Shown here: positions 1 through 64,000 of the stretch, piece after piece
Layout of the letters: the number at the start of each line of letters is the position of its first letter
How positions within the stretch are numbered: position 1 is the first letter of the stretch
Assembly: GCA_905160935.1 (NCBI GenBank)
Contig: CAJHZI010000513.1
Span: forward strand, 1,674,501-1,738,500
Source: Enchytraeus crypticus
Lineage: Eukaryota > Annelida > Clitellata > Enchytraeida > Enchytraeidae
Direction: 5' to 3'
Length of the DNA stretch: 64,000 bases
Program-made: the position numbers and the translations under genes
Notes under the pieces: model-generated
Told to the model about the DNA's origin: nothing
Databases searched by the model: none
The model's input: the letters and a program-made list of their open reading frames with translations, nothing else

Positions 1-476
1 TTTCTTTTCTTTCTTAGTTGCTCTTTCTGTAGTTTTCATTTTCTCCATTCCTCTCCATGGCTATTAGTAATATTTGCATTTTGTTTGCGCACCAGTTGCA
101 GTCGACGCGGATTTAAGAATAACCCTCCAACACCAAGGAATTTTTCTATTCCAATCTGTAAACACTAGGTCTTCCAAAGTGATCACCCACAACATACTAA
201 TCTGGAGAGACGTAGCTTAACTTCGTTCAATTGACGCGCAGCTGAACTGAGTGCGCCAAATCCAATTCCACATTGTTATATTGTTGTATCGTAATTGATG
301 TTAAAACTATAAATAGTAAATTTACTGAAAACTTTATTTATCTAACCAGTGCTCTTAATGTAGAACTTGAGTCTGTGGAGAAGTTCTGAGATGTTGGAGT
401 AGCTGTTGACTGCAAATTTAAAGTTTTCTCTTCATATTGCTAAGATCGTTGCTTCTGCAAAGCAACGAGTTAATAC

Positions 477-550
<74 letters not shown>

Positions 551-1469
551 AAAGGGTTAAATGTCCTGGTTGCAAAATCTACTTAATAGGAGATTTTGTA
601 AAGTAACAACCTCCTAGTAGCTGGTAGTTTCTATGACCAAAATGTGGAAAGTAAAATTTAATCAATATTTTAATCTCTTACAAACACACCACAATGAGAA
701 CACTAGCGGGCCATATAAAATTTGCTCGCGGGCCGCAAATGATCCGCTGTTCACGGGTTGAACACTCTTGATTAAGACATTCATAAACGAATGCTAATGC
801 ATACCTGAACAATTTCGAGCTAATTGCAAAGTCCACAAAGAATTTCAAGCGTGTTTGAACCCGTGTAGCACAATAATAACCAAATATTATATATGACCGA
901 GGCGTAAATAGTTTATTTACTTCTGGGGAGTGGTCCTAATTTACTTCTGGGGAGGGTCCTTTTACTCGTGAGCATAGAGTTGTTTGATATCAAGACTGAA
1001 CAACATTATTTCTGTGATAAACCATAAAATCTTAAGTTTTCAGTGCCTTACAATTTGAAGAGGGTGCAACCAACAAAATGCGGCCTCATATACTCGCGTA
1101 TTTATAATACTTGAGTACTTGAAGAAACCTAAAGTAGGGCCAGGTGCACAAGTAGAAGGTCTGTGATCGTGTCTGTGCATAACTTGAGAACAATTATAGA
1201 AACAAGTAACTATGTATAGACGAGGCGGCACGCAGTAACAGTTGTTTCGCTTCTTGGACTTGCTTCTATTTAAAGGTTTGCTTATTTTCTCCGTAGACTC
1301 GAGGCTGCAATTTTTGTCGACTACAAGAGCAAGCGTGTGTATATTAAATTGACTAATTAATTAAGCTAATTCTAATTGTATTGTACCCGGTTGGAAGGCA
1401 TAATGCATCGATTCGAATACCAGTCGGAACGCCGATGGCTGCTTGTGGTACAGACACTGTTGTTAAACT
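1..1469. other. Intergenic, no gene seen
   Basis: AT-rich with one TA array. The stretch 700-770 (CTAGCGGGCCATATAAAATT, CGCGGGCCGCAAATGATCC) looks like a decayed DNA-transposon end, but I cannot place it. Short open frames here have no coding character. Confidence 0.5.
480..543. repeat. (TA)n microsatellite
   Basis: Pure alternating TA/AT over about 64 bases. Confidence 0.95.
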
Positions 1470-1600
1470 TCGCGCAACTATAGGCTTAAATTATCTTAAA
1501 CTACCTACATCGCTGAGAAATGAACTCGGAACATTTTCCTTTAAATCCAAGCTTAAAACATTTTTATTTAGTGGAGTGATTGGGACCAGTTTGCTGCCTT
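1470..1600 (+). pseudogene. LINE reverse-transcriptase C-terminal remnant
   Basis: The translation holds LKLPTSLRNELGTFSFKSK followed by LKTFLF, the LP..LR...S...FK..LK..LF signature found at the C-terminus of many non-LTR retrotransposon proteins. No upstream RT domain is readable; it is a 5'-truncated relic. Confidence 0.5.
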
Positions 1601-1663
1601 CCTTTTCTCGTACCAACGATTTTTTTTGCTTGCACACATCGGTGCGCAGAAGTGCATACTACT

Positions 1664-1765
1664 ACTACTTAGTGCACTGACTACTGGCAGGTCCCTGGTA
1701 TATAACGCCTCCACTCATCTCTACTTCCGTTTTCCTCTTCATAGCCACAAACGAGTGGATCTTTT
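1664..1765 (-). mobile_element. LINE 3' end fragment (GTGCACTG...ACTGGCAG type)
   Basis: Matches the 3' end of the element at 51348-51625: TAGTGCACTGACTACTGGCAG followed by the CTCCACTC and CTTCCGTTTTCC blocks. Read on the minus strand it corresponds to the W-R-R-Y segment of that LINE. Confidence 0.5.
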
Positions 1766-1800
1766 AATCAGCTATAACATTCCTTTTGATATACCATTAT

Positions 1801-1805
<5 letters not shown>

Positions 1806-1849
<44 letters not shown>

Positions 1850-1931
1850 TATATATATACTTTTATAGATATACATATATACACACACATATATATATGC
1901 ATATGTATATATGCATAGTCTTATATATATA

Positions 1932-1986
<55 letters not shown>
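1806..1986. repeat. (TA)n/(TATG)n compound microsatellite
   Basis: Two TA arrays separated by TACACACA/TATGCATATG variants. Open reading frames here are artefacts of the repeat. Confidence 0.95.
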
Positions 1987-1987
<1 letters not shown>

Positions 1988-3534
1988 ACATACAATATAC
2001 TTGTATATACTTGTATAATTTGAGTTAGAGCAGTAATTTCCAAATTTGAGCAATGTGGTTACGTGTAACTGAAGCTAGACGATGAGGGGGGGGGTCTTGT
2101 GATTGTCTGATGGAATTGATGAGGTAGCATTATGGGATAAAATCCCCTAATGAATCAAAGCCAAAACGCACAATTTATTCAGAAATCATGCCAATATGAA
2201 CACTGTATAAGTGAAAGAAATTCGATACCCGTAATGTTTAGATTTACCAGTTTCCCGGCTACTGCAGATAAGATCACCCATAAACTGCATATGTCATAAG
2301 AGGCGACTAAACAATAAAACTGATGAAGGCAATTAGCCTTCGTGATTTAGTCAATTTCAATACCAATGAAGTAGTCTTAGTGAATTTAAAATCGTCCTTT
2401 GAGTACATGTACATAGGATCTGCCACTTTGCAGAATTCAAGGAGAGATCTCAAAAAACAATCGAATCCATCGGAGTTAATAGATCAGTAGAAAAATAATT
2501 TTGTAATAGCGATCGTCAAAGAAGTTTTTGAGGCACGATAGCCATGATATTTTTTACTCGTATATTTTAATGGCGTCTTCAGGTTATTCTGCCAGGAAGC
2601 CCGGCTTTTGACCGGTAATTGTTAGCGGCAGCCTCTGCAACTGGTTAAATCTGCGAATAAAAACGTGCAGTGTGTAGTACAGTCTAATCCGTCAAACGCG
2701 ATGTATGTAGTAGGCCTACAGTATATATAATTGCTGAGACTTTTCTTTAAAGCCATTTTTTAAAATCTGTTCAGTGGCAACTTTAACGGTTGCAGATATA
2801 CAGTAATACACAGTATACTGATATATAGTACTATAGATTGTTGTATAAGAAATAACTACATAAATTTTATTGCTAAGGCACTAGGCTAGACCTGAGTAGG
2901 GTATTTAGCGTGCATTAAATTAAGAGTATGAAAATAGTTATTACAATTTATAAGTAACTAACTAGCACAGATAGGCCTATTAGTCCTAAGCATCCACGTG
3001 GATATTTTAACTTCGGTGGATTATGCATTAGGTAGGAGTGTGATATCGTATCTCAAATGGAATATCTCCGATTATCTCGGGAGAGTAAGGAAAAGTTTTG
3101 TAAAAAGTTCGATTAACGAACCGAAAACTCGCTAATTGAGCGAAATTTCTGTGGCAGACGTTACGGTGAATCGAACAGGATGGATTTAGGAAAATCCATC
3201 TTGGACCTACAATTTGATGGAAATTTATATTGATATTGAATGAGCAAGTGTAAAGTGTTAGATGGTTACTTAATATTATCTATCAGATAGTTTACTATTT
3301 AATCCGCTCCGCTCAGCCGGTTATGAACTCCGTACTGAGGACACCGTCCAAGCCATGTCTTCCTATCCACTTAATGTCCATGAACTGAGACCAACACGTA
3401 AACCTCCATTCCGCTGGTACCCTTCTTTGGGCTGATTACCGAAATTTTGGCTCGCGCACCGTTTAGTGACCACCCATATGTTGCTCATCGGGTTTAATTT
3501 GGTTTCATAGTCCTCAATGTTGTTATTAGCAACA

Positions 3535-3655
3535 GTAGCACAGTGGCGATGTCGGTAAGCTATCTGACCGCGGATCAATATGTGCCGGGTTCAAATCCTG
3601 CGCTCGTCCGTCACTGATATCGCTTTCGAGAGATGAAACGGACCTTATTATGTCG
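3535..3655 (+). mobile_element. tRNA-derived SINE, family S
   Basis: Shared core: GTGGCGATGTCGGTAA (A-box-like), GGGTTCAAATCCTG (B box), CCGTCACTGAYATCGCTTTCGAG, then a GAAAC..AACGTTAAC tail. This copy is moderately diverged. Confidence 0.65.
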
Positions 3656-3844
3656 GCGTTACAACGGAAATACTAACGGGACGAGAGATATTTCAATATC
3701 ACTCGGTGAGTCATTCAATATCACGTTATATATTGAGCAATATCGGGAGCTGACACTGGTATTGCTGTTCACGAGGTGGATAAGTCGAAGAAATATGAGC
3801 CTCGGTCAGCATATGAGGTGGTAGAGTTTAGTGTGAGGTCAGGT

Positions 3845-3965
3845 CGTGCGTCATAGCCTAGAGGTTAGAGTTACCTACATCAGTGTATTGTGCTGCGGTT
3901 CAAATCTGATATAGATAGACGCGGAATCATTGAACTAAATGATTCGGTTACTAGGCTGTGCCAGC
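3845..3965 (+). mobile_element. tRNA-like SINE of another type
   Basis: CATAGCCTAGAGGTTAGAG fits an A box and CGGTTCAAATCTG a B box, spaced as in tRNA genes, but no cloverleaf can be drawn. A similar tRNA-like head is at about 10405-10480. Confidence 0.4.
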
Positions 3966-5384
3966 TGATTAAAGTAACATTCACCTGTTTGCGTCCATGC
4001 AGAGTATGAGTAAATGATGCCACAGCTAATATTGTTTAGTAGGGGCCTATGTCTCAATGGCTCAAGGTGTAAGCGCGTTAGGTAACGGCATGAAGAATAA
4101 GAGGCTGTTCTTGAGATCCTGTGATCACTTCTATGTGATAAAATATCTGATTAAATCTTGGACATTCATCTTTCAGGGTAGAACGGTACACTTGACATCT
4201 GGAAGAGAAGCTCTTCAGGCTTCTGATCTTGATGTTTAGCCCACATTTGTTAAGTATTTATTTATTACATTCATATTTATACTATTAGTAGCTGTAACTG
4301 AGGGTAGGCCTATCTTTTAAGCTGACGTTTTATATGTGCATAACTTAACCATAGTGATGACATTTGGTTGCAAAAATAAGAGAGTTATGATGATTAAATT
4401 AAGGGGAACTGCAGTGCCATATGCAGCAGTGCGTTGAAACTATTTATATTACCCTATGTAATTATATATAAATTGCTAATAGTAAAGATAAATTAAAGCC
4501 CATCGTTAATGCCAAGTTAAACTTTAATTTTCTAAGTCTAAAGCTTTTTAGTGACGGATCGATCAAAGATTTGAACCCTGCGCCTATTAACAACACCACC
4601 AACAGCAACAATCACATATGAATTAGAGTGCTACTGTCGACCATTATAACACTGAGCGCTATAGTACCAAATCCAATCCGACGACCAGATTGTGAGGTCC
4701 AAAATTTAATTACTATTCCCCTGTCAGATCAGTTTGGGCTACTAGTTCAGCCCGTATCAAGCTATGATTTAACATTTTTAATCAACGGATATTTTAATAT
4801 CTCCGCTAGACGATCATCTGTATGTTCATGATGTAAAATCTTTTTCTTCTATTTCTTCCATTTTGTAATTTAAATTCATTTATGTAGTACGAATATTTCA
4901 CCCTCATAATTTCAATCAGACTGATAGCTGCGAAAGTTTTGCAAGTTAGCATAAATTTTACTGATGTTATTTAATCTGCAACATAATTACTATCCACTCA
5001 ACGCCAGTGCTATATTTACCCAAAATAAAAATCTAACAAGTATCTGATTAGTGAACAAGATTAGGCCGATATAGTTATCATTTCTACCAGAAATAAGGGT
5101 GTTGGAGAGATCATATGAAAATAGATGACCACGTGCTTTTATCTTTTATATTTCCTTACAAGAATTGCTAATAACAGAGAAAGAGTTATCGATATGGCCT
5201 GTAGCTTGTGCCTATAGTATGGTAGGAGTGATTAAATGAATTTCACGAATAGAGATTTAATTGAAAATTAGCAAAATAAAACTAATTATTTTACTTAATT
5301 TTAAGCAATTGACCTGTGGTTACCGAAATGCCACAATGATGACTTATATTCTACAATTTCGCGTAGAAAATCTTAGACATGTTC

Positions 5385-5490
5385 AGTTAGGTTGCAAGCT
5401 GCAGGTCAGTACATACAGGGTTCAAATTTCACACTCACCCGTCACCGATATCCTAGCAAGAGGTGAAATTGACCTTAAATTCGGCTGTAC
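5385..5490 (+). mobile_element. SINE family S, degenerate copy
   Basis: CAGGGTTCAAATTTCAC, CCCGTCACCGATATC and GAGGTGAAATTGACC keep the order of the family core; the A-box end is poorly preserved. Confidence 0.4.
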
Positions 5491-6013
5491 AGTCTTTATT
5501 TAATTGCTATGATGATGTGCTCGGTTTAGTAGTAAATTCTCTATAACCTTTCTCTTAGTTGATGTCTATCGTTGGCACGCACAGGCCAGATATGCCCAGA
5601 TATGATGGACTCATAGTAGGCTATTTGTGTAGATCGAAACGTAGCAGGTCTGCAGTTACTGCTATCAGTAGTGATGAAAGAACAAAATAGACAAGAGCCT
5701 AAGCGTGCGGTAAGTATATTAGTCAGAGCATAGGTGCCTAGAGCTTGTATGGTATGTTTGACCAGTTGCTGCGGTAAGAGATTGATTGCTGTAGAATGTT
5801 CGCTAGAATTGAATGATGAACGTTAAACTGAACCTGCTTTTCCAGCACGCGATTACGCTTCAAGTTTCTTCTTCAAGTTTCATAATATAAATGTTATTGT
5901 TATCTTGATATTATTATTATTATTAATATTATTTTATTGTTTTCTTATCATATTTATTATTATTGCAGTTACTATAATTTTTAAGCCCCTAACATGGGGA
6001 TTCTTTATTATTG

Positions 6014-6150
6014 GCTGGAGCCAGTAGCGATGGCGGAAAGATATTCGATCGCGGACCAGTGTGTGCGTAGTTCAAATCCTGGGCTTGCCCGTCACTGACA
6101 TCGCTTTCGAGTGAGGAAACTGACGTTAACATTAGGTTTACCAGTTATAC
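6014..6150 (+). mobile_element. SINE family S
   Basis: GGAGCCAGTAGCGATGGCGG, AGTTCAAATCCTGGGC, GTCACTGACATCGCTTTCGA and the GAGGAAACTGACGTTAAC tail are all present, followed by TTA/TTATTA-rich sequence. Confidence 0.7.
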
Positions 6151-6847
6151 TGTTATTATTATAATTATTATTACTATATTATTATTATTATAAATATTAT
6201 TATTATTATTATTAATATTACAATTATTATTATTTTAATTGTCATAGACTATGCTGTCTGATGGGCGTTGGCGTTGGTCGATATAGCCTTGCTCGGTTGA
6301 ATGGCTGCGTGTAGTTGAGTGCAGGTACTGAGGCTTTGGAGAGACAAAGACTGGGCGTGGAAAATAATTCATCATTAAAAACCTGTCAACACATCCTGCT
6401 GTATTTCGTAATTACATCGATATGAAAAAGCTGCATGTGTGAATGTACATGTAATACAATGTATTAGTGTAAAAATATGAAAATGTTTCATGATGCACGC
6501 TTTCACAGTAGTATTTGAGCTTAGAGGATACTCCTACACTGTAATCATACTCATGTAAGCACGATAAAAACCAGTGTTTAAAGCTTAAACTTCTCATTTA
6601 TATATCGAAAGAATGTTCATTGGTGACGGGTTGATCCAGAATTCGTTCCTTACTTCTATTAACTGACATGTGATCCGCTTGACCGTTGTCCCACTCAATT
6701 CAATTACACACTCTGGGAATAGTATGCTATGTAATATGCATCGACTTATAATATACTGACGTATGTATTATACTGATTTGCTCCTATAGGGGGCCTATAC
6801 TATAGGAAGTGTAGTACCAATCGTTTGATTATTAATCAAAAATTAAT

Positions 6848-7229
6848 CGCGGGCGGGCGGGCGGGCGGGCGGGCGTGCGTGTGAGTGAGTGAGTGAGTGA
6901 GTGAGTGAGTGAGTGAGTGAGTGAGTGAGTGAGTGAGTGAGTGAGTGAGTGAGTGAGTGGGTGGGTGGGTGGGTGGGTGGGTGGGTGGGTGGGTGGGTGG
7001 GTGGGTGGGTGGGTGAGTGAGTGAGTGAGTGAGTGAGTGAGTGAGTGAGTGAGTGAGTGAGTGAGTGAGTGAGTGAGTGAGTGAGTGAGTGAGTGAGTGA
7101 GTGAGTGAGTGAGTGAGTGAGTGAGTGAGTGAGTGAGTGAGTGAGTGAGTGAGTGAGTGAGTGAGTGAGTGAGTGAGTGAGTGAGTGAGTGAGTGAGTGA
7201 ACGAATGAACGAATGAACGAATGAATGAA
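6848..7229. repeat. Compound tetranucleotide array GGGC-GAGT-GGGT-GAGT-GAAY
   Basis: Successive blocks: GGGC (6848-6875), GAGT (about 6880-6958), GGGT (6959-7013), GAGT (7014-7200), GAAC/GAAT (7200-7229). The minus strand stays open as a Ser-Leu-Thr-His repeat, which I regard as non-coding. Confidence 0.95.
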
Positions 7230-7433
7230 TAGTACTACAAAACATGAGAACGAATAGACTAATAATGGAAATAAAGAGGTAAGGAATGTTCAGACGGGTA
7301 TATAATATTTTCTTATATATTCTCTATGGCTACATCACAGAAGCTGTATACGGCAATATATAATTGTTTTATTTCTTGAGTTAAATTAGTTTTATTTTAA
7401 TCATGACTGAATTATTACCAGTCTCTCTCTGTC

Positions 7434-7441
7434 TATTTCTC

Positions 7442-7486
<45 letters not shown>
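7434..7486. repeat. (CT)n microsatellite
   Basis: CT dinucleotides with one interruption near the start. Confidence 0.95.
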
Positions 7487-7489
<3 letters not shown>

Positions 7490-8318
7490 AACATAACTCA
7501 GTAGCTTAATAAGTAACCCATGTACCTGATTGACAACATTCTCTATGTCTTTGTACTACAGAATTACTGTATTACCAGATATTTGACGTTTATGTGAAAA
7601 TATCTTTGTCTCTTACTTTGAATTCTTACCTCTATTCTCCTCTCGTTTATACGATTTAATCAGACAGTTTTATATACTGTACATGTAGTAGAGACTCACG
7701 GCTCTTGTAACTCACTTATGTCACGGTGGTTCACAAGAATCGCAATTAATCGCTGTGTCTGTAACAGGTAAGACAAGTGCAAGTACTTAGAATCAGACAA
7801 TTCTCGTTGAGTGATGAAATGATATGGTTTACAGTCAGATTATGCATTACATGATCTGAGAGAGTGTAAAGGTAGGTACAAGACAGGTTGTTCTATGTAT
7901 AAAATTTGCAGACGTCATATTGTTTTCACTAAATCGATATAGTAGTAGATTTAGACAGGTTTATCCAAACACAGGCTTTTGATTCGCATGGCGTGTAGAT
8001 TAGTTTTAAAACCAAGTTACAGTATTTCATTACTCTAATTAATGTTGCAACTAACTTCAGGATTCTATTATATTTGACAGAATTATAGGCAGAAAATTTA
8101 AATTATAAATATGAAGAATTGTGGATATAACGGTATTTAATAACTATTTATAGCTATATATTTTAGCCTACCCCTATATTTACGAATTGATATAGGCTAA
8201 TAATACAGAATTACAGGAAAGCAACATAAACAGTTTTGTTGAAAAACGATCACTGGGGATTGGTTTATAGTTGCAAATAAAATGAACACTCAGTCATCTA
8301 AACAATCCATGTCAATCA

Positions 8319-8632
8319 ATGAAATATCAGAAAGAAATCAACTCAAAAAACTGTGACGTCACGAGTTCTTGCTTAAGTGACGAACTGTTAAGTAAAGTAG
8401 CGATGAGTATATCAAACTATGAAGATAACGACGCGTCTCGCGTAACCAACGAGACACTGACCAATCAGATTACTCGTACAGCAGAATTTGAATGCGATGA
8501 CGTAGCGACTCGACGTCACACCGTTGGTCTGAGCCGATCAAATGCTGTAGACGATTGGCTAGAAGATGAGCTAGACTGTGACGTCACGAATGTATCGACC
8601 AATAGCCGACAACTTCGTGAAATAAGAACCAG
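8319..8632 (+). CDS. Gene U exon 1, unrecognised acidic protein
   Basis: An open stretch from an ATG with an upstream in-frame stop, ending at a strong donor (CAG then GTGAGT) in phase 2. The product is hydrophilic and rich in S, T, N and D (DWLEDELDCDV), with no domain I recognise. It joins exon 2 (9950) in frame. The DNA holds two full TGACGTCA palindromes (8354-8361, 8579-8586) and three CCAAT-type boxes. The start codon is not independently supported, so the exon could begin elsewhere. Confidence 0.5.
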
Positions 8633-9237
8633 GTGAGTAAATATAAAATAATATAGAACATTTTGAATTCACAGCCATAACTTCGCACATATTGAGATGT
8701 ACAGTATATTCCTATAGCTATTAGAATATTGTTCTAAACTTTAATAAATAATTTAAAAATGCAAATAGTACGCTCATAATTTCTCTTATTTTTTTAGACT
8801 AACGTAAAGTTATAGAACATTTCAAGTCCAATTCTACATATATAGCCTACTGAAAAGTTAATGGAAATAGATGCTCTAGAAGAGGAGCCGTAATACTAAA
8901 AGTAATAATGCAGGTTTTACCATTTTGGCATATAAACCGTACTTTTTAATAGAAAATTCTGAAATAAGCATATTTTTATTACTTTGTTTTGTTATCCAAC
9001 AAAGGCCCGTATGGTAATCTTAAAAAGCAATTACTAACAGATTAACTGTTTGAAATGTCTGCCTTCAATCTTAATGGGCCTACACAACTGCAAACTTTTA
9101 GGAAACGCGTTAAATCCCTTTTTGATATAGTAGCTTGGGCTAGCTCATCAAAGATAATCTGTAATGCTTCCTTTAATTGGTTGACATCTAGTTGGTTTAG
9201 GCTCAAGCAACCCTAAATTCTTGTACCATTATGTATG

Positions 9238-9296
9238 TGTATATATATATATATATATACACATATATATACACATGTACATGTATATATATACAC

Positions 9297-9362
<66 letters not shown>
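9238..9362. repeat. (TA)n microsatellite with TACACATG interruptions
   Basis: The right part 9297-9360 is pure TA; the left part contains ACACATG/ACACG variants. Confidence 0.95.
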
Positions 9363-9671
9363 TTGTCCTAGTAAAAAACTCGACTGTAAATAAAGGCCTC
9401 CAATCATCAGAGATGTAACACATTTTTAATAGAGGGGAAGAAATATTGTGGAGGCCTAAGAACTGCAACTGAAAGAGAAGCCCCACGTTTATAGGAGGCT
9501 CAGGGGGGGCTGAGCTGCCAGGGGCACGTGCCGCCTTTCCTCGACCTGTGTATAGCCTCATTTAAGAATCACATCCAATTCTTACAATTTCAATTTTTTC
9601 TTCAGAAAAATTAGACGTTATTTTAGGCCTACGCGTTAAGGAATGGAGTGGGGGGAGGGACGGGGTGCACT

Positions 9672-9800
9672 GGTGGAGCCAGTGGCGATGTCGGTAATAT
9701 ACTCTACCGCGGATCAGTATGTATGGGGTTCCAATCCTGGGCTCGCCCGTCACTAACATCGCTTTCGAGTGAGGAAACTAACGTTAACATTAGCCTTACA
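9672..9800 (+). mobile_element. SINE family S
   Basis: Near full length: GGAGCCAGTGGCGATGTCGG through GAGGAAACTAACGTTAAC. The 3' end is a short tandem CATTAGCCTTA run (9788-9830). Confidence 0.7.
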
Positions 9801-9949
9801 TTAGCCTTACATTAGCCTTAGCCTTACTGAGAGGCGCAATTGGAGACCCTAAAGTCCCAGGGGAACATGACCCCCCCCCCGTCCTTACACCCCTGACTAT
9901 AGTAATATTCAGTTTTGATAATACTTAATTAAGGTGTCACTTTGAGCAG

Positions 9950-10060
9950 ATCTCTGGATTGTCTGCTACAAAAGACGGAGTTGTACGAATTTGAAGACTT
10001 TGACTTCGCTCTGTCCCTCGAATGTCCTGATGTGGATTCCAACAACGGATCTGATTCCAG
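9950..10060 (+). CDS. Gene U exon 2
   Basis: An acceptor (TTTGAGCAG) and donor (CCAG then GTATTC) frame 111 nt, phase 2-2, which reads on from exon 1 as RSLDCLLQKTELYEFEDFDF and ends NNGSDSR. It is acidic, with no known motif. A CT microsatellite begins in the intron right after the donor (10069-10122). Confidence 0.52.
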
Positions 10061-10068
10061 GTATTCTT

Positions 10069-10074
10069 GTTCTC

Positions 10075-10122
<48 letters not shown>
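10069..10122. repeat. (CT)n microsatellite
   Basis: Starts nine bases after the exon 2 donor of gene U. Confidence 0.95.
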
Positions 10123-10126
<4 letters not shown>

Positions 10127-11311
10127 GTTCCTCAATCTTTCACGATCACTAAGTGAGCACCCCAACGATCAATAAGCCTGCATTGTCTCTCGGTGTCTTC
10201 AATAAATATGACCCTTGAGTGGCTATCTCTGTCTTACTCTATTAGCAACTTAGCAGCCTCTCCAGACACGCGCAGTGCACGATGCATACTCTATAATCTA
10301 CACTGAACATGAAGCTTTAAATTGACAATAATTAGAATCAGTGCTCGTTATCATTATTATATTAACCAGATAATCAGTGCTAGAGAGATTGAAGAAGTTT
10401 ATGTTGTCAAAGTTGGAATGGTTGTATTGGAAAAGCACTTGCATATGAAGCAAGAGGTCACTGGTTTAAATTCTAACTGATTCCTCTATTATAATTACAG
10501 GCGATTGTGCTAGTAGGCTACGATAAAGTTAAACTTAACCTTTCAGTATTTATATCTTGACTATTGTGAGTTATGTGAAATCACAATAGCTATAATATAA
10601 TTCCATGTATTTGCGATTATTAGCGTCATCACCAGTTTTATCATTATCACCAGCATTATCATCGTCGTAAGTATCATCAGTATTACCATCATTATGAGCT
10701 GAGCAATAAGGAAGCCTCGTCTGACATGGCCTAGTAAACAAACAGCATAAATCGCTTGTGTACATACTGTACGGTACGTGCACTACTTAATTAGACCACA
10801 TGATGGTGTTAATACAAATTTCAAAGTTTGTTTTCATAATTTCATGTCACTTGGTGTTATAGTCTATGAATAGTTCCATGTATTTTAGGGATTCTTTGCA
10901 AAAGTCTTCCTAGTTCCTAGCTACCATAGTAAAAGTAACCATCTCTCGCCTGAGAACTTCAGTGAAATAATGTAGGTTTGTGCAGTTTTGTCAAGTATTT
11001 ATACAGTTGTGTTTATATGCTCGCCGGCTTGATTTTGTCTTAATAGTGCACGATGTTGTCATTGATGACTGTAGCACTCTAATTGTTATAATAATTACGA
11101 AATATTACCGTTGGTTTTGCTTTATATATAATTAATATGTCTTATATCTTTATTCATCTCACATTCATAGCAGGTTGAAACACATATAACAAATATCATA
11201 CCCAACATAAATCATCATAAAGAAAATAAAGAAAGAGCATTATTAAGTAAGTTTAATTAACTTTGTGAACTTTTTAAATGAAATTTTTTTATCAATTCTT
11301 CTTTAATGCAC

Positions 11312-11640
11312 TGCCAAGTGGCAGATTGAAGGTACATAATCATACTCAAAGTCTGTTTTCTCGCTCCATATGAGCACTCCTTAGATCAACAATCCTTCAC
11401 AGTCTATGCCTTATCCATTCCTTATGTAGCCTATAGCTTGGGAAAAGTATGGCTTCTAAGGTGGTTTCCCGTTGCCTTCATCAGTTAGGTGGTTTAATTA
11501 CTATTTAATCCTGGGGTAAAATATTTTATGGCGAGGTTGGTCCCCTCTAGCCATCCTCAGCTCCTGCCTTAGTCTCCTCTTACATACACGCGGCAGATTG
11601 TTTTCGGTTGACCTATTCTGCAGTGGTCAAAACTCACCCG
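11312..11640. repeat. Interspersed repeat, family R2, copy 1
   Basis: About 330 bp alignable along its whole length with 37566-37925 (CACTGCCAAGTGGCAG, TCTATGCCTTATCCAT, GTTTCCCGTTGCCT, CAGATTGTTT). No coding signal; class unknown. A related partial copy is at 15545-15735. Confidence 0.6.
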
Positions 11641-11709
11641 AACACAACAACTGAATAAATTACATCTAATTAATTATCTTAATTTTCCGTTTTATTCGCA
11701 TATAAACAG

Positions 11710-11942
11710 AGACATGGAGGAAAGTACAAATTTTCAACCAGACAGCAACAGCTCTTCAACCTGTGATGACGACGTCATTGGCATGTATTATGACGTCATT
11801 GACTCCGCTTACGCTGCTTGCTCATTGGTTGATAGAGGAAGAAGGACAGGTCTGCACGGAGAGTTGCTAGGGATCAAGTCTGTGAAAACATCAAAACTGC
11901 TGCCTCTAACCTTGACCCAGAAGTTGACCAGCTTTTTCCTTA
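11710..11942 (+). CDS. Gene U exon 3
   Basis: 233 nt, phase 2 in and 1 out, acceptor ATAAACAG, donor GTGAGTAA. It continues the frame of exons 1-2 as RDMEESTNFQPDSNSSS, then a DDDV segment and a more hydrophobic end (KLLPLTLTQKLTSFFL). Three successive exons joining in one open frame with good splice sites is the main support for this gene. An alternative start is the ATG at 11714 within it. Confidence 0.52.
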
Positions 11943-12962
11943 GTGAGTAATATCTTCATTTTTTTCAAGTTTAGTATCGTTTATTTGTTCTTCATCACAG
12001 TACAGATTGTACAAACAATAGGAACGTGCATGTAGTTAGATAAACAAACAACAATACGAAATAGGCTACCATAAAAGAGCCGTAGCTCTGTTCGGTAATA
12101 CCATAATTAGCAGCTATAGCAGAGTCTACTTAAAGTCTAAAATACAAAAATTGCTATTACATTACTAATTACAGTAAAACCGTTGGTAGTCATACAATTT
12201 AATATTTTCAAATTAGGAAATGGCCAGAAACTGGCAATTTTATTTAGTTTTATGGCAAAAATGTTTCATTGATATTTACTAATATAGGCTATTCACTATT
12301 GATGTTTACTAGTTCTTATTGAAAAATAATAAATACTATTTGCTTTGTTTTTTGCACTGTGAAAAGTCTAACAAGTTTTTTCAGTTAACATATAATTACA
12401 CTGAATGAAAAAACGCATATGTTGTATAGTCAGAACGCTTACCTACGAATTTGAAAAAATTCCAATTCATTATCTTTTTATTAATGAATAAGTTTTATAG
12501 CTTTCAAGGATTTAAATTTGATCAACTTACATCTCCCATTCCCGCCCCTCCAATTCCTCTCATAGATATCACTACTGACTTAACCTGTTCATTCAGATTA
12601 GGCCTATTCAGATTTGGTCTAGATCACCGTCATAAGGTTTCAATTACTTGTGGCCAGTTATAGGTATATTTTTATCAATCTTTCAATTACATTTTTATTA
12701 ACATGCAATTATATTATACATTATTTCTCAAAAAGTCACTTAACTTCCATTATAATCGGCGTGCAACGCACATGACAACTCCATTTAACAGATTTTTCTT
12801 GTCTAGTTTTCTGTGGCTGATGTGACTTGAGAGAAATGATTGAATTTTAATCTTGCTTGTGTCATTAGAGTTTTTGTTTTGCTTCTGACATCTAGTAGGC
12901 TGCTGATGCTGATGAATGAAATTGAAAACTAACCGTGTAAATTAATAGTGTAGAAATTTATG

Positions 12963-13235
12963 CAAAATTGTTGTAATATTTAATGTAATTTAAGGTAATA
13001 TTTATGTAAAATTTTTGTAATATTTAATGTAATTTAATGTAATATTTATGTAAAATTTTTGTAATATTTAATGTAATTTAATGTAATATTTATGTAAAAT
13101 TTTTGTAATATTTAATGTAATTTAATGTAATATTTATGTAAAATTTTTGTAATATTTAATGTAATTTAATGTAATATTTATGTAAAATTTTTGTAATATT
13201 AAATGTAATTTAATGTAATATTTATGTAAAATTTT
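12963..13235. repeat. 44-bp tandem repeat, about six units
   Basis: The unit contains TTTTTGTAATATTTAATG, TAATTTAATGTAATATT and TATGTAAAA. Units are almost identical; the first has AAGG for AATG and the last has lost part of its T run. Confidence 0.9.
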
Positions 13236-14687
13236 ATGCTAAACGAACGACATAATTATGTGTATTTCATTCACATATAGCACAGCACAGCAGTCAACAT
13301 ATTTTGAATAACATAAATGTACTTAAGTAAAACGCAAAGACAGACACTCTAATACATGCAAAACCTGGACTCCGTTGAAGGAGCATAACACCCTATCTGG
13401 TTGACCAACTGGATACCAATCACCTTGCTAATACTGGTTGGTTGGTTAGTTTTATCCATTAAGGAAGCTGTTCGTAGAAAATTTGTTAGCAGTGTGGAAC
13501 AGTCACTCTTGAATGCTTCACTGAAAGTTTAACGTTGTTTCACTCTCTGATACTTGTTTGCATCTGCATTGGTTGCTTGTTGTGTATGTTCTGCACATTT
13601 TTGTAATTTCTTTCTTTATGCTTTGTCTGTGGATTTATTCACGAATAAATAAATTAATAAATTAATACTACCTTTTCTGTTCGAGACTACGCTAATCTGA
13701 TCTATTTACATTCAGTAAAGAGGCGAGATTAGAGCCTTAACATCCATATCAGATGCGCTCAAACGTTGAATCTAAACTCTCTCGCATATTCATTGACGTC
13801 AGACTAATTCTGAATAAATATATTGTTGTTGTTGTTAATCACGCAGGTCAGTATGTAAAGGACTTGGCTTCAAATCTCAGCGTGGAAGAGCGAGAAGGTA
13901 AAGAGTTGTTTTATAACAACTGTAGGCCTATATGTATGACCTTGTTGCCTTAAATTTATAAATTGTTGTATTATTATTTATCACCCACATTTGTTAATTG
14001 CTCAGATTTAGTCTTACTTCTTAAATTTTCTAATTTTTCTAATTTGTCTTCAAATTTCTCATGTAACTATTAACATCTGATACTTTAACTGTTTTTATTT
14101 ATTTATGTAAAACACTAAACATTTTGACAGCTAGATCAAATATTGTCAAATTCTAAATTGCCAAACTACAAAGCTTCTACAATTGCAAATAGAAAATTTT
14201 AATATATAATATAAATAATTAGTATAAAGTGTAATAGTAAAATAAATAAAACTATGTGTAATTTTCACGAAGATAGAAAACTTTATGCATTGATTATTTA
14301 TGAAATAAGAAAAGAATGACAATGGAAGAATTGTTTAAATGTGACAAATATTTTGTCATGAATTAGATACGTATGAAAAATGTCGCAATAAAGTGAAAAA
14401 AACGTTATACTTAGTTACAACTAGAAAATACACATCCTTTAAAAAGAATTATTCCAGCGCTGTAACGAATAAATATTCTCTGCAGTATTTTTGAAGCTAT
14501 AACGCAGAATAAGTGCAGTTATTCATTTCTACTATACCGTAAACGTGTCCATAAATAGATAGAAGCTTATACTCTCTCTACACTTCTTTATATTTATATT
14601 TTTAACGCAAATTTTTAATGACGCCAGCAGATGGTAGTCCTCTTTGGTATTAGTATGAGTTGCTCTTTGTTGAAACTGCTAATCATA

Positions 14688-14757
14688 ATTAAAGCTGATA
14701 ATGCTGGTAAAGCTAAGGTTAACGTCAGTTTCCTCACTCGAAAGCGATGTCAGTTAC
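14688..14757 (-). mobile_element. SINE family S, 3' part only
   Basis: Reverse complement of the tail and TCGCTTTCGAG block; the tRNA-like head is missing (5' truncated). Confidence 0.55.
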
Positions 14758-14800
14758 GGTTAACTAATTAATTAGTTAATTCATGAAAGCTCCTTATCAG

Positions 14801-17800
14801 CAAATAGATATCATAAAATGTTGAATGAGGTAAGCATCGTCGCTGTGGGTGACGAGAAGGAGGTTAAACCAATACTATATTGTATATGTAGGCCTATTTT
14901 ATTGCATACAGTAATAGGTTTGTTCGGTTCATCTCATAACCTAAGGGAATCCACTTCGGACTCCTGTATACCAGATTCCCCTCATACGCACTACACCACT
15001 CCACCTCTTGTAAGTATATGAAGTTCTTGTTACGATTAATCAGTATCAATATTAAACTAATATGTTAATCTAATCTATTCGCCATCATACGTTGTGCTTA
15101 CACAACAACGGCTGTTGAAAAAGCTCTCACAGATCAGTGCTTTGCTTGTTCAATCGATTGGTCAACTACGACGATGGTCTAGTTAAAGGGTACAATGGTC
15201 CACCGGCACACCTAACATCTTGAGGAGAAGCTCTTCGGTCTTCTGACCTTGACGTTAGACCCACAGCATGCGAATTAGCATGTGCGGTGTTCAAATCCTG
15301 GGCTCTCCCGTCACTGACATCGCTGTCGAGTGAGGAAACTGACGTTAACCTTAGCTTTGCCAGCTTTATCATCAGCAATCAATACCAGATTATTACCCGT
15401 TTGAAAATTCTGTTCTTAACATCTATCTCTCTCCACGTTTTCTCGTAAGTGTTCTGTCAAGTGGCTGGTCCCAAGTAAATATTCCTATTCCGTATGAGTT
15501 CCCGCTTCTTAAACTGCCCTCCGCCGATCAAGTTAATCCCTTGTAAGTTCTAGGCCTTGTCCACACTTGATTGCAGCCTTTCGCTTGGGACTAGTGGCTA
15601 ATTATGTGGTTTCTCGTTGCTTTCCTCAATGTTGCTTAGCCGCCTATTACGACTCGTGCAGTTTGGGCTAGTTATGTCCTAGTATATATGCTAGTAATTA
15701 AGAGGTAGGTCTCAAGGCTAGGCCCTACAGCCCTAGAGCTCCTGCTATATTATAAATTGGAACACGTTCCAGTATCTACTTTAATTTTCTAGTGCTCTAG
15801 TTTTGGATCAGTACCAATATTTATCTGTTAGGATCTGCTTGTATGTCGAAATAACTGTCTTGGACATACGTTATGCCTGAAAAACGGAGATCTAAATTAA
15901 TTTGTTTATATTCTGAACATTTGTACAAAATACTTATGAATTCAGCTGAGATGCGTCTCAACAGCCGTAAAATATTTTTTACCTTTTAAATGTTCCTTTT
16001 AGGGTTTGTAAGCTCTAAATACATATTTTTATGTTATACCTATTTTACAGCCAAGTCACAATCAGAATATCAAACAAAAGAGGTTAGTGAGGAAAAGTTC
16101 TTCGTTCTAATTAAAAATTCACGAACTGAATTACCAGTTTAATTGATAAAAGAATTCTAGGTTTTAATTTCTGGTTATATTGTCGACTGTGGAGACTTTA
16201 AAAACTAAATATTTTCCGTTGATTTACTTTATCTGTGAGGATACAAATCAATTCACAATAAAAGTAAACACGCAATATAGTGGAATGATAAATTTTGTTG
16301 ATATCTATAACTTTCAATACCACGTGTGTATTCCGTTAGGCAATTTAGATTATTTTCTATATAACCAGTCCAGTGAATGTCCGACATTTTACTCTCAGAT
16401 CAGCGTGACTGGGATTCGAATCCACGAGGGTTCAATTCACCTCAGGATCTGTCATGTAGAACTTCACGACGGTACCCCTACGCTATTAAGACATTCTAAA
16501 CAAAAATAAAACACAACACATCATTCTCTCCGGGAACAGCCATTTAGTTATATATTTAGTGGGTTGATTGATCAATCGTTAAATTTATCGTTCATCTAGC
16601 AGGCAAAATCTATCGAAATAAATCAATACCTATATGTTCACTTTATACCTTTGAATACAAAAATAATTATATCGCTCTCTAATGTTTAATCTTTGTATAT
16701 CATTGTTTTAAAAATTGTATAACCCTGTTACCCGTGTTTTGTCCGGGTTGCTGAAGCACAGACCAACCGTGGACTGCACGTGCCAAAAAGGCGCAAAGCA
16801 AATAAGATGCAAACCAACATCAATCGATTGCCGATGCAAACCAACATCAGTTGGTTTGCATCGGCAATGGATTGGTGAGTGCCTAGGCTCCAGAAACTGC
16901 GACAAAATTAAATTGGAATTCAAGGGAAGATGATGATAATGATGACGATGATGAAGATGCAATCCCGATGATGATGATGCATACCCTTGTATGTAATTTT
17001 GCAGATTTAGAATGACACGAGCGAAGACATTCAGTGCTACATTCGACGAAACTTCAACTGGTGAGCCAACGTTAGTGAGAGCAACAGATCCCAGTTGGTT
17101 AGATCCAATTTCTATTAGAAAAATTATATCGCAACCCCTACACAAAGCTATAAAGACTTCAACTACATTTAATGTACTCTTTTCTGGTTCTTTGGAGATT
17201 GGCGTGTCATAATCCGTCATAGAAATCTTAATTGTAAAATCAAGAAAAAGACACTATTTCCTTTTGTAGAATTTTATTGCATATACCCTACACCGTGGTG
17301 AATGAAAATATTTTAACGAAGTAGACATTAATAGGAGACGACGATACTCCCTCTTCGTTCTCTAGGGCGAGATACGGCTTAATATACACTCTTAAATCCT
17401 CTATATTTTTTCTCTTTTAATTTTGAAATATTTAGTTCAAAAAGACAGGATGTATTCCACGATACTATTCTCTCTATTGGTCCAAACTGCGTAGTATGCA
17501 ACTTTTGACATTAAATCTGATTAGATTAAACAATAGAGCAATCTTCTTGACTGCACTCTCCTTGTTGTTCATTTCGTTGTAATACACGTTGCAATGTACG
17601 TTGTAATACACGTTGTAATGCAATTTGTAATGCATGTTTTAGCGTCAAAACTAAGAAAATGGGTCGATTCTCTCGTCTCACTAACACTGCATCATTCAGC
17701 GATGACTACATCAGGAACAACCCGCGTGACACCTCCAACAAACCATCCCACAGGCGCGCGCACGCGGCAATTAGGAACTCAAGAAGTTTTCCCTTGCGTT

Positions 17801-17865
17801 TGGGTCAGGCCGCGCTGTCAGCTGCTCCACAGTTCACGTCAATGGGTAATAGTACTTCACATTAA
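14801..17865 (+). CDS. Gene U possible 3' exons (14801-14829, 14946-15009, 16051-16082, 17011-17060, 17643-17865)
   Basis: These five short segments have GT-AG borders and phases 1-0, 0-1, 1-0, 0-2 and 2-stop. Chained to exons 1-3 they give one open frame of 351 codons ending at TAA 17863-17865, with AATAAA near 18107. The last exon reads MGRFSRLTNTASFSDDY and is arginine- and serine-rich. A competing reading of exons 14946-17060 (using the acceptor before 17005) gives a more natural-looking Ser/Thr/Pro stretch (ESTSDSCIPDSPHTHY, RAKTFSATFDETST) but does not join exon 3 or the last exon in phase. The last exon also has a donor after 17845 in phase 1, which would fit the FN3 exon of gene A. 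The individual segments are plausible; the chain is tentative. Confidence 0.28.
15170..15372 (+). mobile_element. Second SINE type joined to a SINE family S 3' part
   Basis: The first part (to about 15265: GGTCTAGTTAAAGGGTAC, GAGGAGAAGCTCTTCGG, TCTGACCTTGACGTTAG) also occurs at 4190-4240 without the S tail. The second part has the S B box (GTTCAAATCCTGGGC) and tail. It is a dimer or a nested insertion. Confidence 0.5.
16255..16465 (+). repeat. Interspersed repeat, family R3, copy 1
   Basis: AAAGTAAACACGC, CCAGTCCAGTGAATGTCCGA and GACTGGGATTCGAATCC, then a GGTTCAATTCACCTCAGGATCTG end, shared in inverse orientation with 35070-35385. The ATTCGAATCC part resembles a pol III B box, so it may be SINE-like. 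Confidence 0.55.
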
Positions 17866-19154
17866 TACGTTGTTTCATGCATTGATAACTATATAACTGA
17901 CGAATTTTCGGTCAGAACTTTATATTCTTTTAAACTCTAAAGATATTGTGACTAATCAACGAAGAGGTTGTGATATGATGTCGAAGACAACAATGTGCAA
18001 TTTGGCATGATTATTTGCTCTGAAATATCACTATCCCCGTTAGAGATGAAGAAAAGGGAGATTTTCGTATGGTACGGAGAAATTAAATGCAGAACAAAGA
18101 GAACTTAATAAAGGTTAATTATTATAAAGTCTTTAATACATCGGACAATGTCTATCAATAATCGCAGGACTAAGACTTCCCACTAAATACCTAGAGAAAT
18201 ATCGCACATTTTTCTTAATCAGTCGCCTTTAAGGAATGAATAATTTGTCACCTCGTAATCCTGTTATTAATGGCATACGTTGACACTTGTTAGACGATTT
18301 ATTTATCCCCCCCACCCCTCCCATTTTGTCCCAACACGATTCTGAAACAGTTTTCTTGTTTCTATTGATGTCTGCTATGATTTTATGCCTTGTGATAGAT
18401 GTGCGAAATTGCATTGAATTTCGTCTGTAATTATTTCATTAACAGTTTGAGAAATAATTTTGCTAATTTTCACAGCAATTTTTCAGATTCTTCACTTACT
18501 TCATTTAGGTTGTGTCGATGATTTCAAACAAATTTACAATACTAACATTCTTGTATTTATCGTACAGTGCCAAAAATATTTACACTGATTAAAAGGATAA
18601 AAGGATAGAATATATTTGTTGTTAAGGATAGAATATATTTATATGTTCGGCTTAAGAAATACAATTACGCGTAGTCTGATTTAATTTTTACCGAATTTGA
18701 ATTGTTTATCATTTGTTTCGTTTTGACTATATAGGCCTAAGTCTTAATTTACAATGACTAAATTCATATTAGTACTTTTAAAGTTATTTTTATTCTTTTA
18801 TTTCTATTATTATGATTGATATAAATATGAGCTAAATATTAATATTATATTATTATTATTTTATTAAATTTTTATTTTTATTTAAACTTTTTATTAAAGA
18901 ATCCCCTTTAAAAGGGGATTCTTTTTTAAAAATCTTACTCTTCACATCGAAATTCCGTGTCACCAAAAATACCTCAGACACAAACTGCACTGTAACGCTG
19001 CAGAATTAATATTATTATTAGAAGAATAAAAGAAAGAAACCAATATATCGACATATTGATTCAGTTATCAATGTTTGTAATAGAGCCATATTAAGTCTTC
19101 ATTAACTATTTTAAAAATGGCATCGGTTGTATGCCTAACTCGAGACTATTCATT

Positions 19155-19158
<4 letters not shown>

Positions 19159-19226
<68 letters not shown>
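19159..19226. repeat. (CT)n microsatellite
   Basis: Uninterrupted TC/CT array of about 66 bases. Confidence 0.95.
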
Positions 19227-19227
<1 letters not shown>

Positions 19228-20067
19228 GTAATCCGAGTTTAATCTCGCTAACCACTGGACTATGTACCGTCGGCGGTGTACAGTCTCTAACACTTTCTGT
19301 CTCGTATATGGGGTCGCTTTGAAGGAAGTCAAATTTGAATATCAGTTGTTAGCGTACATTATGTTTACAGCTTTACAACTTGTCTCCGTCAATACTTCTG
19401 ATCATGATCCTTTTATTAATAGATAACACCTTCAAAACTGTCCCTGTAATTATAAAGCGTGTCGGCATATTGCCATTTACATCGAGTTTAAAGTTGACGA
19501 TAAGGTATATACAATTAACTGCATGGATTAGAATCTATAACTTGAGCCATATGGCGATCAATGTCGTTAAAAATACACAAGTAGCCTCTATAGATGACTA
19601 ATCTGTTGCTCTATCATTCATTATAAAATTTTCAATATTTAAACTATATAGTAGTGTACACATATTAGGAATAAAACTTAATTAGTATTTTACAATTGTT
19701 TCCAGGAGCCTGAGAGAAGCGATTAGTGTTGGATTTGAAATTTTGAACTCATAGCCTGATTTTATTAGATAATTTGCAAGTTTGTCACCAACCTGGGTTT
19801 AATACCAACCTAGCTTAACTTAAGCAATTGAGCTACTTGTGAGTAGGCAATCATTTTTCATAAATTTGGGCATAGGCGTAACCACGACCGAAAATCTGGG
19901 GGGACACAATCCTTGGCGTATCCCCCCTTAGGCCCGCCGATAAAAAAATTTAAACTATATTTTGATTGCTTTTATGGCAATTTCTATGTGTAAATATGTA
20001 TGTAAGAGCAGTGGTTAAGGGGGGGGGGGAGGGAACTTAGTTTCACTAGCATACACTGTATAACTAC

Positions 20068-20205
20068 TGGCTGGAGCCAGTGGCGATGTCGATAAAGTAC
20101 TCGACCGCGGATCAATATGTGACGGGTTCAAATTCTGGGCTCTCCCGTCACTGACATCGCTTCCCAGTGAGGAAACTGACGTTAACCTTAGCTTTACCAG
20201 CTTTT
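20068..20205 (+). mobile_element. SINE family S
   Basis: Complete: GGCTGGAGCCAGTGGCGATG, ACCGCGGATCAATATGTG, GGGTTCAAATTCTGGGC, CGTCACTGACATCGC, GACGTTAACCTTAGC. Confidence 0.72.
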
Positions 20206-20879
20206 ACCTTTCAAAAATCGATCCACTGGCAGTGGCCTTGCCCTGCACGGTAGAAGCCGCGCCGGGAGCAAATTCCTCGAGATTCTCTTACAAAACACTG
20301 AATGATACTATGAAATTGCATTTAAAACTTTCAGAATTCAAAATCAAAATTTGTAATGTATTAATTCTTACCAGACGTGGCTTCTTGGTCTTTAACAGAA
20401 ATTTATCCATGATGCAATTATACAAAACTTGGTTTATTGTCTATATTCATAGTTTATTGTTTATATTGTAACAAACTCCATAAGCTAAACTTTTATGCAC
20501 AGTTTTCAGAGCATCTACCGATGGTTGATAAGTAGACCTCTTAAGATACAATAGGCCTATGCAGCCGCAAATTCTAGATAGGCCTATATAGTTTCATCCC
20601 AGCAGCTCGGCTAGTTGGCACTCTCCTATATTTCATCACACTCAATTAAGATCGGTCGCTCAGCCATATAGTCACCTATATACTACTAAAGTAAATGACA
20701 GAATATAGGAGTCTATGGCCGAGCATACGCAGTACAACTACAGATGCCAATAATTAATATCATGGAAGCGTATCAGTTTACCACTCGATCTACAGCACGT
20801 ACGGCTCTATAAATGCTAGTAATACTTTCACATGCAGTTATTGAGAGACATTGAAAATACGCACAATTTCCTACATAAA

Positions 20880-20990
20880 GTGTATATATTTGAGCCTAAA
20901 TTCAGGGGGAAGAACATTTGCATGCATGTCCCCCCCAGTCTAAATTCTGGGGGGACGTGTCCCCCCTGTCCCCCCGGTGCTTACGCCAAT
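20880..20990. mobile_element. Fragment with CCCCCC/GGGGGG runs, MITE remnant
   Basis: Short stretch with runs of C around AAATTCTGGGGGGACGTGTCC and CCGGTGCTTACGCC; a related fragment is at 19867-19945 (GCGTAACCACGACC, CTGGGGGGACACAATCC). Probably the two ends of an older non-autonomous DNA element. Confidence 0.4.
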
Positions 20991-22049
20991 GAAGGCAATG
21001 TAGCATTCATTCAATTCAACGGTCAATTCAACTCAACATATTCCGTTGTATTATTTTTAATGGTTAGTCTGTATATCAGCGTATAGTGGGCCTCTTTCTT
21101 TTAAACTTGAAGCCTGCTTGATAGTTTATAGTGATAAAGTAAAGCAAATTATACATATTGTCTTTCAAATTTTGTACTTTGTGTTTATCTTTATCTGTGA
21201 TGTAGTCGAGTTTCTATATTTTTAACTCGAAATCTTTTCTAAATCCATTGCTTCTGGTAAAGTTATAATTTTATTAAATTACGTAAAGATTTATATCTTT
21301 ACCGGTATCGAGTTTCCTGATCAGAACTATTTGCTCTTAGCGAAGCTTATTGAAATGGGCTTATCGTTTCATCTATCATTGCTTGTAATAAAGTCAATAA
21401 GTCATGCTAGTTTAAAGTAAAATAGTAGGCATACAATCTTATCTAACATTTTCGATGTATTAATATGGGCTTCTGAAGCCAATGGAGATTAACGGTTTAA
21501 AATATCCCTTGCTTTGTTGTCATAACCAGGAATGTGAACAAAGCTTTAAGAATTGAAAATTTTATAGACATTTGAATATTAAATTTCTGTAATTTTCACG
21601 TAAACGTCTTTTCTGAATCAATAATTGGCACTAATTAGCTTAAAATCTACTTTAGTAAACTTGAATTTTTCTCACTTAGAGACATTTTTATTAAGTCAAG
21701 TCTTAATGTATCATACAAGCTTTATATTATTGAGGCTTGGCTATATTATGAGAGCAAAAACTAACAATGAAATCTAATTTCCTTTCTCTCACATCTAGAA
21801 ATTACAGTCGTATAGAATTCTAGAATACTAGTCGTATACGTTTCAAGCTTCACTATGTAATTATTTATGAACATTTGAAGTAAATATCTGTAGTTTACTT
21901 TGTAAAACAGCAGCTTTGAATTTAAAGGAACGCTTTACTAGTAGCATAAATATGTCAAAGTATGCTATATAAATGTACCAGTGCTAGTAGCCTTAAATCA
22001 CATATAAACGTCAGTGCTCAAACAAATATGTATAGTTTATTACGCTGAA

Positions 22050-22067
22050 GTGAGTGAGTGAGTGAGT

Positions 22068-22118
<51 letters not shown>

Positions 22119-22138
22119 TGAGAGAGAGAGAGAGAGAA
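22050..22138. repeat. (GAGT)n-(GA)n compound microsatellite
   Basis: Four GAGT units lead into GA repeats with AAAG and GTGA interruptions, which suggests the GAGT arrays arise from GA arrays. Confidence 0.93.
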
Positions 22139-22872
22139 AGTAAATCTATTTATATATCTATTACGAGATTTAAATTTGCACAGATATAAGGCCTACAATA
22201 TAGGACCAAATAATGTAAACAATGTTTATAAGCAGAAAAAGAACAAATAAATTATAGCTTTGGCTAAATCTTCAGTATAATAATAACATTAATGATATAA
22301 TAATAAATAATAATAATAGTGTTTATTTCTAGACAACAGCTGTTTTCAAAATTCTAACACTAAATGACTTTTAAGGTGAATTTAAAAAGTTAAACGGATT
22401 ACAAGTCCTTCTTGAAAAAAAATCGATGATTTAATATTTCAGATAAATTATATTGTATCAGTGAAAGCCTGTTTTCATGGAATCAGAAATTAAATTAATA
22501 ATGCTAATTGATTCAGATGTGATGGGGCTTATGGGATAATTACCGCTCAATATGGATATGCCGATAAGTAATGTAAATATTATACCGACAATTATTAAAT
22601 CTATATGAGAATCTTATCAAATTAAAATATTAGTAATATGCATAAATTCAATAAACAGGATTCAGTGGTAGTAAATCCCGATCTTTTGTGATTGTGAAAA
22701 TCTGAGGGTTGCGATGATAGACTGAAACTAAATCTAAATTTAAATTGAATTATTTCAAAAATTCATTAATGCAAAACCAATTAAATTTTCAATTTTTAAC
22801 AACTATAACTTTAATACTTTAAACTTTATAACTTTGAAAGGGAGAAATAGAAAACCTTAAATATGGCAGAAT

Positions 22873-22875
<3 letters not shown>

Positions 22876-22919
<44 letters not shown>

Positions 22920-22943
22920 CGCTCTCTATCTATCTCTCTCTCC
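22876..22943. repeat. (CT)n/(CTAT)n microsatellite
   Basis: CT array, then GGTCGCTCTCTATC and further CTCT. Confidence 0.93.
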
Positions 22944-24577
22944 CTTAACTTGTAATGCACAATTAGACTATGCCCTTATCAAATCTAAAGGTATCCTAAA
23001 GCTTGAGAAAGCTTGGCCATTTTCGTATTTTACACTGCCTTATTAATATCAATTATGCACTAGCGTGCATTGAACAAGACAACAAAATTTACCTAGAATT
23101 TTATGCAATCATATTTAGCCTACAAAAACTGTTAAATAAAATTGTATTTTAGGAGACTGTGTAAAGTTTGAATGAGCCTGTAGTGAAATTGAGAAAATTG
23201 TTGCAATGATCTAAGGAAATTTGATACAGAATATCAATGACTCATTTGTTTTGTTATGATATGAAAACTCAAAGTAATTGTGAACTTATCTTATTAAAAG
23301 AATAATATTTTAAAGTATTTAGGTAGGGCCCATTGATAATGGACGTTAATGATATCCGTTAAAACATTAAGTTACGCAAGTTTTCTGCTAATCAATTGTC
23401 TCTCTGATAATTTTCGAGTCTTTTTCCAGTTCACCCCGTTAAAGAAAGTGTCGTTGTATTTTAAGTAAAATGCTGAAGAATCCTCGAATGCATTAAATGG
23501 TTTAAGCACGCGTCACTGTTAAAACAATGCTGGACACTGTTGGTAAGGAATCTAGATTTCGTGGTTATTCAAAATCACTAATCCCGTCTTAATTACGTCT
23601 GCCAGGATTCTAAGTTCAGTATCCGCTTATTGATTTCCTTTAGACTATTGAGGGTAGGGGAGGGTGATAGAGGAGGGGCTTAGTAGACGAAACAGTTGAG
23701 AAAAAATTAGTAATAATTGCACCGATAGATATATGCATTCAATATACTTATTGCATTAATTACAGAATTAAAATTAATTTCGTTCAATTATAGTTTTATG
23801 ATGTCTTATAGGCCTACCCCACACTCCGCTTATTTCAGTTATAATAATTAGACACCGCATAATCTTAATGTTATATAATGAAATATTTATTTAGCTCCCG
23901 TTTCAATGTAGAGTAGGCTATAACATGTGACGAGTGAACCAAAGTAATTAACAGATATTAACTCTAAATATTAAACATTTTTCGTAATTAAACATTTTTC
24001 GTAATTAAGCATTTTTCGTAATTGACTTCGTTTGGATTCGTGATTAATAAAGAACTGTTCAGTTAGCATGATTTATTTATCTATATTTTAAATTTTAAAT
24101 TAATTTGTGTAGGGCATATACTGAATAATTTATTGATACTTCGGGCTCTCTTGGTTCTTTCGAGCTAAAAATATAAATTGTTGCAAATATGTTCTACAGC
24201 AATTATTGTAAACTACAATAATATTCATGTCGTATAAAATTTAAGACAATATATAAATCAATATAAAGTGCAAATTAAATCTAGTGTATAGTTTGATAAA
24301 ATAGATAAAATGAAATAGCAACAATATTAAAGCTACATGATCGCACCAACTTTATTGTAGGCCCTTATTTATTTGTAGAGAAATTTCCGTTACTTATATC
24401 TTTTTTTCCACTTTGCTTTTCTCAGGATAGCATTAATTGTACAGGAATCTCTATTGCACTTGTCTATCCTAGTTCAGGTTTCTTCACCCTTTCTATCGAA
24501 ACATAATTAAATATCTTTCCTGACACATAATTCCCTCTCTCTCGGGCTTCCATGGGGGGGTGGGGGGTAAGAATCAT

Positions 24578-24720
24578 GCCTGCGAGGTGTAAGAGAGCGG
24601 GAGGAAGGGTGGGATGTGACACTTACCTTTCCAGGGAAGCGGGTTGGGGTTGATCTGGAATCATAATTGTTATCATACAACCAGGCAGTATATAAGCCGG
24701 GTTTACTCCGTGTTCAGTCA
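24578..24720 (+). promoter_or_regulatory. Promoter of gene A: conserved upstream block, TATA box, TCAGT initiator
   Basis: TATATAAG at 24689-24696 is followed by TCAGT at 24714-24718; the A of the initiator (24716) lies 27 bases after the first T of the TATA box, the usual spacing. The TCAGT cap-site motif is established for arthropod promoters. About 110 bp upstream (24578-24695) are strongly conserved with the equivalent parts of genes B and C, more so than the surrounding flank. The inferred 5' UTR is about 750 nt. Confidence 0.75.
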
Positions 24721-25463
24721 TTCGCTTGTTACTTGAGATCTTATCACAGTCGATGTACTATCTTCATTCGCTGTATTGCTATACACTACTCTCATGAGAT
24801 TCTAATGAGATTCTAATCTAGCATACAGTTATCGATATCAAGATATTTAATTATTTTATAGAGCTTTGAGTATTTCGAAAATTAATGTTAAGATAACATC
24901 GTGGGTGAGTTAAGTTATACTGCAATCGGTAGCTTTTGCCGGCTTGTCCATCGTATCTTAATATAAATCTGCAGAACTACAGGATACTTTTTAGTTCCTT
25001 TCGATTGAACGAACGATACGAAAGCAATCTACAACATCAAGAACGAAATTTAAAGCTTTAAATTTTCCTAATTTTCCTAATTCGAGATCCTATCAGAACA
25101 TTTGAAAGTTTAATCGGAGAATAAAGAAATCTAATAGAACTTCCAAAGATAAAGCATCTCGTTAGCGATTGGTTATAGTAGTGAAAGGAATTAAATTGAG
25201 AGGCTGACATTCGCTGAGAAGCATTGCCGACAGGATTGCTTACTCTCCAGTGACACTTAGCTACATATCAACAGTCAAACTTAGCAGAAGTTTTAGCTCA
25301 TCTGTCACTGCACACGTTAGCAAATATAAGAAGCATTCGAGAATTATTGCTCATCAGTTGAGATTTACAACAGTTGCGAGCGGATCAAATCTATTGCCTG
25401 TAGAAATATTAGAATCGTGGATATATCTAGTGCTGCATAGGACCTAAGCTGAAAAAGGACAAA

Positions 25464-26074
25464 ATGTCAGTTGTTAGGAAGAATTTCCAAGAAGAGAATA
25501 GATTTTTTAGTAAATCTTCCTGGAGCGGTAAAGCTTTACACGGAGTAAAGAAGCGTTTAGCATACGGTAACAATCGTAGTGTCACGGAGCTGAAGCAAAA
25601 CGTCGTATCTTCCGTTGCCTCGGATATCTCGCGGATTTGTACGGAAAAATCTCTATCTACTGGAAGACTTGCAGGAAAATGTGTTTATTTAAATGGTTGG
25701 TAATTAATCTTTGTTTTTTGGACTGCTTAAATTTTGTGTAAATAGTTATCAAATGTTCTTATTAGATTGGAAGTAGACTTTGAATATTCCAGACATTATA
25801 TTCAGTGGTTCTAAGCAAGCAGTCCTTTACTGCATTTTAAAGTCAATTCGTTTTAATTCCATTTTATAAACCAATACTACAGGAGTTATAAAGTAGGAGG
25901 GGGAACGCAAGGGAACTCAGTTCCACTAGCTCTCTTTTTTCTGTGGTGCTTTTCCCTGCTAGGGGCCCATATTCGATACTATGGACCTGTAAATATATTA
26001 TCGAGGGACCCGAAAGCTTCTGACCATTCCCCTAGATCCCAATTCCAACTATTACCTCTCTCTCTCTTTTTCTC

Positions 26075-26109
<35 letters not shown>

Positions 26110-29100
26110 ACACTGCATACTAGTGGCAGATCGAATCTACTTTAATCACTATAACATAGTAATTGCTGTTCATCTTAAATTGCTTGATGAACTGAGTACA
26201 AAGTGTCGACTACTTTTATCGTTTATACGTCAAAAGATGATACTTATATTTTGCTTTATGTTACGTTTAGATGCTCCTGACGCCCCGACCAACGTTCAAC
26301 TGCTGGTAGCAGGTTCAAACAGTCTACGAGTTCAATTTTACCCACCACATCTTAAATCAGAGTCTGCAAGAGTAACTGCATATCGAGGTAAAGATGCAAT
26401 CTATTCATTGTTTCGTAGGCTACTTATCTTACTGGAGTGTACTAAAATGAATATTAATTAGTCATTGATAGTTCTCCTAATATCTGCGCAAAAACTGATG
26501 CCTGTGAAACTTTAAATGTGTTTTATTATAATTGATGTTTATTGCAAAATAATAGAGTAAAAGAAATTTGGTCATGCATGACAATAGCTCAATTGTATAT
26601 TTGATTAAAATTTTGCTCTATCAAGCTGATTGATTGATTAATTACTGATTGATTGACTGATTGATTTATTAATTTACTTTTCTATATGTTTCACAGTTGA
26701 ATGGAGTGAAGAGTCAAACTTCTGCCCTCTATCCGGAAGTCAGGTTGTTCAGGCATCACGTGACCTGCACTGTGACATCACAGACTTGGTGCGAAGCCAG
26801 AGCTACTACGTCAGAGTGAGATCTCTAGCGGGTGATAAGCTTGGACTAGCTGCCAGCTCTAGTCCTGAGTCTGCCGCGCCTTCCAGTACGTTACTATTCT
26901 CTCTGTTTTTATTAATTGATAGTTTACTTAGAAATAAGAATCCAAACTGTAAATTTATTTAGTCATATACATGTATATTATATTAATATTGACATTATGC
27001 TGTACATTATTTGACGAAACGCTGTTTCAAATATAATACCAGAAACAGCGTTTCAATTATTAACCTGTCGGTGAAATATCTAAGTCGGAATTCATTGAAT
27101 GGCACTAAATGGGCTCTAAAGAATATTTTTTTATATAGGTCATTGACAGTTTAATATTAATGGAATAAATTAGCAAACAGTCAATGACCTCTTAGTACTG
27201 TTATACTGAGCGTAGCAGATTAAGATCGATATACAGTCTAAATATTGAGCATAACTCACTAGACCACTTCTTAGGCCAGGCAAATTCTATAGGCTGGAGC
27301 TAGATAGGCTTAGTGAGTATTTTCACTTCTGTACAACACTGTTTAACCTAGGTTAACCTGGTCAAGTCGATTTCCTTTAAATTAATCTTAGATTAGCAGA
27401 GACTTAACTCTAACTTGATTTCAGGAATTGCAATAACATCTTCTATACCATCACGTATATCTATGCAGTTAATTAAACGTTGTTTTAATTAATTTCATCT
27501 CTCAGTTCTTTCATGCTGTATTATATTTAATAAGCTTTCGTTGCTGGCTAAACTCTCTCATAGCCCAGTGTCCCCCATTTCTCCTCTACTTTGCTTCCAT
27601 CGCGTTTTCTATAATTCCAGCCTGTTCCATCAGGACGATGCTACAGATCCATGGAATTGTTAATTAATAACACTCATAATCTCTAGCTTCTTCTTGTTTC
27701 TTATTCTTAATCTTTTGTTCAACTTATTTTCATTGTTACTCTTTCTTCGATAGGCTATAGCCATCAGAATCTGATTCATATTTATTTCAATTCAGCCGGC
27801 TTTCAACCATACGCGAGAAAGACCTGTAGAGAAAGTGTAATGGGAAAACAAAAGCCCGAAGCCCGGAGGCACTAGTATAACCTGTCTGCTGTCATTTAGG
27901 GTCACTTTTTTAATTAATTTATATTTATTTTTTAACTTAGTTTATTTAATATTGAATTGATTAATTTGCTTATTTTAACGAAACATTGATTGATTGACTG
28001 ATTGTTTTTGTAGATTGGAAGGAAGTGCGCAACACTGTGAGCAGGTGGGAAGGAAGAAGGAAGTTTCTGGAAGAAATGTTGGTCAACGTGAAGAACACAG
28101 CTGAGCCTGGAAGTGATCAACTTATAGGTAGACTATGCTTTATGATTTTAAATTTTAATTCTCTCTCTCTTTCTCTCTCCGTTTCTCTCACTTTCTCTAT
28201 CTCGCTCTCTCTCTCATCTATAATTTTCTCTTTATCTTTCGCTTCTCTTTCGTTTTAGTATAGTGCCATAAAACTTGTCTAAGCCAATAATATAGACTTT
28301 ATTTTTAATGCAGAACTTTTACTCAAATTGTACTCAATTTGAACTAATTTCTACTCAAATTGTCAAGTGAAAAATTATATTCCTCGATCAAGTTATATTC
28401 ATATAAGTTATTAATTATATAAATGTGTCAATATATTATGTGTAATTTTGTATTGGTGCAACAGATATGTCACCTGCGAGAAAGCTGAAGGTAAAGAAAT
28501 CTCTGAAGAACTTGTTTTCGGGAGCCGCTAAACTGCACAAGTCTTTCAAAGGGTAAGCTTTTAAATATAATTTTTTAATTGAAGTAATTTATACAGAAAT
28601 ACAGCTAATAAAAACATCTTGAAATTGATTTGTTTAATTTTTCCTTTCTTATTTTCCCTCGTGGGACCACGAACTTGAGAAGTGACCGTTTAAAAAACGT
28701 AATAAGAAATAAATTAAATTTAAAAGAAAATAATAAAAATAAAAAATATTTTGTTTTAAAAATCTTCGTGTTTTTAAAACAAATCAAAAATTACCTATAC
28801 AAATAAATAAGAAGTAAAAAATCATTCTTGAGGACAGATTCAAATTTAAACGTTTCATGATCACATATGACACAGTAGAACCTCTGATATTGAGATTATG
28901 TCTTTCTAAAATACTTAATGCCTACACAGTAGTGTCCTTATTTAAATAAATAATATTTAATATTTTGACACATACTGAAATAATTTAACTATGTTAATAA
29001 TAAGCTATGTGTTTATTTTCATATAATGATAATATTATCCCCCAAGAATAATGGTAGGCCTCTATCAAAAGGAATATTATAGATGATTAAAACATACACT

Positions 29101-32100
29101 TGTAAACATTTGGACATGAAGAGAAAAATGGAAGCTAGAGATGACTGGAGGCGCTATATACCCTGGACCTACCAGTAGGCAGTGCACTAAGAGAGAGAGA
29201 GAGATTAATATATAATTATTCGCACATAATGTTGATTCAATTTAAATGGACATAATGCTAATGTTTTGGTTTGATGTTGCTTGTGTTACAGAGGTATATA
29301 CCTAGCCGCGGTGATACAGCATGATGGCAGAGTTCTGGTGACCAGCGAGGACATGCTCCCAGTAGTCGAGGTCGACTCTGACTACTCCACACCCGCTCTT
29401 CAAGGAAACCTACATTGGCTCATGAAGGTCGGTATATCAGATCGTTTATCTGCAATATACAATATAAATTAGTCATTGCATGAGTAGTTTAAACACCGCT
29501 TTTTTCTATGTAAGGTAACTAAAAATGAATCATTTATTCTCATCAGTCATTTAGTTTCCATACTTGAGGTCAATTTAATACGTGGAAGCCTTACCTTGGT
29601 CTAATACTAAATCGTGCTTAGCGCGTATATTTAATTTGATTTTAGTGTCGCCCAGAAACAAAATTAAATAATATTGATTTAAAATGATTAATTGATAAGA
29701 TGTTGTTGGTATTTATTCATCTAGGTGTCGTGCATGTGGCAGGATGTCAAACAGCTGCTAGCGGAAGTCCAGAAATCCGCTCCTAATTCTGCCGCTAAGC
29801 AATTCCGCGCCAAACTGCTTCACTCTGTCGTTCAACTGCAGACAACACTGGGAATGTATGATCTGGGTCAACTTAACTATCAACCAGTCAGAGACTCCGA
29901 AAGTGGGTCGCTGATTCTGGTCACAGTTCGTTCTCTGAAGGAAGAGAAGTTGACGCAAAACCTGGGTGCTGGATTGAGGTGGATGTCCCTGTGCAAGCTT
30001 CAGATTAGGGCGGGAAGAAGTGGTCAGGGGGCGAGCGAGGATAGAGGCCAGAGAGTGAACGGGGTCGAAAATTCAAGCGAATTTGAGCCTTCGAGAGAGG
30101 GAGAAAGTAGTACAGCCCCAAGTGTTGCCGAAAGGGAAGAAAAATCTGAGGAGATTGTAACTGGCAGTCAGAAACTAGTGGGATCTACTCTGGTAAGTAA
30201 TTCAATGATTTTATTTTACTGCGATTTTTATATTATTGGGCTCAACTTGTTAAAGGACCAGACAACTTTTCGTCAGATTGCATTTAGAGAGATCAGCTAA
30301 AAACTTATTATAACGTTGTGTTAACGTCGGTTGAATCTGTCGAAAGCGATAAACGTGAGGGCGGGCGAGACCAGGATTTGAATCCACAAATATTGATTCG
30401 CGTACGAGCATCTTACCGACATTTGTCCCGAGGCCTTCGTTATGACACATTTTAGCAGAGAACTAAAAGGCCCTTAAATTATAGATTAGGCCTACTGTAA
30501 TACAATTCGCCTGTTAAACACGAATTGATCTAATATTTTATAATGTATTAGTTAACCTACTACATCAATATTATGATGTGTAGCCTTAGTTAAAACTATT
30601 AGAGTTAGCTAACGATGGTTGACTAGCTTAGTATGTGAATATAAGTTGCCTCACTGTCAGTATTATAATGTGTGAATTTCATTGATGTTCACAGGAGTTG
30701 ATAGCATTCCAGTATTTGAGCGGATTACGCCTGCCCAAAGGTTTGTACCTCGGGTACCTGAAGCTAGCTTGTTCACTGGATGAGATTAGTATCAATCTAC
30801 ACAAGCATCAGCCAAACATTCTACCAAACGTCAAAGTGCGCAGTAACAACAATGTATCTAGGTATGACTATTCTCTAATCTTTAATAATAATTAATTAGT
30901 AGTCATTATTTACATGTAGTTACCTTTAATAATGCTAAGTGAGTTCAAAAAACTATATTTTATGCAATTCGTTAAATTTTGTTTATAATTTTACAGAAAC
31001 ATCGATTCTTGTGATTCTTTCAAACACTTCACTTTGTATAAACGACAAATTTAATATCGTATGCAAATTCTTCGAATGGTAGAATTATTGTACCAAAATG
31101 TGTTGCCTTTTCGGACATCCCAATTTTCATGCACTTTTATCGTTAAAGGAAACGGCAATACATGTATGTTTAAATTGTATATAGTTTAATAGTAATTTGC
31201 AATTTATACATAATTTAAAACTTTTTGGAATTAATTTTTTCAGTGACGAATGGTCGTGGTTCTGTGGACTAAGCAATGAGGATGACGACATTCTACAGAT
31301 GAAGCCAACAGAGGCGCAGGTTCAATTCCACAATCAGATATCAACCGCTTGTGGCAAACTATTCCAAGATCTAGGTTAGCCAAGTTACTATTCAATATGC
31401 CATTACCATGCGCAGCTTTAGTTGAACAGGAGCAATTAGAAAAATGCAGTTAATTTTTTCTTATTTATTCTAACGCTGTAGAAATACTTTTCACAGTATT
31501 GACTGACCATAATGAATTTTTATTTTAACTATAAATAGAATCTGCAATCTTTACGCAGCAAATTTAATCTAAATGATACTGGAATTGTAGTAATTGACTA
31601 GTTAGACTTAAGTTCAACATTCTATTTGCCATTTCTTCTACATTAACAATCAGTCAGTCAATTAAGCTCTTTAATTAAAATATTTTACAAATATTTTGAA
31701 TCTGTTAGCAAATCTAATTTATTTAAAAAACTAGTAAACAAATAAGTCAATTAGCCTAAGCTATTTAGGTGAAACATTCTGCAAATGTTGTACAGCGGTT
31801 ACAAGTAATCAATCAATTTAATTAAATTCTACCAATGTTGTTTACGTAGGAGTGAACAAGAACACGGTTTCAGAGCACAGAGTCTACCATCACGAGGTGA
31901 TAGATCTGGGGGGCGATGTGTCTCTAGTACTGGTGCTGCCTCCTGTCGATGAAGTGTGCACTGGACCAGGGGTGGTGGACAACTCCCTGCGGCCCAAAGT
32001 TCCTCTCATGACTCTGCCCGTACAGGTCTTCGAAATATGTAAGTATTTTAGCCTCCGCATAGATCGTAAATGAAATTTATATTCTTGTTACAAACTATTG

Positions 32101-33743
32101 TTAAGTATAGTTAGCAGTTTTTACAATAAATAATAGTTTAATTAGCAGTTTTTACAATAGATAATGTTTTATTATTTCGATGACTTAAATAAGTCACATG
32201 TAAAAAAGCTGGTAAAGCGAAGGTTAAATTCAGTTTCCTCACTCGAAAGCGATGTCAGTGACGGGCGAGCCCAGAATTTGATCCGCGGTCGAGTATCTTA
32301 CCGACATCGACACTGGCTCCAGCCAATGTAATGTAATGTAGATGACAAACGATGTAGTCTTTTTGATGAAATCGTTTTGTTAGTTGACCGACAGCATGCT
32401 CCCGAGAAAAAAAGGAAGTGTTTCATAATTTTATATGGGATCACGTATTAGGGAAAACATATATCTGATATATGTAAAAATATAACAATCTGTCAGAGTG
32501 AGCTAATGTCTATTCAATGTTTATTTCACCAAATTTATAGCAGTAAGAAACACATAAACAGAAATCAAAAACAACACAAATCGCCGTAAAGAAAATAAGG
32601 AAAGTAAACATAACTAGTGTACCAAACGCAATCCCTTCTCTAATATCATTAGACTAGTTACGGCAGTAACTCTTTAAAATATCTATGATTTATGCAAAAA
32701 TAGTGTGTCAAAAAGCATCACTTAAAGTTGTTAGGATCAAGTGACACTGCTCAATGCGTGAGATATTTACGTATCTATATTGCGATTACATTGTAATCAA
32801 GTATTTCAGAAATAAAGATTTAGAATGTAACTTGATGATGACGGGATGTCTTGTATTATTTCACAGTGCATCAGAGGACCTACCAACCTGATATGATCAA
32901 GAGATATAGTCAACTGTCCTGCCACCTGGACGCCAGGATCAATGCGGCTCAACAAACTACTAGACAGGTTTCTATTAAATTATAACTAATTAAGCAACCT
33001 AAATTGATAAACACGTTTTGCTAAATCACTAATATAACCATTGGGCTAAGAGTTGATCAAATTACAAAGTAAATCAGGATCCATTGGAAGTATTAATTCT
33101 TTTGATTCAGTAAGCCAATTTCAAGCATTCAAATAAATATAAATATTACTAATGAAGCATTGTGATTGAATGAGAGCCCAAATAATAATTTAATATATCT
33201 TGCGATCAACTTAATTCCATCTGTGGCTCTAGGTAGAAAGATAAGATAAGATAAGAAAGATAAGAAATTGAAGTTATTCAATATTGTGTATGTTAATATA
33301 TATTAGTGAGCTAGATATTATGCTCTATAATTTTTGCTAAGAAATATTCACTATTGAGCTTGAAGTAAATGCTCTATAAGTAGTATATAATTGCTAACTG
33401 ACTTTATCTGGTTTGAACACGTTTTCTATTCTCAATATTTCAGGCTTTCACTACTGAAGACCTCGTGAAGGCTAAAGAGAGATTGACATTGAGCACTGAG
33501 CAGCTGAAGAAGCTGGATGAAAATTACAAATCTATTCGCTGGATCGTCGATATCATCACAGCAGCTAGAGATAAGAATTTCTGCTGTGGACCCACCGTGG
33601 CTCGACTCAACACAACTCTGGCGTCGGTCAGCAGTCATCCCTGGCACCCGGTTAACAAGTTAACAGGGAACAATAATGGAGGCAGTGAAGCAGACGATGC
33701 GGCTACAAGATCATGCAGGAGCCCTCTGGTGACTTACGTGTGA
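25464..33743 (+). CDS. Gene A: ankyrin-less ANKFN1/WAKE-like protein, intact, 12 exons
   Basis: Exons: 25464-25695, 26271-26387, 26697-26885, 28014-28127, 28465-28552, 29292-29427, 29725-30192, 30695-30861, 31244-31374, 31850-32038, 32867-32967, 33444-33743. All introns are GT-AG, phases join without stops, and the sum is 2232 nt (743 codons plus stop). Residues 1-77 are a basic leader I do not recognise. Residues 78-179 form one FN3 domain (DAPDAPTNVQLLV, VEWSEES, YYVRVRSLAG). The rest matches the conserved ANKFN1/WAKE C-terminal half: RGIYLAAVI, VSCMWQDVKQLL, LPKGLYLGYLKLACS, NNNVS then DEWSWFCGLS, VSLVLVLPPVDEVCTGPG, IRWIVDIITAARD. Residues about 375-448 are an acidic, low-complexity insert. 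In Drosophila, WAKE is a clock-output protein acting on GABA-A receptor placement; the ankyrin repeats of that family are absent here. The start is the first ATG after the mapped promoter, with an in-frame stop just upstream. Family assignment is confident; function is inferred only from the family. Confidence 0.88.
26055..26108. repeat. (CT)n microsatellite at a LINE-type 3' end, intron 1 of gene A
   Basis: Directly followed by CAGTACACTGCATACTAGTGG, which resembles the LINE end seen at 1664 and 51348. Confidence 0.85.
26271..26885 (+). CDS. FN3-domain exons 2 and 3 of gene A
   Basis: Two exons (26271-26387 and 26697-26885) encode a single fibronectin type III domain. The first gives the A/B-strand region with the APTNVQL start. 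The second carries the W of the C-strand region (VEWSEES) and the YYVRVRSLAG segment expected before strand G. Both exons begin and end in phase 1, so the pair is a symmetrical cassette that can be lost without a frameshift. The same pair is present in gene C (51718-51834, 52145-52333) and missing from gene B. Confidence 0.85.
28158..28256. repeat. (CT)n-rich stretch in intron 4 of gene A
   Basis: Imperfect CT repeat just after the exon 4 donor. Counterparts sit in the same intron of B (45698-45783, as GA) and C (53137-53220). Confidence 0.85.
29105..29205 (+). mobile_element. LINE 3' end fragment with (GA)n tail
   Basis: Lies in intron 5 of gene A. It reads MKRKMEARDDWRRYIPW and then CAGTAGGCAGTGCACTAAG running straight into GAGAGAGA. 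It is in the same orientation as the coding strand and similar to the reverse complement of 51348-51480. Confidence 0.5.
29725..30192 (+). CDS. Exon 7 of gene A: conserved helical segment plus acidic variable insert
   Basis: A 156-codon phase 0-0 exon, the longest of the gene. Its first half (SCMWQDVKQLLAEVQKS, LGMYDLGQLNYQP) is a conserved ANKFN1 segment. Its second half (from about KLQIRAGRSG on) is rich in E, S, R and G and differs between copies, so it is probably a disordered linker. The equivalents are 44450-43983 in gene B and 54423-54890 in gene C; the predicted B and C proteins are identical over this exon. Confidence 0.85.
30305..30435 (-). mobile_element. SINE family S in intron 7 of gene A
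   Basis: Minus strand: GATTTGAATCC (B box) and GCGATAAACG/TCTTACCGAC blocks. It occupies the same intron and orientation as those in genes B and C, so it predates the triplication. Confidence 0.6.
32208..32325 (-). mobile_element. SINE family S, private to gene A intron 10
   Basis: Well-preserved copy (TTTCCTCACTCGAAAGCGAT, GTCAGTGACGGGCGAGCCC, ACACTGGCTCCAGCC) ending in a short TGTAATGTAATGTAG run. Missing from intron 10 of B and C. Confidence 0.7.
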
Positions 33744-33774
33744 ATTGCGAAAAACAAGAATTTCTCAACTCTGC

Positions 33775-33780
33775 AATAAA
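33775..33780 (+). terminator. Candidate poly(A) signal of gene A
   Basis: AATAAA begins 32 bases after the stop codon. A second AATAAA is at 34239-34244. Neither is kept in exactly this form in B or C, so which one is used is open. Confidence 0.4.
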
Positions 33781-35069
33781 ATGAATATGGATGCTCTATA
33801 ATCTTTAATTGGTCCCAAATTAAAGAAAATGTGTGAGAAATGGTAAACTACACTTACTGTCGCTTAGAGGTGACTGAGCCAGCAGAAGCATCAGATCTCG
33901 AACTATAACCTTCATACCTATCTTTCCATATTACGACTCGGCTGCTACTTCTATCCATCCGACGATTAGGCTACTTCATATTCAGCTAGCAAGATTTTGA
34001 ATACGTTTTGTTTGCAATTGAGTTAAATTGTTGTGTAGCCGCGGCATCCAGCGAATGTTAGAATATCGTGATAAATTGAAAGGGTACATCCAGCAAAGAA
34101 TTGGTTAGATAACGTTGAGAATTAATTTGATCTATCATGTATCGGCATTTCAGGATTTTGATGTCGATTTTTAATGTTGTATATTTTTGTACTAATGTAA
34201 AACTGTAAATATTTCGAAATGTGATAGCTGCTTATTCTAATAAAATTACGCCGTATAATGTATGTGAACTGTTGCGAAAGATTTTTGAGTTGCTCATTAT
34301 TGTAAAGAAATTACGTCATTTGATATGCAATTGTCCGCCATTTTGAATACGACTTGATTTGATAGTCATTTAGTTACCTATCATTAAATTACTGTTAAAG
34401 TAATTTCAGTTATCAACCGTAAATGGATTTTTGCATTCGTTGCCTTGTATTAAATTCTATTACGATTTGTAATCTTTATTAGAGTACTAGTTTTGTAAAT
34501 ATCAGATTTTAATTCTGATTTATTGCCTACTGTGATACATTAAAACATTAACTATTGCTCACTGTTTCTGATTCTTTAAGGTGCTAGGTTTTGAAACAGT
34601 TTCTTTCATTACTATCGATATGTCATCATGACAAAAGAACAAGGCTATCAAGGCTAAGTTTAACGTCTGTTTCGTATCAGAAGTGAACGGAGACAATCTA
34701 GTGGGTTTTCAAAAATTTTATTGTCCCTGATGTGGCCGAGTAGAGACCAAAATAATTTAATACACTGAGTGCTTTAACTGCACAAACACCAAGAGATAAA
34801 GATTTTAAATACAAAAATAAACAACAAATATAAAGTAAGTTTTGATTACCGTTACTATATCTGCATCCTCAAAAAAACAATGATACATAGGCTTACATAG
34901 AAATAAAGGCCATTACAAAATTTTGGTAGTCCATAAATCAAAAACTTAATGTTATAGCGTTCAATATTGTGCAGCTTACTACACACTCACGTAGTTACGG
35001 CAGTAACTACAGGCAAACAAGGCTATCGCTCTGTTTAAGGCAAAATTAATAAGTTGATCAGTTGTAAAT

Positions 35070-35395
35070 TTCAGATCCTGAGGTGAATTGAACCCTCGTG
35101 GGTTTAATTCACCTCGTGAATTCGAATCGAATTTGCTTCGATTAGAATTTGACTGGGATTCGAATTCGAATTTGAATTCGAATTGGATTCGAATTTGACT
35201 GGGATTCGAACCTTGTGGGTTCGAATCTCAGTCGCACTGATCTGAGAGTAAAATCTCGGACATTCACTGGACTGGCTATACGGAAAATGGAATAAATTGC
35301 CTAACGGTTTAAACATGTAGTATTAAAAAGTGATAGATATCAACATAGTTGATCATTTCACTATAATGCGTGTTTACTTTTACTTACATTTTTGT
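35070..35395 (-). mobile_element. R3 insertion in the 3' flank of unit A
   Basis: Present in A but absent at the matching place in C (near 59730) and B (near 39395), where GTTGATCAGTT runs directly into the TTTTATTACAG block. This empty site shows a mobile insertion. Its interior carries an expansion of ATTCGAAT units (35115-35215). Confidence 0.65.
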
Positions 35396-35639
35396 TAACG
35401 CGGGAAATTTTATTACAGTACTCCATATTTAAAATACAACTAGCGTCTGCTACGTCCTTTAAGTCGTTGCATACTTAAACAATGAAGATAACTTTTTCAT
35501 TTATGGCTATCGAATGTTGTACAAAGAAAACATGTCGAATCAAGGCCGTAGTATACCTGACTATTTAAATTAGACTCCAGGGGATTGAATCTCAGGTGGT
35601 TCATCTCTTAATTTGTAGGAGTGATGCTTAAATTGAAAA

Positions 35640-37565
35640 TACATGTTTATCGTTCACATATCATAAAAATGTCGACAAAGCCCTTGTGTATATCTTGGAT
35701 AGGGCTTATATAAAATAAGCGCTACTCTAACATGAGACTGACCAGCTAATACGAGTATTGATTCAATTAGGATTAATTTAACGTCCTGTTCTTGATCTGT
35801 CGACGACATCGTAATCGCTTTATATAAACTGTCTGAAACCAGAATAGAAACATCCTGTGTTCACTATAGCCGAATACAACTAGAATACAATATAAACAAA
35901 CAATAATACTCTTTAATACCCGTGTGCAAAAATGCGCATATTTTAATTAAAATAGTGGTTATTTCTAACTGAACATGAATTTGAACCCTAGCCTCACCAT
36001 CATGAGGCGTACTTTCAACCAAAGTACAATATAGGCCTACCTTAAAATCGTAAAAAATTAAACTATATTAATTAGGCCTATAATAATTGTCAAAACGTTT
36101 AGGCAAACTTTCAGAATAGTCAAAAAGTCTCATATACTGCCATAAAGCGTAGATTAATACAATCATTAAGCTTATTTCACCCAATTCATGGCAGTAAATA
36201 CACATACAATAGAAATCAAACACAACATACATGTAAAGGAATATAAAGAAAATTAAGAAAGTAAACATGTATAATCAGAGTAGGCCTATCAAACGCAATC
36301 CCTTCTTAAATATCATTATTATTAGCTATGGCAATAACTCTTTAAAATATTTCCAACATTTATACTTGACACAGGCCAATGAGTCTTGACTCAATTGAAT
36401 ATATATTCTTAATGTATTCATTGTCCAAATAGTCATGATAATCAGCCTCTGAGTTCTCAGTTAGGCTGTTAGAAATGACTAATTTATGCAAAAAGTTAAA
36501 TCTATTGCAATTATATAGGCTAATATCTCAAAAGGCTAGAAACTACAATACCACTGACAATACAGTAGAGTATTTTTGTCACAATAATCAAACATTTTAG
36601 AGAAGACGCTATTATATGCACCGGAGAAAATTTGTAACTCTGTTTTGCTAAGACTCAGAGCAGGAATAACATTCAACAATATCCGCAACGCCTGAGAATA
36701 TATCAGTAACAGCCTCTTTGACAGTAGATTTGGATGAAGGATACACGACACCACGGATACACCTGTCACGAATCACCTGACTATTCCTGACACAATTGAA
36801 ACACCTGACACAACATACCTGAAACACTTACCACACCTAACAAACCTCACACACCTAAAACACCTGACACACATGGCTATTCCTGACACACCTGATTCAC
36901 CTGACACACCTGAAATCCCTGACACATTTAAGCATCTGACACACAAGATGTATCTTAAATCACTTACTCAACTGACACACCTTAAACACCTGACACACCT
37001 GACATACCTGATTCACATGATATTTAATTGCGTGCAATTTTGTAAATATTAGCTATAAATTTACCTCCGTCAAATGAGAGAGCCGTAATTAGCCTAACTA
37101 GATAATTTAATAGATCTAAATACGACGTTTTTGGGATTGTAAATATGGCGTTATATAGGCAGACAGACAGATAGATAGAAGTGGCTCATTATATTAGCAA
37201 AATCTATTCAGCTTTCATTTTCACATCAAAGTCGATGTAAGTAAGTCCTAGACAGAATAAATATGTACAAGCAGTCAATAATACAACCGGAGAATGGGTC
37301 GAACGGATAAAGAGCTTGCATCACAATGAAAAGATGTACATAGCCTGGGTTCAAATCGTAAGCATATAAACCAAACGGATAACTTCCATATGCTTTGCAC
37401 CAGTGAGCAATTAGCCATGCAAGTCATAGTTTCTAAGGTAGGCCTAACTAACAGTATATAAACAGAAAGAGAAGTTGAAAAGCTGCCATAAATAAGGATT
37501 CTAAACATAAACTGCAAGGAAACATTGAAGAATGACGGGCTTACTATACATCTCTCTCCTCTCTT
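35640..37565. other. Intergenic region between units A and B
   Basis: AT-rich, with a degenerate CACCTGAC repeat and no convincing exon. The stretch 36075-36360 resembles 32530-32700 (ATTTCACC..GCAGTAA, AATCCCTTCT..AATATCATTA), so a further repeat family is present in both places. Confidence 0.45.
36760..37015. repeat. Degenerate short tandem repeat (ACACCTGAC-like)
   Basis: About 20 imperfect units of roughly 9-15 bases built on CACCTGACACACCTGA, with variants CCTGATTCAC and CCTTAAACAC. Confidence 0.75.
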
Positions 37566-37925
37566 CAGTGCACTGCCAAGTGGCAGGTTCAATGTACATA
37601 TTAATACTCATAGTCTGCTTTCTCACTCCATAAGAGCACTTCTTTGATCAACAAGACAATCCCTTCACAAAGTCTATGCCTTATCCATACCTTATGTAAT
37701 GGCCTATAGCTTAGGACAATTGCGGCTTCTGAGGATGTTTCCCGTTGCCTCCCTCAGTTAGATGGATTAATTAGCATTTAATCTTTGGGAAAAATAGTTC
37801 ATTGTGAGGTGGGTGCCCTCGTGCCATCCTCAACTCTTGCCTTAGTCGCTTATTACCTAAACACAGCAGATTGTTTGCGGTTGCCCTATTCTGTGGTGGT
37901 CCAACCACACCCGAGCACAACACGG
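37566..37925. repeat. Interspersed repeat, family R2, copy 2
   Basis: Full-length partner of the copy at 11312; it abuts the old MITE at 37926. Confidence 0.6.
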
Positions 37926-38796
37926 GGGAATTTTTCCTCTTAAACAGTGTTTCATAAAAGTGAAAATTGAGAGGTAGTGAAACGGTCAATATTTTTGGTA
38001 TACTAGGAGCCCTGTATATTGGAAGGGGGCCTTCCATTAAACAGGGCTGCAAGTACACTAATTACGGGCAACCAGTGGAGCCAGGGGCGGATCCAGGAAT
38101 TTTTTAAGGGGGCGCCCGAAATTTCTTTTTGAGAGTGTACATTTTTTGCTTATGCCCCGCCTTCTTCGGGACATGTGACGCAACCAGACAAATTTATGTG
38201 GGGAGGGGCTCAAAATTTGTTCACTACAGCGTTCGGCTCATAGAGTGAGTGTATCCCCGTACCTTACCCCTCCCCCCGCTCATACCCGTACTAAAGTCAG
38301 GGAAAAAAATTTTTCCTCCAATGCATTGGTTCAAGTGAAAATTGAGAGCTAGTGAAACGGTCAACATTTTTCGGGCCCCTTCCATTATACAGGGCTCCTA
38401 GTATATCCTAGAAAAAATCGAGCTATTGGAACTGCGTTCCCCGTCGTACCCCCCCCCCCCTCCCCCAACCACTGTCATTACTAACATGTTTACACATCAA
38501 AATTGCAATAGAAACAGTGAAAATATAGTTTTAAAATTTTTATCGTCGGACCTAAGGGGGGCCCGAGCCCCCCCTGGATCCGCCACTGAGTGGAGCCCAT
38601 ATTTGAAAAAATAGGCTACGAGCTAGTGGAACTGTTTGAGTTCTCTCTCGTACCACAGCCCTCCCCCTAACCACTGCCTTCACAAACATGTTTACTCTTA
38701 GAAATGGCAATAGAACAAATAAAACAATAGTTTAATTTTGTTTCGGTGGGCCTATGGGGGTGAGGCGGAACCCTGGGCTATCCTCTGGATCTGCCA
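37926..38796. mobile_element. Older MITE of the same family, split by the 38082-38588 insertion
   Basis: Sequence on both sides (37926-38073 and 38597-38796) repeats internal parts of the nested element: GTGAAAATTGAGAG, AGTGAAACGGTCAA, CTCTCGTACCAC, and an eroded end CCTCTGGATCTGCCACTGA. The left limit is approximate. Confidence 0.6.
38082..38588. mobile_element. hAT-type MITE with intact 8-bp target duplication
   Basis: Ends CAGGGGCGGATCCAGG and CCTGGATCCGCCACTG form terminal inverted repeats. AGTGGAGC flanks both ends exactly (38074-38081 and 38589-38596). An 8-bp target duplication and CAG..CTG ends fit the hAT superfamily. There is no transposase ORF, so it is non-autonomous. Confidence 0.8.
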
Positions 38797-39112
38797 CTGA
38801 AGTTTATACAATAAACAATTTCGATTGAGACGATCAAACTATTTAAAAGAGGTGTTTCATATATAATGGTATCTTTTAGAGTATGGTGTATCTTTATGGT
38901 TTTTAAGTTATATAAATAATTTAATACTACAAGTATATCATTGATTAATCAACTAAATAATGACTGGATATGGCTCAATTTGTCAATTAAGTCAACCAGC
39001 GAGCTAACCAAACAATCAATCAATCATTCAATCAGAGCCCTGTCGAGTGTTTTTAAGTTGAGGGAGCATTAATTAGCGTAAATCTACACCGTAAATATAA
39101 AAACTTGTTTTG

Positions 39113-39117
<5 letters not shown>

Positions 39118-39182
<65 letters not shown>
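39118..39182. repeat. (TA)n microsatellite at the outer edge of unit B
   Basis: 65 bases of pure TA, followed by a shorter TA run to 39200; recognisable homology to units A and C ends here. Confidence 0.9.
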
Positions 39183-39186
<4 letters not shown>

Positions 39187-40618
39187 TATATATATATATA
39201 ATACTGATTCAATAGTTAGTTGTAGCCTACAACGGCCTTGACTCGATATGTTTTCTTTGAACAACATTCGAAAGCCACAAATGAAAAGTTGTCTTCATTG
39301 TTTCTGTATCCAACGCCTTAAGGACGTTGCAGACACTAGTTGTAGTTGTATTGTAAATGCAATTGTACTGTAATAAAATTGCCCGCTTTAGCAACTGATC
39401 AACTGATTAATCTTGCCTTAAACAGAGCGATAGCCTTGTATGCCTATAGTTACTGCTGTAACTATACGAGTATGTAATGAGCTACACAATATTGAACACC
39501 AGGCCTATACATTGAGTGTTTGATTTATAGACAACTGAAGTTTTGAAATGGCTTTTATTTCTATTTTGGTATCATTGAATTTTGTTGAGGATGCAGCTAT
39601 AGTAACGGTAAACAACGGTAACGGTAAAATATTTTATATTTGTTGTTTATTTTTGTACTTACAATCATTATCTCTGGATGTTTGTGCAGTTAAAGCACTC
39701 AGTGTATTAAGCTATTTTGGACTATACTCGCCACCACCGGGACAATAAATATTTTTGAAACCCCAACAGATTGTCTCAGTTAACTTTTGATACAAAACAG
39801 ACGTTAAACTCAGCCATGATAGCTTTGTTCTTATGTCCTGATGACATATCGATGATATTGAAAGAAACTGTTGCAAATCTAGCAACTTAGTGAATCGGAA
39901 ACAGTGAGAAATTCAAGTTAATGTTTTAATATATCACAATATCAATTGGAATTATAGTCTCACATTCACAAATAACGCATTAGCAAACAAGTACGATATT
40001 TACTCTAGGAAACAACTATAGAATATAATACAAGGCAAAGGACGCAAAGCTCCATTTACGGTTGATGAACTGAAATTACGGTAACAGAAATTTAATGAAA
40101 TATAACTGTATATAAGGCATACTATCATATCAAAAGTCGTATTCAACATGGCGAACAATTGCATATAAAATAACGCAATCTCTTTACAATAGTGAGCAAC
40201 TGAAAAATCAGCTATCACATTTAGAAATATTTACATTTGTACAAATATATACAACGTTAAAAATCAATAACAAAATCATTTGATGGACGATAATTGAGAG
40301 ATCAAATTAACTCTCTTCGCTATCAAATCTCTGATGCACCCTTTCAATCGCAAGTCGGCAGTAGCTATACAGCAATTGCAGTATATTTTAAGTGAAAAGA
40401 TGTAGTAGCCTTTAGTAGCCTTTTTTGTAGCCTTTTAGTTGGAAGGCTATAGTTTGAGATCTGGTGCTTCTGCTGGTTAAGACACTTCTAAGCGGGGCTA
40501 ACTGTAGTTTTTCGACTTCTCATAATAATCGGTAATTCCTTTAGGAGCGTTTGCAGATTTTAAGTAGGCCTATCGAGATTCATTTTCTTTCTTTACAAAA
40601 ATTCTTGTTTTTCGCAGT

Positions 40619-43600
40619 TCACACGTAAGTCACCAGAGGGCTCCTGCATGATCTTGTAGCCACATCGTCTGCTTCACTGCCTCCATTATTGTTCTCCGTT
40701 AACTTGTTAGCCGAGTGCCAGGGATGACTGTTGACCGACGCCAGAGTTGTGTTGAGCCGTGCCATGGTGGGTCCAGAGCAGAAATTCTTAACTCTAGCTG
40801 CTGTGATGATATCGACGATCCAGCGAATAGATCTGTAATTTTCATCCAGTTTCTTCAGTTGCTCAGTGCTCACTGTCAGTCTCGCTCTAGCCTTTACGAG
40901 ATCTTCCGTAGTGAAAGCCTGAAATATTGAAAATAGAAAATATGTTCAGATCAGATAGAGTCTGTTAGCAATGATATTCTACTTACAGAGCATTCACATC
41001 GTTAATAAGTATTTGTTAAAAATGATTATACATAGAGCATTTCATCTAGCTCATTAATAGGAATTTGCATATACAACATTTAATAACTTCAACCTCTTTT
41101 TCTACCTAGAGTTACTGATGAATTTAAGTTGATTGTAAGATATATTAAATAATTATTTGGTTTCTCATTCAATCACATAAGCCAAATGCTTCAGTAGTAA
41201 TATTTAAATTTATTTGAATGCTTGAAATTGGCTTACTGAATCAACTGCAATTGATACTTTCAATGGAACCTGATTTACTTTGCAATTAACTGTTAGCCTG
41301 ATTTACTTTGTAATATAATCAACTATTAGCCTAAGGTGATATTATTGACTTAGCAAATTGTTTATCAATTTAGGTTGATTAATTCATTATAATTTAATAG
41401 AAACCTGTCTAGTGGTTTGTTGAGCCGCATTGATTCTGGCGTCCAGGTGGCAGGAGAGTTGACTATATCTCTTGATCATATCAGGTTGGTAGGTCCTCTG
41501 ATGCACTGTGAAATAATACAAGACATCCCGTCATCATCAAATTAAGTTCTAATTAGTTATACTAAAAATACGTGACAGTGATGTAATCTTAATATACAAA
41601 AAATATATATAATGCAGAGAACACTTGCAGTGTAATTAGATTCTAAACTACTCTAAATGATGCCTTTTACCCATAATATTTTGAATAAACCTCAGAAATT
41701 AGGTCACTCCGATAGATTGTTATGTTTCTATATCGCATTTATGTTTTCCCAAACACAGGATCCCATAGAAAATTCAATCATTACGCAACTCTTCTATTAA
41801 ATTTTATTACGTGCACACCGTCGATAAACCAACAATATAATTCTATCACAAGGTTTCATTTTCTTGCCATCTAAAATACTAAAGGCTTCGAAATAGTAAA
41901 ACATTATCTATTGTACAAATTGCTAACTATACTAATCAATAGTTTGTAGCAAGAAAATAAATGCGTTTACGATCTACGCGGAGGCTAAAATACTTACATA
42001 TTTCGAAGACCTGTACGGGCAGAGTCATGAGAGGAATTTTGGGCCGCAGGGAGTTTTCCACCACCCCTGGTCCAGTGCACACTTCATCGACAGGCGGCAG
42101 CACCAGTATTAGGGACACATCGCCCCCCAGATCTATCACCTCGTGATGGTAGACTCTGTGCTCTGAGACCGTGTTCTTGTTCACTCCTACGTAAATAACA
42201 TTCATGATTACAATTAAATACATTAATTACTTGTAACTAATTACAAACCTTTCAGAGCTTTAAATTAAATGGCTCAATTTTTTTATTTATTTATGTTCAA
42301 TTTTTCAATAAATTGAATTAGCGAAAAGATTGACAATTTAGCAAAATATTCAGGCTTTTTTTGATTATCGATAATGTAGTAGAAATATCAGATAGAAAAC
42401 TGAACTTAAATCTACATGTAGTGAGTCAATTATTAAAATTCTAAAAATTTGGATAAAATTTTAAATGCCGTGTATTGGAGTAGAGGTTTTATGAACAATT
42501 ATTCACGCTACAGTAAGTATACAAATTCCTCATGGTTAGCTTATTTTGTTAGGCTTATTTTGAAAACGTATAGGGGTCTAGATGGATTTGAAAATCGCTT
42601 AAAATTAAATTTGTTCATAATTGTTCTTGTTTAACTTAAACTGAGTTGATGAAGACAAACTATGCAGTAACTTGGCTTACCCAAATCTTGGAATAGTTTG
42701 TCACAAGCGGTCGATATCTGATTGTGGAATTGAAACTGCGCCTCGGATGGCTTCATCTGTAGAATGTCGTTATCCTCATTGCTTAGTCCACAGAACCACG
42801 ACCATTCATCACTGAAAAATTAATTGTAAAAAGTTTCAATTTATGCCATAATTGTATATTAGCCTACTATTACATTAAATACTGTACAATAGAAATATAT
42901 TACAAGTCCCTTTAAACTTAAAGTGAACAATTAAGAATGTCCAAAAAGGCAACGGATTTGAATAAAATGATTCAATCATTCGAAGAATCTACAAATCGTA
43001 TAAAATTTGACTTTTATTAAAGTTAAGTGCCTGAGAGATAGGCCTACATAGGCCTTAGAGTCGGTGTTGTTTTAACTTTATAAACGAATTGCTGAAAAAC
43101 AGTTATTAAACTCTATTGGCAATATGAAAGATATCTAATAACGACAATTATTTATTATTAATTAACGATTAAAGAATAGTCATACCTAGATACATTGTTG
43201 TTACTGCGCACTTTGACGTTTGGTAGAATGTTTGGCTGATGCTTGTGTAGATTGATACTAATCTCATCCAGTGAACAAGCTAGCTTCAGGTATCCGAGGT
43301 ACAAACCTTTGGGCAGGCGTAATCCGCTCAAATACTGGAATGCTATCAACTCCTGTGAACATCAATGCAATGCACATGATTGTAGTAATGACAGTGAGGC
43401 ATCTCATTTTGACATATAACGGTAACTAAAAACATTAAGGTAGCTAATTAACCCGCAGTTAATTAAAGAAATTTAAATGATACCTAAGGTTCTAACTAGT
43501 TTAGTTAGTTTACTTAGTTGGATTTAATTAGTTTAGTAAACTATGATATTGAAACAGTAAAGTTAACTGATATATTATAAAACGTTAGATCTATTCGTGC

Positions 43601-45717
43601 TTAACATAAAAATCATATTACACTAGGTATATTATTTATAACTTTATGGGTATTTAAGGACACAGTGACCCAATTCACATTGTTATTACGTAACGTCTGC
43701 AAAGAACAATTCAGAATTTCAGATAGTTTAATCCGGATGCAGCCTGTGGCAATATCCGATAGCGAATAAGTACGTGTGGGTTCAAATCCTGAACTTGCCC
43801 ATCACTGATATCGCTTTAGAGAGAAGAAAATGGAGTTAACATAAACTTTACAGCTTCTTCCACTTGGCTACAGACTGGTCTTTCAAAAAGATAATCTCAT
43901 GAAAAGTAAACTAGTCCTTTGTTAAAATATGACCCCCAGTAACTACAAAATATTAGTGAAACAAAATCAGTGAGTAACTTACCATAGCAGAACCCACAAG
44001 CTTCTGACTGCCAGTTACAATCTCCTCTGTTCTTTCTTTCTTTTCGGCAACGTTTGGGACTGCTGTGTTCTCTCCCTTTCTCGGCGGCAGAAATTCACTT
44101 GAATTCTCGACCCTCGTCAAAACCTGGCCTCTATCCTCGCTCGCAACCTGACCACTTCTTCTCGCCCTCCTCTGAAGCTTGCACAGGGACATCCACCTCA
44201 GTCCAGCACCAAGGTTCTGCGTCAATTTCTCTTCCTTCAGTGTACGAACTGTGACCAGAATCAGTGACCCACTTTCTGAGTCTTTGATTGGTTGATAGTT
44301 AAGTTGACCCAGATCATACATTCCCAGTGTTGTCTGCAGTTGAACGACAGAGTGAAGAAATTTGGCGCGAAATTGCTTAGCGGCAGAATTAGGAGCGGAC
44401 TTCTGGACTTCCGCTAGCAGCTGTTTGACATCCTGCCACATGCACGACACCTAGTGGAATGAACAACAACAGCATTTTAATTAATTAATAATTTTAAAGC
44501 AATGCTATTTTATTTTGTCTATGATCGACACTAAAGTCAAATTAATTATTCGTTTTAAACACGATTTTAGTATTAGATTTGTTGGAATTCCGCGCAGTAG
44601 GCTAAATAAATTGACTTCGAAAATTGAAAATTAATGATTATTAATGATTCATTTAACTGACTTACATAAACGGAAAAAAGCATTTTTAGGTAAGTTACTT
44701 AGTCAGAAAGCGGCTTTTAAACGACTCGTGCAAAGACTAATTTATATTGTATATTGTATATAAGCGATCTGGTATAGCGACCTTCATGAGCCAATGTAGG
44801 TTTCCTTGAAGAGCGGTTGTGGAGTAGTCAGAATCGACCTCGACTACTGGGAGCATGTCCTCACTGGTCACCAGAACTCTGCCATCTTGCTGTATCACCG
44901 CTGCTAGGTATATACCTCTGTAACAAATAACACAGATATAAATTACTTAATATTTCATATTATATAGAGGGCCTATCCATTTAAAACAATCTATAAAATT
45001 GTTAACTATTAAGTGGCCATTCCAATAAGGACATTTAATATATGAAATTCTATTTCTGTTCGTGAAACGTTTTTAATTTAAAACTACTGTATGTGTTGGT
45101 TGGTGACTTTACATTTGCTATCATGTGTAGGCCAAAGGTATTGTCTGATTATTTTACATAAAAACACAAACAGTTGAGTCTCTTCTCATGTTTCACCGTC
45201 AAATAAGAGAAAATACTTAGATATAAAATTGTACAAGTAACCACTTAGATGAAGTTCCTATTAGCTGTATATCTAATTAAACTACTTAAATTTTAATTAT
45301 ATTGAAAGCCTACCCTTTGAAAGAGTTATGAAGTTTAGCGGCTCCAGAAAACAAGTTCTTCAGAGATTTCTTTGCCTTCATCTTCCTTGCAGGTGACATA
45401 TCTGTTGTATCAATAGAAAATTACCCATTACGAAATTTACATAATTAATAATTTATCTAATTTTAGGCCTACATTAATTAGACATTACCTTTTGCAGTAC
45501 AGCAGAGGAGTTAGTTCTAGACGACCTCTTCATATTGAGTATCGTTAATCGTTTTAGAATATAATTAAAATAGTAATTTTATTACTTTAAAAATTGTCAA
45601 GAAATAAGGGGCTTAGACAAGTTTTCTGGTGAGTATAATAATAGGCTACGTGAGAAAAGCGACAGATATACAACGAAAGTAATAGATGGAGACGAAGACA
45701 GAGAGAAAGAGAGAGAG

Positions 45718-45748
<31 letters not shown>

Positions 45749-47391
45749 AAGAGAGAGTTTAATTGTGAGAGAAAGAGAGAGAGAATTAAAATTTAAAATT
45801 CTAAAGCATAGGCTACCTATAAGTTGATCACACCCAGGCTCAGCTGTGTTCTTCACGTTGACCAACATTTCTTCCAGAAACTTCCGTCTTCCTTCCCACC
45901 TGCTCACAGTGTTGCGCACTTCCTTCCAATCTACAAAAAGAATAATACGAAATTACCTACTGCCAATTAATTATAAGTATCATATTTTTTATGTACATAC
46001 CATATTGGATTACCGTCTAGTTTAAATTTATGATAATCTACACATGTGGCTCAGTGAATAAAACAATAAGCCTATAAGATGAACAGCAATTATAATCGTA
46101 TTTAATCGTATGCTAGAGGCAGGGGAAGATCAATTTTTTTTAAATTGATGCAGATTGGGGCAGAGGAATTTTTTAAGGGGGGGCCCGAAAGTTTTTTTGA
46201 GAGTACACTTTTTGCTTCAGCCTTCTTCTTGGCATGTGACGCAACCAGAAAAAATACTGTGATTGATGGGGGGGGGGAATTTTTTCAATACTTCGCTCGG
46301 CTCACGGAGTGAGTGTATTCCCGTATATTACCGCCCCCCCAAGTCATACTCGTACTAAAGTCTGGGGAAAACCTAAAATGCCTAAAATCCTATAGTTGTT
46401 TTGGAAAAAAACAAGTTAATTTTTTCACCTTCGAAGAAACTCCGCGGATCTGGACGAATTGCTAAAGTGACCTTATTTTTGGCGGTAGGGGGTCCCCTAA
46501 CAGCCATGGCTGTTTGCATCAATACTCCTGGACAGAGTTCACATTTTTTACTCACACCCTTTTCTCCTCTTTTACAATGGTTTATGTGAAAATTAAGAGC
46601 TATTGAACGGTCAACCTTTTTCGGCCCCCCCATCCATATATACAGGCCTCCTAGTATACCAAATATATGGGCTCCTAGTAGATTCCACATTTGAAAAAAT
46701 TCGAACTATAGTGGAACTGAGTTCCCTCTCGTACCCCCCCCCCCCAACCACTGCACTTACAAACATATTTTCACATACACATTGTCATCGAAACAATGAA
46801 AATATGGGCCTAAGGGGGGGCGCGGGCCCCCCCTTAGGCCCATAGAAAAAACAAATAATTTACACATACAAATTGTCATAGAAACAATGAAAATGTAGTT
46901 TTCCTTTTTTCGATGGGCCTGGGGGGGGTCGGGCCCCCTGGATCCACCACTGGCTATAGGTCTCTAAAGTTAAATTAAAACGTAATTGGCTTTAAAAGAC
47001 AGTAAAGGACTGCTTGCTTAGATCAATATCTCTGAATAGACAAGTAGGCTATAATGTCTCAACTATTGAAACTCATGCGTATTCTAATCTAATAAAAACA
47101 TTTAATACAAATTTAAAAACTCTCAAAATCAAAGTGACTCTAGTCGATTCAATACCAACCACTTAAAGAAGCACCTTTTCCCGCAAGTTTTCCAGGAGAT
47201 GGAGCTTTTTCCGTAAAAATCCGCGAGGTATCCAAGGCAACTGGAGGCAGGACGTCTTGCTTCAGTTCGTTGACATTTCGATTGTTATCGGATGCCAAAG
47301 ACTTCTTTACTCCGTGGAAAGCCTTGCCGCTCCAGCAGGGTTTACTAAAAAATCCATTCTCTTCTTGCAAATTCTTTCTAACAAGTGACAT
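40619..47391 (-). CDS. Gene B: ANKFN1/WAKE-like paralogue lacking the FN3 domain, 10 exons
   Basis: Exons in reading order on the minus strand: 47391-47160, 45930-45817, 45401-45314, 44917-44782, 44450-43983, 43352-43186, 42811-42681, 42186-41998, 41505-41405, 40918-40619. Lengths and phases equal those of gene A except that the two FN3 exons are absent. Exon 1 (phase 1 out) joins the WKEVRN exon (phase 1 in) in frame, giving 1926 nt (641 codons). Intron 1 passes from sequence homologous to the part of gene C just before its first FN3 exon directly into sequence like the 3' end of intron 3, so the exons were deleted, not merely missed. The leader has more substitutions than in A or C. Signature blocks GIYLAAVI, GLYLGYLKL and IRWIVDIITAAR are kept and I see no stop or frameshift. 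A functional FN3-less protein is plausible; expression is unknown. Confidence 0.82.
41405..44450 (-). repeat. Near-identical inverted arm, copy in gene B (exons 7-11)
   Basis: 3046 bp running from the first base of exon 7 to the last of exon 11. Introns included, it is almost identical to 54423-57469 in gene C. I saw only about five base differences: one silent in exon 7, one His/Tyr change in exon 10, one near the end of exon 11, two in intron 9. Both flanks are clearly diverged. Confidence 0.8.
43735..43860 (+). mobile_element. SINE family S in intron 7 of gene B
   Basis: GTGGGTTCAAATCCTGAAC and ATCACTGATATCGCTTTAGA. Antisense to gene B, as in A and C. Lies inside the near-identical B/C arm. 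Confidence 0.62.
45698..45783. repeat. (GA)n-rich stretch in intron 4 of gene B
   Basis: Reverse-oriented counterpart of the CT stretch in gene A, with AAAG and TTTAATTGT interruptions. Confidence 0.85.
46135..46950. mobile_element. Composite MITE block in intron 1 of gene B
   Basis: Contains the family's GAATTTTTTAAGGGGG and CCCCTGGATCCACCACTGG ends, plus internal AGCTATTGAACGGTCAACC blocks. Two element ends meet tail to tail at 46804-46843 as a GC-rich perfect inverted repeat. It lies next to the place where the FN3 exons are missing. Confidence 0.55.
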
Positions 47392-47688
47392 TTTGTCCTT
47401 TTCCGGCTGAGATATTATGTAGCACTAGATATTTTTAATTTTCTGATGTTTCTAATTCCAGTAAGGACTAAGTTTACCGTTTACAGTATAACTTAACTCA
47501 GCTGCGAAGCAATCTCAGCACCAAATTTCTGAATACTCAAAGCTCTATTAGATAATCCAATATCTCGATTAGATCTCGATAACTGTATGCTAGAGTAGAA
47601 GTTTCTATCTCATGAGAGTAGTTTATAGCAATGGCGAATGAAGATATAGTACATCGCCTGTGATAATATCTCAAGTAACAAGTGAATG

Positions 47689-47831
47689 ACTGAACACGGA
47701 GTAAACCCGGTTTATATACTGCCTGGTTGTATGATAACAATTATGATTCCAGATCAACCCCGCCCCGCTTCCCTGGAAAGTTAACTGTCACTTCCCACCC
47801 TTCCTTCCGCTCTCTTACACCTCGCAGACAG
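47689..47831 (-). promoter_or_regulatory. Promoter of gene B: TATA box and TCAGT initiator
   Basis: On the minus strand, TATATAA runs from 47718 to 47712 and TCAGT from 47693 to 47689, again 27 bases from first T to initiator A (47691). The conserved upstream block occupies 47712-47831. It faces away from the gene C promoter about 3 kb off. Confidence 0.72.
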
Positions 47832-49338
47832 GATTCTTAATTGCCCTCCTACCCGCAAGGAAGCCTGAGAGAAGGAATTATTTGTCAGGAAAGAAATTTA
47901 ATTAGGCTATGAAGGTAGAAATCATGAAAATAACTGAACTAGGAAAGACAAGTGCAATAGGGATTCCTGTACAATTAGCCTACTGATATCCTGAGAAACG
48001 GAAAGTGGAAAAGGGAGAAATAAGTAACGGAATGTTTTCTTAAAGTAAATAAGGGTAGTCCAAAAAACAATAATGGAAAAGATCATAATTTATATAGCTT
48101 TAGCCCTGCTACCATACTTTTCTCAATTTAAAGTTATTTCGCTCGAAGGGAATTCTATAATCCATATAATATTTCTCCGAACAGAATGTCAATAAATTAT
48201 TCAGTCGGCCTCTGTGTCCTACAATAATTAATTTAGTTGTTAAGAGGTAAAAAATAGATAAATAAATCGTGTTACCTGAACAGTTCTGCATTAAATTCAC
48301 TAAAATGAAAAACCATGTAAATATATCCAGGAGAATATTTAATTGAGAAAAATGTTAAGTATTTTATATTTAATATCCCTTAATGATTCTCGTTCACTCA
48401 CCCGATGTTATAGTCACATTGAAACGGCCGTTTATTTGAAATTTCATGATACTACTTTTAGATAAGCAGCATTTAATTATGATAGGCTAACTGAGATAAA
48501 TGGAGTATGGGGTAGGTCTATAATGCATTATAAATTGATAATGAACAAAATGAATTTTGATTCAGTAATTTGTGCAATTATTAGATTTAATAATATTTAT
48601 ATATGGTTTAATTAGTTTATTATATTTTCCACCTGTTTCCTCTAACAGACCCCTCCCTTATCCCCTCTCCCCTCAATAGTCTACTAATCGGAATCAATAA
48701 GCGGATACAGAACTCAGAATCCTGGCAGGCGTAATTATCACGGGACTAGTGATACTGAATACTCACGAAAGCTGTATTTCCTCACCAAGAGAGTCCAGCA
48801 TTGTCTTAATAGTGACACCTGCTCAAATCATTTTATGTATTGATTGTTGGATTCATCTGCATTTTGCTTAACACACAATGACACCATTAGGCTTTCTGCT
48901 AAGCTGCAGAGTTATGCGACTGGTCGAACGGGAAAGAATCGGAATGCAAAACTGTCTAATTACCAAATGTAAGAAACAAGCCAACTTGAAAATTACCGGA
49001 GATATAATTGATTAGGGCAAACCGTGCCAAACTTATTGGTTTAAAGGATGTAATTATCACCCATTATCAATACATAACTATTTGAAAATGTGATTCTTTC
49101 AATAAGATGATTTCACAATTAGTTTGAGTTTTCTAGTAACATTTAAAAAAATTATTTATGGACATTTTTCCAATTATCATTGCAAAATTGTTAGCAATAT
49201 CACTTTAGAATAATTGGCTAATTCGAACTTTGTAGGTCAACATTGCAAATATAACCCTTCTAAATTAAAAAAAGGCCTACTAATTAAATTAATAATTTCA
49301 GCAAACACTTTGGATAAAATTGTTGGTAAATACAGTAT

Positions 49339-49478
49339 TGCAGAGTTATACGACTGGTCGAACGGGAAAGAATCGGAATGCAAAATGTCTCATTACAAAA
49401 TGCAAGAAACAAGCCAATTCGAAAATTACCGGAAATATATTTGATTAGGGCAAAACGTGCCAATCGTAATACAGTAGG

Positions 49479-49546
<68 letters not shown>

Positions 49547-49587
49547 CCTACTGTATATATACTATATATATATATAGGCCTACTGTA

Positions 49588-49623
<36 letters not shown>

Positions 49624-49717
49624 CCGGTAATTTTCGAATTGGCTTGTTTCTTGCATTTTGTAATGAGACATTTTGCATTCCGATTCTTTCCCGTTCGACC
49701 AGTCGTATAACTCTGCA
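49339..49717. repeat. Palindromic junction between units B and C
   Basis: A perfect 102-bp inverted repeat: 49339-49440 pairs with 49616-49717. The spacer is almost pure (TA)n interrupted by two TAGGCCTACTGTA segments. A third, diverged copy of the arm sits at about 48908-49015 in the 5' flank of gene B, in the same direction as the left arm. Confidence 0.85.
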
Positions 49718-50589
49718 GCTTAGCAGAAAGCCTAACGGTGTCATTGTGTTTTAAGCAAAATGCTGATGAATCCGACAATCAATGCATTAAATGATTTGAG
49801 CAGGTTTCACTATTAAGACATTGTTGGGCTCTCTTGATGAGAAATACAGCTATCGTTATTATTCAATAACAATAATCCTGTGATAATTACGTCTACCAGG
49901 ATTCTGAGTTCAATATCCGCTTATTGATTCCGTTTAGACTTTTGAGGAAAGAGCGGAGTGGAGGAGAGGGAAGGAGGGAAGGGGTCAATTAGAGGAAACA
50001 GGTGGGTAATGTAATAACAATAATTATACCATCTTTAGAAAGTATATTAAATATAATAATTTCACAAATTACTGAAATAAAATTCATTTTGTTCATTTAC
50101 AATTTATTATGCATTAAAAACCTACCCCACACTCCACTTAGCACAGTTAGGCCTACGATAATTAAACGCTGCTCATCTTAATGCTATAGCACGAAAATTC
50201 TACTAAATGACCGTTTCAGTATAGAATATAGCAACGGTTGAGTGAAAGTCTTTAATGGATATTAAGTCAATAGTAGGCCTACTAACAATTTTTCTTGAAT
50301 TATATGTCTTGAACAATTTAACAAATATTGAAATATCAGTAGTGCTAAAGCTATATATGGTCTTTTCCATTCTTGTACAAGCCCCTATGTACTTTATGAC
50401 AACATTCCGTTACTTATTTCTCGCTTTTCAACTTTCCCTTTCTCAGGATATCTCTAATTGTACAGGAATACCTATTGCACTTGTCTTCCCTAGTTCAATT
50501 ATTTTGAAAATTTTCACCTTAAGACAATTAAATATCTTTCCTGACACATTATAACCTCTCTCAGGCTTACTTGGAGGAATTAAGAAACC

Positions 50590-50731
50590 TGCCTGCGAGG
50601 TGTAAGAGAGCGGGAGGAAGGGTGGAATGCGACACTTAACTTTCCAGGGAAGCGGGGTGGGTTTGATCTGGAATAATAATTGTTATCATACAACCAGGCA
50701 GTATATAAACCAGGTTTGCTCTGTGTTCAGT
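50590..50731 (+). promoter_or_regulatory. Promoter of gene C: TATA box and TCAGT initiator
   Basis: TATATAA at 50702-50708 and TCAGT at 50727-50731, with 27-base spacing to the initiator A (50729). The upstream block 50590-50708 matches those of A and B (AAGAGAGCGGGAGGAAGG, TTTCCAGGGAAGCGGG, TTGTTATCATACAACCAGG). Confidence 0.72.
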
Positions 50732-51075
50732 AATTCGCTTGTTACTTGAGATATTATCACAGTCGATGTATAATATCTACATTCACCATTGTTATAAACT
50801 ACTCTCATGAGAAAGAAACTTCTACTCTAACATACAGTTATAGAGATCTAATCGAGATATTGAATTATCTTATAGATCTTTTAATATTCAGAAATTTGAT
50901 GTTGAGATTGCATCGTAGCTGAATTATGTTATACTGTAAACGGTAAACTTAGTCCTTACTGACGTATTGAACACAATTTACGGCATATGCTTGATGATCA
51001 AGTCATCTGCTATTAGAAACAACAGAAGATTCAAAGTATCTAGTGCTACATAGGATCTCAGCTGAAAAGGAGAAA

Positions 51076-54000
51076 ATGTCACTTGTTAGAAAAAATTTCC
51101 AAAAAGAAAATGGGTTTTTTAGTAAATCTTGCTGGAGCGGCAAAGCTTTCCACGGAGTAAAGAAACGTTTGGCATCTGGTAACAATCGACATGTAACAGA
51201 GCTGACGCAAAATGTCCTGACTCCTGTTGCCTTGGATATCGCGCGGATTTGTACGGAAAAAGCTCTTTCTCATGGAAGACGTGCAGGAAAATGTACTTCT
51301 TTAAATGGTTGGTATTGAATCGACTCACGTCACGTTGTTTATCTCTCTCTTAGTGCACTGCCTACTGGCAGATCCATGGTATATATCGCCTCCACTCTTT
51401 GTCTTCCGCCTTCCTCTTCATTTCCACATATGAGTGGGTCTTTAAATCATCTATCATTTATAATCTTGGCCTGCCCCTGCCTCTTTTTCCTTTCACTCTA
51501 CCTTCTATGACCTCTATTAATAGACCTTCCCCCGTTAGAATGTGTTCTATCTAACTCTTCTTCTTATTTCTTAATACATTTATCAAATGTCTATCCATCC
51601 CAGCTCTCCACTGCGCCACATGTTTAGATTACCTCATATTTAAAATTTACGGTAATCTAATGTGGTATGTACATAAAATATGATACTTATAATTAATTGG
51701 CTTTGTCTTATGTTTAGATGCTCCTGACGCCCCGACCAATGTTCAACTTATGGTTGCGGGTTCAAACAGTCTACGAGTTCAATTCTACCCACCATTTCTT
51801 AAATCAGAGTCTGCAAAAGTAACTGCATATCAAGGTAAAGAAGCAATCTTTTCATAATTTCATTTGGTACTTGTCTAACTTTAATTGACTAAAATTGATA
51901 TTATGTATTCATTGGTAGGTCTTTTAAAATCTGAACAAAATTTATACCACTGAAACTTTAAAATGTGTAAGGCCTATTTATAAAATGATATTAAGTAGCC
52001 TAGACTACAGAATAAATGGAGTCAATAAAAGTTGGTCATGCATAACAATAGCTCAATTGTATATTTAATTTAACGAGCTGATTGATTTATTAATTACTGA
52101 TTGATTGATTTATTTATTAATTGACTTTTCTAATTGTTTCACAGTTGAATGGAGTGAAGAGTCAAACTTCTGCCCTCTATCCGGAAGTCAGGTTGTTCAG
52201 GCATCACGCGACCTGCACTGTGACATCACAGACTTGGCACGAAGCCAGAGCTACTACGTCAGAGGGAGATCTCTAGCGGGTGATAAGCTGGGACTAGCGG
52301 TCAGCTCAAGTCCTGAGTCTGCCGTGCCTTCCAGTACGTTACTATCTATACACATTGTTTTCATAAATTAATATATGCATCATTAGAACACCAACAAGAT
52401 GGGGTAGCAAGTTACGAGTAACAAGGTTGCAAGTTACATACAATAAACACAAAATAACAACAATAATACTCTCATGAACAATAATCGAAATAATATATTA
52501 AGATTGTCGTTTACTTTGATAGGCATATAAGGTTGCATTAGGTAGAGTGTGAAATATCAGAGTCTGAAATCATTGAATAACTTTAAATATAGGCTTTCAA
52601 GTATATCTGGTTTCAATAGTTAAATAAAATTATTAAATAGTTAAATAAAATTACTAAATAGTTAATTGATAGTGTAGGCCTACTACATCACAGGAATAGG
52701 TTAGCGAATAGCCAATCACATCTATACGGTTAATAAACCATTGTTTAAATTAGTGCTAGAATTCGAAGGTGTTTCATGCAACTCCGTGGATTTTCTAATA
52801 AGCAACACTTATTATTTCTAACTTTTTCTTAATCTTTTGTTAAACTTCTTTTTCACTATCACTCCGTCTTCGAATTTCAATCGCTATTAGGATCATTTTT
52901 CATCAGTAAATTTTTAAATATGCATGTATGTGTTTATTGTAACGCGAAATCTAGACATTGCTAGATTAATTGATTGATTGATTGCTTTTTGTAGATTGGA
53001 AGGAAGTGCGCAATACTGTGAGCAGGGGGGACGGAAGAAGGAAGTTTCTGGAAGAAATGTTGGTCAACGTGAAGAACACAGCTGAGCCTGGAAGTGATCA
53101 ACTTATAGGTAGCCTATGCGTTTGGATTTTAAATTTTAAATCTCTCTCTAACTATCTCTCTCTCAATCTCTCTTTTTCTCTATCTCTCTCTGTCTCTGTC
53201 TGTGTCTCTATCTATCTATTATTTTCTTTGCATCTTTTGCTTCTCTTACTATTTATACTTACCAGAAAACTCGTCTAAGCCCCTAATTTCTAGGTAATTT
53301 TTAAATAATTTAATAATGATTTTAATTTTATTCTAAAACGATTAACGGTATTCAAAATGAAGAGGTCGGTCTCCTATAACTAACTCCTCCGATGTGGAGC
53401 AAAAAGTATGTATATATCTAATTAATGTAGAAGTAAAATACATTTTTAATTATGTAAATTACATTAGTCTATGGGTTATATTCTATTTGTACAACAGATT
53501 TGTCACCTGCAAGAAAGATGAAGGTAAAGAAATCTATGAAGAACTTGTTTTCTGGCGCCGCTAAACTGCACAAGTCCTTCAACGGGTAAGCTTTTGTATA
53601 ATTGAAATTGAAATAATTTATAAAACATGCCGCTAATAGAAATATCGTCTAATTTGTTAGTTATATAATTCTATAGCTTAGTATTTTTTCTCATTTGACG
53701 GTGAAACATGAGAAGAGACTATTTTAACTGTTTGTGTTTCTATTTTTAAAAATCAGATATTGCCTTAGGCAGATACATATGGATAGCAAATGTAAAATCA
53801 CCAACCAAGACGTACAGTAGTTTTAAATTTAAAACGATTCATAAACAGAATAGAATCTCACATATAAAATGTCCTTATGAGAATTGCCACTTAATAGTTA
53901 ACAATTTAAATTTTTTTAAATGCATAGGCAAAATAAATCATATGAAATATTAAGTGGTTTTTATTATGTTACATGTGTTACAGAGGTATATACCTAGCCG

Positions 54001-57000
54001 CGGTGATACAGCATGATGGCAGAGTTCTGGTGACCAGTGAGGACATGCTCCCAGTAGTCGAGGTCGACTATGACTACTCCACAGCCGCTCTGCAGGGAAA
54101 CCTACATTGGCTCATGAAGGTCGGTATACCAGATCTTTTAAATACAACATACAATATAAATTAATTTTGTTTTGCATGAGTTGTTCAAACACCGCTTTTT
54201 GTCTATGTAATTTACCTAAAAATGAATTATTAATTCTCATCAGTCATTTAGTTTCCATACTTGAGGTCTATTTACAACGTGGAAACTCTATCTTCGTCTA
54301 ATACTAAATCGTGATTAGCACGTTTAATTAATTTGATTTTAGTGTCGGCTGGAAACTAAACAAAATAATATTGATTTAAAATGATTAATTAATAAAAATG
54401 TTGTTGTTGTTCATACCTCTAGGTGTCGTGCATGTGGCAGGATGTCAAACAGCTGCTAGCGGAAGTCCAGAAGTCCGCTCCTAATTCTGCCGCTAAGCAA
54501 TTTCGCGCCAAATTTCTTCACTCTGTCGTTCAACTGCAGACAACACTGGGAATGTATGATCTGGGTCAACTTAACTATCAACCAATCAAAGACTCAGAAA
54601 GTGGGTCACTGATTCTGGTCACAGTTCGTACTCTGAAGGAAGAGAAATTGACGCAGAACCTTGGTGCTGGACTGAGGTGGATGTCCCTGTGCAAGCTTCA
54701 GAGGAGGGCGAGAAGAAGTGGTCAGGTTGCGAGCGAGGATAGAGGCCAGGTTTTGACGAGGGTCGAGAATTCAAGTGAATTTCTGCCGCCGAGAAAGGGA
54801 GAGAACACAGCAGTCCCAAACGTTGCCGAAAAGAAAGAAAGAACAGAGGAGATTGTAACTGGCAGTCAGAAGCTTGTGGGTTCTGCTATGGTAAGTTACT
54901 CACTGATTTTGTTTCACTAATATTTTGTAGTTACTGGGGGTCATATTTTAACAAAGGACTAGTTTACTTTTCATGAGATTATCTTTTTGAAAGACCAGTC
55001 TGTAGCCAAGTGGAAGAAGCTGTAAAGTTTATGTTAACTCCATTTTCTTCTCTCTAAAGCGATATCAGTGATGGGCAAGTTCAGGATTTGAACCCACACG
55101 TACTTATTCGCTATCGGATATTGCCACAGGCTGCATCCGGATTAAACTATCTGAAATTCTGAATTGTTCTTTGCAGACGTTACGTAATAACAATGTGAAT
55201 TGGGTCACTGTGTCCTTAAATACCCATAAAGTTATAAATAATATACCTAGTGTAATATGATTTTTATGTTAAGCACGAATAGATCTAACGTTTTATAATA
55301 TATCAGTTAACTTTACTGTTTCAATATCATAGTTTACTAAACTAATTAAATCCAACTAAGTAAACTAACTAAACTAGTTAGAACCTTAGGTATCATTTAA
55401 ATTTCTTTAATTAACTGCGGGTTAATTAGCTACCTTAATGTTTTTAGTTACCGTTATATGTCAAAATGAGATGCCTCACTGTCATTACTACAATCATGTG
55501 CATTGCATTGATGTTCACAGGAGTTGATAGCATTCCAGTATTTGAGCGGATTACGCCTGCCCAAAGGTTTGTACCTCGGATACCTGAAGCTAGCTTGTTC
55601 ACTGGATGAGATTAGTATCAATCTACACAAGCATCAGCCAAACATTCTACCAAACGTCAAAGTGCGCAGTAACAACAATGTATCTAGGTATGACTATTCT
55701 TTAATCGTTAATTAATAATAAATAATTGTCGTTATTAGATATCTTTCATATTGCCAATAGAGTTTAATAACTGTTTTTCAGCAATTCGTTTATAAAGTTA
55801 AAACAACACCGACTCTAAGGCCTATGTAGGCCTATCTCTCAGGCACTTAACTTTAATAAAAGTCAAATTTTATACGATTTGTAGATTCTTCGAATGATTG
55901 AATCATTTTATTCAAATCCGTTGCCTTTTTGGACATTCTTAATTGTTCACTTTAAGTTTAAAGGGACTTGTAATATATTTCTATTGTACAGTATTTAATG
56001 TAATAGTAGGCTAATATACAATTATGGCATAAATTGAAACTTTTTACAATTAATTTTTCAGTGATGAATGGTCGTGGTTCTGTGGACTAAGCAATGAGGA
56101 TAACGACATTCTACAGATGAAGCCATCCGAGGCGCAGTTTCAATTCCACAATCAGATATCGACCGCTTGTGACAAACTATTCCAAGATTTGGGTAAGCCA
56201 AGTTACTGCATAGTTTGTCTTCATCAACTCAGTTTAAGTTAAACAAGAACAATTATGAACAAATTTAATTTTAAGCGATTTTCAAATCCATCTAGACCCC
56301 TATACGTTTTCAAAATAAGCCTAACAAAATAAGCTAACCATGAGGAATTTGTATACTTACTGTAGCGTGTATAATTGTTCATAAAACCTCTACTCCAATA
56401 CACGGCATTTAAAATTTTATCCAAATTTTTAGAATTTTAATAATTGACTCACTACATGTAGATTTAAGTTCAGTTTTCTATCTGATATTTCTACTACATT
56501 ATCGATAAATCAAAAAAAGCCTGAATATTTTGCTAAATTGTCAATCTTTTCGCTAATTCAATTTATTGAAAAATTGAACATAAATAAATAAAAAAATTGA
56601 GCCATTTAATTTAAAGCTCTAAAAGGTTTGTAATTAGTTACAAGTAATTAATGTATTTAATTGTAATCATGAATGTTATTTACGTAGGAGTGAACAAGAA
56701 CACGGTCTCAGAGCACAGAGTCTACTATCACGAGGTGATAGATCTGGGGGGCGATGTGTCCCTAATACTGGTGCTGCCGCCTGTCGATGAAGTGTGCACT
56801 GGACCAGGGGTGGTGGAAAACTCCCTGCGGCCCAAAATTCCTCTCATGACTCTGCCCGTACAGGTCTTCGAAATATGTAAGTATTTTAGCCTCCGCGTAG
56901 ATCGTAAACGCATTTATTTTCTTGCTACAAACTATTGATTAGTATAGTTAGCAATTTGTACAATAGATAATGTTTTACTATTTCGAAGCCTTTAGTATTT

Positions 57001-58507
57001 TAGATGGCAAGAAAATGAAACCTTGTGATAGAATTATATTGTTGGTTTATCGACGGTGTGCACGTAATAAAATTTAATAGAAGAGTTGCGTAATGATTGA
57101 ATTTTCTATGGGATCCTGTGTTTGGGAAAACATAAATGCGATATAGAAACATAACAATCTATCGGAGTGACCTAATTTCTGAGGTTTATTCAAAATATTA
57201 TGGGTAAAAGGCATCATTTAGAGTAGTTTAGAATCTAATTACACTGCAAGTGTTCTCTGCATTATATATATTTTTTGTATATTAAGATTACATCACTGTC
57301 ACGTATTTTTAGTATAACTAATTAGAACTTAATTTGATGATGACGGGATGTCTTGTATTATTTCACAGTGCATCAGAGGACCTACCAACCTGATATGATC
57401 AAGAGATATAGTCAACTCTCCTGCCACCTGGACGCCAGAATCAATGCGGCTCAACAAACTACTAGACAGGTTTCTATTAAATTATAACTAATTAAGCAAC
57501 CTAAATTGAATAACAAATTGGTAGCTCAATAATGTAACTATTAGGTTAACAATTAATCAAATGGCAAATTAGTTTAAATCAGGAGATTGGTTAAACTGGA
57601 AGGATCATTATCTATGATTCAATCAACCTCATTCAATCGATCAAATAGATGTTAATTGCTTACTACGAATTTTAGCATAAGCTAGTGTTTATGATGGGAC
57701 TCCATATAGGAATTTCATAGGCCTATATTAAAAATTCAAATATCCAGCTGTAGGCTTAGGTAGAGATAAGGAGATAAAAGCAAAGAAATCTAAGAACTAT
57801 TCATAATCATCATCTTTCCTTAATTCCCAGCTTAACTAGGGTCCCGATACGAATAGACCTTCTCCAATCCTCTCTGTCCCACACCATATCATCATCAAAT
57901 TCTCTATTTTTTCCATTCGCTTAAATTTTCAAACAATTTCGGGAGCCAAGGCGCTCATCAACCGAATGCCCTTTCTGACGTTGGTTTAGATCTTGTTTTT
58001 ATGTCTCCTTCTACGACAACTACATATTTACTCTGTTTGTCTATTCTTCAGGCAACCCGAACTCAACACGGGAAGATTATAAGAACAAGTAATAATTGAG
58101 CTGTATGCGATTGCTCAATAATCAATTATAAGAAATTCTAATATTTCTTATACTTCTTAATGACTATATCTGGTCTGAACACGTTTTCTATTCTCAATGT
58201 TTCAGGCTTTCACTACAGAAGACCTCGTGAAGGATAGAGAGAGAGACTGACAGTGAGCACTGAGCAGCTGAAGAAACTGGATGAAAATTACAGATCTATT
58301 CGCTGGATCGTCGATATCATCACAGCTGCTAGAGATAGGAATTTCTGCTCTGGACCCACCGTGGCTCGACTCAACACAACTCTGGCGTCGATCAACAGTC
58401 ATCCCTGGCACCCAACTAACAAGTTAACAGAGAATAATAAAGGAGGCAGTGAAGCAGGCGATGCGGCTACAAGATCATGCAGGAGCCCTCTGGTGACTTA
58501 CGTGTGA
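51076..58507 (+). CDS. Gene C: ANKFN1/WAKE-like paralogue with FN3 and a frameshifted last exon
   Basis: Exons: 51076-51307, 51718-51834, 52145-52333, 52995-53108, 53498-53585, 53984-54119, 54423-54890, 55521-55687, 56062-56192, 56688-56876, 57369-57469, 58206-58507. Exons 1-11 match gene A in length and phase (1932 nt, no stops), including FN3. In exon 12 a (GA)n tract is two bases longer than the homologous stretches of A and B, so the frame reads AFTTEDLVKDRERD and then stops at about 58248-58250, giving about 658 codons. The former frame stays open beyond it to 58507 and still reads STEQLKKLDENY and IRWIVDIITAARD, so the shift looks recent or is a sequence error. As the stop lies in the last exon, nonsense-mediated decay need not follow. 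In-frame ATGs upstream of 51076 exist (51043), but the start aligned with A and B is preferred. Confidence 0.8.
51348..51625 (-). mobile_element. LINE 3' fragment in intron 1 of gene C
   Basis: On the minus strand it reads EGRVKGKRGRGRPR and later HSYVEMKRK and WRRYIPW, the usual tail of an arthropod-type non-LTR retrotransposon ORF2 (basic G-R-G-R-P-R motif followed by W-R). Stops interrupt it. The 3' end abuts a short CT run. Confidence 0.6.
53137..53220. repeat. (CT)n-rich stretch in intron 4 of gene C
   Basis: Imperfect CT/TGTCTC repeat in the position equivalent to A and B. Confidence 0.85.
54423..57469 (+). repeat. Near-identical inverted arm, copy in gene C (exons 7-11)
   Basis: Partner of 41405-44450 in opposite orientation, 3047 bp. 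Similarity drops sharply in intron 6 before it and in intron 11 after it. Confidence 0.8.
55015..55145 (-). mobile_element. SINE family S in intron 7 of gene C
   Basis: Inverted equivalent of 43735-43860, apparently base-identical in the parts compared. Confidence 0.62.
57815..58050 (-). mobile_element. LINE 3' fragment in intron 11 of gene C
   Basis: Similar in sequence to 63440-63530 (AACCAGTGTC/AACTAGGGTC, ATACGAATAGACCT, CAATCCT blocks). Absent from the same intron in A and B, so it inserted after the copies split. Confidence 0.5.
58206..58507 (+). pseudogene. Frameshifted terminal exon of gene C
   Basis: Homologous to 33444-33743 (gene A) and 40918-40619 (gene B), each 300 nt; this copy is 302 nt. 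Between the conserved AAG codon and the CTGACAGTGAGC block there are 14 bases, where gene B has 12. The extra pair lies in a GA run. The consequence is loss of the C-terminal helix region found in A and B (STEQLKKLDEN to SPLVTYV). Confidence 0.75.
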
Positions 58508-60460
58508 ACTGCGTAAAACAAGAAATTATTAAAGAAAATGAATCTCGATACTTAAAATCTGCAACCGCTCCTAAAAGGAATTACAGACTTTTATGAGAAA
58601 TCGAAAAATTACAGTTAGTCTCGATTAGAGGTGTCTGAACCAGCAGATGCACCAGATCTCAAACTATAGCTTTCTAACTTATCTTTTCACATAAACAGCT
58701 CTACTGCAATAATTGTCGTATAGCTTCTGCCATCTTGCGATTGAAAGGGTGCATCAAAGAATTGATAGCGTAGAGAGAGTTAATAGGATCTATCATGTAT
58801 CGTCTATCCATGATTTTGTTATTGACTTTTTACGTTGCATATAATTGTATAAATGTAAATATTTCCAAATGTGACAGCTTCTTATTCGTGTAAAACTACG
58901 CCGTATACTGTATGTGAACTGTTGTGAACGATTTTTCAGTTGCTCATTATTGTAAAGAGATTGCGTTATTTTATATGCAATTGTCCGCCATGCTGAATAC
59001 GACTTTTGATATGATAGTATGCCTTATATACAGTTATATTTCATTAAATTTCTGTTACCGTAATTTCAGTTTATCAACCGTAAATGGAACTTTGCGTCCG
59101 TTGCCTTGTATTATATTCTATAGTTATTCCCTAGAGTAAATATCGTACTTGTTTGCTAATACGTTATTTGTAAATGTCAGATTGTAATTCCGATTGATAC
59201 TGTGATATATTATAACATTAACTAAAATTTCTCACCGTTTCTTATTCACAAAGGTTCTAGATTTACAACAGATTCTGTAATTATTATCGATATCTCATCA
59301 GGACATAAAAACAAAGCTATTAAGGCTGAGTTTAACGTCTGTTTCATATCAAAAGTTAACTGAGGCAATCTGGTGGGGTTTTTAAAAATGTTTATTAACC
59401 CGGTGGTGGCTGAGTATATACCAAAATAACGTAATACACTGAGTGCTTTAACCGCACATACTTCAAGAACAGGGAGGGTCAATCTAAAAAACAAACAAGC
59501 AGCAAATATCAAATACATTTTGTTGACCGTTACTAACTCTGCATCCTCAACAAAATACAATGATATAAAAATAGAAATAAAACCAATTACAAAACTTCAC
59601 TAGTCTATAAATCAAACACTCAATGTAAAACGTTCAATATTATGTTACATACTCACACAGTTACAACTGTAACTACAGGCATACAAGTATATCGCTCAAC
59701 TTAAGGCAAAATTAATCCGTTGATCAGTTATTAAAGCGAGATTTTTATTACAGGAGCTCCATATTTAAAATCCAAGTCGTGTCGGCTAGGTCTTTAAGTC
59801 ACTTTTTAACGAAAAAATAAAAGATAAATCTTCAAATGTAGCTTTCAAACGTTGTTCAAACAAAATATGTCGACTTCAGGCCATAGCATGCCTGACTATT
59901 TTACTCACACGCCACGGGTTTGAATCTCAGTCGGTTCACTATCTTAATTCCTACCAGGGATGCTGAAATAGACCCTAAAACCTTAACTTAGTCAATTACC
60001 CGCATCACATGGTAAATTGAATACAATCAAAAATCATACACGCATAAGAATACAGCATACTTACACATGAATGCATCGCAAAACAAATCAATTCAGCATA
60101 GCTGCGAGCTTCGTGGGCATGCACGAATACACTGAATCTTAACACAAACGAGCAATACACTTAATCAAGAAAAGGAACGAATCTGCACCATAAGACATAG
60201 TACATTAAACCTATCAATGGCTAACCTATTACACATTCAACAACTTGTTGAATTTGCCACAAATAAGGATTCCAAAGGAAAACATCGCAGGGTGAACTAT
60301 TTGAACAAATGCGCTACACATGACTAATAGTCTACCTTTCGAACTATAGTTTACCTTTATAGTTTTAAAGTTGTAATTAAATAAACGGCTAAATGAAAAC
60401 ACTATAATGAATCTATGAAGACGATATAGAATATATACAATAAAGATCCTGGGAAACGAC

Positions 60461-60465
60461 TAGAG

Positions 60466-60537
<72 letters not shown>
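60461..60537. repeat. (GATA)n-(GA)n microsatellite
   Basis: About seven GATA units passing into GA repeats. Confidence 0.93.
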
Positions 60538-60538
<1 letters not shown>

Positions 60539-62387
60539 TACTGACTTATCATGCATATCATATGATACACAATTCAATACTTTATCATTAATTAATCAAC
60601 CAAACAATGATGCAATTAGTCAACTAAATTCAACCAGCGAGCTAACCAAGCAATAAATCGATCAATCATCATCAAATTTATTAATTTACCAAGAACTAAT
60701 TTCTAATAACGTGTGCTGCTATAAGTGCTGGATAATGGAGGAAATTACTATATGTGGTAACCACGCATAGATTTAGCATTAAGCACGTTCACAGAATACT
60801 TCATTAAGAGTAAACCTTAAAAAACCATGACGCCGCAGCTAGAGCCATCTGATGAACGCTTAACATTAGCGAAAAACATTACGGGACACCCGGTGAATCT
60901 CTTATAAAAGATAATATAAAAGATCTTAAATGCCTATCACTAGCATTTTGAAGCAGACAATAAATTCATGATTTCTTACATTTCGTATAAACAAGTTCGC
61001 TAGAGATAATATCAGTCTCTTTTCTGCACCATTTAAACCGGCAATCATAGGCTACACTGATTAAGCGAACATTTACAGTATACACAGCAGCTACATTGTT
61101 TACAAATACCTATATCTCGCCAGGCATACGATTAGTCGAACCATAGAATTTAACAATTAAATTATAATCAAAATTAATTTAATTAAATAGTCTGAACTTC
61201 TAATTATTAATTTAAAAGTATGTAAATTAGTATATATAGTAGTATACAACTAGTATATAAAGGTTAATAACAATTAAAAGGCTCAATTTCAAATACTTTC
61301 AATACTAAGTTTATAAGTTCTTATACTAACTCATCTACTGCACTAAAGATGAAAATATTGATCAATTCAATAAGAAGTCTAGAAGCAGACAAAGTTTAAG
61401 CACACGCTTATGCGTCCGTAGGCTTAATAGCAAGTAGGGTTAATAGCACATAGGCTTATACTGCTAACACTATATTAATCAAATAGCTATATTTTTTCTA
61501 CTCCTCAGCACATTTCTTCTGCAGATTGGTCTGGGTGAATTGATCTGTAGTGATGTGTGCTGAGGGAACATCCTTGACATCATTCCTGGATGAGGAAACG
61601 GACGTTAAACCTTTATTATTATTATTATTATTACTATTATCGCCAGCATTGGTGCCCCTGCAATGTTACCTGGTTTGAGTATATAACGAAACTGACTAGA
61701 CGCAATTAAAGCTACGAAACGAAACCAGTGCATACATTGAACAGCGTGATATAATAAACAGCGTCGTTATACAGACAGGTTCAGTTATCATACATTCGAG
61801 CCATATAATCATTTAAGCATAAGCTCAAGGCAGGGACGAGACTAGGGGAGGGGGTTAAGCCCCCCAAATTCGGTGGTCAGCCCCCAACTTTCAACCACTT
61901 CTTCATATAAATATATTGGGACTGGAATCAAGCCCCCCTATTTACCTCCTCTATATCATGATCCTAGTCTCGTCACAGATTCAAGGTCAACTAAAAGGGC
62001 AGACGAATAGGGATGGCTACAGATAATTATTAGAATTTAATACCACATGGCATTTCCTTCACAAATTAAAATAGCGACGTCCATATCCAAGTATAGGTGT
62101 ATAGCAAAGATGTTTAAATAGTACCTTCAAAAGTAAATACAAAGAGTCTCATATATTCCATCTTCTATTTTAAAATAACTTCCAAGCTGGGTGCTCAATC
62201 TAAGAATAATTGCTTATTAAATCAGATAACGGAAGTGCAAAGCTGATAAGATTATAAAAAGAAAATCTAAATGATTTGATCAGACATTTGTTTCCTAGCT
62301 TGAACTTCACAACTTTAGATAAATCTGCGACATTTTGATTGTTCATCAACGTTTTATAAACGATTAAATGTTAATGATTATAGTTTT

Positions 62388-62518
62388 TAAAAAGCTAATG
62401 CTAACGTAAGTTTCCTCACTCGAAAGAGATGTCAGTGACAGGCGAGCCCAGGATTTGAACCCCGTACATACTGATCCAGTCAAATATCATACCGACATGG
62501 CCACTGGCTCAAGCCAAC
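62388..62518 (-). mobile_element. SINE family S
   Basis: Complete minus-strand copy: TTTCCTCACTCGAAAGAGAT, GGCGAGCCCAGGATTTGAAC, CCACTGGCTCAAGCC. A tail-only fragment lies at 61585-61612. Confidence 0.68.
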
Positions 62519-63439
62519 ATAATAGATAGTCGATATATTACAAGTACAGACATAGAACGGTAACAACAATTGTAATCTCTGAACAAGTTCCCTCGTGTAC
62601 TCGATAGGCATATCCTCAAAAAACTTTTATATCTAATCTAATCTCATTCAAAACTTCCACAAAATCAATAGACTGATAATATACCATTAATATTGCACAA
62701 GGTTTTAATTAATATTTTACCATCCAAGGATATCAGCCGAAAACCCAACCTTAAAAGCATCAAATATGTAATCTCTGCACAACAAAGCATGAACGTAGTC
62801 ATCGAAGCCACTATAATTACAATAGAACGGTTGCCTGATAAGCAACAGGTCACGACATCGAAACCCAAGCCATACAGGCTGGGACAGTACATTGATGAAT
62901 GAAACAGCGTCAACAGTAGCTTAACTCCTATATACAGTGACACTCAGCAAGTTATTGTACTACGTAGTTGTAGTACTCATCAGGGGATCATGAAGTAAGG
63001 GAGTAGTGAAGTTGATGAATTGTAAAATACTCATCGATTTAGTGCTTAACATTGCAGATACATAAATAGTTAATACAGGAATGAGCCTTAAATACTTCCA
63101 GTGATAAATAGTGGCTTTAAAAAAGAATGCCACGCACTATCTTAAATACAGTATTAAAACAATAGTCGTAATATCATATTAAATTAATGCTACTAAAATA
63201 CCACTAAAGCTGAGTTAACTAAATAAAGCTATCAAAAGCCATAAAAAATCGCCAAAAATGAGACACACAATGGTTACAAAAATTGCTTAAAATTGTTCAG
63301 AGCTGGTTGGAGGCAAGAAGTCGAATTTGAGTCACATGTAAAGAATTTTGACAATGCAAATTAATTGACTTTGCTAATTCCAAAATGAACCACATATTAA
63401 TCGCGGCAGAAATCTATCTTTTCGTGCTTGTATAATCTA

Positions 63440-64000
63440 GATGCATCATCATCTTCCCTTAAATCCCAGTTTAACCAGTGTCAGGATACGAATAGACCTC
63501 CAATCCTATCTGACCAACACCATATGTGGATCAATCCAATATTTTTTATGTCTTTCTTAATCACCGCATCCCACGTCAGTTGTGGTCTACCTCTTTCTAG
63601 CTTAACATCAAGCTCTCCCTTCAAACTCTTTACTACATCCTCATCTGCCTTTCTCACAATATGCCCATACCATTTCAAGCTCGATTGAGCCAACCTATTC
63701 CTAATCTCCTCAACATTCAAATCCATCCTCACATTCACTTTCCATTCTGTCTTTCCTAGTTTTACCACACAGTAGACGTAACATTCTCATTTCTGCTACA
63801 TGCAGATTTCCTTTTTAGTGCCCAATACTCTGAACCATACAACATTACTGGCCTTACCACAGAACTATAAAATTTTCCTTTCAATCTTAGCGGCATTCCC
63901 CTATCATACAGCACTCCACTAGCTGCTCTTCACTTTGCCCATCCAGCCTGAATCCTACCGGTAACCTCCTTTTCCAACTCCCCTTCATCCTCTATTATAG
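63440..64000 (-). mobile_element. Non-LTR retrotransposon ORF2 C-terminal part, running off the right edge
   Basis: Minus-strand reading gives RNRLAQSSLKWYGHIVRK, LERGRPQLTWDAVIKKD and, with frame breaks upstream, RLKGKFYSSVVRPVMLYGSE and WALKR. This is the classic RT tail (V-R-P-x-x-L-Y-G-S-E, W-x-G-H, G-R-P). The frame is disrupted between 63770 and 64000, so it is a dead copy here; the 5' part lies outside the window. Confidence 0.75.

Follow-up and report, generated by a model that had tools for sequence, protein, structure and literature searches.

ANKFN1/WAKE-like short genes with their own promoter and leader: probable lineage-specific paralogs beside two full-form genes

Three related genes in the 64,000-nucleotide stretch of DNA analysed here (the window; C420:1674501-1738500), together with a fourth copy on contig C132, are probably lineage-specific ANKFN1/WAKE paralogs that carry their own promoter and leader, have lost the ankyrin part and the C-terminal tail, and encode core products beside full-form proteins. 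ANKFN1 is a brain and balance gene. On the simplest reading, one short founder with its own promoter and leader would have been amplified, leaving at least four short genes now, A, B and C in the window and D on C132. The same genome holds two full-form genes, here called C204 and C332, and a divergent homolog, G.

The gene cluster and its relatives in the genome

Searches for direct and inverted repeats, together with pairwise BLAST, delimit three related blocks in the window, A (+), B (-) and C (+), and bear out the plus-minus-plus cluster that the first-pass annotation had described in this part of the window. Exon models were built from splice sites for A and by alignment to A for B and C, as follows.

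25464-33743, plus strand: copy A, 12 coding exons, 743 aa, intact
26271-26387 and 26697-26885, plus strand: copy A FN3 exons 2-3 (Pfam fn3, E 7.8e-9)
28014..32967, plus strand: copy A core exons 4-11, with GLYLGYLK in exon 8 at 30695-30861 (splice sites, phases and 40-41% identity to the C204/C332 core)
33444..33743, plus strand: copy A exon 12 with stop, ending SPLVTYV (exon model)
47391-40619, minus strand: copy B, 10 exons, both FN3 exons absent, 641 aa, intact
40619..45930, minus strand: copy B exons 4-12 (alignment to A)
51076-58507, plus strand: copy C, 12 exons, frameshifted, product of 658 aa
51718-51834 and 52145-52333, plus strand: copy C FN3 exons (alignment to A)
52995..58507, plus strand: copy C exons 4-12, of which exon 12 is frameshifted (alignment to A)

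Exon lengths and phases had been called identical among the three copies. The phases do agree in all ten common exons; the lengths agree in nine, the last exon of C measuring 302 nt against 300 nt. The difference is a 2-nt insertion in an AG run near 58236-58245, because of which C stops at about 58248-58250 and loses 85 C-terminal residues. In A, B and D the ORFs are complete and the splice sites GT-AG. Their frames have stayed open and spliceable among introns that differ by many indels, a preservation beyond chance to which the low dN/dS of exons 8-11 (below) adds. The peptide GLYLGYLK is unchanged in A, B, C and D, and this, with the core identities given below, upholds the proposed kinship with ANKFN1.

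Ten of the 40 open frames listed for the window were scanned against Pfam as neighbouring ORFs, and none had a match. Elsewhere in the window, positions 6773-7300 hold a long low-complexity GTGA/GTGG array, whose composition alone leaves three minus-strand frames open, and positions 12912-13263 hold a 22-bp minisatellite of alternating similarity, possibly with a 44-bp higher-order unit. A dispersed repeat of ~136 bp occurs five times in the first 20 kb (3528, 6009, 9667, 15228 and 20065), with a relative near 62391-62515, and is found again on C132 at about 920.7 kb, ~10 kb upstream of copy D.

The genome searched comprises 524 Mb in 802 contigs. At E 1e-3, with 60 of 63 candidates scored, copy A protein hit 52 exons spread over five contigs, and at E 0.1, with 54 of 54 candidates scored, the joined core pieces of C332 gave 51 matches; both searches reach the same seven loci, A, B, C, D, C204, C332 and G. 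Parts of the genome may be absent from the assembly, which makes seven a lower bound. The first-pass annotation had given the family as usually described with a single copy, which two family surveys support for invertebrates: one ANKFN1 gene per genome ('most invertebrates' in one abstract), and none in urochordates (PMC9210315, PMC4488434). At least seven homologous loci depart from that rule. Elsewhere in the genome, 46 FN3 matches (counted by hand), among 150 scored genome-wide, lie on one strand of C111:490000-595000, where there may be a giant FN3 gene or a gene cluster. On contig C802, COX1 gives a sensible translation with genetic code 5 and looks lophotrochozoan, and a tRNA scan next to it had no hit.

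Copy D (C132:911070-904605, minus strand) is a fourth short gene with the same leader; it lacks FN3, is intact at 641 aa and ends in TDV. It shares one collinear block of ~9.5 kb with the window, at ~76-91% identity, and elsewhere scattered matches of at most ~520 nt. The local amplification that had been proposed thus stands as an amplification for A to C, but with D on C132 it was not only local.

An ankyrin-bearing ANKFN1 gene had been suggested as a target for a genome search; it was found, but as two genes. C204 (about 204.3-176.1 kb, minus strand) and C332 (about 990.6-1005.6 kb, plus strand) are mutually collinear full-form genes with N-terminal exons, two ankyrin-like exons, FN3, core and a long C-terminal tail. 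Their second ankyrin exon matches Pfam Ank at E 0.004 and 0.008 in the two genes, under the curated cut-off, and no Ank model matched the first in either gene. The two tails are similar to each other (31.6% over 79 columns, E 2.7e-4) and lie where the published RA domain lies, which suggests an RA domain there; as they match no Pfam RA model, that assignment stays short of proof. The C204 tail matched no Pfam family, and against the PDB gave three matches only, at E 0.94-1. Searching the core against solved structures turned up no solved relative; what came up was a weak FN3 similarity in three cases (E 0.0047-0.45) and a single further match at E 1. The divergent homolog G (C195:758008-766340) has core exons with GLYVGLLK; within the 50 kb examined around it, and with limited sensitivity, ankyrin, FN3 and tail were not recognised.

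Core identities, computed from hand-trimmed exon pieces, are 93.5-95.0% among A, B and D, 71.9% between C204 and C332, 39.6-41.6% between A, B or D and C204/C332, and 34.3-38.9% between G and all others. An unrooted tree of six of the seven loci, with C left out, pairs C204 with C332 (100/99), unites the short genes in one clade (100/100) and places G on a long branch.

The low identity between short and full cores, set against the 71.9% within the full-form pair, and the unrooted state of the tree would also suit a short clade that is an old, separately inherited ANKFN1 type, one without ankyrin repeats from the outset that has since disappeared in other lineages. We consider this improbable. 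In C332, as in A and C, FN3 begins with a phase-1 exon, and the further C332 exon edges that were compared by eye agree in phase with those of the short genes, so that FN3 phase and these intron positions are common to both; and the surveys report ankyrin motifs in the family across animals (PMC9210315, PMC4488434). Separate matches in both C204 and C332 imply an intron within exon 7, which the short genes lack. Under the preferred reading, that the short genes derive from a full form, the ankyrin part and tail would have been lost and not primitively absent, a direction that leans on the published distribution of the family.

Promoter, leader and missing parts of the short genes

The short genes begin with a promoter block and a leader exon of their own, located as follows.

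24568..24757, plus strand: copy A promoter block, TATA TATATAAG at 24689-24696, initiator-like TTCAGTC, predicted start 24716 (repeat search, 93% with C; four-way alignment)
47646..47839, minus strand: copy B promoter block (repeat search, 94% to A; alignment)
50581..50770, plus strand: copy C promoter block (repeat search; alignment)
25464..25695, plus strand: copy A exon 1, leader of 77 aa, donor GTTGGT (232 nt, open in A, B, C and D)
47160..47391, minus strand: copy B exon 1, leader (alignment to A)
51076-51307, plus strand: copy C exon 1, leader (alignment to A)
45925..46110, minus strand: junction left by the two missing FN3 exons in copy B, also seen in D (B, D, C and A sequences compared by eye)

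The claim that each copy has its own promoter agrees with the four-way alignment, in which TATATAA and TTCAGT(C/A)ATTC are retained in A, B, C and D. Transcription starts are predicted at 24716 (A), 47691 (B) and 50729 (C). Over its 190 nt, the block of A agrees at 93-94% with those of C and B, on a par with the coding exons. Directly upstream of the TATA box (window 24650-24690 and its equivalents in B, C and D) lies a near-invariant stretch, GGAAT-ATAATTGTTATCAT, which is perhaps a regulator site.

A distinct leader had also been proposed, and in the genome search with copy A protein no locus besides the four short genes was hit by the leader at E 1e-3. It is joined in phase 1 to the FN3 exon in A and C and to a core exon in B and D. 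As a coding exon it is weak, with substitutions spread nearly evenly over codon positions. Its in-frame donor, GTTGGT, is what we take to be a poor match to the usual donor consensus, and use of a second GT four bases downstream would bring a stop in frame. Weak as this coding signal is, the leader is open and 232 nt long in all four copies, and the FN3 of A and C (dN/dS 0.28, A vs C) would be translated through it.

Peptides from the N-terminal, ankyrin, FN3 and tail parts of C204 and C332 were searched by tblastn, at a loose threshold, against the window and 30 kb around D. The ankyrin queries gave nothing credible: their best window match was to exon 12, at E 0.88, and around D they reached E 0.61. 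The tail queries had no match in either. One N-terminal peptide reached E 0.016 to window exon 7, the best of all non-FN3 queries there, and is taken for a chance match. In a positive control, the FN3a peptide of C204 recovered the FN3a exons of the window at E 0.001-0.002, and that of C332 missed them; with one of two controls recovered, the sensitivity of these searches is fair and not full. At E 5 a general ankyrin consensus hit neither the window nor the D region, and it is a weak probe, since it found the known exons of C204 and C332 only at E 0.061 and 0.42. Pfam scans found no Ank in the A and B proteins. Dropping of the ankyrin part, as first described, is matched by the absence of any credible ankyrin match in the window, and has to be widened: the last exon of the short genes stops after the core, and the long tail seen in C204 and C332, at the place of the RA domain of ancestral-type ANKFN1 genes, is missing from them too.

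On these searches with full-form ankyrin peptides and the general consensus, at their fair sensitivity, hidden ankyrin exons in the window and around D are rejected. It is very unlikely that an ankyrin part is still joined to the short genes through exons that lie outside the window or are too diverged to see. The ~24 kb upstream of A were covered by similarity search only, one of the two FN3 queries failed, the leader donor is weak, and G shows that divergent family members exist; yet B and C stand head to head with predicted starts ~3 kb apart, which leaves little room for upstream exons, promoter and leader are common to all four copies, and the ankyrin exons of the full forms match nothing credible around any of them.

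FN3 is present in two copies of the window, as had been claimed: in A by Pfam, and in C by alignment of its FN3 exons to those of A. It is absent from B by Pfam and gene model and from D by gene model. Exons 2, 3 and 4 all start in phase 1, and loss of the FN3 exons of B is therefore frame-neutral; one such deletion, with a shared junction, underlies the lack of FN3 in both B and D. At the deletion junction in D a repeat of ~320 bp is inserted (C132:910483-910169), with relatives at window positions 11290 and 37557.

Selection on the core and exchange between copies

Judged by substitution ratios, strong purifying selection on the core is demonstrated, and the leader and the end of the tail are weakly constrained or not constrained. 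Among A, B and D, dN/dS is 0.04-0.16 in exons 8-11 (4-9.5 nonsynonymous vs 12-25 synonymous changes), 0.16-0.30 in exons 4-6 and 0.34-0.40 in exon 7. For the leader it is 0.57-0.75 among the same copies and 0.35-0.42 in pairs with C, five pairs having been computed. Exon 12 has 0.38-0.67 overall and 0.18-0.23 in its first 54 codons; in its last 45 codons the ratio exceeds 1, on only 1-2 synonymous changes.

A class I PDZ ligand is a C-terminal S/T-x-hydrophobic motif. The short proteins end in such a motif of three residues only, TYV in A and B and TDV in D, and it is lost in C. The C-terminal T-x-V of A, B and D may be a putative PDZ ligand, and Dlg is a reported partner of fly Banderuola (PMC9210315). 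The elevated ratio in the last 45 codons fits relaxation as well as adaptation, which weakens the PDZ idea.

The pairwise comparison of B and C shows that the two exchanged DNA by interlocus gene conversion. The partner tracts are these.

41387..44454, minus strand: gene-conversion tract in B, partner 54419-57487 (6 differing columns in ~3.07 kb)
54419..57487, plus strand: gene-conversion tract in C, partner 41387-44454 (pairwise comparison with B)

The tract is 99.8% identical and ends abruptly; in the flanks, the aligned blocks drop to 82-89% identity and carry many indels, and past the 3' end a stretch of intron can hardly be aligned between the two copies. Near-identity over 3.07 kb is also what would be seen if B, C or D were duplicated haplotypes of one gene, but those diverged, indel-rich flanks, and the restriction of D's collinearity with the window to one ~9.5-kb block at ~76-91% with scattered matches elsewhere, lead us to reject an assembly duplicate, and we rate such an artefact as extremely unlikely.

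Conversion leaves B and C partly homogenised on our reading, and the history of the copies appears mosaic. Outside the tract, informative sites favour the grouping AD|BC, by 23 vs 2 and 3 in the exon 12 block and by 38 vs 2 and 0 in the 3' block. The blocks of exon 7 (38 sites), exons 8-9 (36) and exon 10 (12) favour it too and are no independent support, because they lie wholly or mostly inside the tract. No grouping is decided by the promoter plus leader block (10, 8 and 4) or by the blocks of exons 4, 5, 6 and 11. B and D have one FN3-deletion junction in common, against AD|BC at the 3' end; no single tree fits both, and conversion or recombination is the likely cause.

These patterns also bear on whether the short genes are merely partial copies heading for loss, with conversion masking decay of the core. 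That is unlikely, if less so than the readings weighed above: the frameshift in C, the weakly constrained leader and tail and the missing FN3 of B and D would all fit decay, but A, B and D retain full ORFs and GT-AG sites, exons 8-11 carry fewer nonsynonymous than synonymous changes, and the promoter block is as well preserved between copies as the coding exons.

A reduced branch of the ANKFN1 family

By their core the short genes are kin of ANKFN1, and by the ankyrin test, applied to their sequences, they are not full members. Like ANKFN1/WIDE AWAKE of the ancestral type (Banderuola, Nmf9), they have the GLYLGYLK core, FN3 (in A and C) and exon phases as in C332; unlike it, they start from a promoter and leader of their own, exist in several copies and show no recognisable ankyrin exons or tail, and B and D lack FN3. 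According to the surveys, GLYLGYLK is the most constrained ANKFN1 peptide, the region around it is the most conserved part of the protein and is without known function of its own, and vertebrates have a derived RA-less Ankfn1 paralog (PMC9210315, PMC4488434). That paralog, as described in one of them, resembles the short genes as a partial duplicate without the RA domain and differs from them in being single, dating from jawed vertebrates and carrying ANK and FN3 (PMC9210315). A third paralog, of ray-finned fish, with a weaker ANK match, GLYVGILK and no RA, is comparable to G, with its GLYVGLLK and no recognised ankyrin, FN3 or tail, and differs from A-D, in which GLYLGYLK is unchanged (PMC9210315). 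In the literature searched, mostly open journals and judged from listings, we found no report of ankyrin-less multi-copy ANKFN1 forms; searches for ANKFN1 with PDZ, mollusc or gene duplication likewise returned nothing on such copies.

We favour, then, the reading of the short genes as lineage-specific paralogs. Their products would be cytoplasmic core proteins, centred on the constrained GLYLGYLK domain and freed of contacts made through ankyrin or the tail. Most likely they would work alongside the two full-length proteins, either as a scaffold or by competing with them for partners of the core. The new role first proposed for a C-terminal region no longer tied to ankyrin may or may not hold; what the sequences show is constraint on the core. 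A bolder proposal, which we put forward tentatively, is that the ANKFN1 core is an autonomous functional module: the short genes would then form a family of core proteins that stayed functional, with conversion evening out part of their sequence and with fast-evolving ends (the leader and the PDZ-ligand-like tail), serving as decoys or new scaffolds beside the two full-form proteins.

In the inverted B-C pair, interlocus gene conversion can be seen cleanly and with sharp bounds. For the family, a set of seven or more homologs in which four are cut back towards the core amounts to natural domain deletions that set dispensable parts against parts under selection, and the short genes allow what the core does by itself to be tested in the absence of ankyrin and the C-terminal tail.
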